A stretch of DNA of 64,000 nt from Salinimicrobium profundisediminis (GTDB taxonomy: Bacteria > Bacteroidota > Bacteroidia > Flavobacteriales > Flavobacteriaceae): NCBI RefSeq assembly GCF_026241755.1, contig NZ_JAPJDA010000001.1, positions 124,001-188,000 of the forward strand, written 5' to 3'. The notes beneath the pieces are model-generated. The model did no database searches, had not been told where the DNA came from, and saw only the letters and a program-made list of their open reading frames with translations. The position numbers and the translations under genes are program-made. Below are positions 1-64,000 of the stretch, piece by piece (the stretch's first letter is position 1; every line of letters begins with the position of its first letter).

Positions 1-1274
1 CTTATGCTGTTAATCAGCTGGACATTCCGCTTATAAGCCATGAAATAGGGCAGTATCAAATCTATCCCGATTATGATGAAATAAATAAATATACCGGAGT
101 TTTAAAGGCGTGGAACCTTGAAAAATTTCGGGAAAGTCTGAAAGAATCCGGAATGGAGGGTATGGACAGTATTTTTCAGAAAGCTTCCGGCGCCTGGTCT
201 GCCATTTGTTACAAAGCTGAAATGGAAGCAGCCCTGAAGACTGAAGGCATGGCCGGCTTCCAATTACTTGACCTGCAGGATTTCCCTGGTCAGGGCACAG
301 CTATGGTAGGCATCCTGGATTCTTTTATGGACAGCAAGGGAGTAATAACGCCAGAAACCTGGAGACAGTCCTGTAATGATGTAGTTGTTTTACTGAAATT
401 CCCAAAGTTCACCTGGACCAGTGGTGAAATTTTTCAAGCTGAAGCAGTCGTTGTAAATTATTCTAATACCATTATCAACAGCGACCTGGACTGGAAGTTA
501 AAAAGATCAAATGGAACACCTCTTGAAAAAGGAACATTTAAGAATCTAAAAATGGTAAATGGGGGACTCTTTTCCGTAGGGGTTATAGAGGTAGATCTTT
601 CTTCAATAGATAAATCTGAGAGACTGGATCTTGAGGTGGAAATCGCTAATACCACATATACTAATTCTTACCCGCTATGGGTATACCCTTCAGCTAATCA
701 GATAGATGTTCCAGAAGAAATCATTGTTTCAGAAAAATTGGATCTGCAGACCATTGATGTATTAAAAAATGGTGGTAAAGTGCTATTATTTCCCAAGACG
801 GAAGATGTAAAGGAACAAAGTGTTTCGGGACATTTCCCACCAGAATTTTGGAATTACGGTATGTTTAAAAGTATTAGCGAACGCATAGGTAAACCTGTCT
901 CTCCAGGCACTCTTGGAATTTTAACTAAACCTGAGCATCCGCTATTCAACTCTTTCCCAACAGATTTTCACACGAACTGGCAGTGGTTTTCTATATTGAA
1001 AGCCAGTAACTCATTGATCCTCGATAGCACAGAGAACAATTACTCACCCATCGCACAGGTCATTGATAATCTTGAAAGAAACTACAAACTCGGTTTGATC
1101 TTTGAATTTAAAGTAGGGAAAGGGAAACTGCTGGTATGTATGTCGCAGCTCAACAAGTTGAAGGGAATCCCTGAAGCTGATCAACTTTACACCTCTATTC
1201 TTCGATATATGAGTAGCGATATTTTTAATCCTGCTTATAAGATCAATACTGAAAAATTGGTTGAAATATTGTAG
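1..1274 (+). CDS. Glycoside hydrolase family 2 protein, C-terminal part (5' end outside window)
   Basis: The reading frame is open from base 3, so the true start lies upstream of the window; the Met at 153 is internal. The visible 423 residues begin with YAVNQLDIPLISHEIGQYQI and continue through a segment running KASGAWSAICYKAEMEAALK and QLLDLQDFPGQGTA. From memory this resembles the C-terminal half of Bacteroidota GH2 enzymes of the exo-beta-galactosidase/beta-mannosidase type: the end of the TIM barrel, followed by beta-sandwich domains. SHEIG may lie close to the nucleophile region, but I cannot prove it. The gene converges on the GH97 gene and the two stop codons are only about 20 bases apart. 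A secreted or periplasmic exo-acting role on a beta-linked side sugar is inferred. The family is fairly sure; the substrate is unknown. Confidence 0.7.
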   Translation, partial: YAVNQLDIPLISHEIGQYQIYPDYDEINKYTGVLKAWNLEKFRESLKESGMEGMDSIFQKASGAWSAICYKAEMEAALKTEGMAGFQLLDLQDFPGQGTAMVGILDSFMDSKGVITPETWRQSCNDVVVLLKFPKFTWTSGEIFQAEAVVVNYSNTIINSDLDWKLKRSNGTPLEKGTFKNLKMVNGGLFSVGVIEVDLSSIDKSERLDLEVEIANTTYTNSYPLWVYPSANQIDVPEEIIVSEKLDLQTIDVLKNGGKVLLFPKTEDVKEQSVSGHFPPEFWNYGMFKSISERIGKPVSPGTLGILTKPEHPLFNSFPTDFHTNWQWFSILKASNSLILDSTENNYSPIAQVIDNLERNYKLGLIFEFKVGKGKLLVCMSQLNKLKGIPEADQLYTSILRYMSSDIFNPAYKINTEKLVEIL

Positions 1275-1296
1275 AAATAGATAATTAATAAGTTTT

Positions 1297-3329
1297 CTAC
1301 TCTTGTTCTACAGGATAGATCTTTGCAGCCCAGCCACCTCCGGGTGCCATGTGAATTTTGAAATGTTCCCCAGTAGAAAGCTTTGATACTTCCCGAACAT
1401 AATCTGTGGCTTCCCTGTCTGCATTTATGCCGTCTTTGAAAATTACCGCCTCATAATCTCCCTCTGGTAAAACGACAGATCAAGCTCAAGATCACGTGCA
1501 TCCCAGTTGGTGATTGCACCAATATACCATATATCTCCTTTCCTTCGACCTATTGCTGCATACTCCCCCACTCTACCATCTAATGCAACAGTTTCATCGA
1601 ATGTAGTGGGCACAGAAGCAATAAACTCCATGCTTTCAGATTCCTTTTTGTAGTTGGTGGGATTATCGGCAAGCATATTAAACGGGGCTTCATAAAGTAC
1701 ATATAGTGCGAGCTGGTGCACCCGTGTACCCTGGCTCATTGGTGCAGAATGCACAGCCCTAAAGTTTGCCTTATTAGCATTTTTCATAGCTCCGGGAGTA
1801 TAGTCCATAGGACCTGCTAACATTCTTATAAATGGGATCCTCGTATCATAAAGTGGAAAATCAGTTTCAGACCATTTTGCATTCTCCAGCCCCCGCACAC
1901 CTTCAAAGTTTACCACATTAGGATAGGTACGTTGCAGCCCGGTAGGTTTGTAAGAACCGTGAAAATCCAACATCAACTTATGATCTGCAGCCTTTTCAGC
2001 AAGATTGTAATAAAAATCTACCATTTTTTGATCATCCCTGTTCATGAAATCTACTTTGAGTCCCTTCACTCCCATTTCAGAATAAGTAGCCAGGGCTTTA
2101 TCCATATTCTGCGCAAGCGGCAGATATCCCGACCATAGCCAGACACCTACATCTTTATTTCCGGCATATTCAATAATTTCTTTAAGATCTATCTCAGGAA
2201 TTGTGTTGAGAATTTCTCCTTTTGGTGCCCATCCTTCATCCAGAAGGATATTCTCAATGTTTTGTTCAGCAGCAAAATCGGTGTAGTATTTATAAGTTTC
2301 CGTATTTATTCCGGCACGAAAATCCACTCCTGAAATATTCCAGTCATTCCACCAGTCCCATGCTACTTTTCCGGGTTCAATCCAGGAAGTATCATCTATT
2401 CGTGGCGCAGCAGCAAGCTTGTAGATCATATCATTATTGAGAAGTTCTTTATCTTCATCACTTATGATCACAACACGCCACGGAAATTTTCTTTTGCCTG
2501 AAGTTTTAGCAATATAGTCTGCCCGTTTCGTTACAAAAGATTGTAAACCATTATGTCCTCCCTGTTCTTCTTCTAAGGGATAACCGGCAAATTCTCCTGT
2601 TAAAGAATTTCGTTTTTTTCCAGCCTTTAAGAACATTCCGGGATAACTTTCCAAATCGGCTTCGGTAATTGCAGCTTTCATTCCATTTGGTAATTCAACT
2701 AATACTGGAGCAAAAGCCACCGTGTCTTTAACTACCTCAGATAAAGGAATATGCTGATAATTATTTTCAAAAGAGATCTGGTAAACATCATATTCGGGAT
2801 TATTGGCGTAAGGTATATACACCATATGATCACCTGAAAAATTGAAGTTCACCTCTTCAGAAACAACAGTGATATTTTTTTTCCTACTGGTGGTGAAGCG
2901 GTACGCCACACCTGAATTATAAACTCTAAAGATCAAGCCATAATTACTGCGGAATTTTAATGTAAGTTCATTGTATTTGTCTTCAACAACATCTTTTTTA
3001 TAATTGATGGCTTCGATTGTAGTATTTATTTCCTTCTTTTCTGAATTGATTAGTTTCGGGTTCACTCCCAGTACTTCATCTTTCAACTGAAGTGCAATAG
3101 CTGAAGAAGAAATAACCTGCTGCGAACGATTCGTAACGGCCCAGGTAATACTGTCGTCAACATCTACCTTTACTTCAATTTCTGAATCAGGCGAAAGCAG
3201 TGTGAAGTTTTTGCCTTGTTGTGCAAAAAGATTACTACTTACTGCAAAAAAGACAGTAATAAATGAATATTTAAGGAAGTTCGTTACTGTTGAAGCTGAA
3301 AGACGAAAAATATTACTGGTAGAAATCAT
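1297..3329 (-). pseudogene. GH97 glycosidase, frameshifted near its 3' end
   Basis: A signal peptide (residues 1-36, ending NLFAQ) is followed by the GH97 N-terminal beta-sandwich, the TIM barrel and a C-terminal sheet. KVDF (Asp427) and NFEGVRG (Glu476) fit the catalytic region. An Asp at the first position marks the retaining GH97 branch (alpha-galactosidase or beta-L-arabinopyranosidase types), unlike inverting SusB. The uninterrupted frame stops at 1443 after 628 residues with an aberrant tail. The next frame continues perfectly with PEGDYEAVIFKDG and GGGWAAKIYPVEQE to a stop at 1297. One extra T in the T4 run (A4 on the plus strand, 1469-1472) restores LSFLPEGDYEA and a 677-residue protein. 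The lesion removes about 50 residues of the last domain. It is either a true one-base deletion or a homopolymer sequencing error. The gene lies 24 bases downstream of the epimerase, so the two are probably co-transcribed. Confidence 0.88.
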
Positions 3330-3353
3330 ATATCTTAATTAATTAAATCCAAA

Positions 3354-4733
3354 TTATTTTAGGTTGCCGGGGTATGGCAACGGCTTTTCTTCCCTCAATA
3401 TCTTTATAACATTCTGCAGGGCCCGGAAATCATGATAAGTTGCTTTCCAGACATGCCCTTTCAAATCTTCCTTTGCTTCGGGATCTTTATCCAGCCCCCA
3501 CTCATACCAGCCCCCAAATTCATCATCTATAATATATTTTTTAATGTAACCCCACTGCTTTTCAAAATAGTCTCTGTAATTCCTTTCATCTTCAGGAAAA
3601 TACCGACTCATAATTAACAGAGTATTCAAGCCTTCTGCCTGTGCCCACCAGTTCTTCCTGGAATTCAAAATGCTTATTTGATCTTCTCCCTTAAAATAAT
3701 ATCCTCCGTCATAAAAGCCTCCGGTTTCCTGATCCCACCCATTGCGGAGAGAATGATCTACCATTTTTTTCCCTTTTTGGAGAGTTAGCGAATCGTTATC
3801 CATTCCAAGAGCATGAGAAGCTTCCAGCATCAGGTAAGCGGTCTCTACATCATGGCCAAAAGAAACATGATCCAGATAATAATGCTTATTTACTTCCTCC
3901 CTTGATCTATCCTGAAAACTCACCGGCTTCCAGTTTGGCTCAAAGAACAGGTTCATATATCCTTTTTCAGTAATGATCGTATCCCGAACAAGGATCAGCA
4001 TCTCCTCCAGGCGCTCCCTGAGTAACTCATCGGGCCAAACCTCATAAAGGGTAGTGAAAGCTTCAAGAATATGGATAGAACTATTTTGATCCTTGTATCC
4101 TACATCAGATGTAGACGGCCATTCCGGAGTTCTTGCTATGGGTTTCCCATCAGTCCCCAGAACATTGAAGTAGCCTTTATGAACAGGATCGTAAGCCATC
4201 GCTTCTAACCAATAAAAAGTATTTATAGCAAGTTCCAAAGCCATTTGATTTCCGGAAGCACGATAATATTCTGCTAAACCGTAAATGGCAAAGGCATTTC
4301 CATAGGCTGTTTTTTCCTGTCCCGGTTGTAAAACAGGTTCGCCATCTTTGGTTACAAAATTATAAAAACCACCATGCACATAGTCCCACATCTCATCCTG
4401 CAAAAATTGAAACCCGTGTTCTGCATTGTTTAGATACATTTGTTTTTCAGGATAGATATCTCCAGCTATTGCATTGGTCCAGATGTGCCTTGCCTGGGTA
4501 ACGATCATCTTATCCTGCTTTTTCCCTAGCTTAAAGTCCCGGGTAATTTGGCTATAATATCCCCCATTATCATGATCTAAAGACAGAGGGTACCATTTAT
4601 TAAGAAGCTGCTCTTTTGCAGCAATTTCAAAATCCTCAACCAATATCTCGTCATCTGCACCTTCAGGATCCTGTGTACTAACGCAGGCGGTAAAAATTAA
4701 AGCGGAAAGAAGAGAATAACCAAAGACTCTCAT
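3354..4733 (-). CDS. AGE-family sugar epimerase (cellobiose/mannobiose 2-epimerase-like) lipoprotein
   Basis: The 459-residue protein has a lipoprotein signal (lipobox FTAC, Cys17) followed by an N-acylglucosamine 2-epimerase (alpha/alpha)6 barrel. Supporting motifs are HDNGGYYSQITRDF near residue 55, QARHIWTNA, GFYNFV, HVSFGHDVETAYL, NWWAQAEGLN and, near the C-terminus, GHVWKATYHDFRAL. They match the catalytic and substrate-binding His, Arg and Trp positions of 2-epimerases acting on beta-1,4 disaccharides such as cellobiose or mannobiose. Family members are usually cytoplasmic, so a lipid-anchored periplasmic form is unusual. It would convert a reducing-end glucose (or mannose) of an oligosaccharide before uptake. 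It is transcribed with the GH97 and diverges from the GH9 gene. Other AGE-type hydrolases or epimerases cannot be excluded. Confidence 0.8.
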   Translation of the reverse strand: MRVFGYSLLSALIFTACVSTQDPEGADDEILVEDFEIAAKEQLLNKWYPLSLDHDNGGYYSQITRDFKLGKKQDKMIVTQARHIWTNAIAGDIYPEKQMYLNNAEHGFQFLQDEMWDYVHGGFYNFVTKDGEPVLQPGQEKTAYGNAFAIYGLAEYYRASGNQMALELAINTFYWLEAMAYDPVHKGYFNVLGTDGKPIARTPEWPSTSDVGYKDQNSSIHILEAFTTLYEVWPDELLRERLEEMLILVRDTIITEKGYMNLFFEPNWKPVSFQDRSREEVNKHYYLDHVSFGHDVETAYLMLEASHALGMDNDSLTLQKGKKMVDHSLRNGWDQETGGFYDGGYYFKGEDQISILNSRKNWWAQAEGLNTLLIMSRYFPEDERNYRDYFEKQWGYIKKYIIDDEFGGWYEWGLDKDPEAKEDLKGHVWKATYHDFRALQNVIKILREEKPLPYPGNLK

Positions 4734-4873
4734 GGAAGATCGATTTTGAAACCTAAAGATAAAATATTAGCTTGAATCCTGCGCCTGCTGAAAGAATACT
4801 ATCTGAAAACGACAAAAAAGTATTAAGTCAAAAATTCATTAAAGGGCTATTTTTAAGGTTCAAATTCCATCCT

Positions 4874-7360
4874 ATGAAGACCTACCTACAGTTTCTCCCG
4901 TTCCTGTTCTTTTTTAGTGCGTTTGCCCAGCAAAGCCAGGACACAACTAATACTTTCCGAATAAATGATCAGGAATATCTTGAAAGGCGGGGTGCAAATG
5001 TCATGCTGGCTCATGATTTTTATCCTGAAAGTCACCAGGGAGGTGTCGGACTTATCCAAAACGGAATTCGGGTGGCCACCAACGGAGATCTTCGACTGGA
5101 GCCTGCACCGGGGCAATGGCAACCGGTTCCAAAAGTGGGCGAGAGACAGGTAGACCGTCAAAAAGGGGAAATTAGCGTTCGCATGAGCTACCCAGATCCG
5201 TCGAAAGACAGAGTGGGTTTTAACCCTATTATATATCCGGAGCTTGACATGTCTTACACCCTAAAAGTGCTTCCGGAAGGAAAATCTTTCAGAATAGTAG
5301 TTGATCTTGATGAGCCGCTGCCCGAAGAATGGATTGGAAAAGTAGGGATGAATATTGAACTTTTCCCCGGAATTCTCTTCGGAAAATCTTACTACATGGG
5401 AGATGAATTCGGGATCTTTAACCGGCAGGCTAACGGCCCCGGGTTTTATACTAAAGAGGGTGAATACCGCCTGAAACCAATGGCCACCGGAAAGGAACTT
5501 ACAGTAGCTCCCGAAGACGCTAAACAAACTTTAACCATTCGTAATCTTAAAAACAATGACCTGGAACTTCTGGACGGCCGGGCCATACACAGCAACGGCT
5601 GGTTTATCGTGCGTTCCCTGGTCCCTGCTGGCGCTACCAAAAATGCAATCGAATGGCTGGTAACTCCGAACGTTCTTGAAAAATTTACCTATGACCCTGT
5701 AGTGCAGGTTTCACAGGTAGGATATCATCCTGCCCAGGAAAAAATTGCGGTTGTGGAAACCGATAAGAATGACACTAATATAAAAGACATCAAACTTCTG
5801 AAGGTAAAAACCGATGGAGGTTTCACTGAAGTCATTTCCCAAAAACCTCAATTATGGGGAGACTTTATGAGATACAGGTATTATCAACTGGATTTTACCA
5901 GTGTGACCGATCCCGGAATGTATGTGGTGGAATACGGAGATTACACCACTGAACCTTTCCAAATTAATAAGGACATTTTCAAGAGGGACGTATGGCAGCC
6001 AACTCTCGAATATTTCCTGCCAGTTCAAATGTGCCACATGAGGGTGAACGACCGGTACAAGGTTTGGCACGGGCTGTGCCACATGGACGATGCCCGCATG
6101 GCGCCAGTAGACCACAATCATTTTGATGGCTATATTCAGGGCACCGAAACGCTCACCACATACGAACCAGGAGAGCATGTCCCTGGCTTAAACCAGGGAG
6201 GCTGGCATGACGCGGGAGATTACGATCTTAGAGTAGAATCTCAGGCAGCTACTGTTCAGGGTTTATCTCACATTTATGAAATATTCCAGGTAGATTACGA
6301 TAACACCAGCATAGACCAGGAGACGCGGATCGTTGAGATCCTGCAACCCGATGGAAAACCGGATATTCTTCAGCAAATAGAACACGGACTGCTTTCCATT
6401 GTCAAGGGCTACGAGTCGCTAGACAGGTTTTACCGCGGAATTATTGTGCCCACCAAGCGGCAGTATATCCTGTTAGGTGATCCAGTAACCCACAGTGACA
6501 ATGTTCCCTTCTCCAATAAACCTGAAGATAAAGATATTCCGATAGGACTTGAAGGAGCCCCCGATGATCGTTGGGTATTTACAGAAAATAACCCCCGCAG
6601 GGAACTGCAGGCTGCCGCAGGCCTTGCTGCTGCAGCGAGGGTAATGAAAGATTATAACCCCGATCTTGCACAGCGTAGCCTCAAAATTTCTGAAGAAATC
6701 TGGAATGTTATAAAACCTGATAATGAGCTTCAAAAAGTGATGCTTGCAGTAGAACTTTTGATAACTACAAAAGAGAAAAAGTATGCTGATTTTCTGGTTA
6801 CAAACACAAATCTTATTGCTGAAAATATTTCACAAACCGGTTGGGTAGTTGGGCCTGCTCTTCCTTTTATCAATAATAAAAATTTCAAAGAGAAAGTAAG
6901 AGCCGCTGTAAAAGGTCATTTGCAAACCGTGCAGGAACAGGAAAAGAAAACGCCTTATGGAATGCCCTATGAACCCGATATTTGGGGAGCAGGTTGGGGA
7001 ATTCAGGATTTTGGGGTAAAACAATACTTTTTCCACACCAGTTATCCTGATATTTTCCCTGCGAAGTACATGCTGAGTGCCATGAACTTTGTTTTAGGGG
7101 TCCATCCCGGCGTGAACACTTCTTCCTTTGCCTCAGGCGTGGGATCCAGATCATTAACTCAGGCGTACGGCGTAAACAGAGGAGATTTTTCACATATTCC
7201 CGGCGGAATTGGCTCGGGAACAGCCTTAATTCGCCCCGATTTTCCTGAATTGCTCGAGTGGCCTTTCCTATGGCAGCAAACAGAATACGTTTTGGGAGGC
7301 GGAACCACAGATTATCTCTTCCTGATCCTCGCTGCAGATAAATTATTGAATGAAAAATAA
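4874..7360 (+). CDS. Secreted GH9 family glycoside hydrolase (first copy)
   Basis: I place the start at Met 4874 because a clean signal peptide (MKTYLQFLPFLFFFSAFAQ) begins there; the in-frame ATG at 4772 would add 34 unlikely residues. The protein is 828 residues. Residues about 25-265 form an N-terminal region I cannot assign. About 275-365 is an Ig-like CelD_N-type domain (VVQVSQVGYHP). About 370-828 is the GH9 (alpha/alpha)6 barrel. The catalytic Asp pair lies in GGWHDAGDYDLR (Asp446/Asp449) and the general acid in LWQQTEYVLGG (Glu804). GH9 enzymes are inverting beta-1,4-glucanases, xyloglucanases or exo-beta-glucosaminidase/glucosidases; the short active-site ending and long N-terminus suggest an exo or oligosaccharide-acting enzyme. 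It heads the plus-strand cluster, diverges from the epimerase across 140 bases, and has a paralogue at 11603. Confidence 0.85.
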   Translation: MKTYLQFLPFLFFFSAFAQQSQDTTNTFRINDQEYLERRGANVMLAHDFYPESHQGGVGLIQNGIRVATNGDLRLEPAPGQWQPVPKVGERQVDRQKGEISVRMSYPDPSKDRVGFNPIIYPELDMSYTLKVLPEGKSFRIVVDLDEPLPEEWIGKVGMNIELFPGILFGKSYYMGDEFGIFNRQANGPGFYTKEGEYRLKPMATGKELTVAPEDAKQTLTIRNLKNNDLELLDGRAIHSNGWFIVRSLVPAGATKNAIEWLVTPNVLEKFTYDPVVQVSQVGYHPAQEKIAVVETDKNDTNIKDIKLLKVKTDGGFTEVISQKPQLWGDFMRYRYYQLDFTSVTDPGMYVVEYGDYTTEPFQINKDIFKRDVWQPTLEYFLPVQMCHMRVNDRYKVWHGLCHMDDARMAPVDHNHFDGYIQGTETLTTYEPGEHVPGLNQGGWHDAGDYDLRVESQAATVQGLSHIYEIFQVDYDNTSIDQETRIVEILQPDGKPDILQQIEHGLLSIVKGYESLDRFYRGIIVPTKRQYILLGDPVTHSDNVPFSNKPEDKDIPIGLEGAPDDRWVFTENNPRRELQAAAGLAAAARVMKDYNPDLAQRSLKISEEIWNVIKPDNELQKVMLAVELLITTKEKKYADFLVTNTNLIAENISQTGWVVGPALPFINNKNFKEKVRAAVKGHLQTVQEQEKKTPYGMPYEPDIWGAGWGIQDFGVKQYFFHTSYPDIFPAKYMLSAMNFVLGVHPGVNTSSFASGVGSRSLTQAYGVNRGDFSHIPGGIGSGTALIRPDFPELLEWPFLWQQTEYVLGGGTTDYLFLILAADKLLNEK

Positions 7361-7364
7361 TACC

Positions 7365-7415
7365 TGTCAAAAATGGCATTTTTGACACCCCACTTCAGGC
7401 ATTATTCAGGGGGTG
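7365..7415 (+). repeat. Palindrome TGTCAAAAATG-G-CATTTTTGACA plus overlapping CACCCC/GGGGTG stem
   Basis: Directly after the GH9 stop codon, a perfect palindrome with 11-base arms (TGTCAAAAATG and its complement around a single G) spans 7365-7387. A second possible stem, CACCCC (7386-7391) with GGGGTG (7410-7415), overlaps its right arm. No T-run follows, so it does not look like a simple terminator. The core recurs on the other strand inside araD at 19875. It could be a REP-like element, an mRNA processing site or a protein-binding site. Confidence 0.7.
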
Positions 7416-7438
7416 GAAGAAAATAATCATAACCAAAT

Positions 7439-9421
7439 ATGAGGAAATTCAGATTTGACTACAACCTTCAAAAATACCTCTTCAGGAGCTTAGCGTTTTC
7501 CGCAGTCACATTGCTTTCCTGGACTGCAAGTGCCCAGGCAGAATTTACCACCTGGGGGAATATGACAGGGATTCGCGTGGATAACCAGTTGATGGAATTT
7601 AACAGCAGTCTTGCGGTAGAAAATCAGTGGGGCGAGACATGGCGCACGCGAAAAGAGGGACAGGAGATAGATTTTAAAAGAGAGGGCCCACAAAAGGTCT
7701 TTTCCTACCAGATGAAAAATCTCAAATGGACACAGGCTATTGAAACCCTGGGAGACGCAAAGGCAGAGGTAGAAGTAACTTTTGTTTCTCCTAAAGATAC
7801 TTTGCTCAATGCGGCTTATTTTACCATTGATCTACCTAAAGAGTTTGGTCCCGAAACGACTTTCAGCTTTGTTAATTCTGGAAAAGTGGGAATGCAAGAT
7901 CTTCAAACCGGCGCTACCAAAGCAGATTATAAAGCTCCGGCGCAGGGTATGACCATTGAATCCCCTACCCGAAAATTGGTGCTAACCTTTGCCAAACCGG
8001 CCGAAGTGATCATCAACAGGGAAGAAACAGCAATAGGCAACATCAGACTGAATTTTGTCCTGGCTTCAGGTGAAATAAAAGCTAAGGATATCCATAGAAA
8101 CACCTTTATTATTACAGCTTCCGGGGAGATAGACAGAAGTCCGGTAGTAATAAAAGTCTTTCCTGAGCAGGAAGGGAAAGCCTTTGACGGAATTGGAGGG
8201 AACTTCAGACTTCAAAATGCAGCTACAGATCCGCAGGTAATAGACTTTACTTTGAAAAATCTGAATGTGACCTGGGGAAGAGTGGAAATGCCCTGGCAAT
8301 ACTGGCATCAGAATGAAAATGAAGATCCGGCAGCACAGGCTCGAAAAGGGCAAATCCACCCTAAAGTAAAGGCAGCCATGGAAATGGCACAGAAGCTTGA
8401 TCAAATGAATATTCCGGTAATGCTTGCCGCCTGGTTTCCGCCGGACTGGGCTATTATTGGGAAACGATTTAAGGGAAAACATCCTGACGGAAGTATGGGT
8501 AACAAGCTGGATCTCACTAAGAGCGATAAGATCTACCGTTCCCTTGTGTCATACATAAAATACCTCAAGGAAGAATACGGAGTGGAAACCGTAATGTTCT
8601 CCTTTAACGAATCAGATCTTGGTATTGATGTTCAGCAAACAGATGTGGAACATAATCAACTGATCAAAACAATGGGCTCGCTCCTACGGGCTGAAGGCCT
8701 GCAGACAGAATTTTTATTAGGCGATACCGCAGATGCCAACGGCTGGGATTTCACTACCCTTGCCTCAACAGATCCCGAAAGCCTCCCGTACATTGGCGGA
8801 GTTTCCTTTCATTCCTGGAGAGGATACACAGAGCAGAACCTTCTAAAATGGAAGGACATTTCTAACAGGGTTGACGAACCTTTATTTATTGGAGAAGGAA
8901 GCATTGATGCCGGTGCATGGAGATATCCTCAGATCTTTGAAGAACCTACCTATGCTTTGGAAGAAATAGATGTTTACATCAAAATGATGAATATCGCCCA
9001 ACCAATTTCAATTTTACAATGGCAGCTAACGGCAGATTATTCGGTAATGTCCGGTGGAGGAATTTTCGGTAATCATGAGGACGAGTTGTATCCCACGCAG
9101 CGCTTCTTCAATTTGAAGCAACTCAGTAATACTCCCGAGGGTCTTTTTTATCTTCCGGTAAAAGTAGATAAGGAAGGGATCAGGGCAGCTGCGCTTGGGG
9201 ACGAATCCAAAGGAAGTTATGTCATTCACCTGGTAAATAAAGGCGCTACACGAAATGTGAAACTAACAGGACTACCAAAAGGTCTTAAAACTATGAACCT
9301 GCACATTACTAATCTGGATTCTTCTTTTAAGAAACTCAAGAATGTAAAGGTGCAGAATGGAACTGCTGAATTCAGCCTCGAAGGCGCGAGTTTTGTTTCG
9401 CTTTTTAGTAACAAAAAATAA
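7439..9421 (+). CDS. Secreted GH30-like (clan GH-A) glycoside hydrolase
   Basis: This 660-residue protein has an N-terminal signal (long n-region, cleavage near LLSWTASAQA). An unassigned beta-rich region covers about 35-235. A (beta/alpha)8 catalytic region starts at FDGIGGNFRL (about residue 249). The acid/base is likely Glu391 in MFSFNESDLG and the nucleophile Glu486 in FIGEGSID; both sit where clan GH-A enzymes carry them, on strands 4 and 7. A small beta domain at about 590-660 closes the protein, as in GH30. The FDGIGG opening fits GH30 best, with related GH-A families possible. The substrate is unknown; GH30 members act on beta-xylan, beta-1,6-glucan, fucosides or glucosylceramide. It lies 78 bases after the GH9 and is probably co-transcribed with it. 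Confidence 0.65.
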   Translation: MRKFRFDYNLQKYLFRSLAFSAVTLLSWTASAQAEFTTWGNMTGIRVDNQLMEFNSSLAVENQWGETWRTRKEGQEIDFKREGPQKVFSYQMKNLKWTQAIETLGDAKAEVEVTFVSPKDTLLNAAYFTIDLPKEFGPETTFSFVNSGKVGMQDLQTGATKADYKAPAQGMTIESPTRKLVLTFAKPAEVIINREETAIGNIRLNFVLASGEIKAKDIHRNTFIITASGEIDRSPVVIKVFPEQEGKAFDGIGGNFRLQNAATDPQVIDFTLKNLNVTWGRVEMPWQYWHQNENEDPAAQARKGQIHPKVKAAMEMAQKLDQMNIPVMLAAWFPPDWAIIGKRFKGKHPDGSMGNKLDLTKSDKIYRSLVSYIKYLKEEYGVETVMFSFNESDLGIDVQQTDVEHNQLIKTMGSLLRAEGLQTEFLLGDTADANGWDFTTLASTDPESLPYIGGVSFHSWRGYTEQNLLKWKDISNRVDEPLFIGEGSIDAGAWRYPQIFEEPTYALEEIDVYIKMMNIAQPISILQWQLTADYSVMSGGGIFGNHEDELYPTQRFFNLKQLSNTPEGLFYLPVKVDKEGIRAAALGDESKGSYVIHLVNKGATRNVKLTGLPKGLKTMNLHITNLDSSFKKLKNVKVQNGTAEFSLEGASFVSLFSNKK

Positions 9422-9809
9422 TGTCACTTTGCAATATTAGAAATTGTATTCAAACATGAAAAGTTTCACTCTGCCCTTACTCTTGTTGATTCTTGGCTTC
9501 TATCCTTTAACAGGAGAGACTCAAACCAGATAACCCCTTCGGAAGATCCTCCGCAACTAAGTCGGGATATCTATGGTCATTTTTCTGAACTTCAGAATGG
9601 AAAACGGTCAGAAAAAATTATTGTAAAATCGGATATTGAAATAGAATGTCTTCAGGAAATTTTCTGTTTCGGGTACAATGGAATTTTTCAGCTGAACATG
9701 AAAGCAGGTAGAACTATTTTGTCTCATTCTAAGATTAACTTTTTAGTCCGCTCTTTAGGATTTTACTAAAAAAAAGGTTAAAATAGCTCGATATTAATCA
9801 TCTAAGAAA
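9422..9809 (+). other. 388-base stretch without an intact gene
   Basis: Between the GH30-like gene and the haloperoxidase-like gene no intact reading frame is present. Most of the stretch (9456-9769) is the decayed GH51 fragment described separately. The final 40 bases before the next ATG are AT-rich leader without a recognisable operator. Confidence 0.7.
9456..9769 (+). pseudogene. Remnant of a secreted GH51 alpha-L-arabinofuranosidase
   Basis: An ATG at 9456 opens a perfect signal peptide (MKSFTLPLLLLILGFYPLTG) that stops after 25 codons. In another frame the DNA continues with ITPSEDPPQLSRDIYGHFSE, matching the conserved N-terminus of GH51 arabinofuranosidases; the intact GH51 at 24755-26299 reads PKISKHIYGHFAEHLG at this point. 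The following translation is unrecognisable apart from a weak SDIEIECLQEI resembling the RTDIIKALKEI segment, and it ends at 9769. It is therefore a signal peptide plus the first strand of a GH51, broken by a frameshift and a large deletion. The signal-peptide and IYGHF similarities are visible; the remainder is inference. Confidence 0.5.
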
Positions 9810-11291
9810 ATGAAAAAGGCAATTTTACTTTCGCTAACCATCTTTATTAGTTATAATGCTACTTCGGCAGATATCATTGGCAATAAAGAAATTTGCTCCA
9901 TTCAAAAAGATTCTTCAAAGGCTGGTCAAAATGTTGCTTACCAATGGGGGAACATGGCTCTAACTGCCACCGCAAATGACACCGAAAAATTCAATCCCCG
10001 GCCTACAGTTACTTCCCGGTATTTAGGATTGATATTTACTTCAGTTTTTGACGCCTGGTCGAGATATGATGATAAGGCCATTCCGGTCTATTTGACTGGT
10101 GCTGAAAGAAAGCCCAGTAATGAGCGTAACCTCAAGAATAAGGAAATCGCTATAAGTTATGCAGCTTACAGGGCCATGAGTGAGTACTATTATTCAGATG
10201 TGAAGCTGTTCACCAATTTCATGCGGGAATTGGGTCTGGATCCAAATAACAATTCTTTAGATCCTACTACCCCAGAGGGTATTGGAAATTTGGCTGCAAA
10301 AGCGGTCATTGAAGCCAGAAAAGGAGATGGCTCTAACCAATATGGAGAAGAAACCGGCTCAAACGGGAGGGCTTATTTTGATTATGTCAATTACAAACCC
10401 GTGAATTCTCCAGATGAAAACGTTGACCTCAACAGGTGGCAGCCCAAGTACTTTTCAGATGGTAAAGATGGAAAGTTTGCTCCGGGATGTTTAACACCTT
10501 TCTGGAATAAAGTCAAACCTATTGCCTTACAATCGGCCGACCAGTTTCGCCCCGGTCCTCCACCATTAATAGGTTCAGAACAATTGGAAAAAGAGGTGAA
10601 AGAGGTGATTGATTTGCAGGCAAACCTCACAGATCACGATAAAGCATTAGTAGAGTTTATGAGGGATGGGCCACAATCTGTTCAGCAGGCGGGGCATTGG
10701 CTAAAGTTTGCTCAGGAGGTTTCCCTTCGGGATAATAATAGCCTTGATGAGGATGTAAAAATGTATTTCTATGTTCAGGTGGTCGCGATGGATGCTTTTA
10801 TTGCTTCCTGGGATGCAAAAATGTTCTATGATTCTGCCAGGCCAAATGCGTTGGTACATCATTATTACAAAGATCAAAAGATAAAAGCCTGGGGCGGACC
10901 AGATAAGGGTTTTACTGAATTAAACGGCACCGAATGGAGACCCTATTCTCCCGACACTTTTTTATGCCCTCCTTTTCCTTCCTATGTTTCGGGTCATAGC
11001 ACTATTAGCGGAGGCTGTGCTGAAGCTCTAAAACTGTGGACAGGAAGTGATGAGTTTGGATCTGAAGCCACACTGGTTGCAGGCGCGATGACGGAACCTG
11101 AGCATTTAGGAGATACTGTCACTTTAAAATTCCCAACTTTTACTGAAACTGCTGAAATGGCAGGAATTTCAAGGGTTATGGGAGGATATCATATCCAGTC
11201 AGATAATATAGCTGGATTGGAACTGGGAAGAGATGTGGCCCGGGAAGCCTGGAAATTCTACAAAAAACACATTGGTGAAGTTGTATATTAA
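9810..11291 (+). CDS. Vanadium-dependent haloperoxidase/PAP2-fold secreted protein
   Basis: This 493-residue protein has a signal peptide (1-20, ending NATSA). Its second half carries the three-part vanadate/phosphate-binding signature: KX6RP at residues 337-345 (KMFYDSARP), SGH at 394-396 (SYVSGHSTISGG) and SRX5HX3D at 454-465 (SRVMGGYHIQSD). This is the vanadium haloperoxidase and PAP2 phosphatase active site, with V in place of P in the usual PSGH. The length and all-alpha look fit vanadium chloroperoxidase-like proteins. It would oxidise halides with hydrogen peroxide, or act as an acid phosphatase. It sits among plus-strand glycosidases with no obvious pathway link. The family is nearly certain; whether it is a peroxidase or a phosphatase is open. 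Confidence 0.87.
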   Translation: MKKAILLSLTIFISYNATSADIIGNKEICSIQKDSSKAGQNVAYQWGNMALTATANDTEKFNPRPTVTSRYLGLIFTSVFDAWSRYDDKAIPVYLTGAERKPSNERNLKNKEIAISYAAYRAMSEYYYSDVKLFTNFMRELGLDPNNNSLDPTTPEGIGNLAAKAVIEARKGDGSNQYGEETGSNGRAYFDYVNYKPVNSPDENVDLNRWQPKYFSDGKDGKFAPGCLTPFWNKVKPIALQSADQFRPGPPPLIGSEQLEKEVKEVIDLQANLTDHDKALVEFMRDGPQSVQQAGHWLKFAQEVSLRDNNSLDEDVKMYFYVQVVAMDAFIASWDAKMFYDSARPNALVHHYYKDQKIKAWGGPDKGFTELNGTEWRPYSPDTFLCPPFPSYVSGHSTISGGCAEALKLWTGSDEFGSEATLVAGAMTEPEHLGDTVTLKFPTFTETAEMAGISRVMGGYHIQSDNIAGLELGRDVAREAWKFYKKHIGEVVY

Positions 11292-11359
11292 AAACAAGAG
11301 GTTTACAAACCGGAACTTCTCTTTTCAAAAATAAGATTTGCTAAATTTTGCTGTCGTTA

Positions 11360-11383
11360 GAGCATTAATTTGATTCAATGCTC
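11360..11383 (+). terminator. Possible stem-loop terminator after the haloperoxidase gene
   Basis: The arms GAGCATT and AATGCTC pair perfectly over 7 bp around a 10-base loop, 68 bases after the stop at 11291. The sequence after it is only moderately T-rich (TTATTG), so termination would be weak. Confidence 0.35.
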
Positions 11384-11549
11384 TTATTGAGCACGTGATT
11401 TTTTTAATAGATGTTAATTTAGTCAGATGGTTAAATCTCAGGATTAATATTTAGATTCCTCACGCGCAAAATAGCGCATTCTTTTAAAAGGCTAAATCCC
11501 TGTATAATTGCAATTTAGCACTACATAAAAATAGTGGAAAAAAAGATTT

Positions 11550-11566
11550 GTGTTATATTTACACTT
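11550..11566 (+). promoter_or_regulatory. Operator candidate GTGT-N7-ACAC upstream of second GH9
   Basis: GTGT (11550-11553), seven AT bases (TATATTT) and ACACTT (11561-11566) form an inverted repeat about 37 bases before the GH9 start. The right half matches the operators at araB (22213) and susC (63883). The spacer contains the best -7 box candidate, so a bound protein would block transcription. It is the weakest of the three sites because its left half lacks the extra AA. Confidence 0.45.
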
Positions 11567-11602
11567 CACCTGCCAATTCAGTGCAAATTTATTTAAATCG
11601 AG

Positions 11603-14146
11603 ATGAGTAGAATAAAAATTTTATCGGCTGTAGTGCTACTATTAATGGCATCCACTATGACATGGAGCCAGACATTAAAACTTAATGACCTGGAGTATTT
11701 TGAGACACAAGGGGTCAATGTTCTTGTTTACAATAACCTTTTTACAGGAGGGTTTAATGATGAAAAAACTGCCGGAATTGAGCTCATTCATCATGGCGTA
11801 AGAACAGCTCAAGGTGGAGCAGTGAGGCTTTCCAATACTCCTGAGCAGTGGGACCTCGTTCCCAGTATACCTACGCGGAAGGTAAACCGTGCTTCTAATA
11901 GTATTGAGTCTGTTCTTAGCTATGATGATTTTGATTTTGAATCTAGAGTAGTGGTTACTGCTAAGGGTAAAGGTGTGGAAATTTCGGTTTACCTGGACAA
12001 ACCAGTTCCTAAAGAGCTTGAAGGAAGCGTCGGGTTCAATCTAGAGTTTCTTCCCTCGCAATACTGGGCTAAAACCTACTTAATGGATGAGCGTATCAAC
12101 CGTTTTCCCCGTTACGTGGTTGGTAACACTGTTACAAGACCAAATTCGGAAAAGCTCAAACAGTATAAAGGTTATGAAACTTACGACGACAGAGGTACCG
12201 GAGAATTCATCGATGTGCTGCCTCTTGAAACAGGGCGCACCTTACTTCTTGCTCCCGATGAACCCGAACGCATGGTAAAGATCACTTCGCAGGATGCCGA
12301 TCTAATGCTTTTTGACGGCCGGGTACTTGCTCAAAACGGCTGGTTTGTGGTTCGGAGTTTGCTACCGGCAGGAAAAACCGGTAAAGTTTTAACCTGGACA
12401 GTAGAACCAAACGCCATTGACAAGTGGGTAAGAGACCCGAATATAGGTTTTTCACAGGTTGGATATCTACCCTCCCAGCAAAAAGTTTCAGTCATTGAAC
12501 TCGACAAAAAAGCTAAACCGCTTGAGAAAGCATCTGTTCATAAAATAGATGAGAACGGCAAAACTACCGAAGTATTTAATGGCAAAATAGAACCATGGGG
12601 TGACTACTATAAATATCACTATGTGAAATTCGATTTTTCTTCAGTTAACACTCCGGGTATTTATTATATCCAATATGGAGACACTAAAACAAACAACTTT
12701 ATAATTAACAAAAGCGTTTATGATAAAATTACTGACGCCACCAGCGACATTTGGATTCCAATACACATGAACCATATGTTCGTAAAGGAAGGATACAGGG
12801 TTTGGCACGGGGAACCTTTTAAAGATGGATATCTCCAGGCTCCGCCAAATACCGATCATTTTGACCTTCATGATCAGGGACCAACAACCGATACCGAATA
12901 TGAAGCCCTCGAATTGATCCCGGGACTGAACGTAGGTGGTTTTTTTGACGCAGGAGATTTTGATATCGAGACGCACTCCAATATTAGCGTGGTGCAGAAC
13001 TTTGTACAGACCTGGGAATCTTTTAAACCCTTACGCGACCAGACTTTTGTTGATCAGGAAGCAAGGCATGTTGTTCTTCATCGCCCAGATGGAACACCGG
13101 ACATCTTACAATTCATCGAGCATGGCACCCTGAACCTTGTGGCGCAGGCTGAAATTATTGGACACATGGCGCAGACCCTTTCCAATTCGGTACTCTATAA
13201 TTACCATCACCTCGGTGACGCCGCCTCATTAACAGACGGACTTCCATACAATGCCGAACTTGGCCCTTACGAAATAGCTGCTGACGGTGAGTCGAGCGGA
13301 GTTAAAGATGATATGTGGGCTTTTACTAGCCGCAATCCAAGTCTGGATCTTAGGGCCGCAACTGTGTTTGCTGCAGCAAGCCGGGCACTAAAAGGATATA
13401 ATGACGATCTTTCAGAAAGAGCACTATTTCAGTCCAAGAGGCTGCTGAAGGAAGCAACAGAATTGCTTGCCAAACAGCCACAGGACAGTACGGGTAGGGA
13501 GTGGGCATCTGTAGCAGATATTTCAACTAATCTTCAGCTTTATATCTCAACAGGAGAGCAACAATATAAAGATAAATTTCAGGAGCTTTTGTGGCCTGCC
13601 CTAGACCGGAATGTTAGTTTTGTAATACTGACTGCATTACACGGGATACCGCACATGGAAGCATCTTATAAGGAAAAGCTACGACCATATGTGGTGAAAT
13701 ACAATGAATATATTGCCGGGCTTGAAGACGATAACCCATACGGAGTACCTATTGGTCTTGGTAACTGGGCAGGGAGTGGATTCATAGTAAATTTTGGTAC
13801 TACCATTAGTTTTGCCAATGAACATTTCCCGGATATTATCGATGACAAGCATGCGTATAAAGCGACGGACTGGTTATTTGGCAACCATCCCTATCACAAT
13901 TATTCTTTAGTGGCAACAGTGGGTGCAGCACGTCCCAAGGAAGTATTCTATGGCAATAACAGAGCAGACTTTTCATTCATACCCGGCAATGTTGCTCCGG
14001 GTATTTTATTTAGAAAACCAGACCATTTTGAAAACTATGACGACTGGCCATTCCTGTGGGGACAAAACGAGGGTACGATTGGCGGAAACACCAGTTATTT
14101 AATCTTTGGGTCAGCTTTTAAAAATCTGGTAATAGACAAAGATTAG
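11603..14146 (+). CDS. Secreted GH9 family glycoside hydrolase (second copy)
   Basis: This 847-residue protein has a signal peptide (1-22, ending MTWSQ). The architecture equals the gene at 4874: an unassigned N-terminal domain (about 25-265, opening LKLNDLEYFETQGVNVLVYNN), an Ig-like CelD_N region (about 278-370, FSQVGYLPSQQKV) and a GH9 barrel. The catalytic Asp pair is in GGFFDAGDFD (Asp449/Asp452) and the general acid in LWGQNEGTIGG (Glu823). The two proteins are clearly paralogous but strongly diverged, so this is an old duplication or two separate acquisitions. It has its own leader with an operator-like repeat and ends in a strong hairpin terminator. Its presumed role is periplasmic cleavage of beta-glucan or xyloglucan-type oligosaccharides; the substrate is unproven. 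Confidence 0.85.
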   Translation: MSRIKILSAVVLLLMASTMTWSQTLKLNDLEYFETQGVNVLVYNNLFTGGFNDEKTAGIELIHHGVRTAQGGAVRLSNTPEQWDLVPSIPTRKVNRASNSIESVLSYDDFDFESRVVVTAKGKGVEISVYLDKPVPKELEGSVGFNLEFLPSQYWAKTYLMDERINRFPRYVVGNTVTRPNSEKLKQYKGYETYDDRGTGEFIDVLPLETGRTLLLAPDEPERMVKITSQDADLMLFDGRVLAQNGWFVVRSLLPAGKTGKVLTWTVEPNAIDKWVRDPNIGFSQVGYLPSQQKVSVIELDKKAKPLEKASVHKIDENGKTTEVFNGKIEPWGDYYKYHYVKFDFSSVNTPGIYYIQYGDTKTNNFIINKSVYDKITDATSDIWIPIHMNHMFVKEGYRVWHGEPFKDGYLQAPPNTDHFDLHDQGPTTDTEYEALELIPGLNVGGFFDAGDFDIETHSNISVVQNFVQTWESFKPLRDQTFVDQEARHVVLHRPDGTPDILQFIEHGTLNLVAQAEIIGHMAQTLSNSVLYNYHHLGDAASLTDGLPYNAELGPYEIAADGESSGVKDDMWAFTSRNPSLDLRAATVFAAASRALKGYNDDLSERALFQSKRLLKEATELLAKQPQDSTGREWASVADISTNLQLYISTGEQQYKDKFQELLWPALDRNVSFVILTALHGIPHMEASYKEKLRPYVVKYNEYIAGLEDDNPYGVPIGLGNWAGSGFIVNFGTTISFANEHFPDIIDDKHAYKATDWLFGNHPYHNYSLVATVGAARPKEVFYGNNRADFSFIPGNVAPGILFRKPDHFENYDDWPFLWGQNEGTIGGNTSYLIFGSAFKNLVIDKD

Positions 14147-14190
14147 ATATATAAGTCTATTCAAAAACTGATAAACACCTTATAATAATT

Positions 14191-14234
14191 AAGCGCAAGC
14201 AGTAAGTTTTAAATGTAACTTACAACTTGCGCTT
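14191..14234 (+). terminator. Strong intrinsic terminator after the second GH9
   Basis: AAGCGCAAG (14191-14199) pairs with CTTGCGCTT (14226-14234). Inside it GTAAGTT pairs with AACTTAC around a TTAAATGT loop, separated by short CA/AA bulges. TTTTTCTTTT follows on the plus strand. It lies 45 bases after the GH9 stop. The minus-strand esterase converges on it, but the T-run there is weak, so it acts mainly for the plus strand. Confidence 0.85.
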
Positions 14235-14290
14235 TTTCTTTTAGTTAGCAACATCTTTTAAAAAGATATTGACTTCTGGTTTGCCTCTCT

Positions 14291-15241
14291 TTAATCTTCA
14301 GCTCCTGCTTTGAGAAATTTATTTACTTCAAGCCAGTAAATAAAAGCATCAAACCAGCGATTGCTCGTGCGGTCAGGATTTCCAAGGCCGAATCCATGCC
14401 CTCCGTTCTGGTAGAGATGGAATTCAACAGGTATTCCGGCTTTATGCCAGGACTCAATCAAGCCAAACTCTCCATTAAAGAGAAAATCATCAGCAGCAAT
14501 TACGTTGAACATTGGAGGAGCATTTTCCGGCACCTCCACTTCGTTCAAACCACCATAAACAGGCCCAATGAAAGCAAGATCCATAGTTTTTGAATTTAAT
14601 GTAGAATGCATTGTAAGACCTGCACCGGCCGAGAAGCCAATCATTCCTATATTGGTAGTATCCACACCCCATTCTTCAGCACGTTCAACGATCATGGCAT
14701 AAGCCGCCTCGGCATCTTCAAGTTGATTGTCCAGGTTCCATCGCGGACGCTCAGGTCGTGCTGCGGGTTCCCCATCTCCTGAAGCTTCCGCAGGAGGTGT
14801 CATAGGGCGATTCATCCAGGCACTAAAGTCATCAAGAGATTCGGGAGTTGGGTTCAGCCGGTATTTTAAGACAAAGGCGGCGATTCCTTTTTCGGCAAGG
14901 GCTTCAGCAACTTCCCAGCCTTCATTTCCCATAGAAAGCCATCTAAATCCGCCTCCGGGAGCCACAATAACTGTGGTACCTGTAGCTTTATCTGGATCGG
15001 GTAAAAAAGGGGTAAGCGTTGCAGTAGTAATATTTCGCGCCATAGGATCGCCCCATTGTCGAAACCATGTTTCCTGAGCAGGCTGATCTTCCACACCCCC
15101 GGTTCCTAACGGAATGGCATTTGGTTCTTTGGGATTTTCCATTGGGTAAATTGTACCATCCTGGGCCCATCCCGATGCTGTAAAGACAAAGACAAATGTC
15201 CACATGGCAGACCTGAGAAATTTAATTGGTGAATAAGTCAT
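14291..15241 (-). CDS. Secreted alpha/beta-hydrolase, acetyl-esterase-like
   Basis: I choose the ATG at 15241, because MTYSPIKFLRSAMWTFVFVF begins a normal signal peptide (cleavage near SGWAQ); an upstream in-frame ATG at 15304 would add 21 residues. The 316-residue protein has the oxyanion motif VIVAPGGGFRWLS, the nucleophile elbow GFSAG (Ser204), a likely acid in NVIAADDFLF and the catalytic His in QNGGHGFGLG. This is the pattern of small secreted esterases (BD-FAE/Axe-like) found in xylan loci, which remove acetyl or feruloyl groups. A low-complexity Pro/Ala/Glu insertion (about 145-170) precedes the elbow. It is the last gene after the arabinose operon, about 130 bases below the symporter, and may be transcribed with it. 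Confidence 0.75.
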   Translation of the reverse strand: MTYSPIKFLRSAMWTFVFVFTASGWAQDGTIYPMENPKEPNAIPLGTGGVEDQPAQETWFRQWGDPMARNITTATLTPFLPDPDKATGTTVIVAPGGGFRWLSMGNEGWEVAEALAEKGIAAFVLKYRLNPTPESLDDFSAWMNRPMTPPAEASGDGEPAARPERPRWNLDNQLEDAEAAYAMIVERAEEWGVDTTNIGMIGFSAGAGLTMHSTLNSKTMDLAFIGPVYGGLNEVEVPENAPPMFNVIAADDFLFNGEFGLIESWHKAGIPVEFHLYQNGGHGFGLGNPDRTSNRWFDAFIYWLEVNKFLKAGAED

Positions 15242-15370
15242 AATTATTGGTTTTAAGGTTAATAATCTAAAATCTATATTATGGTTGTTATTATTCAGTT
15301 TCACCTGTCATTTAACTTTCACCTGGCTTAAATTTCTCAGTCCACTTCACTTTTCCTTGAAACATGAAAA

Positions 15371-16990
15371 TTATTCCCCGCTAAAGAATATCATTACTGC
15401 AGCCACTATTATTAGAATGATAACAGATACAACAATGTCCTTCCAGTTGTAACTATTCTTATTGTTCTTTTTCTCTTCCTCAGATATCGTTTGAAAAGTG
15501 AGATTATCTGTCTTCTCTTCAGGTGGAGCAGCAGTTAGATGACTCACCACTACGATTAGGATAATACAGAAGAGGAAAAACCATGCTCCAAAGGAAAGGA
15601 AATTACTTCCTCCCAAAACGTACAGGTAACCGTCTGGATCAAGTGAGTCTTTCATGATCTCAAGAACAATGCGTATCGCACCAACAATAAGGCCCGTTAT
15701 TAAAGTTACAAAAGCTCCGGTTGCATTAATTCTCTTGTAGAAAATTCCAAGGAGAAAAACTGCGGTAATGGGAGGAGCAATATAAGATTGTACACTTTGT
15801 AGATATTCATACAGCACACCAGAAATGTTAGCCATAATTGGTATCCAGATAATTCCGATAATTACAATTACAACGGTAGCTATCTGGCCTGTTCTTACCA
15901 GTTTCTTCTCTGGGGTATTAGGCCTAAGCTTCTTGTAAATATCCACAGTGAAAAGCGTGGAACAGGAGTTAAATACCGATGCAAGAGAACTCATTAGTGC
16001 TGCCAGCAATCCTGCAGCGACCAATCCTCTTAAACCAGATGGTAACAGGTTACTCATTAAAACAGGAAAAGCCTGGTCTGGGCTATCCCAGTGAAGTTCT
16101 CCTCTCATTTTAAGAGTAAGTGCAATAATCCCGGGAATAAGAAATAAAAATACCGGCAGTAGTTTTAAAAGTGCCCCGAAGATCGTTCCTCTCCTACCCT
16201 CTTTAATATTCCGGGCAGTAAGAGCTCTTTGAACGATATATTGATCTGTACACCAATACCAAATCCCAACAATTGTACTTGTGATCAACAATGAAGGCCA
16301 TGGGAAATCAGGATCTGTAGCAGGGCGCCACATATTAAAATATTCGGGACCTACAGTGTCTACCATACTCCCCCAACCTCCAACTTTATCGAGACCGATA
16401 AAGGTTAAAGCTGCTGCTCCAAGAACAAGAATGATAGCCTGCAGGGTCTCAGTGTAAACAACGGCTCTCATGCCGCCAAGTACTGTGTAAATACCCGTAA
16501 GGATTACAGTAGAAAGGGCTCCTGTCCAAAAATCTATTCCCAATAGCGCCGAAACCACAATTCCTCCTGCATAAATAGTTACAGAAATTTTAGTAAGAAC
16601 GTATGCTATAATTGAAAAAATAGACAGCACCCAACGAGACCTTGCATCAAATCTTTTTTCAAGAAATTCGGGCATTGTGAACACCCCGCTTCGGGCATAG
16701 AAAGGGAGGAATACCCAACCAAGAATAAGTACCACCCAGGCCTGGATCTCATAGATCAACATGGGAAGTTTATTTCCGGCACCGGCCCCTGCCAATCCCA
16801 CTACGTGTTCAGAACCTATGTTTGATGCAAAAATGGAAGCCCCAACAACAAACCAACCCACATTCCTTCCTGCTAAAAAGTAATCCTCTGTATTAGATTG
16901 TTTCTTTTGAATTACCCATACGGCAATCCCCAAAAGAATAGCAAAATAAATACCGATCGAAATCCAGTCAAAAGTATCTAATGTCTGCAT
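15371..16990 (-). CDS. Sodium:solute symporter (SSS/SGLT family), probable arabinose or pentose transporter
   Basis: This 539-residue membrane protein has about 13-14 hydrophobic segments. SSS-family hallmarks include the N-terminal SIGIYFAILLGIAVWVIQKK, EDYFLAGRNVGWFVVGASIFASNIGSEH, YTVLGGMRAVVYTETLQ and WYWCTDQYIVQRALTARN, which closely resembles SGLT sugar-binding and sodium-site regions. It would couple sodium influx to uptake of a monosaccharide across the inner membrane. It is separated by one base from galM, downstream of araBDA, which argues for L-arabinose (inference). The C-terminus ends in an extra helix after a basic/acidic loop. Confidence 0.9.
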   Translation of the reverse strand: MQTLDTFDWISIGIYFAILLGIAVWVIQKKQSNTEDYFLAGRNVGWFVVGASIFASNIGSEHVVGLAGAGAGNKLPMLIYEIQAWVVLILGWVFLPFYARSGVFTMPEFLEKRFDARSRWVLSIFSIIAYVLTKISVTIYAGGIVVSALLGIDFWTGALSTVILTGIYTVLGGMRAVVYTETLQAIILVLGAAALTFIGLDKVGGWGSMVDTVGPEYFNMWRPATDPDFPWPSLLITSTIVGIWYWCTDQYIVQRALTARNIKEGRRGTIFGALLKLLPVFLFLIPGIIALTLKMRGELHWDSPDQAFPVLMSNLLPSGLRGLVAAGLLAALMSSLASVFNSCSTLFTVDIYKKLRPNTPEKKLVRTGQIATVVIVIIGIIWIPIMANISGVLYEYLQSVQSYIAPPITAVFLLGIFYKRINATGAFVTLITGLIVGAIRIVLEIMKDSLDPDGYLYVLGGSNFLSFGAWFFLFCIILIVVVSHLTAAPPEEKTDNLTFQTISEEEKKNNKNSYNWKDIVVSVIILIIVAAVMIFFSGE

Positions 16991-16991
16991 A

Positions 16992-18167
16992 TTATTTTAC
17001 TGAAAATTTAAAGGAAGTTTTTGAAGTATATGTATCTCCCGGTTCAAGGATTACCGACGGAAAATTTTCCTGATTTGGCGAATCTGGATAGTGTTGTGTT
17101 TCCAGACAAAAGCCACTCCTTTTTTCATAATTCCCTTCCCCATACTGAAGCGGTAAAGTTCCATCCAGGAAGTTTCCTGAGTAAAACTGGATTCCGGGTT
17201 CGGTGGTGTGTACCTCCATAAAACGACCACTTGCCGGATGGTATGCAGAAGCAGCAAAACGCATCCCGCTATCCTGCTCATTCAGTACCCAGTTGTGATC
17301 ATAACCTCCGGCTCTTTGAAGCTGCTCATTGCTTGCTTCTATATCTTTTCCTGCTTCTTTCGGCTCTCTAAAATCAAAAGCTGTGTTTGCAACATCCTGT
17401 AGTTCTCCTGTAGGGATTAAATTTTCAGTAACAGGTAAATACTGGTCTGCATTGATCTTGATTTCATGATCAAGAATAGATTCAGAAAAATCTCCTGATA
17501 GGTTGAAATACGCATGTTGAGTTAAATTAACCACCGTTTTTTTATCGGTAGTTGCTTCATAGTCCACATCGAGAGAATTATCATCATTCAAAGTATAGGT
17601 AACAATAGTCTCAAGCTTACCAGGGTAGCCTTCTTCCATATCCTCACTCACGTAAGACAGCTTAAGCATCCTGGGACCCGCCTCTTCTACGGTCCATATT
17701 ACTTTATCAAAGCCTTTTTCCCCACCGTGTAAATGATTTTGTCCGTCATTTTGTGCAAGTGTGTATTCCTCACCATCAAGGGAGAACTTTCCATTTGCGA
17801 TCCTGTTACCAAAGCGGCCAATTAAAGCTCCAAAAAAGGGATTATCTTCAAGATATTGTTCCAGCGAATTAAATCCCAGTACAACATCTTCATAATTTCC
17901 TTCTGCATCTGGCGCCGTTAGAGAAGTGATTCGCCCCCCATAGGTGATGATATTCACTTCCATTCCGTTTTCATTCCTAAGGGTGTATTGTTCAACCTGC
18001 TCACCATCGGGTGTTGTGCCAAAATCCTCTTTCAAAACTTCCTGATCTACCTTAGTAGCATCTTCATCTAAAGTTTGAGTTTCTTTATTTTCATTTTTGC
18101 ACTGCACGAATGCAAGGGCTAATATCAATAACCCACAGTTTAAAAAACTTCTTTTTACAGTATTCAT
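16992..18167 (-). CDS. galM: Aldose 1-epimerase (mutarotase), lipoprotein
   Basis: This 391-residue protein has a lipoprotein signal (ALAFVQC, Cys23) and a galactose mutarotase beta-sandwich. Catalytic motifs are visible: NHLHGGEKGFDKVIW (His base region), TQHAYFNLSG (acid His) and FCLETQHYPDSPNQ (Glu). It interconverts alpha and beta anomers of aldoses. The lipid anchor puts it in the periplasm, where it would equilibrate arabinose, xylose or galactose released by PUL enzymes before uptake. It lies 17 bases after araA and one base before the symporter, so it belongs to the arabinose operon. Confidence 0.92.
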   Translation of the reverse strand: MNTVKRSFLNCGLLILALAFVQCKNENKETQTLDEDATKVDQEVLKEDFGTTPDGEQVEQYTLRNENGMEVNIITYGGRITSLTAPDAEGNYEDVVLGFNSLEQYLEDNPFFGALIGRFGNRIANGKFSLDGEEYTLAQNDGQNHLHGGEKGFDKVIWTVEEAGPRMLKLSYVSEDMEEGYPGKLETIVTYTLNDDNSLDVDYEATTDKKTVVNLTQHAYFNLSGDFSESILDHEIKINADQYLPVTENLIPTGELQDVANTAFDFREPKEAGKDIEASNEQLQRAGGYDHNWVLNEQDSGMRFAASAYHPASGRFMEVHTTEPGIQFYSGNFLDGTLPLQYGEGNYEKRSGFCLETQHYPDSPNQENFPSVILEPGDTYTSKTSFKFSVK

Positions 18168-18184
18168 AATGAGTTGGTTTGGTT

Positions 18185-19693
18185 CTACATCCCGTGTTGA
18201 AACAGGTGATAATAAACTTCGTTAGCGTTGATTTTATCTTTGAATTCCCGAACATTTGTTTTTTCATCTATCACCAGTAATTCAATGCCGGCGATGTCGG
18301 CAAAATCTTCCAGAAATTCTGTAGTCAGCGCCTGAGTGTAAACAGTATGATGAGCGCCCCCGGCAAGTATCCAGGAGGTTGCAGCAATGTCTAGATCTGG
18401 TTTTGGATCCCAAAGCACCCGTGCGACAGGTAAATTTGGCAGGTCTGCTTCAGGTTTTACGGCCTCCACTTCATTTACTATTAATCTGAATCTATTACCT
18501 AAATCGATCAAGGAAGCATTGAGTGCAGGGCCTTCAGGGGAATTGAATACCAGCCTAACCGGATCTTCTTTCCCTCCAATTCCCAGCGGATGTACTTCAC
18601 ATGAAGGTTTAGCATCGGCAATAGTGGGACAGATCTCGAGCATATGCGACCCCAGAACATAAGATTTCTGCGGACTAAAATGATAGGTATAATCTTCCAT
18701 AAAAGATGTTCCGCCCTCAAGACCTTGGGTCATTACTTTCATGGCTCGCAGAAGCGCAGCTGTTTTCCAGTCTCCCTCGGCTCCAAAACCGTAACCATCG
18801 GCCATTAAACGTTGTACGGCAATTCCCGGTAATTGTTTCAGTTCTCCGAGATTTTCAAAAGTATCGGTAAAAGCTTTAAAACCGCCTTCTTCTAGAAATG
18901 AACGAAGGCCAAGTTCAATTTTTGCAGCTTCCTTTAACGAGTCTCTTTTCTCACCATTCTTCTGAAGTTTTTCTGAAAGATTATATGAAGATTCATACTC
19001 CTCCAGCAACTTGTCTACATCTGCGTCTGAAACCTTGTTGATATGCGCCACAACTTCCGAAGAATCATAGCCATTTACAGACATTCCAAATTTCATCTGG
19101 GCTGCCACTTTATCTCCTTCAGTTACAGCAACCTCGCGCATATTGTCACCAATTCGAGCCACTTTAAGGTTCTGCAGCTCGTCCCAACCCAGCACCACTC
19201 TGCACCAATTGCCAATCTTTTGCTGTACGCGCTCTTCCTGCCAGTGACCTACGATCACCTTTCTCTTTTTGCGCATTCTGGACATCATAAAACCGAATTC
19301 CCGGTCTCCGTGTGCAGACTGGTTCAGGTTCATGAAATCCATATCGATCTTTCCCCAGGGAATCTCGGCGTTGAATTGTGTATGAAGGTGGCAAATAGGT
19401 TTCTTGAGAATACTAAGGCCTCTAATCCACATTTTGGCGGGGGAAAAAGTGTGCATCCAGGTGATGATACCAATACATTTTTTCTCGCTGTTGGCCAGCT
19501 GGAGAAGGTCTGTGATCTCATCGGGCGTCTTTACCGTCTCTTTGTGGACAATTTTTAATGGGATCTTATTTGATCCATTAAACCCATCAACTATGGCTGC
19601 GGAATTCTTTGCGACCTGGTTAAGAGTTTCTTCCCCGTAAAGGTGCTGACTCCCGGTTACAAACCAAATTTCCTTTTCTTCTGTACTGATCAT
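18185..19693 (-). CDS. araA: L-arabinose isomerase
   Basis: This 502-residue protein matches the normal length of AraA. Motifs include the N-terminal [17 protein letters not shown], the central [30 protein letters not shown] and the C-terminal [17 protein letters not shown], with the catalytic metal-binding Glu/His residues. It converts L-arabinose to L-ribulose in the cytoplasm. It follows araD after 81 bases that contain a strong hairpin with a T-run, so its level may be set by read-through. The downstream gene galM starts 17 bases later. Confidence 0.98.
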
Positions 19694-19730
19694 TTATTCT
19701 GAATTAGGGGTTTTTTATATTTCATTAAAA

Positions 19731-19763
19731 AGACCTCACAGGTTTTAAAAACCTGTGAGGTCT
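19731..19763 (-). repeat. Perfect 33-base inverted repeat between araD and araA, terminator-like
   Basis: Two 16-base arms (AGACCTCACAGGTTTT and its exact complement) flank a single A. On the transcribed minus strand the stem is followed directly by TTTTT, giving the shape of an intrinsic terminator or attenuator inside the ara operon, 11 bases after the araD stop. From memory, such GACCTCACAGG palindromes are common interspersed elements in flavobacterial genomes; no second copy is seen here. Confidence 0.8.
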
Positions 19764-19774
19764 GATTCGTTTAA

Positions 19775-20479
19775 TTATTTCTGACCGTAATAGGCATTTT
19801 TGCCATGTTTACGTTCGTAGTGTTTTTTAATAAGTGAATCCTTTAGCCTGGGGGCTTCGGGATTTATCTGAAGGGTCAAAAATGCCATTTTTGACACCTC
19901 TTCCAAAACCTTGCTGTTGTACACCGCTTTGGCTGCATTCTTGCCCCAGGTAAATGGTCCGTGGTTTCCTATAAGCACCATTTGAACTTCTTCATAAGAC
20001 AGGTTTTTATCCCTGAAGCAGTCCAGGATCTGTATCCCGGTATTGTGTTCATAATTCCCTTCAATGAGATCATCCCGCATTGGCGGAGCACAGGGAATAT
20101 CGGTGGTTAGATGGTCGGCGTGAGTAGTTCCAAAGATTGGAACATCTCTTTGCGCCTGCGCCCATGCTACCGAGTAGGTTGCGTGGGTGTGTGCCACTCC
20201 GCCAATTTCCTTCCAGTTCTTATATAAGAAAGCGTGAGTTTTAGTGTCTGAAGAAGGCCTCATTTCCCCCTCAAGGACATTGTTATCAAAATCGAGGATC
20301 ACAATATCTTCAGGTTTTAGATCTTCATAGGGCACGCCGCTGGGTTTAATCGCAAAAACACCTTTTTCGCGGTCTACGGCACTCACATTTCCGAAGGTAT
20401 AGATCACGAGATTCAATGCATTGAGCTGCATATTGGCCTCATAACATTCCTGTTTCAATTCCTGATAAATAGAACTCAT
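19775..20479 (-). CDS. araD: L-ribulose-5-phosphate 4-epimerase
   Basis: This 234-residue protein is typical of AraD. It has the zinc-binding HTHATYSVAWAQA, a third His in GTTHADH, GNHGPFTWGKNA and the family C-terminus KHYERKHGKNAYYGQ. It converts L-ribulose 5-phosphate to D-xylulose 5-phosphate, joining arabinose to the pentose phosphate pathway. Its start overlaps the end of araB by four bases (ATGA), so the two are translationally coupled. Bases 19875-19895 form a perfect palindrome encoding part of SKMAFLT, shared with the intergenic repeat at 7365. Confidence 0.97.
   Translation of the reverse strand: MSSIYQELKQECYEANMQLNALNLVIYTFGNVSAVDREKGVFAIKPSGVPYEDLKPEDIVILDFDNNVLEGEMRPSSDTKTHAFLYKNWKEIGGVAHTHATYSVAWAQAQRDVPIFGTTHADHLTTDIPCAPPMRDDLIEGNYEHNTGIQILDCFRDKNLSYEEVQMVLIGNHGPFTWGKNAAKAVYNSKVLEEVSKMAFLTLQINPEAPRLKDSLIKKHYERKHGKNAYYGQK
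19875..19895 (-). repeat. Palindrome inside araD, same core as the repeat at 7365
   Basis: GTCAAAAATG and CATTTTTGAC flank a single C on the plus strand. Read on the minus strand, 22 bases are identical to 7365-7386. Here the element lies in frame within a conserved part of araD without breaking the protein. Confidence 0.7.
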
Positions 20480-22161
20480 TGTTGGTTTATTTTTCTGGTT
20501 GCACTTTTTTCGGCAAAGGCGCCCAATTCTTTGTACTCCTGCATTAATTGGGCATAGATTTTCACCTCCTCTTTCTTCGGAAGATATTCTGCTTCAAAAT
20601 CACTGCCCAGGGTTTTACTGGCTTCGATCACGTTTGGATAAAGACCTGCAGCAACAGCTGCATAAATGGCCGCCCCAAGGGCAGGTGCTTCATCTGAAGC
20701 TGCTACTTTAATAGGCATATTTAGCACATTTGCCAGGGTTTGCATGATAAAAGGGGATTTTCGGGCCACTCCTCCAATTCCTATCACGCTATTGATCTTC
20801 ACACCTTCTTCTTCAAAACGGTTCACGATCTCTTTAGAACCAAAGCAAATTGCATTGATCAAAGCTTTAAAAATATGGGGGGCTTTAGATCCTAAAGACA
20901 GGTTGGAAATGGCACTTTTCAACTCCTGATTGGCATCGGGGGTTCTTCGGCCGTTGATCCAATCCAGGGCGATTGGCAGGCTCTCAAAAATGTCAATTTT
21001 CTCTGCCTCTTCAGAAAGTTTCCTGATGAAGTTCTTTTCGGCTTCTGCCTTTAGTTGCTCTTTTTGTTCTTCAGAAAGTATATCCGAATTATAAATAAGA
21101 TTATCCAGGGGCCAGGAAAGTACATCCTTGAACCACGCCAGCACATCTCCAAAAGCGGACTGCCCTGCTTCGAGACCTATCATCTGCGGAATTACCGAAC
21201 CGTCTACCTGCCCACAAATTCCTTTTACAGTTTTATCTCCAACGTTTTCTTTGGAAGATATAATAATGTCGCAGGTGGAGGTTCCCATTACCCGAACTAA
21301 AGTGTGTTTATCGATCTTAGCACCTACAGCGCCAGAGTGTGCATCAAAAACCCCTACTGCAATAACACAATCTGTACTTAATCCTAATTTTTGAGCCCAT
21401 TTGGCACTTAAGTTCCCGGCAACCTCATCGGAGGTGTAGGTCTCGTTGTATAATCTTCCGCGAAGCTCACCTAAATAAGGGTCCAGCCTGTTGAGGAAAT
21501 CTTCGGAAGGAAGTCCGCCCCAGCTTTCGTGCCACATAGCTTTATGCCCGGCAGCACAGCGGCTTCGTTTGAATGACTGCAAATCCTGATCTTCAATGAG
21601 CATAAAGGTCATAAGATCACAATGCTCCATCCAGGAATAAGCTGCATTTTTAACCTTTTCATCTTCCCTGATGACGTGGGTGATCTTCGCCCAAAACCAT
21701 TCGGAGGAATAAATTCCTCCTTCGTATTTGGTATAATTCTCTCCTCCCCAATTCTCTGCCAGCTCATTGATCTCATTAGCTTCCTTAATGGCAGTATGGT
21801 CTTTCCACAACACCATCATAGCATTGGGGTTCTCTTCAAAACCCTGCACAAGTGCCAATGGAGTTCCTTCTTTAGTAACTGCAATTGGGGATGAGCCAGT
21901 GGTGTCTATGCAGATCCCTTTTACAGCCTGGCCATCAATTCCACTTTTTTCTACAACTCCTTTAATGGTTTTTTCAAGACCTTCAATATGATCTAAAGGG
22001 TGTTGCCGGAATTGATTTATCGCTGCGTTACAGTATTTCTGCTCCTTCCATCGTGGGTAATAATAAGTATCTGAGGCCAGTTCCTTCCCGTTTTCGGAGT
22101 CCACCAAAACAGCTCTCACCGAGTCGGTTCCATAATCAAGGCCTATAACATAATTCTTCAT
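20476..22161 (-). CDS. araB: Ribulokinase
   Basis: This 561-residue FGGY-family kinase has the N-terminal phosphate motif GLDYGTDSVRAVLVD, CIDTTGSSPIAV, the substrate region VGVFDAHSGAVGA, VRVMGTSTCDIII and the FGGY second signature IGIGGVARKSPFIMQTLANVL. It phosphorylates L-ribulose with ATP. It is the first gene of araB-araD-araA-galM-symporter. A TATATTTG -7 box 30 bases before the start, with an inverted repeat over the -33 region, shows where the operon promoter lies. Confidence 0.97.
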   Translation of the reverse strand: MKNYVIGLDYGTDSVRAVLVDSENGKELASDTYYYPRWKEQKYCNAAINQFRQHPLDHIEGLEKTIKGVVEKSGIDGQAVKGICIDTTGSSPIAVTKEGTPLALVQGFEENPNAMMVLWKDHTAIKEANEINELAENWGGENYTKYEGGIYSSEWFWAKITHVIREDEKVKNAAYSWMEHCDLMTFMLIEDQDLQSFKRSRCAAGHKAMWHESWGGLPSEDFLNRLDPYLGELRGRLYNETYTSDEVAGNLSAKWAQKLGLSTDCVIAVGVFDAHSGAVGAKIDKHTLVRVMGTSTCDIIISSKENVGDKTVKGICGQVDGSVIPQMIGLEAGQSAFGDVLAWFKDVLSWPLDNLIYNSDILSEEQKEQLKAEAEKNFIRKLSEEAEKIDIFESLPIALDWINGRRTPDANQELKSAISNLSLGSKAPHIFKALINAICFGSKEIVNRFEEEGVKINSVIGIGGVARKSPFIMQTLANVLNMPIKVAASDEAPALGAAIYAAVAAGLYPNVIEASKTLGSDFEAEYLPKKEEVKIYAQLMQEYKELGAFAEKSATRKINQQ

Positions 22162-22190
22162 CTTAATAGTAATTGCTTAAAACAGATACT

Positions 22191-22198
22191 CAAATATA
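22191..22198 (-). promoter_or_regulatory. -7 promoter box (TATATTTG) of the araBDA operon
   Basis: On the minus strand TATATTTG matches the Bacteroidota sigma factor -7 consensus TAnnTTTG exactly, 30 bases before the araB start. No clear TTTG is visible at -33; that position is occupied by the operator candidate at 22213-22233. Confidence 0.55.
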
Positions 22199-22212
22199 AG
22201 TTTCTTTTTGAT

Positions 22213-22233
22213 TAAGTGTCATTAAAACACTTA
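22213..22233 (-). promoter_or_regulatory. Operator candidate TAAGTGT-N7-ACACTTA upstream of araB
   Basis: A perfect inverted repeat with 7-base arms and a 7-base spacer (CATTAAA) begins 14 bases upstream of the -7 box and covers the -33 region. A protein bound there would repress. The same pattern lies before the first susC (63883) and, less perfectly, before the second GH9 (11550). From memory, Bacteroidota arabinose genes can be controlled by a Nudix-type AraR repressor; I cannot confirm that its site equals this one. Confidence 0.65.
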
Positions 22234-22326
22234 TAAATAATTAACAAAATTTTAAATTTAACAATCTTGCCAGAAAAATCTTCGTACTCCCGACTTAAAA
22301 ACTCTATTAATATTCTACTTTTCGGG

Positions 22327-24732
22327 TTAGTCCTGTTCTTTATCCTTTAATAATCTAACATCGTAAATTCCTGCAGTACGAGAACCTGGGACTGCTTCAA
22401 ATCTCAGCTTTAAGATACCATCGCTATTTTTTACCACTCCGGCAGGAAGTTTATAATCCTTTTCAAAGAACCTGTTTCCCTCCAGGCCATAAAAACTTTC
22501 TTCGGAAATGAGTTCGTCATTAATGAAGATTTTAAAATTGCGCCCTTCATCTCCTCCAAAGTAAGTGATCCTAAGTTTTCGTGCCTGTTTCTCCTTATCG
22601 ACCAGGTTATAACTGAACCAGCCTTCTGCATCTCTCCAGTGCCTATCCCGATGCGTGCCGATGTTTGAATTCTGGCTTTCTATAAAATGATCGGCCTCCG
22701 GTTGTTGTTCGCCGGGAGCGACCCTGTCAATGGTTAAGGCCGCCAACATCTTTTCTTCCTCCTCCTTTTTCTCCAGTTCCTTCCTTATCTTCTCCACCCC
22801 TTCAGTAGTTTCCAGAGGAAGATAAATGGCATACCGGGAGTCATGGAGCTTGTAAAATGGTATGAACTCCAGGTCTTTAAATTGATTAGGATATAAAACC
22901 TCTGACGCCGAAAATGTCAGTTTTTTACCAGGCACTTTCTTCACCAGGGTTTCAACCTTTTCAGTTTCATCTGAAATAAAATAAGGCACTTCTGAAAGCG
23001 GAATGATCTCCCCGGCTGCAATATGACCTCCCCTACTATCATCGGCAAAAAGTCCATCCATATCCTGATCGCCTGTTTTAGCTGCCAATACAATGGGGCC
23101 GTATTTTAAAGCCTTGTAATCTGAACCATCGGGAAGTCTTTCAGAAGTAAGATGCATGGGCAACTTCACATCGACCCTGTCACCATCTTTCCATTTTCTT
23201 TTAATGCTGAAGTAATTCCCGGAAGTTGTATTCACCTCAAACGGTTTTCCATTTACTTCAACGTTGAACTCCCCCTGCGAAATCCAGCGTGGATATCTTA
23301 TTTTTAAGTTTAATTCCTTAGGATCTTTAGTCTCGATGAGAAATGATGTGGACTCTTCTTCAGGAAAATTGGTTCTCTGAGTTAATGAAAAATCCTTCTC
23401 CTCCCAATTGAGAGTAGAAGGAATAAATAGATTCACATAAAGCTCATTTTCAGAATAGGCATATATGAATTCATTGTACTTGCCATGGTTTTCAATACCA
23501 GAGCCTACGCAACACCAGAAACTGGTTTCCGGCTGAGAATACACCCGGTAGTGTCCCGGACGCATAGGGGTGAAATAGACAAACCCTCCTTTTTCGGGAT
23601 GTTGAGACGACAAAATGTGATTATACAGACCTTCCTCGTAATAATCTAAATATTTCTCCAAACCTTCTGCCTGGAAGAGCTTTTTGCTCAATTTGAGCAT
23701 GTTGTAAGTATTACAGGTTTCGGGTCCCTGTACGTCGGTAATCATTGAAGCAAAATCGGTAGTTGGATGAAAATGTTCCCTTACACTATTCCCTCCAATA
23801 GCAACAGAGCGCTCTTCTACAACATTCTCCCAAAAATATTTAGCGGCCTCATGGTAATTTTCATCACCTGATATTGCAGCAACTGTTTCGAACCCAATAA
23901 CCTTGGGGATCTGCGTGTTTGCATGCATCCCGTTTAAGACATCATTCTCCTGACTTAAAGGATCAAGCAATGCCTTCTGAGAAAATTGCCTGGCCAGTTC
24001 CAGGTATTTTTCCTCCCCTGTCAATTTAGCCACATCTGCAAAGACCTCATTTAATCCACCATGTTCGGAGATAAGAAGGGACTGGATCTGTTCATTTGAA
24101 AGGTTTGCAGTAAGATCGATCATCCAGTCGGTAAAATCGATGAGCATTTCCTTAGCCAAAGGATTTCCTGTATGTTGATATGCATCGAGTAATCCTGCGT
24201 AGGTTTTATGGATGTTATAAAGAGGCACCCACCTGTTATTCAGACTAAAACTAGCCGGCTTGAGTTCACCAGATCTTATTTCTGCCCATAACTCTTTACT
24301 TCCCGGAACACCTCCAATATAACCGGTGCCGTAAGCGTCCTGCGCACGTTTGAGTTCAGCAAGCATATATTCTAATCTTTCATATGCCTCTTCACTACCT
24401 GCAGATGCATACATTTGTGCCAGGGCAGTAAGATAATGGCCTCCAATGTGACCATCCAACCCGGAATTTTCCCAATTGGTATAGCTTGTAGTCTTTGGTT
24501 CCAAGCCCGCTTCCCGTAAAAAGGGCGCCAATAATTTATCTGGCTCCAATTCGAGAATGTAGTTGAGATCTGTAAGCATTGCCTGTTTAAAAGACCCTTC
24601 TCCCAGCTCTACGTCCTGAAGCTTAAAAAATTTAATGTCGCTCTTACTTTGAGCCCAGACATTAGGTCCAAAAGCAAAAGCTATTAGAAGCAAATTGAAA
24701 AGAATGTGGTGCTTGTGATCTTTAATCATCAA
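22327..24732 (-). CDS. GH127/GH146 beta-L-arabinofuranosidase
   Basis: This 801-residue protein (DUF1680 fold) has a signal peptide (cleavage near NVWAQ), an (alpha/alpha)6 barrel to about residue 430 and C-terminal beta domains, including an extra domain after about 660. The zinc-thiolate active site is complete: acid/base candidate Glu319 (SVREHF), Glu338 and Cys340 (GPETCNTYNML), and Cys407/Cys408 (FWCCVGSGIENHGKYNE). These correspond to the Glu, Cys, Cys-Cys set of HypBA1. The enzyme releases beta-L-arabinofuranose with retention. It lies 22 bases after the GH51 gene, and the two handle beta- and alpha-linked arabinofuranose respectively. The longer C-terminus favours GH146 over GH127, but this is uncertain. 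Confidence 0.92.
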   Translation of the reverse strand: MMIKDHKHHILFNLLLIAFAFGPNVWAQSKSDIKFFKLQDVELGEGSFKQAMLTDLNYILELEPDKLLAPFLREAGLEPKTTSYTNWENSGLDGHIGGHYLTALAQMYASAGSEEAYERLEYMLAELKRAQDAYGTGYIGGVPGSKELWAEIRSGELKPASFSLNNRWVPLYNIHKTYAGLLDAYQHTGNPLAKEMLIDFTDWMIDLTANLSNEQIQSLLISEHGGLNEVFADVAKLTGEEKYLELARQFSQKALLDPLSQENDVLNGMHANTQIPKVIGFETVAAISGDENYHEAAKYFWENVVEERSVAIGGNSVREHFHPTTDFASMITDVQGPETCNTYNMLKLSKKLFQAEGLEKYLDYYEEGLYNHILSSQHPEKGGFVYFTPMRPGHYRVYSQPETSFWCCVGSGIENHGKYNEFIYAYSENELYVNLFIPSTLNWEEKDFSLTQRTNFPEEESTSFLIETKDPKELNLKIRYPRWISQGEFNVEVNGKPFEVNTTSGNYFSIKRKWKDGDRVDVKLPMHLTSERLPDGSDYKALKYGPIVLAAKTGDQDMDGLFADDSRGGHIAAGEIIPLSEVPYFISDETEKVETLVKKVPGKKLTFSASEVLYPNQFKDLEFIPFYKLHDSRYAIYLPLETTEGVEKIRKELEKKEEEEKMLAALTIDRVAPGEQQPEADHFIESQNSNIGTHRDRHWRDAEGWFSYNLVDKEKQARKLRITYFGGDEGRNFKIFINDELISEESFYGLEGNRFFEKDYKLPAGVVKNSDGILKLRFEAVPGSRTAGIYDVRLLKDKEQD

Positions 24733-24754
24733 CGCAGGTTTTTAGATTGTTAAA

Positions 24755-26299
24755 TTATTTTTTTGAGGAAAGCACTACAACTGAGAAAGGAGGTAAGACC
24801 ATTGATAGTTTGCCATTTTTCAGGTTGAAATCTTTAAAATCCTTAATAGTAATTTTATCAGGGTCATCAAAAGTATTATGATCCTGGATTTTTCCTGATC
24901 GAAGGATTTGTCCCTGCATTTTCTTCACATCCATACCTTCCAGATCAATTTCAACCTTATGTTCCTTTTGGGCATCTATATTGACGAGAGAAATGTTCGT
25001 GCTTCCCGCCTCACTTTTAGAAGCCGAAACAGAAATGGCCGGTAAAGATTCCCCGTTGAAAGTGTACTCAGGAGAATCAAAAGCCACCGGAAGCAACTTA
25101 GCATCGTGGTGCACTGTATACATTTTGAAAACATGATAAGTGGGGGTAAGGATCATTTTCTCCCCTTCGGTAAGTATTTGTGCCTGCAAAACATTCACAG
25201 TCTGGGCGATATTGGCCATTTTTACCCTCTCACTATGATTATTGAAGATATTCAAAGTTGCCCCTGCAATCATTGCATCTCGCATGGTGTTCTGCTGATA
25301 AAGGAATCCCGGATTGGTACCTTCTTCTACTTCGTACCAGCCACCCCACTCGTCTACTGCTAAGTCTATTTCATTTTCAGGATCATATTTTTCCATAACC
25401 TCTATATGCCCGGCCACAAACTCATCCATTTTAAGAGCTTCCTTCATACTCTTAAAATAGATATCTTCAGTATAATTTGTGGAAGGTCCTTTCGCTTTCC
25501 AATCAATTACAGCATAATGATGCAATCCTACTGCTTCAATAAGGGATTTTGGCACCTCCCGCATTAAGACCTCGGTCCAATGATAATCATCACCTGTGGC
25601 CCCTGCTGCAATTCTATAAAGATTTTCATTATTTTCTGAGGCGTTCATAAAAGTAGCGTACTGCTTATATATATTAGCGTAATATTCAGCGGTCATATTA
25701 CCGCCGCAGCCCCACATCTCATTTCCAATTCCCCAAAATTTCACATTCCAGGGTTCTTCCCTTCCGTTTTCCTTTCTCAGTTTAGCCATAGGGCTACCTG
25801 CAGGATGGTTGGTATACTGTACCCAGTCGGCGAAATCCTTTACTGTTCCGCTACCAACATTTCCTGATATAAAAGGCTCGGCTCCCAATTCTTCACACAG
25901 ATTTAAAAAGTTATGGGTTCCAAAGCTGTTGTCTTCGGTTACCCCACCCCACCAGGAGTTTACCATGGTTGGCCTTTCTTCTTGTGGACCAATTCCATCC
26001 TTCCACTGATAAGTATCTGCAAAACAGCCACCGGGCCACCTGAGGTTCGGGATTTGGATTTCCTTTAGGGCTTTAATAATATCTGTCCTAACTCCTTCTT
26101 TATTTGGAATTGCGCTGGTGTCCCCAACATAAAATCCGTCGTAGATAGAGCGACCGAGATGTTCAGCAAAATGACCATAAATGTGCTTGCTGATCTTTGG
26201 GGCATTTTGGTCTTCACGTACGGTAATCTTCGTTTCCTGTGCAAATACCACCGACTGGCACATAAAAAGAAAAATAAATAGGCTACTAATTTTTTTCAT
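24755..26299 (-). CDS. GH51 alpha-L-arabinofuranosidase
   Basis: This 514-residue protein has a signal peptide (ending SVVFAQ), a TIM barrel and a C-terminal beta-sandwich. The family opening ISKHIYGHFAEHLGRSIYDG is followed by acid/base Glu194 (FWGIGNEMWGCGG) and nucleophile Glu317 (LAVDEWGGWYE). It removes alpha-1,2/1,3/1,5-linked L-arabinofuranose from arabinoxylan or arabinan oligosaccharides; the signal peptide places it in the periplasm. It forms a pair with the downstream GH127/146, with its own promoter candidate in the 170-base leader. A decayed GH51 remnant lies at 9456. Confidence 0.96.
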   Translation of the reverse strand: MKKISSLFIFLFMCQSVVFAQETKITVREDQNAPKISKHIYGHFAEHLGRSIYDGFYVGDTSAIPNKEGVRTDIIKALKEIQIPNLRWPGGCFADTYQWKDGIGPQEERPTMVNSWWGGVTEDNSFGTHNFLNLCEELGAEPFISGNVGSGTVKDFADWVQYTNHPAGSPMAKLRKENGREEPWNVKFWGIGNEMWGCGGNMTAEYYANIYKQYATFMNASENNENLYRIAAGATGDDYHWTEVLMREVPKSLIEAVGLHHYAVIDWKAKGPSTNYTEDIYFKSMKEALKMDEFVAGHIEVMEKYDPENEIDLAVDEWGGWYEVEEGTNPGFLYQQNTMRDAMIAGATLNIFNNHSERVKMANIAQTVNVLQAQILTEGEKMILTPTYHVFKMYTVHHDAKLLPVAFDSPEYTFNGESLPAISVSASKSEAGSTNISLVNIDAQKEHKVEIDLEGMDVKKMQGQILRSGKIQDHNTFDDPDKITIKDFKDFNLKNGKLSMVLPPFSVVVLSSKK

Positions 26300-26388
26300 G
26301 ATTTACTGTTTAATTTTTTACTACTCAAAAGTCACTTCTCAAATATTTCAGAGCTGAATTAATATGTCTTTATCCCAAAATTTCCAAT

Positions 26389-26396
26389 CAAATTTA
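26389..26396 (-). promoter_or_regulatory. -7 promoter box (TAAATTTG) upstream of GH51
   Basis: On the minus strand TAAATTTG fits TAnnTTTG, 90 bases before the GH51 start. No convincing TTTG at -33 was found, so this is a candidate only. Confidence 0.4.
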
Positions 26397-26430
26397 TTGG
26401 AGTATATATCTCATATAAGCTTCTCTTCAG

Positions 26431-26456
26431 GTGTACTACATTTTATTTTTGTACAC
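26431..26456. promoter_or_regulatory. Wide inverted repeat GTGTAC-N14-GTACAC between GH31 and GH51
   Basis: Six-base arms (26431-26436 and 26451-26456) flank an AT-rich 14-base spacer, 35 bases upstream of the -7 candidate of the GH51 pair. No T-run follows on the minus strand, so it is more likely a binding site than the GH31 terminator. Confidence 0.45.
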
Positions 26457-26469
26457 AACACATTGAGCT

Positions 26470-28833
26470 TTAAAGATCCACCTGAAGTTTTTCACCATGA
26501 TACTTAATATTTTTTGAGGTAGATCCCTGTTTTTCTCCCACCAATTTAATATTAAAAACTCTCTCCTTCAGCATGCCCTCAAATTCACCTTTACGGGGAT
26601 GAATTATTAACTGTTTTTGTTCATCCTTCCATTCAAACTTTATTTCAGAATAGGCACCATCTTCATAATTGTAATTATCATTTTCATCCTCATATAATAT
26701 AAATTCACCATTTGCGCCCGGATATACTTTAACTTCCAGATTATTCCAGTCATGTTGAGTAGCATATTGCACTTTTGGTCCTATAGGAAGGATGGAACCT
26801 GCACGAACATATAGTGGCATAACATCTATTGGTGTTTCCTTTTCGATACGTTTTCCTCCATTGAACTTTCTTTCGTCCCAGTAGTCGTACCAAATGGCAC
26901 CAGCAGGAAGGTAAATGTCCTTTGACTTCACTTCTCCAAAATTTTCTGATTTGTTTACTGTGTACATGGATCTCGTGACCGGGGCTACAAGAATGGATTT
27001 TCCAAACATATATTGATCGTTTAAATCATGCACCTTACTGTCACCAAGAAAATCCATTACTAAAGCCCGCATCATACTTGAATTATTATGAGTAATATCC
27101 CAGGCAGAAGAATAAATGTAAGGCAGTAGGCTATAACGCAGGTTTATAAACTTTTCTAATGCATCGTAGATGTCATCCCCCTTTTTTCCAAACTGATAGA
27201 TCTCTCTTGGTGCATCTGCACCATGGGAACGCATCATTGGAGTAAAGGCTGCAAACTGGAGCCACCGGGCATATAATTCCCGATATTCAGGATCCTCGAG
27301 CTTGTCCTTGAATTTACTAAGGAAGAAACCTCCAATATCAGTATTCCAATAAGGTATTCCTGTAAGTGAAAAGTTTAAGCCGGCCGGAATTTGTTCCCCC
27401 AGGGCATCCCATGAAGCAGTAACATCTCCAGACCATGTGTTGGCCCCATACCGCTGTTGTCCGGCGAAAGCTGAACGTGTCAAAATAAAAACTCTTTTAT
27501 CTGAAGTTTCTTGTCTCTGATTTTTATAAACTCCTCCCACACTTAACACGGGATAAGCATTACGAACCTTTCTAAAAGAGCCTAAATGAGTCTGAATATC
27601 CAGATCCTCAGGTTTAAATTCAAGATGATCGGGCTCTGTTGAATCCATCCACCATCCATCGATTCCCAGGGAATAAAGACCCTTCCTTAAATATTTCCAG
27701 TAAATATCTCTTGCCTCTGGATTGTAAGCATCATACACCCTTACGCCAGATGGATAATTCATATCTGGTGGCCATGTATCTTTTCCTGATAAAGGCCAGG
27801 TTTGAAATTCAAGAAGATCATTACCTGCTTTTAAATCTTTATAGGGTTGGGTCTCAGGACCAAAAGATGACCATATGGAAATAATGATATGAGCATTAAG
27901 ATCATGAATTTGATCAATCATCTTCTGTGGCTCAGGAAAATTGGGATTTAAAAATTCCATAGCATTCCAATGATAGTTGTCTCCCCAATACTGCCAGTCC
28001 TGGATAATACCATCTAAAGGAACATTTAATTCCCGATATTTTTTGACTACCCCAACTGTTTCTTCCTGGCTCTTATATCGTTCTTTACTCTGCCAATACC
28101 CGAATGTCCATAATGGAAACATAGGCACTTCTCCCGTAAGATGTCGCATATTTGCGATTACCCCATCAGAATTTCCTCCGTCCATAAAATAGTAGTCAAT
28201 CCCATCTCCAACCTCGGATTCAAATTGGGTCCTTTCAATATTATCCCTGAAAGTAGTAGGTGAATAATTATCCCAGAACAACCCATATCCTTTAACCGAT
28301 TGAAAAAAAGGCACGAAATCCCAGGTGTTACCCTGTATCATTTTAACTTCCTGATTTCTCTGTGACATTTTTCCATTCTGAAGGATTCCAAGTCCGTATA
28401 TAGCTTCCTCTGGATCTAACTTAAAAGATTGTGAAACGCTGTAAGTATCCTCCCCGGCATCATTGAATTTCACGAATGAGGCACTAATCTCCTGCAGGAG
28501 CACCCGCCCCCCTAATCTTTTAAAGGTAATATTCCCATTTCTAAGATCTAGTAGCACCTCAAGATCTTTTGAGCTTAAAGAAACATAATCACCCTTTTCC
28601 CTTGTATTGAAGCTTACATCTTCCGGATCCATAATTACTGAAAGACTTTCTTTTTTATAGGAAGATCCCTCAGGGTATTTAATTACCCGAACCAAGTCGG
28701 GCTTAAAAAATTGTATCTCAACCTCAATCGAGTCAATAGTTGCAGATATCCCACCTTCAGTTTCTTGAAATGATTGCGCTACAACTCCCCAACATGCCAG
28801 GAGACCAATAAAAAAACTAGAACAGATCTTCAT
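26470..28833 (-). CDS. GH31 alpha-glycosidase (alpha-xylosidase/alpha-glucosidase type)
   Basis: This 787-residue protein has a signal peptide (ending WGVVAQ), an N-terminal beta-sandwich, a TIM barrel and C-terminal sheets. The catalytic nucleophile is Asp397 (GIDGWWMDSTEPDH) and the acid/base Asp470 (GANTWSGDVTASW). Other GH31 blocks are LWTFGYWQSKERY, DGIIQDWQYWGD and PMMRSHGADAPREI. The DSTEPDH form is common in Bacteroidota alpha-xylosidases and related alpha-glycosidases. In a xylan/xyloglucan locus an alpha-xylosidase is likely, but alpha-glucosidase or alpha-galactosidase cannot be ruled out. About 120 bases separate it from the upstream GH43. Confidence 0.9.
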   Translation of the reverse strand: MKICSSFFIGLLACWGVVAQSFQETEGGISATIDSIEVEIQFFKPDLVRVIKYPEGSSYKKESLSVIMDPEDVSFNTREKGDYVSLSSKDLEVLLDLRNGNITFKRLGGRVLLQEISASFVKFNDAGEDTYSVSQSFKLDPEEAIYGLGILQNGKMSQRNQEVKMIQGNTWDFVPFFQSVKGYGLFWDNYSPTTFRDNIERTQFESEVGDGIDYYFMDGGNSDGVIANMRHLTGEVPMFPLWTFGYWQSKERYKSQEETVGVVKKYRELNVPLDGIIQDWQYWGDNYHWNAMEFLNPNFPEPQKMIDQIHDLNAHIIISIWSSFGPETQPYKDLKAGNDLLEFQTWPLSGKDTWPPDMNYPSGVRVYDAYNPEARDIYWKYLRKGLYSLGIDGWWMDSTEPDHLEFKPEDLDIQTHLGSFRKVRNAYPVLSVGGVYKNQRQETSDKRVFILTRSAFAGQQRYGANTWSGDVTASWDALGEQIPAGLNFSLTGIPYWNTDIGGFFLSKFKDKLEDPEYRELYARWLQFAAFTPMMRSHGADAPREIYQFGKKGDDIYDALEKFINLRYSLLPYIYSSAWDITHNNSSMMRALVMDFLGDSKVHDLNDQYMFGKSILVAPVTRSMYTVNKSENFGEVKSKDIYLPAGAIWYDYWDERKFNGGKRIEKETPIDVMPLYVRAGSILPIGPKVQYATQHDWNNLEVKVYPGANGEFILYEDENDNYNYEDGAYSEIKFEWKDEQKQLIIHPRKGEFEGMLKERVFNIKLVGEKQGSTSKNIKYHGEKLQVDL

Positions 28834-28953
28834 ATCTAAATTTAATTACTTTAAAATGCACTGAGCAACCTTGCCCTGTGAGAAACTTGTAGCGCAATAT
28901 TCTAATAATTGAAGGCTAATACTGCGAAGCAATATCTTATTACATTTTTATTA

Positions 28954-30660
28954 TTACTCAGGTATTGCATCATTAGCAGATGTTGCATACAAGCCTAATA
29001 ATGCCCCGGTAAAACCTCCGGCAACATTAGTGGACAGAATATCTCCGGACACAGTACCACCTAAATTCTGAAAATCTTCTCCTTTCAAAGCATAACTGAA
29101 CTGATAGTCATCTTCTTCTGCTTCTACTCTCAGCTGAACCTCATCTTTATATTCAATTTCCTTACTGGCCAGTATTTTGGAAGAACCTTTTTCAGTCCTC
29201 TCCAACACTAAATAATATTTGTTGTCTTTCCTGGTTACACCAAATACATAATTAAATTTTTCACTTTGAACAGCTGTGATACCGGCTAAATCTTTTTCAG
29301 ACTTTGGCTTGTAACTCATAGTAGCAGTAAAGGAAAAATCTTTGTGCTGTTGACGATGAAAAAGTGTAGAGGTAGGTTTAACTTCCTTTATATTGGTTTC
29401 AAAAGGGTTAATTTGAAGACCTTTTTTGGTGAACTTAATGAAATCTTCACGAGGCCCTCTTAATCCAACCCAACGGTAATCTAATTTATCAGAACTAAAA
29501 TCCTCGGTATAAGTAAAGTTTCCATTAGGGAAATAATCACCTTCTCCGGTTTTATTTTCAACACCTTCGGGCATTTTAAGTTTTGGTTCCATGGGAACAA
29601 GACCATTTATAAAAACAGGAAACTTTCCAGACCAGTCTACCGGTAAAATAAAAGTTTCTCTTCCGGTATTTACCCTACCTTTTTCATTTGGGCGTATTGC
29701 TAAAAATACCCCCCAGTATTCACCGTCGGGTCCTTCAACCAAATCGGCATGTCCAGCCCAGTCTACTTTGTAATCCCGGTTTTGCGAAAGATATCTTTGT
29801 GTTAGGATTGGATTTGAGGGTGCAGGCTCATAAGGTCCCATTGGCTTATCACTTACAAATATCACCTCACTATGCCAACCTCCTGTACCACCTTCGGCAC
29901 ACATTAGATAATAAAGACCATCTTTTTTATAGATATGAGGAGCTTCAATCCAGATGGGTTTATCTGCAAGATCGACTCCTCCATCTACAATTATCTTATC
30001 AGTTCCCTCAATCACCTGATCTTTTTCCAGATCATATTCCCAAATTTTAATCACGCGATGCCCCTGGTATAGTTCTTCTCCCTGGTTTGGAGCATCATTA
30101 TGGACTACATAGGCCTTCCCGTCGTCATCAAAAAAGATCGCCGGATCTATACCCTGAAAGTTCAATTTGTACGGATCGCTCCAACCTTGCATAGGATCTT
30201 TGGTTTTAACCACAATGTTTCCAAAACCACCGGCAAACTGGGTGGTGATCATATAAAACGTATCATTGTGAGGGTTATACCGAATATCCGGAGCATAAAT
30301 TCCCGCACTTATACCTGTATCAAATACTTTTAACTGTGTTTTTCTATCCAGAACGTGGCCAATTTGCGTCCAGTTCACCAGGTCATTTGAATGGAAGATT
30401 GGCACCCCCGGAAAAACAGCAAAGGATGAGGAAACTAAATAGTAATCATCTCCTTTTCGGGCAATTGCCGGATCTGGATACATTCCCTGTAAAATAGGAT
30501 TATAGAATTCATCCTCCTCCAAAGGATTCTCATTATACACATCATCATTCCCTTCATAAACCGCTTTGGAAAATACAGGTACATTTTTCTGCGCACTACA
30601 GCCGGTAAAGACAAAAAGGGCTAAGAGAATGGTGATTAAGAACGGTTGATTTTTTTTCAT
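28954..30660 (-). CDS. GH43 lipoprotein (beta-xylosidase/alpha-L-arabinofuranosidase, XynB-like)
   Basis: This 568-residue protein has a lipobox FTGC (Cys21), a five-bladed propeller (about 50-370) and a C-terminal concanavalin-like domain (about 390-560). The catalytic triad is visible: Asp63 (GMYPDPAIAR, base), Asp172 (QGIDPAIFFDDDG) and Glu239 (IWIEAPHIYKK, acid). The two-domain form is typical of beta-xylosidases and arabinofuranosidases of the GH43_1/10 type. No acidic residues follow the lipidated Cys (CSAQKN), which suggests periplasmic rather than surface location. Confidence 0.9.
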   Translation of the reverse strand: MKKNQPFLITILLALFVFTGCSAQKNVPVFSKAVYEGNDDVYNENPLEEDEFYNPILQGMYPDPAIARKGDDYYLVSSSFAVFPGVPIFHSNDLVNWTQIGHVLDRKTQLKVFDTGISAGIYAPDIRYNPHNDTFYMITTQFAGGFGNIVVKTKDPMQGWSDPYKLNFQGIDPAIFFDDDGKAYVVHNDAPNQGEELYQGHRVIKIWEYDLEKDQVIEGTDKIIVDGGVDLADKPIWIEAPHIYKKDGLYYLMCAEGGTGGWHSEVIFVSDKPMGPYEPAPSNPILTQRYLSQNRDYKVDWAGHADLVEGPDGEYWGVFLAIRPNEKGRVNTGRETFILPVDWSGKFPVFINGLVPMEPKLKMPEGVENKTGEGDYFPNGNFTYTEDFSSDKLDYRWVGLRGPREDFIKFTKKGLQINPFETNIKEVKPTSTLFHRQQHKDFSFTATMSYKPKSEKDLAGITAVQSEKFNYVFGVTRKDNKYYLVLERTEKGSSKILASKEIEYKDEVQLRVEAEEDDYQFSYALKGEDFQNLGGTVSGDILSTNVAGGFTGALLGLYATSANDAIPE

Positions 30661-30704
30661 TTTAAATATTTTTATTGTTATTTCCTTACGTATCTATTCT
30701 TAAT

Positions 30705-32066
30705 TTATTTTTCAAATTTCCAGTAATCAAAAAAGAGGATCTCACTTTGAGCCTTTCCCCGGAACACAAAATAAATATCATGGATCCCGGTTACTTCTTC
30801 CACATCTACAGTCACCAATTCCCACCTATCACTACCTCCGGTTAATGGAACTTCAAGACTTCCAATGAGTGGTCCGTCTACTGCGCCAATTCTCACCTCC
30901 ATACTTACATTGCCGTTGTGAGTTGTTCCCACCCTGGCTGTAAATTGAGAAGCACCCTGCTCTCTAAAATCTACTTTTTTAACGCTAGAAAAGGCATTGT
31001 TGCGAGTGGACACAATAAAGTTCCCAACAATATCATTCTCTCTTGATTTTAAGCCTTCGGACCAGGCAATGGTCTCTGCTTCATTTTTTATGTAAGGGTT
31101 CAAGGGTTTTAGGGGTTCCTCTATACCTTTTGTCATTTGTAATTGCTGGATCGATCCGTCTTCATTGAATTTCAATTCCTCCACGGCTACAGAACGGGTA
31201 AAGCCACCTCCTCCGGGGAGGGCTCCATTGTGATAAAAAAAATAGGTTTTACCTTTATAGTCAATGACTCCGGGGTGATTTGTGAAGGCGCCTCCTTCCC
31301 GTGGCATCACCACTCCCTGATATTTATAGGGACCTGTGATACTGTTGCTTGTAGAATAGCCAATATGCTCGGGTAGAGGTCCGGCGGCAAAAAACAGGTA
31401 GTAGATATTGTTCCTTTTGTATAACCACGGACCTTCTTCATAAGTAGTGGGTCGTTGAGGATTTTCTTCACCCTCCCGTTTTCCAAATGCTTCAATTGTA
31501 TTAGGGATCTTTTTAATTTCTCCATCATAGTTAATCATATCTTCATTAAGCTTTACATAATAGCATTCAGGATTTCCCCAGAAAAGATAAGCCTGACCAT
31601 CGTCGTCAATAAATACAGAGGGATCTATATCTGCATTGCTATTGCTGATCAAGGGTTTTCCCAAAGGATCCAGGAATGGGCCGTACGGACTATCGGCTAC
31701 CGCTACACCAATTCCATTCCTTCCATTCCTGGCAGTTATAGGCACGTATATATAAAACTTACCATGCCTCTCTTTGGCCTGGGGTGCCCAGGCATTCTGT
31801 TTAGCCCAGTCAAAATCATCATAGGCCAGTATCGTCCCATGGTCTGTCCAATTCACCATATCTTCTGTAGTGTATAACCGCCAATCATTCATAGTGAACC
31901 AGGTAGACCCGGCTTCATCGTGGGAGGTATATAAATATACTTTCCCATTATAGACCATAGGAGCAGGATCTGCAGTATAATTGGTCTGAACAATGGGGTT
32001 TTGAGAAATTCCATGATAATAAACCAATAACAGGATGAGACTCAAAACTGTTCTATTTGCAATCAT
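30705..32066 (-). CDS. GH43-CBM6 protein, arabinoxylan arabinofuranohydrolase-like
   Basis: This 453-residue protein has a signal peptide (ending YYHGISQ), a GH43 propeller (about 24-320) and a C-terminal CBM6-type beta-sandwich (about 325-453, ending DIYFVFRG and FFDYWKFEK). The triad is Asp33 (TADPAPMV), Asp148 ([12 protein letters not shown]) and Glu211 ([11 protein letters not shown]). The layout equals XynD-type arabinofuranohydrolases that remove arabinose from xylan. Homologous genes at 34160 (without CBM6) and 41609 (with CBM6) show a locally expanded family. Confidence 0.9.
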
Positions 32067-32111
32067 AATTCTTAAATGTTTTATTTAAAATAAATTTAAA
32101 TTCATCACCCC

Positions 32112-34076
32112 CTATTTTTCTATGGGAGACAAATATCCTGCAAACCCACCACGGCGCAAGAGTTCTACTTTTATGGAACTGGTTTTATCTACTACCTGGT
32201 GACTGATAGAAAATTCTTTATCATGATCTCCATCTGCAAATAAGCTTAGCCTGTACTTTTTATTTTCAGGTAAAAAATTAAAATTTAAAACCTGGTTCTT
32301 TACCTTTTCTTCTCCATTGATTCCGGCTATGTACCAGGTGTCCTCTTTTTTACGGGCCATGGTTACTCCCTGTCCGGGATACCCATCCAATAATTGTGTA
32401 TCATCCCAGGTGACCGGTAAATCCATTAGAAAAGTTATGATTGCAGTCGGGAGGGAATTATATCCTTCTGGTCTGTCGGCCATGTGTTGCAAGGCAGATT
32501 CAAAAAGCACTCCCAGGGCCAATTCATGTCCATAAGAAGTTATATGAGGATATTGAGAGTTAGTGAAAGTTACCGGAGTGTAATCCATAGAACCAACAAC
32601 ATTTCTTGTGAACGGCAGGATAGTATTATGTACCGGAGCTTCATAAGTGAAATCGGGCACGTTGTTGTACCATTCGGCACCACGAACTCCTTCATAGGTC
32701 ATGAGATGAGGATAAGTCCTGCCCCAGCCCCGTGGTACGAGGCTCCCATGAAATAAAACCATCATTTCAAAATCTGCTGCATCTTCCAGAATATCCATAT
32801 AATAGTTGATCATATCCTGTTTTTCACTTTCAAAAAAATCAACCTTTACCCCAACAATTCCCATCTTTTTAAGTTTGGCAAACTCCTCCACCCTGTTTTC
32901 ATGAGTCAACATCCTGTCTTTTGGCGTGGCTTCTACCCAGGTATGATCACCACCCGAATTATACCATATTAAAGGTTTTACTCCCTTTGAATGTATATAT
33001 TCCAGGGCATCATCTAAGTCGCCGCCATTCTCCATAGCATCCCACTCCCAATCAAGTAAGGTATAAGGCCAATTCATTTCTACTGCCAAATCGGTGAATT
33101 TGCGCACCACCTGGTAATCTTTTGTTCCATGGTTATTAGACCAATAATTCCAGGATACCAGTCCGGGTTTTATCCATTCAGTATTTTCGACTAAAGATGG
33201 TGTAGAAACATCGTCTACAAGCGTTGAGGAAACAATATCATCCAGTCCGCCAATTATTATAAGTCTCCATGGAGATTTCCAGGGCAGGTTTATTGTAGGT
33301 TGGGATTCTCCCTGTTCTCTGCCATTCCAGGCGTCAGGAAATGTGAGCTTGTACTTAGAAGGTTCTTCATAATTAGTTAGTTTCGTCCCTGCATAGCTCC
33401 TCATTAAGTCAGCTTCATGAATTAAATAAAAGTAAGTGCTGTCTGGCGCCTGAAAAAGAGCAGGATAAGCCCAGTCTTTCTGCTCCCTTGCATCTTTCAT
33501 TTCCCGGTAATAACCTTCATTCGCCGGATTGAATTTTTGAAGCCAGCGCCTGGAACTGTCGGGAATAGTATAGGCGGTCATTTCATCTTCTATTACAAAT
33601 GAAGCTTGCTGCTTTTCAGGAAATTCATAGCGAAAAACCAGGCCGTCGTTATAGGCCCGAAGGATCAAATTCATTTTTGTTCTATCAGGCCGCTCGAAGA
33701 AAACAACTACTTCGTTAGCCGAGTTGGCTCGATGTAACCTTTTACCGTGTAGGGTAACATAATCATCATTAATTTGCTTTTTCCTCCCGGATCTTAAAAA
33801 TTTCAGATCCTTTGAAAAATCCTGATCACTACGTACTAACCCTAAATCAATTTTAGGAATTACTGTTTTAACCTCCCCATTTGTCTCATAGTTAACTTCA
33901 AGATACCATTCCCCCAACTCCGCCTGCTCCTCATTCCACAACCTCACAATTACTTGTTCGTTTGGGGAGCTTAAGCTAAGTTTCTGGGAAAACGCACTTG
34001 AAGCCAGGAGCATCAAAGAAAGCAGAAAACTGGTTTTAATGACTTCTCCCCTTCTATTTATTTTCTTCTCTATCAT
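32112..34076 (-). CDS. GH97 glycosidase (retaining type), second copy
   Basis: This 654-residue protein has a basic N-terminus and signal peptide (cleavage near SSAFSQ), then the GH97 N-terminal sandwich, barrel and C-terminal sheet. Key residues are Asp413 in VGVKVDFFESEKQ (the Asp used as nucleophile by retaining GH97) and Glu462 in MTYEGVRGAEW. Known retaining GH97 enzymes include alpha-galactosidases and a beta-L-arabinopyranosidase, both plausible for xylan or arabinogalactan side chains. It is only distantly similar to the GH97 copies at 1297 and 45894. Confidence 0.92.
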   Translation of the reverse strand: MIEKKINRRGEVIKTSFLLSLMLLASSAFSQKLSLSSPNEQVIVRLWNEEQAELGEWYLEVNYETNGEVKTVIPKIDLGLVRSDQDFSKDLKFLRSGRKKQINDDYVTLHGKRLHRANSANEVVVFFERPDRTKMNLILRAYNDGLVFRYEFPEKQQASFVIEDEMTAYTIPDSSRRWLQKFNPANEGYYREMKDAREQKDWAYPALFQAPDSTYFYLIHEADLMRSYAGTKLTNYEEPSKYKLTFPDAWNGREQGESQPTINLPWKSPWRLIIIGGLDDIVSSTLVDDVSTPSLVENTEWIKPGLVSWNYWSNNHGTKDYQVVRKFTDLAVEMNWPYTLLDWEWDAMENGGDLDDALEYIHSKGVKPLIWYNSGGDHTWVEATPKDRMLTHENRVEEFAKLKKMGIVGVKVDFFESEKQDMINYYMDILEDAADFEMMVLFHGSLVPRGWGRTYPHLMTYEGVRGAEWYNNVPDFTYEAPVHNTILPFTRNVVGSMDYTPVTFTNSQYPHITSYGHELALGVLFESALQHMADRPEGYNSLPTAIITFLMDLPVTWDDTQLLDGYPGQGVTMARKKEDTWYIAGINGEEKVKNQVLNFNFLPENKKYRLSLFADGDHDKEFSISHQVVDKTSSIKVELLRRGGFAGYLSPIEK

Positions 34077-34159
34077 TCAGGGTATTTAAAATTAGAGTTT
34101 TGTTTTATTGACACAATACGGCTGATAATGAAAATCATTTCTTCGGAAGAAAATTAAAT

Positions 34160-35119
34160 CTATTCTATAGCTTCTACTCCTTCTTCAGTTTGTTCTACTT
34201 TCTGAATAGTACCGTCTTCATTGTAATGCATATAGTCTACCGCAACAGAGCGGCGGTAACTTCCACCTGTTGGCAACACTCCGTTATGGTAAAAGAAATA
34301 GTCTTTCCCTTTGTACTCAATAATCCCCGGATGAATGGTGAAACTATTCGGAGCGCTATCTGCTAATATTCCCTGATACTCCCAGGGGCCTACCGGACTA
34401 TCTGAGGTTGCATATTCAATTCTTTCCCGCTCTTCTCCCTTGCTCGCATAGACCAAATAATAAATTCCTTTTCTTTTGTAGACCCACGGGCCTTCTATGA
34501 AATTCTTGGGATTATCATATTGAATAGGTCCATCTAGTTCGACCATATTATCTTTTAATTTAACAGTTTTAAGACTGCCATTACCCCAGTACAAATACGC
34601 CTGGCCATCATCATCTACAAAGACTGAAGGATCTATATCATCCCACCCATGCGGATTGTCGGTAGTCATTTCATTGTAAATCAATGCCTCTCCTTTGGCA
34701 TCTTTAAACGGTCCTAATGGAGAATCGGCTACTGCTACCCCTATTGCTGCACCACCGTTACTCCTGCCGTCCTTTTTATGGAAGGTGGATACATAGAAGT
34801 AAAACTTCCCGTCCCTTTCTTCAACCTCGGCTGCATAGGCATCACCTGTTGCCCAGGAAAAATCTTTAGGAGATAATTTAGGGCCATGATTGGTCCAGTT
34901 CTTCATGTCTGTAGTAGAAAACACCAACCAGTCTTTCATTTCATAATTGGTTGAAGCTACAGATGCTGTATCATGACTGGTATACAGGTATAAAGTCTCA
35001 TTATGTACAATTGGTGCCGGATCTGCCGTAAAAGGGGATTTTATAATTGGGTTTTGGGAAAAGCCTGAACCTATTGCCAAAATAAACCCGAAGCCTGTTA
35101 ATATTTTTTGAATTTTCAT
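34160..35119 (-). CDS. GH43 arabinofuranosidase/xylosidase-like, single domain
   Basis: This 319-residue protein has a signal peptide (ending GSGFSQ) and one five-bladed propeller. The triad is Asp33 (FTADPAPIV), Asp163 (DDIDPSVFVDDDG) and Glu209 (FIEGPWVYKRK). It is a close paralogue of the GH43 domain at 30705 but lacks the C-terminal CBM6, so it likely acts on soluble oligosaccharides in the periplasm. It lies between a CE1 esterase and a GH97 in the same transcript direction. Confidence 0.9.
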   Translation of the reverse strand: MKIQKILTGFGFILAIGSGFSQNPIIKSPFTADPAPIVHNETLYLYTSHDTASVASTNYEMKDWLVFSTTDMKNWTNHGPKLSPKDFSWATGDAYAAEVEERDGKFYFYVSTFHKKDGRSNGGAAIGVAVADSPLGPFKDAKGEALIYNEMTTDNPHGWDDIDPSVFVDDDGQAYLYWGNGSLKTVKLKDNMVELDGPIQYDNPKNFIEGPWVYKRKGIYYLVYASKGEERERIEYATSDSPVGPWEYQGILADSAPNSFTIHPGIIEYKGKDYFFYHNGVLPTGGSYRRSVAVDYMHYNEDGTIQKVEQTEEGVEAIE

Positions 35120-35190
35120 AGTATAAATTTTTACCGTTAAACTTTTTTGATCAATTACTGCCTATCTATTGATTATTAAATATTTATGAT

Positions 35191-36390
<1,200 letters not shown>

Positions 36391-36393
36391 CTA

Positions 36394-41603
<5,210 letters not shown>

Positions 41604-41608
41604 ATCTT

Positions 41609-42967
41609 CTATTTTTCAAATTGAACCCAGTCTACCTCAACTCCGGCACCGCTTTTCAGTTGTACTATCAAATCCTGAACATCCGTTATTTCAGGTTTAA
41701 CCGGAGCTGAAAGAACCGCCCAATTTCCACCTTTTTGGATGGTAACTTCAGCAATCTCCTTATCGTTCTCACCGGCTAGTTTCGGCGCAATAGTGGCGCC
41801 CGTTAAAGATCTTGCCCTTATTTTGACATTTTTGGGACCTTCAGCACCAAAATCAACCCGGTTATATTTCACCCAAGCATCAGGTTTATTTAATACCACT
41901 TTCCAACCCTGGAAAGGATCAAGCCGGTCTAAAAACACCGAAGCAGCTCCATAGTTGCTTTTCGCGCTATAGCGGTCGATCTGAATTTTAGAAGTACCGG
42001 AGGTAATTCCTACTCCGCGTTTGGTTGGAATCACTTTTTTGATGTTTCCATTCTCTTCAAAGAACAAACTATCAGCGCGAATGGAACGGTTTTTATCGAA
42101 ATCGGGTGAAAGATCATTATCGTGATAGAATAAGTACCACTGATCTTTATAATTTACGATGGAATGATGATTGGTCCAGGTACCCGAAACCGATTCATCC
42201 ATAATGACACCCTGATGGGTAAAAGGCCCCATTGGATTATCGGAAGTGCCATATTCGAGCCTTTCAGTATTATTGGCAACGTGCGGATAGGTCATATAAT
42301 AAATGGCATTTCTTTCGAAAACAAAAGGTCCTTCAATATGCCCTTTTTGAGGGATCTCCTCGAAGGTCTTTATTTCTGAATCCAGCTCCAGCATATTATC
42401 CTTCAGTTTTGCGCCATAAATTTTTCCGCGGGACCAATACAAATAAGCCTGCCCGTCTTTATCAATAAAAACATTAGGATCTATGCCTTCTACTCCTTGA
42501 ATATGGTTTGGTTGTGGCTTATAAGGTCCTTCAGGTTTGTCGGCAACTGCCACACCGATTGAAAAGCCTTTTTCCCCATCTCCGGCGTCTTTGAGTCTGG
42601 TGGGAAAATAGAAGTAAAATTTGCCATTTTTGGATACCGCATCAGGCGCCCACATACTGTAAGCCTTAGGATCGGCCCAGGGAACATCTTTTTGATCCAG
42701 AATTTTTCCGTGGTCTGTCCATTCCGTAAGATCTTCCGAAGAAAACACGTGGTAATCGGCCATATTGAACCATTCGGCACGGCCTTCCCCTTTTGGTGGC
42801 ACAATATCGTGGGAAGGAAATACGTATAGCTTCTCATTAAATACTCTTGCCGTAGGATCGGCAGTAAACTGATCCATAATCAGCGGATTTTGTGCAAAAG
42901 CATTTACTGACAAGAAAAATATAATCAGACTAAGAGCTATAGTTTTCGGCATTTTTGAATGTTTCAT
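41609..42967 (-). CDS. GH43-CBM6 protein, arabinofuranosidase-like
   Basis: I place the start at the ATG ending at 42967 ([20 protein letters not shown]), one base after the upstream stop; an alternative ATG at 42991 would overlap the upstream gene by 23 bases. The 452-residue protein has a signal peptide, a GH43 propeller and a C-terminal CBM6-like sandwich (about 325-452). The triad is Asp37 ([10 protein letters not shown]), Asp163 ([13 protein letters not shown]) and Glu212 ([11 protein letters not shown]). It is paralogous to the GH43-CBM6 gene at 30705. Confidence 0.9.
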
Positions 42968-42968
42968 C

Positions 42969-44531
42969 TTAATTATTTTTTTCAGCTTCAATTTTAAAGT
43001 AATCGAAATCTACGTGACCACCTGCTTCTTTTGTGGCGTAGTTGAACAGCGCAAACCTGTAGCCCATAAAGTGCGGCAGGGTATATGACATTTTAAGCTC
43101 GTTGCCTATAGCTTTCCAGTTTTCGCCATCAAGGCTGTAGTAAAATTCTGCTGTATCTTTCCTGTCTTGAAAATCACCAACGGCCTTAAGGTAAAGCTCC
43201 TCCTGATTCAAAGGAATACTTTCCACCTCTACGGGTTCTTCGGAAGCTCCATTGACCATAATAATGTGCTTCTTGTTATTTAGCATTTTAGCCCCAACAA
43301 ATCCGAAATTCTTCTGAAGTAGACCAAGCCCGGCATAATCTCCTTCCTTCATTCCGGAGAGATCAACTTTTGTAACTGCAGAACTCTTCGGACCAATGGT
43401 TCTTTGGGTAAGGGTGTTTCTGGTATTTAAAAATGAAGTATCTACCCTGTCTGTAGTTAACCTGAGAAAGCCTTCGCGGTCTTTAAGAGACCAGTAGCCA
43501 TCCTGGGGATTATGGTTCCATTGCCACACCAGAGGCAAATCTCTGTCTCCTGATTTTCTGCTAAAATCATCTGAAGCCACAATTCCCGGGATCCATCCTT
43601 CATTTGCGGGTAGATCCAGGGTTTTAGGCACCTTGCCATTTTCACCTAATACAGGCCAGCCGTTTTCCCATTTTACAGGGACCAGGTAAGGAATGCGCCC
43701 CACTGCCCCGTAATCCCTAAATAAATAAGCAAACCAGTCACCTTCAGGCGTGTCGATCAAACCACCCTGTGCCACGCCTTTATCTTGAAAAGCGAGTTTC
43801 CCTTCATAAGATCCGGTAATTTTATCGGCCCGGTGAATGATCACCGTTCTCATTCCGTCTCTTGGCCAGGCGATATTGAACAAGTAATATTTTCCATTGG
43901 CCTTAAATAACTGAGATCCTTCGGCAGGTAAAATATAATTTGATCCAATAGGTTCAGTAGCGTTCTCAATAAGAACCCGCTCTGTACCTTCCTTCACTCC
44001 TGAAAGATCATCTTTAAGCTCTACTATATTTAGTTTACCTCCACCCCAAATGAGGTAAGTCTTTCCGTTGTCATCAAAAAATAAGGTGTTATCGTGAAGC
44101 GACGGGCTAAAAGAAATCTCTTCAAAAGTGCCATTTTCAATATCCTTTGTTTTGAAAATATAAGTTTTTCCTGTGGTGCTCGAAAAAGTGGAAACATAAA
44201 AATTCTCGTTATGGTAACGAAGGCTGCTTGCCCAGGATCCTCTCCCGTAGGCATTTTCTCCATTTTCCATATTCAGGGCATCAGAATCCCCCAAAGTATT
44301 GTAAGCGTAATTCACTATTTCCCAGTTCACCAAATCCCTGGATTTCATAATTGGCACCCCGGGATTCATATGCATCGTGGTGCTGCTCATATAATAGGTG
44401 TCACCAACCCTTATTATAGAAGCATCGGGAACATCGGCGTGGATGATAGGATTTTGAGCTTGCTGTTGTGCAACGACTGAATTTCCTATAAATAGACTTA
44501 AAATTATAATGAGGAGATTTCTCTTTTTCAT
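42969..44531 (-). CDS. GH43 protein with C-terminal beta-sandwich (GH43_12-like)
   Basis: This 520-residue protein has a signal peptide (ending GNSVVAQ), a propeller (about 25-315) and a DUF1349/concanavalin-like C-terminal domain (about 330-520). The triad is Asp36 (ADVPDASIIRVGD), Asp147 (PSLHDNTLFFDDNG) and Glu204 (LPAEGSQLFKANG). The VPDAS and PAEGSQ forms distinguish it from the other GH43 genes here and resemble the GH43_12 arabinofuranosidases of Bacteroides xylan loci (from memory). It lies five bases downstream of the CE15. Confidence 0.85.
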   Translation of the reverse strand: MKKRNLLIIILSLFIGNSVVAQQQAQNPIIHADVPDASIIRVGDTYYMSSTTMHMNPGVPIMKSRDLVNWEIVNYAYNTLGDSDALNMENGENAYGRGSWASSLRYHNENFYVSTFSSTTGKTYIFKTKDIENGTFEEISFSPSLHDNTLFFDDNGKTYLIWGGGKLNIVELKDDLSGVKEGTERVLIENATEPIGSNYILPAEGSQLFKANGKYYLFNIAWPRDGMRTVIIHRADKITGSYEGKLAFQDKGVAQGGLIDTPEGDWFAYLFRDYGAVGRIPYLVPVKWENGWPVLGENGKVPKTLDLPANEGWIPGIVASDDFSRKSGDRDLPLVWQWNHNPQDGYWSLKDREGFLRLTTDRVDTSFLNTRNTLTQRTIGPKSSAVTKVDLSGMKEGDYAGLGLLQKNFGFVGAKMLNNKKHIIMVNGASEEPVEVESIPLNQEELYLKAVGDFQDRKDTAEFYYSLDGENWKAIGNELKMSYTLPHFMGYRFALFNYATKEAGGHVDFDYFKIEAEKNN

Positions 44532-44536
44532 ATTCT

Positions 44537-45862
44537 TTATTTGAAATAGGGTTTGGCAAATTCTATAAAATATGGCCAGTTAGGGACTACAGTATGACCG
44601 CCTTCGTGTATTCTGAAAACGAGTTTACCTTCAGATAAAAACTCCCCAACTTGAGGAAATTCAGTTGTTGATAGCCCTTTTTCATCATAGATTTCATAAG
44701 CAGGGCTGGCGTAGACTCCGGCTAAAAACATCCCTTTGGCGTCTATCCAGTTTCCTTCAACTTTAGGATCTCCGCTACTGATAAAAACCGGTCGCGGCGC
44801 TGCAAGCGCAATCAAATGATGTGCATCTACCGGAAGATCTTTTGTTTCTAAAGGACCTCCGTATTTTATGAAATTCGGAGCAAACCAGTGATATTGGGAA
44901 GTAGAGACCAAATTCTCTACCTGTTCTCCAAAATTACGCCGCAGGATCTTTGTACCGCCTGCGCCGGCAGAACCTATGAATCCCACAGCGAAACGATCAT
45001 CATAGGCCATAGTAACCATTGCAGCTTTCCCGTAGCGAGAAAGTCCTTCTATAGCCACATTTTCAGCATTGATTTTAGGATGATTTTCAAAATAATCAAG
45101 CGCACGGCCGGCACCCCACGCCCAGGCTTTAAGAGCGCCCCAGTCATCTAATTTTCTCGGCTCTCCTTTATTCACTAATCCGATAATTCCTTGTCGAAGT
45201 CCGGCGCCATTATCGGCCTGATAGCTTGTCGGGATCAGACTGGCATAGCCCCAATTCTGAGCCAGTAATTGTTCCTGCCAGGGTGTTTCCTGCTTGGGCT
45301 CAGGGAAAAAACCAGCCGGAAAATTCCAGTCGAATTTCAAGATTACCGGCACTTTTTTGTCTGTATTTTTAGGAAGGGTCAATGTCATCTCGATTTTAAC
45401 CTCGATCTCTGGATAAGAAGAGTTATCTACCACTCCCAGAAGTTTCTCAACCTGCACCGGGTATTCACCAATTACTGAATATTTTCTGGAAACTACTTTC
45501 CAGTTTACAGCTGGGATATTTTTAGGGAATCTTCCATAGACTTCCGCATTAAAATCTTCTTTGATCTCCTGTCTCCGTTTTTCCCATTCAGAAACTGAAG
45601 TGACTTTAGATCCATCTTTAAGAACCAAAAGTTCGGGCAAGCTATAATCTACAACTTTAGATTCATCGCAATTTGCGGCATTAGGATCATTCGGATTTCC
45701 CGAAGGTCCGGGTCGCAAGGATGCTATTCCTAATTCCTTCAGCATCAGCTGATGGTCCTGCGCACTTAAACGATAAATACTGTCCCGCTCCTCCTGAGAA
45801 AACTGCGCCATCGATTGATTAACGCAGCCAAAAAAAACGATAATGACAAATAATTGTTTCAT
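44537..45862 (-). CDS. CE15 glucuronoyl esterase
   Basis: This 441-residue protein has a signal peptide (ending NQSMAQ) and an alpha/beta-hydrolase fold. The CE15 nucleophile motif G-x-S-R-x-G-K is present as IEGLSRYGKAAM (Ser275). The acid Glu candidate follows in GGTKILRRNFGEQVEN and the catalytic His423 is in IHEGGHTVVPNWPYF. CE15 enzymes cleave the ester between 4-O-methylglucuronic acid on xylan and lignin alcohols. Its presence points to a native, lignin-linked glucuronoxylan target, although no alpha-glucuronidase is seen in the window. Confidence 0.93.
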   Translation of the reverse strand: MKQLFVIIVFFGCVNQSMAQFSQEERDSIYRLSAQDHQLMLKELGIASLRPGPSGNPNDPNAANCDESKVVDYSLPELLVLKDGSKVTSVSEWEKRRQEIKEDFNAEVYGRFPKNIPAVNWKVVSRKYSVIGEYPVQVEKLLGVVDNSSYPEIEVKIEMTLTLPKNTDKKVPVILKFDWNFPAGFFPEPKQETPWQEQLLAQNWGYASLIPTSYQADNGAGLRQGIIGLVNKGEPRKLDDWGALKAWAWGAGRALDYFENHPKINAENVAIEGLSRYGKAAMVTMAYDDRFAVGFIGSAGAGGTKILRRNFGEQVENLVSTSQYHWFAPNFIKYGGPLETKDLPVDAHHLIALAAPRPVFISSGDPKVEGNWIDAKGMFLAGVYASPAYEIYDEKGLSTTEFPQVGEFLSEGKLVFRIHEGGHTVVPNWPYFIEFAKPYFK

Positions 45863-45893
45863 TTTAAATATTTTACAGGAGGAGAAACCTGTA

Positions 45894-47840
45894 CTAATTT
45901 GTAATCACAAAGCCGCCCTGGGGTTGAATGGTTACTTCAAATTTTCCTCTTTTTTGTTTGATTTCTTTCTTTTCAGTTTTCCCTTTCTTAGAGTCATTAA
46001 TAATATTGAATGTACTTCCTTTCAGTTCAGGAAGGGAAAAGCTCAGCTTTTTTGCTTCTTTTGACGCATTGATTCCAGCGATATACCATTGCTCCTTATG
46101 CCTTCTGGCTATTACGCTATACTCGCCCGGGTATCCTTCAATAAAAATGGTTTCATCCCAGGTGGTAGGAACGTTTTTCATAAAGTCCATGGCAAATTCC
46201 GGAGCGTCTTCTAGATTATTTGGTGTTAAAGCGAAGAATTGAACCGGCGTCTGAAATAAAACTGCAGTTGCCAGTTGAAAAGCATCAGAGGTTCTCCTAA
46301 AGTTTCCGCCGTCATTGGTTCGATTGTAGCGTTCGTTTAGAACAGTTCCGCCAAAATCCATACTTCCCACCGTATTCCTTATAAAAGGATGAATGGCAGC
46401 ACTTCGGGCTTCCTGGTCATTTGCATACTGACTAAACATTAAATTTTCTGAAGCAAGAACAGCTTCAGTACTTATAAAATTAGGGTACATTACCTCCCAA
46501 CCTCTTGGAATTGTGGCGCCGTGAAAGATCATCATTAACCCGTGATCATTGGCATCGGACATTATATCCTCGTAAAGCTGAATGGTCTCTTGTTTATCAC
46601 CTCCCATAAAATCAACTTTCAGACCTTTTACCCCGCTTTCCTGCAACCACTGCATTTCCTTTTTACGGGTTATAGCCCGGTGCATTTTATTCCGTGGAGT
46701 CATAGGTGCGTCATTGGCAACGCCGTTGGAATTGTACCACAAAAAAACATCAACGTTCTTGCTATTGGCGTAATCAATGAGCTCTTCTATCCTGTCGTAG
46801 CCGATATTCTGGTCCCAAAGCGCATCAATCAAAATGTATTCATAACCCATTTTAGCAGCGAAATCTATGTAAGTCACCTGGTCATCATAATTCATACTTG
46901 CATCCTGCCACATAATCCAGCTCCATACACCGCGCCCGAAATTATAATCCTGTGAGGCTTCGTAAAGCGGCTTCACCACATCAAAAGGAATGGTGGTTTC
47001 CACAATTGGCTTTAAACTTTCACCAATTGTGATAGTTCTCCAGGGAGTGCTAAACGGAAGGGAAATTGCGGCTCCGGTTGATCCAAAATCATTATTTTCA
47101 GTACTATCGGGAAAAGCAATCGTATATTCCCCTTCAGCATTTGGATCGCTGAGATGAGCGCCCACGTAGGTGCCGTCCACTCCGGTTTCAGAAAGTAGCA
47201 CCCAATGATCTTCGGTTTTAAATAAACCCGGAAAGGTATAACCAAGATTATTGGCAGAAGCTTTCGTAATCTCCTGATCTAAATAATAGCCCTCTTCGTA
47301 ACTGGGTTTGGTACGCTGAAAACCTACCATAGATTTAGACTGAGGCGTAAGGAAACTTTTTGCCGTATTTGGAAAATTGAATCCGGTAAATTCTTTCGTC
47401 ACCACGTGGGCTATGGTATCGCTGTATTTTTGAAGATGGTATCTAAACGCGATATCATTATTACTAACCTGGAAAATTACATCCATTTTTTGCCCTTTTT
47501 GAGTGGTAAAAGTGGCGGTTAGTTCCTGTGCGTTATAATTAATCTCTGAATCTTTAAGTTTTTTGGATTCATAACTCTTTTCTACGGAATTGGTTTTACT
47601 CCCTTCAAAACTTAAACCTTCAGAATAATCTGAAATATTTGTTTTTAGTCCCAGTCTGGATTTTTCCAGCACCACTTTATTATTGTAGAAAACAGAATAG
47701 GTTGGTACTCCAGCTTCCAGGTGTACTTCTAATCTTACAGCATCATCGGGACTCTGGATGGTTGCTTCCTGTGCAACAACAAACGGAAAAATGCTTAGCA
47801 GGCAGATAAATAAAAAGACTTTTTTCATTTCTAATTTCAA
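45894..47840 (-). CDS. GH97 glycosidase (retaining type), third copy
   Basis: This 648-residue protein has a signal peptide (MKKVFLFICLLSIFPFVVAQ, possibly starting at Met5) and the full GH97 layout. Key residues are Asp410 (KGLKVDFMGGDKQ, nucleophile position of retaining GH97) and Glu459 (NFISTEAVLASEN), where the other two copies have EGVRG. This altered motif marks a different subgroup and probably a different sugar specificity. It lies between CE15 and GH10. Confidence 0.92.
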   Translation of the reverse strand: MKLEMKKVFLFICLLSIFPFVVAQEATIQSPDDAVRLEVHLEAGVPTYSVFYNNKVVLEKSRLGLKTNISDYSEGLSFEGSKTNSVEKSYESKKLKDSEINYNAQELTATFTTQKGQKMDVIFQVSNNDIAFRYHLQKYSDTIAHVVTKEFTGFNFPNTAKSFLTPQSKSMVGFQRTKPSYEEGYYLDQEITKASANNLGYTFPGLFKTEDHWVLLSETGVDGTYVGAHLSDPNAEGEYTIAFPDSTENNDFGSTGAAISLPFSTPWRTITIGESLKPIVETTIPFDVVKPLYEASQDYNFGRGVWSWIMWQDASMNYDDQVTYIDFAAKMGYEYILIDALWDQNIGYDRIEELIDYANSKNVDVFLWYNSNGVANDAPMTPRNKMHRAITRKKEMQWLQESGVKGLKVDFMGGDKQETIQLYEDIMSDANDHGLMMIFHGATIPRGWEVMYPNFISTEAVLASENLMFSQYANDQEARSAAIHPFIRNTVGSMDFGGTVLNERYNRTNDGGNFRRTSDAFQLATAVLFQTPVQFFALTPNNLEDAPEFAMDFMKNVPTTWDETIFIEGYPGEYSVIARRHKEQWYIAGINASKEAKKLSFSLPELKGSTFNIINDSKKGKTEKKEIKQKRGKFEVTIQPQGGFVITN

Positions 47841-47851
47841 ATTTTGTAGGG

Positions 47852-49003
47852 TTATTTTGCTGCAGCCAGTTCTATAAGTTCCTTCACAACAGGTTTTGGA
47901 TTATTTTCACGATCGAATAGCAACGGATAATCGGTTCTTCCTCTCACCGGCCAGTTATTCTTCCAGGAATTCCCGTCATTCACTCCCCAAAGGGCAACCC
48001 TTTCAATTTTATCCTGATGTTTTAGGAACAGTTCAAAAAATTCTACATATCTCTTTGTGAATTGTTGCTCAACATCGGCTGGCAGACCATTAGGAAAGGG
48101 ATTCATTTTATCTTCATACTCATAATTATCTGAGATTTCTGCGCCGGCATCACCCCAGGGTGACGGTAAGACACTAAGATCTAATTCAGTGATCATCACT
48201 TTCCCCAGGTTTCCATATGCTTCCAGACTTTTTTCAAATTCACGAATATCAGGATGGTTTAATCCAATATGTCCCTGCATTCCTATTCCATTTACGGTAA
48301 TGCCCTCCTTTTCCAGCTTTTCTACCATTCTCACTACCCCGGCACGCTTTCCTGGCATTGCCATAGAATAATCATTGTAATAAAGCTGGGCTTCAGGATC
48401 GGCTTCGTGTGCAAATTCAAAGGCCAGTTTTATAAAATCTTCACCTAAAATTTGATAGAACTTGCTATTTCTATAATTCCCGTCATCTTCTATAGCCTCA
48501 TTAACCACATCCCAGGAATGAATTCTGCCTTTATACCTGCCCACCACGGTATGAATATGATCTTTCATTCTTTGGGTAAGCACTTCCTTAGACACCGTAT
48601 TTCCATCTTTATCGACAAAAAACCAGTCAGGAGCCTGGGAATGCCATATCAAGGTGTGCCCGTGGATATGCATATTATTTTCCTCGCCTATTTTCACAAA
48701 TTCATCGGCAAGTTCAAAATTGAACTCCCCTTCTTTCGGTTGAATTCGTGCACTTTTCATAATATTTTCGGCAACAATAGAATTGAAATTCTCTGTCGCA
48801 ACTTTAAGTTCTTCAGGCTGCCTTCCCATAATTTGCCAGGCATTGAGCGTAGTACCTATATAAAATTTATCTTCAAAAGCTCCTTTTAATGTTTTAACTT
48901 CAGTCTGATAAGATAAAGAATCTTTTTCCTGGCTTCTGCAATTAACAAATGTTAAACTAACACTTATAAAAAAAAGAAAAGTTAGTGCCCTGTTATTTTT
49001 CAT
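47852..49003 (-). CDS. GH10 endo-beta-1,4-xylanase, lipoprotein
   Basis: This 383-residue protein has a lipoprotein signal (LTFVNC, Cys22) followed by a single GH10 barrel. The acid/base is Glu169 (SWDVVNEAIEDDG) and the nucleophile Glu273 (KVMITELDLSV); HGHTLIWHSQAPDWF and ALWGVNDGNSW are further GH10 blocks. The residues after the lipid Cys (RSQEKDS) are not acidic, which suggests a periplasmic enzyme that shortens imported xylo-oligosaccharides. It is the first gene of the long 22-49 kb run, with 265 bases of leader. Confidence 0.96.
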   Translation of the reverse strand: MKNNRALTFLFFISVSLTFVNCRSQEKDSLSYQTEVKTLKGAFEDKFYIGTTLNAWQIMGRQPEELKVATENFNSIVAENIMKSARIQPKEGEFNFELADEFVKIGEENNMHIHGHTLIWHSQAPDWFFVDKDGNTVSKEVLTQRMKDHIHTVVGRYKGRIHSWDVVNEAIEDDGNYRNSKFYQILGEDFIKLAFEFAHEADPEAQLYYNDYSMAMPGKRAGVVRMVEKLEKEGITVNGIGMQGHIGLNHPDIREFEKSLEAYGNLGKVMITELDLSVLPSPWGDAGAEISDNYEYEDKMNPFPNGLPADVEQQFTKRYVEFFELFLKHQDKIERVALWGVNDGNSWKNNWPVRGRTDYPLLFDRENNPKPVVKELIELAAAK

Positions 49004-49108
49004 AACGCTTGATAATGGTTAAACTTTAGTTATAGATTCTTTATTTTTTACGGTAGTACAATATGTGTAACACCAAAATTTCGGGACCTTCTGTAATAAC
49101 TTAAATAA

Positions 49109-49141
49109 AAATCATGATCATCCTGAACCCAGAATGATCAT
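49109..49141 (-). terminator. Hairpin terminator downstream of the GH5 gene
   Basis: ATGATCAT (49134-49141) and ATGATCAT (49114-49121), a self-complementary octamer, form an 8-bp stem with a 12-base loop. On the minus strand it is followed by GATTTTTATTT. It lies about 130 bases after the GH5 stop and separates the susCD operon from the GH10-led run. Confidence 0.65.
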
Positions 49142-49268
49142 ACCTTAAATATCCGTAATTTATCTAATATTTAAAATATTCTGAAATTAATTAATATTTC
49201 ACAATTTAAGATAAAAAGTTACTCATTAAAGCTTATCTACTAAACTTTTTACCTTTTGTACAATTCAT

Positions 49269-50567
49269 TTAATTACAACCTACACTTTCCTCAGCATAAT
49301 CAGCAAACCACTTTTTTGCAGCATTGGCACATGCTTCGGGATCATTATTATAAGCCACTCCCCTATAAGGATCTCCCTCATGGATAAGATTCTCGGGAGC
49401 CAGCAAGTTCCAGCTTACATTGCCACTTTCATCGGCAAGAGCTTTAAAATTGGCTCCAAAACCCCAGGCCCCGGCTTCACCTGTTACACCGCCTTCCCCC
49501 CAGGCACTATATCCATCTGGCGCCCAGTCTATCTCTGTAATAGCTATGGGTGCAAAATCTGCAACCGGTTGAATATTTTCATGCCAGTTCTTCCTAAAGG
49601 TTCCCGGATCATTATTATCCATTCCCCAATATCCCGGATAGATATGTACTGAATATCCTATGTTATTTCCCTCAATAGGATTATTTGCGTAACCTTTATA
49701 ATGAGACTGATATCCAGAACCGGGAATCCATATTACATTTTGAAATCCATTTTCTCGAATCATCTCAACTAAAGGCTGAAAAAACATTTTTAATTTATCA
49801 AAATGAGGTTGAGAATTGCTTCCCCATTCTCCATTAGTACCCAGTATGTGGATAGGTTCATTCGCCAGTTCAAACATTAAGTGGTCGTAACTCTTTAACT
49901 TTTCATGACTTGAGAGATAGTTCCATACTGTTTTAAGGTATTCATGATATTCATCTCCAACATCAATCCTTTCTGGGCATACTCCGGGTGGTCTAAGGAT
50001 AATATACATTCCGCGGGATCTTGCATGCTCAATTAAAGGAATAATAACATTATTAACTCCCTCTACAAACCTGTCAAAATTAAATTGGGAAATGTCATTT
50101 TCGCCACCTACTTCAGCGCCCGGTTTATTTGACCAATAAGGATCTATGTGTAAGCGTACCATATTAAGATACCAGCCGTCATTATCCTTATTGGTCAATT
50201 TATCCATGACTTTCTTATTATACTCCAGTGCTCCCTGAACATCATAATTGTTCCATCTCCATTCCCCCACATGTCCGCCGTTAAACCAGGGATTGGGAGT
50301 CATAGCTACCCCATGAAGTAAAACTTCTTCTCCACAGGAATTTTTTAAAAACCTTCCTTCTACATTTAATTTGGATGTACTTAAGGGCCATTCAAAATTC
50401 ACTGATGTATCTTCTTCTGTCTCATCTTCCCCATCATCTTCCTCTATGGGGTTTTCTTCGTTAGCCTCTTCTTTCGGCAGGGACGAATCATCAGTTGAAC
50501 ATCTCACCAACACAAATAGCAAAATGAATAGAAATATTCCTCTTTTAAATGGGCTGGTTAAAGACAT
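49269..50567 (-). CDS. GH5 lipoprotein, endo-acting glycoside hydrolase
   Basis: This 432-residue protein has a lipoprotein signal (LVRC, Cys23) followed by a strongly acidic linker (about 30-55, many Glu/Asp), then a GH5 barrel. Acid/base Glu237 lies in LMFELANEPIH and nucleophile Glu345 in PIAITEIDWAPDG. The acidic tether is typical of proteins displayed on the cell surface. In xylan loci such GH5 enzymes (for example GH5_21) are endo-xylanases; endoglucanase or mannanase activity is possible. It starts six bases after the CBM-bearing GH10 stop, so both are made together. Confidence 0.88.
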   Translation of the reverse strand: MSLTSPFKRGIFLFILLFVLVRCSTDDSSLPKEEANEENPIEEDDGEDETEEDTSVNFEWPLSTSKLNVEGRFLKNSCGEEVLLHGVAMTPNPWFNGGHVGEWRWNNYDVQGALEYNKKVMDKLTNKDNDGWYLNMVRLHIDPYWSNKPGAEVGGENDISQFNFDRFVEGVNNVIIPLIEHARSRGMYIILRPPGVCPERIDVGDEYHEYLKTVWNYLSSHEKLKSYDHLMFELANEPIHILGTNGEWGSNSQPHFDKLKMFFQPLVEMIRENGFQNVIWIPGSGYQSHYKGYANNPIEGNNIGYSVHIYPGYWGMDNNDPGTFRKNWHENIQPVADFAPIAITEIDWAPDGYSAWGEGGVTGEAGAWGFGANFKALADESGNVSWNLLAPENLIHEGDPYRGVAYNNDPEACANAAKKWFADYAEESVGCN

Positions 50568-50573
50568 TACTTC

Positions 50574-52694
50574 TTATAGATTTTGAAGAGCTTCAGCAAA
50601 ACTTGCATAAGCCGGTTTTCTAGAAAAATTAAGATCCCAAAGACCCTGTCTTTCGCCAGGCATCCAGTTAGCATCATCAGAACTGTCCTGTACTCCCCAT
50701 ACGGTTACACCGTATCGTTGATTCGCCGGTACATTTTCAGCATAACTATCCACAACATACTTATACATTTCGGCTTGTTTTGCTAACATTTCTGAAGTGG
50801 GTTCGCTACTATTTACAGCTACATCGAGTTCAGAAACCTTTACAAGTTTTCCTGTAGCCGCAAGTAAACGGAACATCTCATCAATTTTCTCTTTTGAAGT
50901 ATTAATGTTGATATGCATTTGAGTACCGATTCCATCTACCGTTGCCCCCTGACTTTCAATATATTCTACAAAATCAATGATACCGCGGGTCTTGTCCAGA
51001 TTATATTCAAGATTATAATCATTGATAAAAAGCAGATCCCCTGGATTACCGTATTTACGTGCCAATTCAAAAGCCTTAACAGCATAATCCTTACCCAAAT
51101 AATCCTGCCAGTAGAATTCATCTGCCGCTAGTTCTTTTCCAGCACCTGTTTTTAGTTCAAAGGGATTCCCATCATCCATAGGCTCATTTACTACATCCCA
51201 GGCATGTACATAGTCTTTGGAAACTTCCATCATGCCCGCAATCCATCTTTCCATTTCGTTTGTAATAATTTCTTCCTTTTCTTCAGGTGTTTTCTCTGTA
51301 CCTCCAGGGTTTACACGGGAAAGCGTTACGTCATCAATATAAACTGTTCCTGCAAACTGACCATAGTCAATAATAAATCGCTCACGGTCCTCCTTGGTTA
51401 TTGTTGTCTGCAAAGTATACTCCTTCCATTCTTCCGATACATTGAATGAGCCAAGCGGATCACTGGAGTAATCAGATGGCGATTGTATCGCGGCACTAAG
51501 AGTACCGGCAGTATTTGCCTTTACTTTAAAATTCAGTACATAAGTTGACTCCATTTCCAATGTAGGTAAATCATAGGCAATCTGTGCCTCCCAGGGATTT
51601 ACAGCCGAAGGATTCGTAAAGGTAAAAGCATATCCTGTATCACCAAAGCCCCCACCTTCTGCCGAGCGCTCCCTTGTAGAACCATTTCCCCAGCCAGCCC
51701 AGCCGTCGGTACCAGTTTCAAAATCAGAATTGGTAATTACGCTTGGATCCAATCCGGGACCACCACTGCCTTCCTCGTTATATTTCTTCAGGCTTATGTT
51801 ATCAAAGTAATAAGTAGTGGCAACATTACCGAGGTTAAAAGCAATTGTACTTGCCCCTGCAACTTCTTCAGAGACTACAATTTTTTTGGTAAAAGTAGTC
51901 CATTCAGGTGTGGCGCTAATAGCACCAAAAAAATCCCAGTGTTTATACTCATAAGGTTGAATATGAGCCTGGGTAGCAAAAGAGGCAGCCACATCTGAGC
52001 GAACATCCATACTAAGTTCATATTCTTCCCCTACCTCCATAGGCGGAGAGAACTTTAAAAAGAACTGGCTGTCCCATTCGTTTTCCCGAGCTTCTTCATT
52101 GGTCACTTTCAATGCCCTGCCATCACCACCTGAGCCTTCTCCGTCAGCCGTAAAAGAAACAATAGCATTAGCGCTACTCTCATAATTTGCTGCTTCATCT
52201 GTTTCAAAGTAAGCATCGGTAACCACCTCCCAGATAGGTCCACCTTCTGTTTTCGTTGGTGCAATAGTGCTGTTTAGATATTCAGCATTCTGGTTAGCAT
52301 GCCATACAAGAGTATGCCCGTAAACAGATAAACCAGCCGCATTTGCAGTTTCGAGAAACTCTTCCACAGCAGCCAGGTTAAGGTTCCCGTTTTTTTGTAA
52401 CACGGCCCCGTGTTTCATTCCATATCCCGGAGTAACTTCTTCAAAATTTAAATTGATCAAACGATACATTAGTCCTTCCGAATTATAATCTGAAATACTA
52501 ACTGCTGCGCCCAAAATAAAGTCTGAAGAATCTTCTCCTAAGTATGTCTTTAAAGCCTCGTAACTATTTAACTCCTCCTGGAGCGCTACACTTTCCGGTT
52601 TTTCGACCTGAAAGTCGAGTGGTTCATAATCTGTACAAGAGGTCACTAAAGATAATCCCAGTACACAGATACCTATTTTATATAGACTTTTCAT
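50574..52694 (-). CDS. GH10 endo-xylanase with two inserted carbohydrate-binding modules, lipoprotein
   Basis: This 706-residue protein has a lipoprotein signal (VTSC, Cys20). The GH10 barrel starts at about 45 and is interrupted after HTLVWH (127-132). Two CBM4/22-type beta-sandwiches follow (about 158-305 and 320-462, each ending in a YFDNI/YIDDV-like strand). The barrel resumes with acid/base Glu504 (AWDVVNEPMDDG) and nucleophile Glu622 (VSELDVAV). This insertion layout is known from Bacteroidota surface xylanases. The acidic residues after the Cys (TDYEPLD) suit surface display. Confidence 0.95.
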   Translation of the reverse strand: MKSLYKIGICVLGLSLVTSCTDYEPLDFQVEKPESVALQEELNSYEALKTYLGEDSSDFILGAAVSISDYNSEGLMYRLINLNFEEVTPGYGMKHGAVLQKNGNLNLAAVEEFLETANAAGLSVYGHTLVWHANQNAEYLNSTIAPTKTEGGPIWEVVTDAYFETDEAANYESSANAIVSFTADGEGSGGDGRALKVTNEEARENEWDSQFFLKFSPPMEVGEEYELSMDVRSDVAASFATQAHIQPYEYKHWDFFGAISATPEWTTFTKKIVVSEEVAGASTIAFNLGNVATTYYFDNISLKKYNEEGSGGPGLDPSVITNSDFETGTDGWAGWGNGSTRERSAEGGGFGDTGYAFTFTNPSAVNPWEAQIAYDLPTLEMESTYVLNFKVKANTAGTLSAAIQSPSDYSSDPLGSFNVSEEWKEYTLQTTITKEDRERFIIDYGQFAGTVYIDDVTLSRVNPGGTEKTPEEKEEIITNEMERWIAGMMEVSKDYVHAWDVVNEPMDDGNPFELKTGAGKELAADEFYWQDYLGKDYAVKAFELARKYGNPGDLLFINDYNLEYNLDKTRGIIDFVEYIESQGATVDGIGTQMHININTSKEKIDEMFRLLAATGKLVKVSELDVAVNSSEPTSEMLAKQAEMYKYVVDSYAENVPANQRYGVTVWGVQDSSDDANWMPGERQGLWDLNFSRKPAYASFAEALQNL

Positions 52695-52721
52695 CCCATT
52701 TAGATCTTAAATATTAAACAT

Positions 52722-53753
52722 TTATTCGAGTACAGGAGTAAAGAGCTCCATCTCTACACCTCTATTTCTCATCACTAAAGTATCTGTTGTTGAAACCCGA
52801 AAATCATCCAAATCAACTTCATAATTGAGATAAATGGCATCCCGGTCCTGATTTCCCCAACTGTTTTCTTCTCCATCTTTTACAAATTCTCCACTACCAG
52901 TAACAGAAAAATCAGTAGAATTAGTACCAACAGTAATGGTTCCATCTTCATCAAAAGTGAGTATAAGCGGCACTTCTATATTGGTTCCATCACTGGATTT
53001 AAAAGTCACAGGAAAAAGAACTTTATTTAAAGACTGAGTAGTAAGCAGTACCACTTCATCATCAACCACAAACTCTTCACCTCTTACAATAGTTTGATCA
53101 AGATTAGCATTCCCATTCTTACCAACAATAACATCTTCTCCTCTGCGAAGGTAATACCCGTGTAATTGATTAATATATTTTACAGCGTACAGTACAAAAT
53201 CTTTAGGCTGGACAGACCAATCACTTGCCACGGTTCTTCTTCCATCTGCAACTAATGGTTTTCCTGACAAAATAGAATCTGCATTTTGAACATTGGTCAT
53301 TCTCACCGGAATCACATAATTTCTATGAATAGCCAATGGATCTGCAAAAAAAGCTTCGGTGAGTTGAACCTGAACACCGCCCACAATTTTCCCTTTAGGA
53401 ATTATAATTTTATCGGCTACGATGTTATAGTAGTTCCCAGGCATTGATAGAATATCTCCAGCTCCTTCAAACGCTAACCCATCAACAAGGCTGTTATCTA
53501 CAGTGATATCAACGGTAACATCAGCTGGATTTTCATAGACTCCCCCGGTCGTAGCCATAATCTGGAATTTCCATTCATTATCTAATGAAGTATCAAAGAT
53601 ATCTTCTCCCAAGGTTATGGTCCTTACAGGATATTGATGAGCGAAGTAAACCGTCTGGTATTCAAAATCGGGGAATTCCCAGTCCTCATTCTCGCATGAA
53701 GCGAACAGAATTGAGATAAATAGGAACAAGGTTAATTTAGTTATATTTTTCAT
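52722..53753 (-). CDS. Surface glycan-binding protein (DUF1735/DUF5627-like lipoprotein)
   Basis: This 343-residue protein has a lipoprotein signal (FASC, Cys20) followed at once by acidic residues (ENEDWEF). It has an N-terminal beta domain (about 30-175, containing DVTVDITVDNSLVDG and NYVIPVRMTNV) and a C-terminal lipocalin-like beta domain (about 190-343). This is the common SusE-position protein of xylan loci with DUF1735 and DUF5627 domains. It probably binds xylan beside SusD. No enzymatic motif is visible. It lies directly after susD in the operon. Confidence 0.8.
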   Translation of the reverse strand: MKNITKLTLFLFISILFASCENEDWEFPDFEYQTVYFAHQYPVRTITLGEDIFDTSLDNEWKFQIMATTGGVYENPADVTVDITVDNSLVDGLAFEGAGDILSMPGNYYNIVADKIIIPKGKIVGGVQVQLTEAFFADPLAIHRNYVIPVRMTNVQNADSILSGKPLVADGRRTVASDWSVQPKDFVLYAVKYINQLHGYYLRRGEDVIVGKNGNANLDQTIVRGEEFVVDDEVVLLTTQSLNKVLFPVTFKSSDGTNIEVPLILTFDEDGTITVGTNSTDFSVTGSGEFVKDGEENSWGNQDRDAIYLNYEVDLDDFRVSTTDTLVMRNRGVEMELFTPVLE

Positions 53754-53807
53754 GAGTTTTCATTTTAATTTTATATACAATTCCTGTGCAACCAATTTAA
53801 TTGATTC

Positions 53808-55571
53808 TTACCACCCCATATTCTGGATTAAACCAAATTTTAATACCTCGCTATACGGAATTGGCCCGTAGATCATATAATCTGAATAAAGTCTTGGTTC
53901 AACAGAAATAACCTCATGATTTCCATCCTCAATCCTGTCTCCAAATGCCATTTCTGAAAGGTCTTCATTCCATCTACGCAAATCCCAAAAACGGAAGCCC
54001 TCAAAACTTAGTTCCAGTCTTCTTTCATTTCTTATTAATTCCCTCATTGCATCCTGGTCTCCTTTTATAGACTCAAGATAAAGATCACCACCATTAGCAC
54101 TTAATCCAGCCCGCTCACGAATTGCTCTTATCACATCATAAGCTGAATAAGAATTACCGCCTGTTCCCATTGGCCCCCAGGCTTCATTTGCTGCCTCTGC
54201 ATAATTCAAATAAATTTCAGTATACCTGATTAACGGATTAATGTGCCTTTGCTGATTGACACTTTGAGGGTCAAGATTCACATCTTCCCTTAGCAGTTTG
54301 CGAAGGTAATAGCCTGTACGAGTAGAGGACTCGACTATGTTCAAACCATCAATGGTTCCGCCATCAACTGCGGTTATGATTGTTTCATCAAACGGCCCCA
54401 TTTGACTACCATTCACTACTATAAAAGCAGTAAGACGGGGATCTCGGTTCACATATGGGTTTGCAGGATCATAACCACTATCGGGGTGATCAATTGGGTA
54501 ACCATTTGCCATAGGAAATGCGTTGACCAGGTTTTGAGTAGGGTTTACCAGACCATCTCCAAAAAGTGAGGGTGGATAAAGTTGTTCTTCAAGTGTGCTA
54601 CTTGGCCCTGGCATATTTGCTCTCCACAAAATCTCAGGGGGATTTAAACCGGCAGCAAGATTATCAATCACTCCTCCATCATTGTACCAGGTAAGACCGT
54701 CTGGATCAAGACCTCCATCTCCTCCGTTCCTGTCTAATACATCTGCCGCATAATTAGCCGCATCTGCCCAGGTTGTAGAAGTACCTTGATTAAAAGCAGG
54801 GCTTGCTGCAAGTAAAGCTGCTCTGGAACGGATACCAAGAGCAACTCTCTCGGTCATGCGTAAACGATTAGTTTTACCTAATACGCGGTTATAGTCATTG
54901 ACTCCCGCTCCCATATTCACGTATTTTGCAGGAATGCCATCCTGATTTCCAATGTCTTCATAATCCAAGGGAAGCAATTCTATAGCCTTTTCTATATCAC
55001 TATAAATTTGCTGTATACCTTCTTCAAAAGTAGCTCTTTGCAGACTTGAAAAATCTGTAGAAGCATCTTGTGGCTCTAACATAATTGGTACTCCCAAAAG
55101 TTGTCCCCCGGCCATTCCACCATGAGCCTGTAGCAATCTATGCATAAAGTAAGCACGTAGACCGTATACCTCACCTTTAGTACGATCTTTAAACATTTGG
55201 TTTACGGCTGGATTTTCGGCATATGTAACGGTATCTGCCTTAGATAGCATTAAGTTCAAATATTGGATTGCTGCAAAGGAATTTTGCCACTGGTCTACAG
55301 GGTTAAAATTTTCAGCCCATTGCCCTGTGGCCATGTTAGAGTAATTATTATCCTCGTCACTACTTACAGCGTCATCTGTAGCCATTTCACTAAATGACCA
55401 TCCACCGGGCAGCCTGGTATAACCATTGTAAAGCAAACCAAGTGCAAAACCCGGCTCATCCTGAATATCGCTCAGATCCCGATTGTTTTCAATTGCCGGC
55501 TCAAGAAACTCCTTTTCACATGAGGAGAATACCAGCACAACCGAAACAAAAAACAGTATTTTCTTATACAT
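53808..55571 (-). CDS. SusD/RagB family glycan-binding lipoprotein (second pair)
   Basis: This 587-residue protein has a lipoprotein signal (VFSSC, Cys18) and the SusD tetratricopeptide-rich fold. Typical blocks are GLRAYFMHRLLQAHGG, IRSRAALLAASPAFNQG and, near the C-terminus, RNERRLELSFEGFRFWDLRRWNED. It caps the SusC channel and binds oligosaccharides at the surface. It follows its susC by 20 bases. Confidence 0.96.
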   Translation of the reverse strand: MYKKILFFVSVVLVFSSCEKEFLEPAIENNRDLSDIQDEPGFALGLLYNGYTRLPGGWSFSEMATDDAVSSDEDNNYSNMATGQWAENFNPVDQWQNSFAAIQYLNLMLSKADTVTYAENPAVNQMFKDRTKGEVYGLRAYFMHRLLQAHGGMAGGQLLGVPIMLEPQDASTDFSSLQRATFEEGIQQIYSDIEKAIELLPLDYEDIGNQDGIPAKYVNMGAGVNDYNRVLGKTNRLRMTERVALGIRSRAALLAASPAFNQGTSTTWADAANYAADVLDRNGGDGGLDPDGLTWYNDGGVIDNLAAGLNPPEILWRANMPGPSSTLEEQLYPPSLFGDGLVNPTQNLVNAFPMANGYPIDHPDSGYDPANPYVNRDPRLTAFIVVNGSQMGPFDETIITAVDGGTIDGLNIVESSTRTGYYLRKLLREDVNLDPQSVNQQRHINPLIRYTEIYLNYAEAANEAWGPMGTGGNSYSAYDVIRAIRERAGLSANGGDLYLESIKGDQDAMRELIRNERRLELSFEGFRFWDLRRWNEDLSEMAFGDRIEDGNHEVISVEPRLYSDYMIYGPIPYSEVLKFGLIQNMGW

Positions 55572-55591
55572 AATTTAATTTTTAAAATTCA

Positions 55592-58500
55592 TTAAAATAA
55601 GGCTTTAACACCAAGATTAAAAAAACGGGTCTGTGGAGCACCTCCTATATTTAATTCCAGAATATCTCTATTAGGAGCGATCGTTAAAAGGTTAGCGCCA
55701 TTTACGTAAACTCCAAATTCTTTAAGGAAATCACCATTAACTATGCTCTCCGGGAATGTATAAGAAACCTGAACCCGTGCAAGATCAAAACGGTTGGTAC
55801 TGTAAGTCCAGAAATCTGAATTTCTGAAGTTGTTATTACCTCCCGAAGTTGTTAAACGGGGAAAAGTAGCAGTATCCATAGTCTCTGGAGTCCAACGATC
55901 TCTAACAACCTCAGAATATTTATCCTGGCCATTTACCCAGAAATAATTATTGTCTTTCATACCTATTGCACCCGAACGGGCAACTCCCAGAGCAAAGAAG
56001 GTGAAGTTGTTCCATTTTGCTGTAAGGTTAACACCTGCGGTAAATGGCGAGCCATACCAGCCCCCTCTTCCAAGGTATACCTCATCCTGTGAATTAATTA
56101 CCCCATCTGCATTTTGGTCCTTATATTTAATATCCCCAGGTTGAACTTCACCAAATGCTGGTTCTGGTGAATTGGCAATATCTTCTGTACTCTCAAAAAA
56201 ACCATCACTTTCCAGACCCCAAATAGCATCCAGCGGCCTGCCCTGCCTGTTCTGGTATTCATCTTCATAGAATTCGGCTCGTTTGGAAGCTTCGGTAGTG
56301 AAATAAGTACCTACCAGTCCTAAAGACCAATCTACCTGCCCAATTTGCTTATTAAAATTTACACCGAAATCAAAACCAGAACGTAGATCTTCGTTATAAT
56401 TTACATATGGGATAAAAGAAGAATTAGGCCATCCTGTTTGAAAATAACTAGGATACAAAACCGAGAGTTGATCTACAAGACCAGTCATCTTGCTCATAAA
56501 AACATTTCCATTCACTACCAGCATATTGTCAAAAAAGGAAGCATCCAGCCCCACACTTATTTCTTCCCGCTTTGGTAACTTCATATTTGGATTCGCACCA
56601 CGACGGGAATCGGTACTTTGTGCGGGCGCAGATAAGTCTGCCCATCCATACCAAGCTCCGTCTGTTTGTGTATAGATAGCTTCATAAAGGTAGTAATCAG
56701 AAATATCAAGATCTGTATGTAATATACCTGCCGAAACTGACAGCTTCAGGTCATCTACAATAGATGAAGACGACAGAAAGTCTTCTTCACTAATTCTCCA
56801 GCCTAACGAGAGCGTTGGAGAAAAGGCAGTCCTGTTATCTTCCGGTACCATGGTAGAGTATACCATTGCACCGTTAAATTGCGCATAGTACTTGCTCCTA
56901 AAGTCATAGCCTAAATGTAAACCAAGGTTCGCGTTATTTGTGCCCTGATATACACCAGAAGAAGATCGTTGAAATCCGCCTGCTATTAACATTGCTGAGA
57001 TATTATGATCATTATCAAGCTGGGTTTGATAATTCAATTGTCCTGAAAAAGCAATTGTCTGGCGGTAAGAACTGTTGCTCACATTTAGATCCCCGGAACT
57101 AGCATCCTGTCCATACCGGGTTAAGTTGCTTATAAGATCTGTTCCTGCATAATTATTCCAGGCTGGTTCAAAAACTGCATAACTATTATTGAAAGCCTGA
57201 GTATACGAGGTTGCATAGTCTATCCCAAATAAAGAACTAAAGGTCAATCCCTCAAGCACATTTTGTAAGTCGGCATCCACACCGGCATTAAATTGAAATT
57301 GTCGGCTGTTGAATGTGTTGGAACCGCCGGCATATACATCTGCAATAGGATTGGTTTGATCCAGTTGAGTGCCTCCTAACAGATACCGCCCATTAATTAG
57401 GTTATCGGTACCCTCGACCAGGTTCCATGAAGTTAAATCATTTTCCTCAAGAAAAGTAATGGGAATAAGAGGTGTAAACCGGTTAGGCCTTATATTAGCA
57501 GCACCTTCCCAATAATTTGTATTAACCCCTACATTACTGGTAAAAATGGCAGCTAAATCTACATTGGCAGATATATAATCTGTAAGTTTCATATCCACAT
57601 TCCCGCGCACATTGAACCTTTCATTTTTGTTGTTCTCAGCTTCACCGAAATTTAAAAGGGAGCCTTCTCTCATAAAACCCATGTTAGTATAGTACCTGGC
57701 TTTTTGATTTCCACCGGCAATTTCGAGTGTCCCATCATAAAGACTGTAAGCTTCCTGAAGGTAATCGGAAGAATAAAAATCAACATTGGGATATCGGTAA
57801 GGATTGTCACCTACAGCGTGATAATAAATTTCTTCCTCAGAATATAAAGCTTCAAGCCCATCATTAATTCTTGCTTCATTATAGAGTGTCATATATTCTG
57901 CAGACCCCAAATACTTCGGAAAACCTTTTGGAATATGAAAACCGGCATTTACCCTAACATCAATTGTTTGTTCTCCAATATGGCCTCCTTTTGTAGTGAT
58001 GAGTATAGCACCTTTAGCAGCCCGGCTACCGTACAACGCAACTGCAGAAATTCCTTTTAAAAAGCTGATCTGGTCAATTGCAGTGGGTTGTACACTATTT
58101 AAATCACGAGGTACGCCATCCACAAGCACGAGGTACTCGTTCATTCCCCACAAATTACCATGAAAACCAGGAACAAAGGCTTCCATATTTTCAAGTGGGT
58201 AAGTAATATAGTTTTTATCAAGTAATTCCGGCAAATTAACATAAGATATACCTCCTAAAAGGTCATCAACGTTTTCTTTTCGATACGCCACCTGAACGAG
58301 TTGTTCTACCTCTAGCACTATCTCTTGCAGTCCTGGTGTGGCGGTAACGAATTGGACTTCGTTACCCAAAGTGCTAATAGATAGTTTGGCATTTGGAGAT
58401 ACCTGCAGGGAAAAAATTCCCATGCTATCTGTCTGGGTGGAAATATTATCCTGCTCACTTGTAACAATAGCCCCTTTAACCGGCAAACCTTTTTGTGTTC

Positions 58501-58606
58501 GGATAAGGGTGGTTAAATCAAGTTTGGTGGCAGTTTGTGCGGAAAGTATCACAGGAAGTAAAACCGTAATAGCGCACAAAACAATTTTTAGTGTTATATG
58601 TTTCAT
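55592..58606 (-). CDS. SusC/RagA TonB-dependent outer membrane transporter (second pair)
   Basis: I place the start at 58606 (MKHITLKIVLCAITVLLPVI, signal peptide ending LSAQ); an ATG at 58633 would add nine residues. The 1004-residue protein has a short, degenerate carboxypeptidase-like N-terminal domain (about 30-100), a TonB-box region near VQVAYRKENVDDLLGGISYV, a plug (YLVLVDGVPRDLN, YGSRAAKGAILITTKGG) and a 22-strand barrel ending in Phe. It imports xylan oligosaccharides with its SusD. Its N-terminus differs strongly from the first SusC, so the two pairs probably prefer different oligomers. Confidence 0.95.
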   Translation of the reverse strand: MKHITLKIVLCAITVLLPVILSAQTATKLDLTTLIRTQKGLPVKGAIVTSEQDNISTQTDSMGIFSLQVSPNAKLSISTLGNEVQFVTATPGLQEIVLEVEQLVQVAYRKENVDDLLGGISYVNLPELLDKNYITYPLENMEAFVPGFHGNLWGMNEYLVLVDGVPRDLNSVQPTAIDQISFLKGISAVALYGSRAAKGAILITTKGGHIGEQTIDVRVNAGFHIPKGFPKYLGSAEYMTLYNEARINDGLEALYSEEEIYYHAVGDNPYRYPNVDFYSSDYLQEAYSLYDGTLEIAGGNQKARYYTNMGFMREGSLLNFGEAENNKNERFNVRGNVDMKLTDYISANVDLAAIFTSNVGVNTNYWEGAANIRPNRFTPLIPITFLEENDLTSWNLVEGTDNLINGRYLLGGTQLDQTNPIADVYAGGSNTFNSRQFQFNAGVDADLQNVLEGLTFSSLFGIDYATSYTQAFNNSYAVFEPAWNNYAGTDLISNLTRYGQDASSGDLNVSNSSYRQTIAFSGQLNYQTQLDNDHNISAMLIAGGFQRSSSGVYQGTNNANLGLHLGYDFRSKYYAQFNGAMVYSTMVPEDNRTAFSPTLSLGWRISEEDFLSSSSIVDDLKLSVSAGILHTDLDISDYYLYEAIYTQTDGAWYGWADLSAPAQSTDSRRGANPNMKLPKREEISVGLDASFFDNMLVVNGNVFMSKMTGLVDQLSVLYPSYFQTGWPNSSFIPYVNYNEDLRSGFDFGVNFNKQIGQVDWSLGLVGTYFTTEASKRAEFYEDEYQNRQGRPLDAIWGLESDGFFESTEDIANSPEPAFGEVQPGDIKYKDQNADGVINSQDEVYLGRGGWYGSPFTAGVNLTAKWNNFTFFALGVARSGAIGMKDNNYFWVNGQDKYSEVVRDRWTPETMDTATFPRLTTSGGNNNFRNSDFWTYSTNRFDLARVQVSYTFPESIVNGDFLKEFGVYVNGANLLTIAPNRDILELNIGGAPQTRFFNLGVKALF

Positions 58607-58666
58607 TAGTTGGTGTTTCGACGTTAAGATCATTTAATACTTAAGAGTTAGGTCCTATTAATACCA

Positions 58667-60565
58667 CTACCATCCGGGGTTTTGATAAAATTCAGGACAG
58701 ATACTTACATCAGATACTTTTAAAGGCAACCAGTAATGCCTATCAGTGAAGTCACGTACAAGAATAACTTCTTCCTTAAGATTCACTACACGATTTTCTC
58801 GTGGATTTTCATAATCAAAGGATGCAGGTCTATCAAATTCATGGGAAGTTTTAATGGTATAAGGATATTCAGTCAACAATAACCAACGTCTAAGATCATT
58901 AAAACGATGTCTTTCAAAAGCTAATTCCACAGCACGTTCACGCCTCAATTCTGGCAAAAAGTCTTCTGCTGAAGCAGTAAATTTGCTATGAACAGGATCT
59001 ACCCCCGCCCTGTCGCGAATAGTATTAACAGCTTCCAACGCTGTTTTACTAAAATTTGAAGATTTACCCGCGGGAGAACCATACCCTGTTAGGGAAGCCT
59101 CTGCATACATAAGGTATATATCTGCCAAACGCATATATGGCACCATAAGGTGAAGAGCATAGCCGTAATCGTACTCCCTATCATATTGATTTGCAGTAAG
59201 TGGAATAAATTTTTGGTTTACATAACCTGTTCGGCTTCCAAAATTCACATCTCGATAACTCCCTCCAGTATATAAATTTGCATAACGCACTGCATTTTCA
59301 TTTACTTCGGGTGGTAATGATCCTTCTACAACCTGCACCCCATCATACAGTATATCATGATAAAATCGTGGATCACGACCTTCCCAGGGATGGGCAGGAT
59401 CATATCCAGATTCAGGGTCAGCTTGAGTTATATCTTCTGGAAGAGGCATCCCATTCGCCATACCATAAAAACTTACGTAATTTGCCGTAGGTAAAAATTT
59501 GATATCCCCTCCTCCTACTACAGAAGGCAGATACTGTTTACTAATACCCCAGTTAGATCCATTTGCTTCAACATAAGGAGATCTAAAAATCGCTTCTGTA
59601 CCTCCAGGAATAGCCCAGTTTTGGCCGGTAGTATAAAAGTTCTGGCTATATTCATCAAAAGGAAGAAGTGAATATTGGGTTTCGCCATTTTCAACCAGAG
59701 ATAATAATTCACCAAAGGCAGATGCCGCCCGTTGACTATATTCATTGTTATATGAACGGCTTCCTGTAGACTCATAGTTCATTAAAGGGCTGGCAGCCCA
59801 AAGAAGGTTTTTACCCAGGTAACCCAGTGCCATTATTTTGTTAATGCGCAAATCATTCTTTCCTAGTGTACGTCTACCTACAACCGTATTGTCCCAGTTT
59901 ACAGGCAAAAGATCGGCCGCCCTTCTAAAGTCAATCGCAGCCAATTCTGCAGTCTCATGGTAGCTAAGGCGGGGTTCGCAAATTTGCTCATCTGAAGGCA
60001 AGACTTCCTGTATATAAGGAAGACCTCCAAAATACTGGATCAATTGAAAATGAAACCACGCTCTAAAGAACAATAGCTGACCTTCAATTATATCTCTTTC
60101 TTCCTGCGTCGCATTTGTCATGAGATCCAAATTGGCAAGACCAATATTAGCTTTCCTAATTCCGTACCATGCAAGTGGCCATAAGCCCTTGTTCATTCTA
60201 CCTCCAGCTACATTAGTATTGGCTCCATTTTTATCCATCCAGCCAGCTCCCCAGCCATCATGTTCTGCCTGCCAGCCCCAAAAGTTTCCGTCTTCAATTT
60301 TCACCCCAAAGTGGAAAGTATTTGCTGCAGATTGAATCTCATCATCTCCCCAATTGAATGAGGTGGTCCAGTAACTTGTAGTAAAGTTGGGAATAGCCAT
60401 ATAAAGCTCTTCAACAAATCCCTGATAGTTCTGGAAATTCTCAAAAGCGGCCTCTTCTGAGACAACCGATTCTGGTGTTCTCTCCAGATAGTCCTCACAG
60501 GAAACCATCATGAGCAATCCTATGAAAAAGCTGCTCTTAACAATTGTTTTTATATATTCTTTCAT
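58667..60565 (-). CDS. SusD/RagB family glycan-binding lipoprotein (first pair)
   Basis: This 632-residue protein has a lipoprotein signal (MMVSC, Cys23) followed by EDYLERTPE. Blocks include QLLFFRAWFHFQLIQYFGGLPYI, IMALGYLGKNLLWAASPLMN and a C-terminal LRRERAVELAFERHRFNDLRRW. It lies 11 bases after the first susC. Acidic residues after the lipid Cys suit surface exposure. Confidence 0.96.
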   Translation of the reverse strand: MKEYIKTIVKSSFFIGLLMMVSCEDYLERTPESVVSEEAAFENFQNYQGFVEELYMAIPNFTTSYWTTSFNWGDDEIQSAANTFHFGVKIEDGNFWGWQAEHDGWGAGWMDKNGANTNVAGGRMNKGLWPLAWYGIRKANIGLANLDLMTNATQEERDIIEGQLLFFRAWFHFQLIQYFGGLPYIQEVLPSDEQICEPRLSYHETAELAAIDFRRAADLLPVNWDNTVVGRRTLGKNDLRINKIMALGYLGKNLLWAASPLMNYESTGSRSYNNEYSQRAASAFGELLSLVENGETQYSLLPFDEYSQNFYTTGQNWAIPGGTEAIFRSPYVEANGSNWGISKQYLPSVVGGGDIKFLPTANYVSFYGMANGMPLPEDITQADPESGYDPAHPWEGRDPRFYHDILYDGVQVVEGSLPPEVNENAVRYANLYTGGSYRDVNFGSRTGYVNQKFIPLTANQYDREYDYGYALHLMVPYMRLADIYLMYAEASLTGYGSPAGKSSNFSKTALEAVNTIRDRAGVDPVHSKFTASAEDFLPELRRERAVELAFERHRFNDLRRWLLLTEYPYTIKTSHEFDRPASFDYENPRENRVVNLKEEVILVRDFTDRHYWLPLKVSDVSICPEFYQNPGW

Positions 60566-60576
60566 AAAAAACGATT

Positions 60577-63500
60577 TTAAAATGTAACGTTGAATCCTAG
60601 GTTAAACCTTTTAACTGTTGGGTATGCTCCTTGAGAAGCCCAACCTGTTCCCGCAAAGTTCGATTCCCTATCGTCTGGCATATCGGTCCACAGCAAAAGG
60701 TTATTACCATTTATATAAACACGAAGGTTTTGAAGACCAAAACTTTTTACCATATCGTGCTGAAAACGATAAGCAATTTCAGCATTCTTTAAACGGAGGT
60801 AGGAACCATCGTAGAAATAACGATTCCCAATATTGTATCCAGATACGACTGAATTCCAGCGTGGCATTGGTGTATCAGCATTAGGAGTATCTATTGACCA
60901 GTAAGTTCCCTGATCATAAACCCTGTTCGATTGACCAGCAAGGCTGTTGAATACCACCTGGCGGGTAACATTATTTACTCCATAGAACTGGGTAAAGATG
61001 CTAAAGCCTTTCCACTCAATCCCTACATTTGTGCTGTAGGTATTTTGAGGAACTCCCGAATATCCAAACGGAGCAGCATCAAAACTATCTATAACCCCAT
61101 CCCCATTATAGTCAAGGATCTGGTAATTACCCGGAATTTTATTCAAGTTATTAGTATTATGAGTGGTACTCCCATAAAGTTCATCCCAGGTATTGTAGTA
61201 CCCACTATTGATATGTGTGCGGGCCTGCCCCAGAGCATATCCTGCATCCTTTTGATAATCGGCTAACAATTGCGGATCATCTCTTTCCAGCACCTCATCT
61301 TCGGCATGGGTCATGGCAAAGTCTGCCCAAACATTCAACCCATTACTAAAGGTATGGTTCAAACCTAGAGTAATTTCATAACCCTGGGTTCTAACCCTTC
61401 CCAGGTTTGCTGCAGGAGCACCTGTACCAAAATAAGAAGGTATTGCTCTGTCACCCGACATTAGGATATCCTCCCGGTCATCTCTAAATATATCTACTGA
61501 ACCATCTAAAAAACCTTTAAACAATCCAAAATCCATACCCAGGTTATACTTGTATACGGTCTCCCAGCGAACAAATGGGTTCCCTACCTGTTGCTGTATA
61601 TACCAGGCATAAGGACTCAATTCACCTCCTTCGCCCACTAAACCAAGTTGAGAGTTCCCTCCGTACGCCCATTCATCCATATATAGAAAACGAGCACCTA
61701 TATTATCATCCCCTACTTCTCCATAAGAGGCCCGTAACTTCAGCATGTCGAGGAAAGAAACAGATTGCATAAATTCTTCTTCAGTAATGGTCCACCCAAT
61801 ACCTCCGGAAGAGAAGAAAGCAAATCTGTATTCAGGAGCGAACTTTTCAGAACCATTGTAGGCTCCGTTATACTCCAGCATATATTTACTCTTATAATTA
61901 TAGGTCGCCCTAAACACCCAATCTTCCCGATATGCGGGGATTCCGTTACCTCTTGCATCTTTTTGGCGGTTCATAAGTCCCATCAGGTTAAAATTGTGAT
62001 CGTCTGCAATGGTGTTTGCATAATCCAACTTCAACTGATAGAAAATTTTACGCCATGTCAAATCATTATCTACAGTTCCGGTCGCAGGAGACCATCTTGG
62101 TCCAGGGTTATAAAAGTCAATTCCGGTTGTAGAACTAATTCCTTCTGCAAGGGTCACCTCTCCTGTTTCTGGATCAATCCACTTTTGCTGAGCATCGTTG
62201 TACAGGTCATTCACCCCTCTCTCATTTTCTATAAAGGTGTTATCAACGGCCAAAGTTCCATTGAACTTCAATCCTTTCAATATCATACCAAGATCCTGGT
62301 CCAGTACAAAGGTTGTAGAGATACGGGCAGTAGTTTCTTTCTCTACACCGCTAAGAGAAAGTATGCGCACAGAATTAAGTCCTTTTTGAGCATTTGGAGC
62401 ATAGTATCCATAATTCCCATCAGAGTATCGCGGCATGAAAAGGGTTGGATCTCCATTATATGCAGCATCCCAGAACGGATACTCGTTACCACCACCCCAT
62501 GGGCTTTTGCGAACCCCGTAGGTACCACCCAAATCTGTACGAAGTGTGGTTGTAGATGTAAGTTGAAAATCTAAATTACTTCGGAAGTTAAGACGGTTAT
62601 ATTCATAACCTGGATCATAACCCCGGTCATTTTCAAAATCTCTGAATAAATCCCCTTCATTCTGGAAATCGATAGTAGCAAAATATTTAACGAAATCTGT
62701 ACCTCCACGGATGTTTACGTTAGCATTATAAGACATAGCATAATCCTTAAAGAGGGTCTTTTGCCAATTAACATCAGGATAACGCTCTCTTTCTGCCAGG
62801 TTGGCCGGATTACGATATTTATCCCTTATTTCTTCAGGAATCATTTGCCCCCAACTGGCGGGGTTAGTAGAAAGTTCATATTCGATAGCCCTGTTTCTTA
62901 TACCTATAGCATCATAAGCATCATAGGTACCCGGTAACTTAGAAACCAACTTCATGGTAGAGCTAAAGTTTGCAGTGATTTCAGCCTTACCAGAAAGTCC
63001 TCTTTTTGTAGTTACAATAATAACCCCATTAGCCCCTCTGGAACCAAATACAGCAGTAGCCGATGCATCTTTTAAAACAGACATGGATGCAATTGAACTA
63101 ATCGACATGTTATTAAAAAATTCGGGGCGCTCTACCCCATCCACCAGGATAAGGGGAGAGGTGCCATTCCAGCTATTCTGCCCCCTTATTACAATTTGAG
63201 GCGCTTCCCCACCTGGTAGCCCTGTACTGGCCGATGTTATTAACCCCGGCAATGCACCAGTTAGCGCAGAACCAACATCAGACACCCCTCCGGTACGCTC
63301 CAAAACTTCACCAGTAGTTTGAGTAACAGCTCCCACTACAGTTTCTTTTCTTTGTGTACCGTAGCCCACAATTACAACTTCTTCAAGCGCATCTTGATCT
63401 GGCTCAAGCACCACATTAACAACAGATTGTCCTGCCACTGATTTTTCTACAGTTCCAAACCCCACATAACTAAAAACAAGAACTGCATCTACAGAAGAAA

Positions 63501-63774
63501 CCTCTAATGAGTAATTTCCATCAATATCTGTAGCAGTACCTTTTTCAGGAAACCCTTTTTCAAAAACATTAGCCCCAGGAAGACCAAAACCATCTATAGA
63601 CGAGGTTACCGTTCCTGTTACAATAGCCTGTTGCTGAATTGGATTCTCCAATCCAACACCAAAACTGTCTACTCTATTGGCCGCTAATAGGGAGCCAGAA
63701 AAGAAAAATTTTAAAAATATCCCTAAGAAAATATATCTTATCAGATATGAAAATTTAAATAGATGTAAAGTCAT
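60577..63774 (-). CDS. SusC/RagA TonB-dependent outer membrane transporter (first pair)
   Basis: This 1065-residue protein has a long hydrophobic signal (1 to about 32). The carboxypeptidase-like domain (about 50-125) contains GLPGANVFEKG and ATDIDGNYSLEV. The TonB-box region is LEEVVIVGYGTQRK (130-143), the plug contains PLILVDGVERPEFFNNMS and FGSRGANGVIIVTTKRG, and the barrel ends GFNVTF. It is the first gene of the surface-uptake operon susC-susD-susC-susD-SGBP-GH10-GH5. The leader contains an operator-like repeat shared with araB, which suggests joint control of uptake and arabinose catabolism. Confidence 0.97.
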   Translation of the reverse strand: MTLHLFKFSYLIRYIFLGIFLKFFFSGSLLAANRVDSFGVGLENPIQQQAIVTGTVTSSIDGFGLPGANVFEKGFPEKGTATDIDGNYSLEVSSVDAVLVFSYVGFGTVEKSVAGQSVVNVVLEPDQDALEEVVIVGYGTQRKETVVGAVTQTTGEVLERTGGVSDVGSALTGALPGLITSASTGLPGGEAPQIVIRGQNSWNGTSPLILVDGVERPEFFNNMSISSIASMSVLKDASATAVFGSRGANGVIIVTTKRGLSGKAEITANFSSTMKLVSKLPGTYDAYDAIGIRNRAIEYELSTNPASWGQMIPEEIRDKYRNPANLAERERYPDVNWQKTLFKDYAMSYNANVNIRGGTDFVKYFATIDFQNEGDLFRDFENDRGYDPGYEYNRLNFRSNLDFQLTSTTTLRTDLGGTYGVRKSPWGGGNEYPFWDAAYNGDPTLFMPRYSDGNYGYYAPNAQKGLNSVRILSLSGVEKETTARISTTFVLDQDLGMILKGLKFNGTLAVDNTFIENERGVNDLYNDAQQKWIDPETGEVTLAEGISSTTGIDFYNPGPRWSPATGTVDNDLTWRKIFYQLKLDYANTIADDHNFNLMGLMNRQKDARGNGIPAYREDWVFRATYNYKSKYMLEYNGAYNGSEKFAPEYRFAFFSSGGIGWTITEEEFMQSVSFLDMLKLRASYGEVGDDNIGARFLYMDEWAYGGNSQLGLVGEGGELSPYAWYIQQQVGNPFVRWETVYKYNLGMDFGLFKGFLDGSVDIFRDDREDILMSGDRAIPSYFGTGAPAANLGRVRTQGYEITLGLNHTFSNGLNVWADFAMTHAEDEVLERDDPQLLADYQKDAGYALGQARTHINSGYYNTWDELYGSTTHNTNNLNKIPGNYQILDYNGDGVIDSFDAAPFGYSGVPQNTYSTNVGIEWKGFSIFTQFYGVNNVTRQVVFNSLAGQSNRVYDQGTYWSIDTPNADTPMPRWNSVVSGYNIGNRYFYDGSYLRLKNAEIAYRFQHDMVKSFGLQNLRVYINGNNLLLWTDMPDDRESNFAGTGWASQGAYPTVKRFNLGFNVTF

Positions 63775-63882
63775 ATTGCCAAAGTGTTAATTTATGTTAT
63801 AATATGAGTCTTTAGAAGTTTCTGCTACAAAACAAATGCACGAAAACGATTGAATTATAGTTTAGAATTAACCTCGATTTAT

Positions 63883-63902
63883 TAGTGTAGATTTTACACT
63901 TA
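63883..63902 (-). promoter_or_regulatory. Operator candidate TAGTGT-N7-ACACTTA upstream of the susC operon
   Basis: GTGT (63885-63888), a 7-base AT-rich spacer (AGATTTT) and ACACTTA (63896-63902) form an inverted repeat 109 bases before the susC start. It differs from the araB operator at only one arm position. A perfect -7 box was not found downstream of it, so its relation to the promoter is unclear. Confidence 0.6.
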
Positions 63903-63959
63903 GTAAAAGTCATAAAGATTTTTAGATTTTCCAAATTTATTTTCACACAATTTTAACTA

Positions 63960-63980
63960 CATGTAAACAACTAGTACATG
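63960..63980. promoter_or_regulatory. Inverted repeat CATGTA-N9-TACATG in the susC leader
   Basis: Six-base arms at 63960-63965 and 63975-63980 flank nine bases, about 60 bases upstream of the GTGT-N7-ACAC site. It may be a second regulator site for the susC operon or belong to a gene beyond the window edge. Confidence 0.35.
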
Positions 63981-64000
63981 AAGAATTGGAGTTATGAGGT

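Follow-up and report, generated by a model that had tools for sequence, protein, structure and literature searches.

The closest described system, as given in the parts of Chang et al. 2015 (PMC4666351) that are drawn on here, is AraR of Bacteroides thetaiotaomicron (BtAraR, BT0354) with its operators AGTGTTACTTTTACACC and AAGTGTAAAAAAGACACTT. Arg34, Arg86, and His131 of BtAraR form hydrogen bonds with L-arabinose. In the crystal, Lys179, Arg180, and Asn181 contact GTGT, and Lys184, Lys204, and Arg205 also contact the DNA; all six contacts are identical in the orthologs of that paper, where their identity is descriptive and does not define the family. In B. thetaiotaomicron, three loci of the regulon are subject to HTCS control as well (PMC4666351). 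XylR of Bacteroides (BT0791) belongs to the NrtR family and has been assigned to a sugar pathway (PMC3878776, PMC4666351). AraR of Bacillus subtilis is a GntR-type repressor of the ara genes that is relieved by L-arabinose (PMC4666351, same parts).

The window analyzed here is a stretch of 64,000 nucleotides from Salinimicrobium profundisediminis. It carries inverted repeats with the same arms and the same N7 spacing as the BtAraR operators, so the comparison with the published Bacteroides motif, proposed by an earlier, sequence-only reading, gives a match. The repeats are very probably operators of a Nudix-family (NrtR-type) AraR, which would repress arabinose catabolism, an arabinoxylan locus, and a GH9 gene until relieved by L-arabinose. 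The switch is of a known type and is found here outside the gut bacteria of its first description. The features are as follows (matrix scores are explained below).

11547–11567: candidate AraR operator before the second GH9 gene, GTGTTATATTTACACTT = 11550–11566, matrix score 16.7
11603–14146, plus strand: second GH9 gene (CelD_N + Glyco_hydro_9)
15371–18167, minus strand: aldose 1-epimerase (araM-like) and sodium:solute symporter
18185–19693, minus strand: araA, L-arabinose isomerase
19775–20479, minus strand: araD-like class II aldolase/epimerase
20476–22161, minus strand: araB-like FGGY kinase
22191–22198, minus strand: araB promoter −7 box TATATTTG, matching TAnnTTTG, 32 nt downstream of the operator start
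22213–22233: candidate AraR operator before araB, TAAGTGT-N7-ACACTTA = TAAGTGTCATTAAAACACTTA, matrix score 22.2
22327–63774, minus strand: two susC/susD pairs and a glucuronoarabinoxylan-type enzyme set
48946–48966: candidate fourth AraR site, core AAGTGTTAGTTTAACATTT on the minus strand (48947–48965), matrix score 20.9
63775–64000: intergenic region between susC (minus) and araR (plus), reaching on to araR past the window end
63882–63902: candidate AraR operator between susC and araR, TAGTGTAGATTTTACACTTA = 63883–63902, matrix score 24.4
C13:188069–188758, plus strand: araR, starting 69 bp beyond the window end, divergent from susC

The enzymes of 22327–63774, which may be read as a single transcript, comprise GH10 (two), GH43 (five), GH5, GH95, GH97 (two), GH31, GH51, GH127, and three esterases, one of them glucuronoyl esterase-like. 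The predicted regulon shares ara genes, GH51, and susCD operons with the BtAraR regulon. The GH9 gene and the GH10/GH43 arabinoxylan set distinguish it from that regulon as the consulted parts of the source describe it. According to the same parts, araB has tandem sites in B. thetaiotaomicron and one site here, and araR lies inside araMPRDAB there and divergent from susC here.

The genome holds three NrtR_WHD genes, of which one adjoins susC (C13:188522) and the others lie on C90 (GalR-like) and C3 (XylR-like). The search for a nearby AraR/NrtR-like gene thus ends just outside the window, and the earlier statement that no regulator gene lies within it is explained by the position of the start codon, 69 bp past its end. 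Among the 35 window proteins scanned (nine further ORFs overlapping them were set aside), no regulator domain appears at E ≤ 1e-5 and none is of the GntR type, unlike the HTCS-controlled loci of B. thetaiotaomicron as reported in part of PMC4666351. A GntR-type AraR as in Bacillus finds no support among these 35 proteins, and the gene beside susC is of the Nudix/NrtR type. The B. subtilis protein is unrelated to it in architecture, and the likeness to that system, as PMC4666351 partly presents it, lies in arabinose-relieved repression of ara genes.

The araR product is a Nudix/NrtR protein that is 50% identical to BtAraR, and its best PDB match is BtAraR (5bs6, E 2e-72). The domains above the cut-off are PF21906 (87.1 bits), AraR_C PF19368 (45.1), and NUDIX (44.3), that is, a Nudix-like effector domain and an NrtR winged helix as in BtAraR. 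Both proteins share R34, R86, and H131 as well as Y5, F36, G47, G48, F49, and F129; the three arabinose-binding residues are kept in 80/80, 80/80, and 78/80 AraR loci, respectively. By reading, the Nudix catalytic motif is impaired, GGFLKKDEDLDQAANRILHHLTGI lacking the glutamates of the REUXEE part. The major-groove contacts Lys179, Arg180, and Asn181 are kept. The other three of the six DNA contacts are replaced (Lys184 by Asn, Lys204 by Arg, Arg205 by Lys), and position 183 is Ile. Across the 80 loci, Lys184 occurs in 12 and Arg205 in three; since most of the loci differ at the contacts likewise, the differences at Lys184 and Arg205 mark a sub-branch. In a FastTree phylogeny of 74 proteins, re-rooted on the genome's own XylR-like protein, a clade of 49 unites BtAraR, the AraR described here, and 47 loci with a local support of 0.956. 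The GalR-like paralog falls outside, as do two retained loci (L178, L180), and the deeper nodes are weak (0.458–0.774). This tree omits 31 of the 80 loci by hand, mostly Flavobacterium and Chryseobacterium, and L052, which is too short.

All three sites named by the sequence-only reading lie where it placed them (22213–22233, 63883–63902, and 11550–11566). GTGT-N7-ACAC matches exactly three times in the window, against a mean of 0.34 and a maximum of two in 100 dinucleotide shuffles. The further claim that no copy exists elsewhere needs qualifying in view of the strong match at 48946–48966, which is inside the GH10 ORF rather than intergenic. A weight matrix was trained on 131 unique sites found in other genomes and scanned over 83 kb of the own genome; its arms are built in through the choice of training sites by pattern, and its learned part is flanks and spacer only. 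It places the three window sites first, second, and fourth and the GH10-ORF site third, the susC/araR site scoring highest. The next non-candidate score is 7.2, and the maximum over 20 simulated sequences is 15.0. In G003, the site at the GH51-GH127-araB head reaches only this simulated maximum, as does a coding site of the own genome (C24:159630).

Genome-wide, the bare palindrome is not over-represented. The 4.04 Mb contain it at 11 places, whereas the reversed control pattern is found at 28; for the flanked pattern with up to two mismatches, the corresponding counts are 313 and 665. The sequence-only reading had held that chance frequency would count against it; the bare motif indeed does not rise above chance, and these counts speak against a simple enrichment claim. 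We think that the reversed pattern is a poor control, TCA/TGA words being common in coding DNA. Seven of the eight bare-motif places outside the window lie inside stop-to-stop open frames of at least 60 aa, and the remaining one (C17) lies outside such a frame and has a G+C-rich spacer, so only the three window sites are both frame-free and A+T-rich. AAGTGT-N7-ACAYTT has only two occurrences genome-wide, at the araB and GH10-ORF sites. One-mismatch sites of the flanked pattern are found at eight places outside the window, six of them in longer open frames. One (C90:154588) is outside frames and sits, by reading, within a longer inverted repeat resembling a terminator. Another (C22:7015) precedes a GH9 paralog and is overlain by two short stop-to-stop frames (70 and 68 aa). 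As far as sequence can tell, the specificity of AraR sites comes from flanks and position rather than from the bare motif. At least one AAGTGT-N7-ACAYTT is present in 39 of 60 genomes, AraR-less ones included, and motif presence per genome does not follow AraR presence. The AraR-less genomes with the most places are G037 (12), G038 (9), and G052 (14 distinct). Each of these three has another Nudix paralog beside pfkA.

Conservation upstream of orthologous genes, on which the sequence-only reading had staked its case, holds. A site with at most one mismatch precedes araR in 62 of 80 AraR loci and is absent there from the other 18. In a spacer control, N7 is found before araR in 60/80 loci against 0–6 for each other spacer from 0 to 16, and before araB in 26/40 against 0–4. 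After dinucleotide shuffling, GTGT/ACAC is the most enriched 4-bp palindrome before both genes; by raw count, it ranks first of 4352 palindromes before araB and 38th before araR, below poly-A/T ones. araB is detected at E < 1e-200 in eight of 60 genomes, the own genome included. Exactly these eight have an AraR with 54% identity or more, and the AraR-type hits that follow do not exceed 50%. In the sister genome G009, the susC/araR site is conserved, as are the arms of the araB operator, with the alignment breaking off a short way upstream of the latter site. In G004, there is no site at araB or GH51 and one only at the araR/GH97 head.

The −7 promoter consensus of Bacteroidota is TAnnTTTG. Its distance from the operator is 31–33 nt in 18 of 25 site-bearing araB heads of the 80-locus set; the other seven have no TAnnTTTG within 60 nt. 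No such box lies at a plausible distance from the operator at susC or GH9, and the operator-to-promoter distance is not fixed at araR, susC, and GH51 heads.

The Nudix-type AraR that was the leading candidate is thus supported by its gene location, the published operators, and conservation upstream of relatives' orthologs, and a single pentose-responsive repressor that links ara, sus, and GH9 genes is the best-supported reading. It is carried by the sites, the regulator gene and its residues, co-occurrence, conservation, and the araB promoter geometry; AraR binding, arabinose as effector, and repression are assigned by analogy with B. thetaiotaomicron. Without L-arabinose, an AraR dimer would occupy GTGT-N7-ACAC. 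At araB, where the operator starts 32 nt upstream of TAnnTTTG and would therefore cover the −33 region, bound AraR would block RNA polymerase. L-Arabinose set free by the locus's own enzymes would enter the Nudix-like pocket, the DNA-binding domains would rotate, and the operators would be freed. This would induce together the genes for arabinose catabolism and symport, the susCD/enzyme operon for arabinoxylan, and one GH9. AraR itself would probably be induced too, as one of the operators sits upstream of its own gene. Sequence alone thereby gives a large plant-xylan locus a regulator, an effector, and a set of targets. If true, the signal for the whole locus is the arabinose side chain, not the xylose backbone, and the AraR regulon would extend from gut Bacteroides/Prevotella to Flavobacteriaceae and other Bacteroidota, with a GH9 enzyme added.

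The GH9 and GH10 sites could be chance matches, which would leave only araB and susC/araR as true operators. The GH9 site scores lowest of the three and has a poor left flank, the bare palindrome recurs across the genome as counted above, and the G004 GH9 homolog (47% identical) lacks a site even when one mismatch is allowed. Against this, 21 bp at the GH9 site are identical in G009, although the upstream DNA of the two genomes is otherwise dissimilar, the next best shared block being 8 bp and the maximum in 300 base shuffles 13. The G003 GH9 ortholog is preceded by a different, perfect site, and, again with one mismatch allowed, no site precedes the first GH9 gene or the counterparts of that gene in G004 and G009. 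In G009, araR directly precedes the GH9 gene, which contradicts the earlier description of this gene as otherwise unlinked. The chance reading for both sites together is unlikely. For the GH10 site, a chance reading is fair: it lies within the 5′ (signal-peptide) codons, and its conservation in G009 could be explained by coding sequence alone.

Less likely still, the sites may be read by another NrtR paralog, GalR-like or XylR-like, or by more than one of the family, and respond to xylose or galactose besides arabinose. Beyond the presence of three such genes, BtAraR resembles the own GalR-like protein as closely as it does AraR (52% versus 50% identity). With one end base free to change, GTGT-N7-ACAC also adjoins a pfkA-linked Nudix regulator (28/30 loci) and stands upstream of a XylR-like gene in G040 and of three of 24 non-AraR NrtR relatives (L057, L061, L064). 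The own GalR-like and XylR-like upstream regions, however, lack GTGT-N7-ACAC. Their recognition residues are changed (Thr179 and Pro180, respectively), they adjoin galK/galT- and xylB/xylA-type genes (by sequence reading, not family scan), and of the regulator types, only AraR co-occurs with araB. In comparison with Bacteroides XylR, the xylose-type genes here have a separate XylR-like gene beside them. That the repeats are terminators, mobile-element remnants, or chance is strongly disfavored and has a negligible probability, for although the arms are short and A+T-rich intergenic DNA is rich in palindromes (37 of 4352 outnumber the motif before araR), the fixed N7 spacing, the top enrichment after shuffling, the constant interval between operator and −7 box at araB, and the co-occurrence with AraR all oppose it.

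With AraR as the preferred reader of the window sites, a wider family may be outlined, to which we give slightly better than even chances. GTGT-N7-ACAC would be the common operator of Bacteroidota Nudix-type sugar repressors with an Asp-Lys-Arg-Asn recognition helix, and residue 179 would determine which base opens the operator (GTGT with Lys; ATGT or TTGT with Thr/Ala/Ser in GalR-like members). Arabinose and arabinoxylan would then fall to AraR, and the whole of glycolysis to an undescribed member linked to pfkA. The relation between position 179 and the first base is a directly testable residue-to-base prediction. In the GalR-like set (nine loci and the own gene, with L052 omitted as its recognition helix was not found), position 179 is T, A, S, M, or D, and none of the ten has GTGT-N7-ACAC upstream. 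AATGT-N7-ACATT occurs at four of the ten and TTGT-N7-ACAA at the own gene, so as a lead only, GalR-like operators may start with a base other than G. TTGT-N7-ACAA as a general GalR-like operator is rejected, its exact form being present in the own genome only (1/24 loci). The pfkA-linked paralog, with its AraR-type operator, apparently controls glycolysis; its proposed targets are glucokinase-like, pfkA, fba, gapA, pgk, and gpmI genes, and pckA in another genome.

The sequence-only reading had located a GTGT-N7-ACAC repeat, with exact coordinates, before araB, susC and the second GH9 gene, and had proposed one pentose-responsive repressor for all three, with the Nudix-type AraR as leading candidate. 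A search of the Salinimicrobium profundisediminis genome for the NrtR winged-helix family returned three genes, and one of them adjoins the window:

C13:188069-188758 (contig of the window): araR, starting 69 bp beyond the window end, beside susC and transcribed away from it, the 63885 site lying in the intergenic region that they share
G000:C90:34370-35038 (same genome, contig C90; fetched loci L012 and L018:9359-10189): GalR-like paralogue with galK/galT-like and symporter/galM-like neighbours, named by reading the sequences
Contig C3: XylR-like paralogue with xylose-type neighbour genes, named in the same way

The araR product combines NUDIX, NrtR_WHD and AraR_C domains, and its closest solved relative is AraR of Bacteroides thetaiotaomicron (BtAraR, 5bs6; E 2e-72, 50% identity over 214 aligned residues). 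In a 74-protein FastTree phylogeny, rooted anew on the own XylR-like protein and sampled with 31 of 80 AraR loci omitted by hand and L052 too short, both AraRs fall into a 49-member clade (local support 0.956) that has the GalR-like group outside. The retained loci L178 and L180 also lie outside it, and the deeper nodes have weak support (0.458 to 0.774).

According to PMC4666351, Arg34, Arg86 and His131 of BtAraR bond all four L-arabinose hydroxyls, and Tyr5, Phe36, Gly47, Gly48, Phe49, Val92 and Phe129 surround the sugar. All of these residues are kept in the S. profundisediminis AraR except Val92, which is replaced by Thr; the GalR-like pocket carries Val36, Ser48 and Leu129, and the XylR-like pocket His34, Lys36 and Trp49. 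Among the DNA contacts, Lys179, Arg180 and Asn181 are kept, while Lys184, Lys204 and Arg205 of BtAraR are changed to Asn, Arg and Lys, respectively. The AraR operators of that study, AGTGTTACTTTTACACC and AAGTGTAAAAAAGACACTT among them, agree with the window sites in arms and spacing. The proposed AraR control is supported by the Nudix/NrtR gene beside susC, the kept residues, the conservation of the site and its likeness to published operators. The system would be a further member of the known kind described in B. thetaiotaomicron, and its mechanism at the window sites probably follows that of the solved homologue.

The 64-kb window (C13:124001-188000) holds three matches to GTGT-N7-ACAC versus 0.34 expected, at precisely the positions given by the sequence-only reading. 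Over the whole genome (4.04 Mb, 101 contigs) the bare pattern is not over-represented, with 11 places versus 28 for the reversed pattern. Seven of the eight matches out of the window lie within open frames that run 60 aa or more from stop to stop; the remaining one is outside such frames, but its spacer is G+C-rich. The A/T-flanked form AAGTGT-N7-ACAYTT has two places genome-wide, the araB site and 48947-48965 inside the GH10 ORF.

Among 60 genomes (this one and 59 relatives), AraR with at least 54% identity is present in eight, the own genome included, and the next-ranked AraR-type matches, at 50% identity or less, are GalR-like or of other types. Exactly the same eight genomes carry araB (E <1e-200); one further araB match (40% identity), the ninth, belongs to a genome without AraR. 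The motif is kept upstream of the orthologous ara genes, and in each genome the unit that carries them has a perfect or one-mismatch site at its head:

S. profundisediminis and G009: site before araB
G003 (Salinimicrobium marinum KCTC 12719): site before GH51-GH127-araB, score 15.0
G040 and G053: sites before araB and before araR
G012: site between araR and araB
G021: site before araR-araB, overlapped by a 172-aa opposite-strand ORF
G004: site at the head of a long gene run ending in the ara genes; araB and GH51 have no site of their own

A perfect site at G040:C1:1430394 (in L099) lies ahead of a galK/galT-like pair, named by reading, and hints at crosstalk of arabinose and galactose control there. 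AraR-type sites also precede large genes adjoining ara/GH9 regions at G003:C1:427734 (perfect) and G009:C1:2508411 (one mismatch); the window proteins include no counterpart of these genes. In the window, 26470-30660 holds GH43 and GH31 as two genes, and the counterpart region at G009:C1:2485640-2489659 reads as a single 1339-aa open frame.

A wider set comprised the best 80 of 575 AraR loci, with organisms named; many come from Flavobacterium, and the loci therefore cannot count as independent. Upstream of araR, 27 of these best 80 have a perfect site, 35 a site with one mismatch and 18 none. RTGT-N7-ACAC or GTGT-N7-ACAY occurs within 300 bp before araR in 60 of the 80 (0 to 6 for each other spacer from 0 to 16) and before araB in 26 of 40 (0 to 4 for other spacers). 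Among 4352 palindromes, the perfect one ranks first by raw count before araB and 38th before araR, where poly-A/T palindromes outnumber it. Measured against dinucleotide shuffles, it has the highest enrichment in both sets (araR, 16/80 vs 0.05 expected; araB, 18/40 vs 0.1).

A symmetric matrix was built from 131 unique sites of the best-80 loci (own genome excluded, S. marinum included); these were picked by pattern, so that the arms are built in and flanks and spacer alone were learned. In 83 kb of the own genome it ranked 63882 (24.4), 22213 (22.2), 48946 (20.9) and 11547 (16.7) before the next match at 7.2, and the maximum on twenty simulated sequences was 15.0. Other fetched parts of the genome gave 15.0 for a coding site on contig C24 and 14.0 for the site before a GH9 gene on C22. 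Three Bt operators scored 4.8, 9.8 and 22.2, and the matrix flanks are therefore tighter than Bacteroides operators require. The strong match at 48946-48966 falls in lipoprotein-type signal-peptide codons of the GH10 gene (nucleotides 39-57), and a 265-bp gap precedes the gene. It is kept in G009, where the protein sequence could account for its conservation, and is a possible intragenic operator.

Upstream of the second GH9 gene, the longest stretch identical between the own genome and G009 is 21 bp long and coincides with the site; the runner-up measures 8 bp, and 300 base shuffles reached a maximum of 13. The G009 counterpart lies directly downstream of araR, away from the ara genes, which indicates that gene and operator stayed together through rearrangement. 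In G003, the orthologue, whose protein is 95% identical, is preceded by a perfect site at a different position. A third GH9 gene of the own genome, on C22 and 50% identical, follows a one-mismatch site by about 100 bp (G000:C22:7015-7033), and this site is also kept in G009. The first GH9 gene (4772-7360), its counterparts in G004 and G009, and a 47% GH9 homologue in the AraR-bearing G004 lack a site with up to one mismatch. Between the two GH9 genes of the window, 9810-11291 encodes a vanadium-haloperoxidase/PAP2-like protein (DUF6851, VCPO_2nd).

The araB operator begins 32 nt ahead of TATATTTG, a box of the Bacteroidota -7 consensus TAnnTTTG. In the best-80 set, 25 araB heads carry a site; 18 of them have this box within 60 nt, in each case 31-33 nt past the site start, and seven have none in that range. 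This distance would place the operator over the -33 region, and AraR bound there fits simple occlusion. Neither susC nor GH9 has the box at 31-33 nt. The own and G009 araB upstream sequences are closely similar between a point some 15 nt above the operator and the start codon, apart from the operator spacer, and diverge farther upstream.

GTGT-N7-ACAC is absent upstream of GalR-like regulators (0 of 10 loci), where AATGT-N7-ACATT occurs in four of ten and TTGT-N7-ACAA at the own one. In BtAraR, according to PMC4666351, residue 179 makes contact with the first G of the operator; it is Lys in AraR versus Thr (own), Ala, Ser, Met or Asp in GalR-like proteins. Operators and residue together support AraR as the likely reader of the GTGT sites. 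Discrimination between the two is not absolute, as about one-third of the AraR matrix arms begin with A.

The GTGT operator appears not to be unique to AraR but to be shared across Nudix paralogues. Three others of 24 NrtR-relative loci (L057, L061, L064) have a perfect GTGT-N7-ACAC, and in G037, G052 and G038, where no AraR reaches 54% identity, the repeat lies between pfkA and a divergent regulator gene:

L184:6538-8608, L185:4815-6947, L187:8539-10427, and L209-L238: pfkA-linked Nudix/NrtR paralogue, divergent from pfkA

G052 has 14 distinct AAGTGT-N7-ACAYTT places, 12 of them intergenic, and six of these 12 stand before genes for a glucokinase-like ROK protein, pfkA, fba, gapA, pgk and gpmI; the other heads either have names from reading alone or were left unnamed. 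A family scan put pfkA, fba, gpmI and gapA (G037 copy) above the cut-off and ROK and pgk below. Four of nine distinct places were inspected in G038, one of them before pckA, and six of 12 in G037. Judged from sequence, the paralogue appears to regulate glycolysis in Flavobacteriales and to be undescribed. In PMC3878776, two NrtR-type sugar regulators are named, AraR and XylR; no other paper came up for NrtR or Nudix with glycolysis, and none for AraR and NrtR in Flavobacterium, both weak negatives in a search that left subscription papers mostly outside. The paralogue is present in 66 of 246 genomes of the order. In the best 30 loci, the helix Asp-Lys-Arg-Asn occurs in 29, the thirtieth being unmatched, and 28 have both pfkA within 1.5 kb and a site, with no more than one end base altered, in the 400 bp ahead of the regulator gene; eight other spacers gave 2 matches summed.
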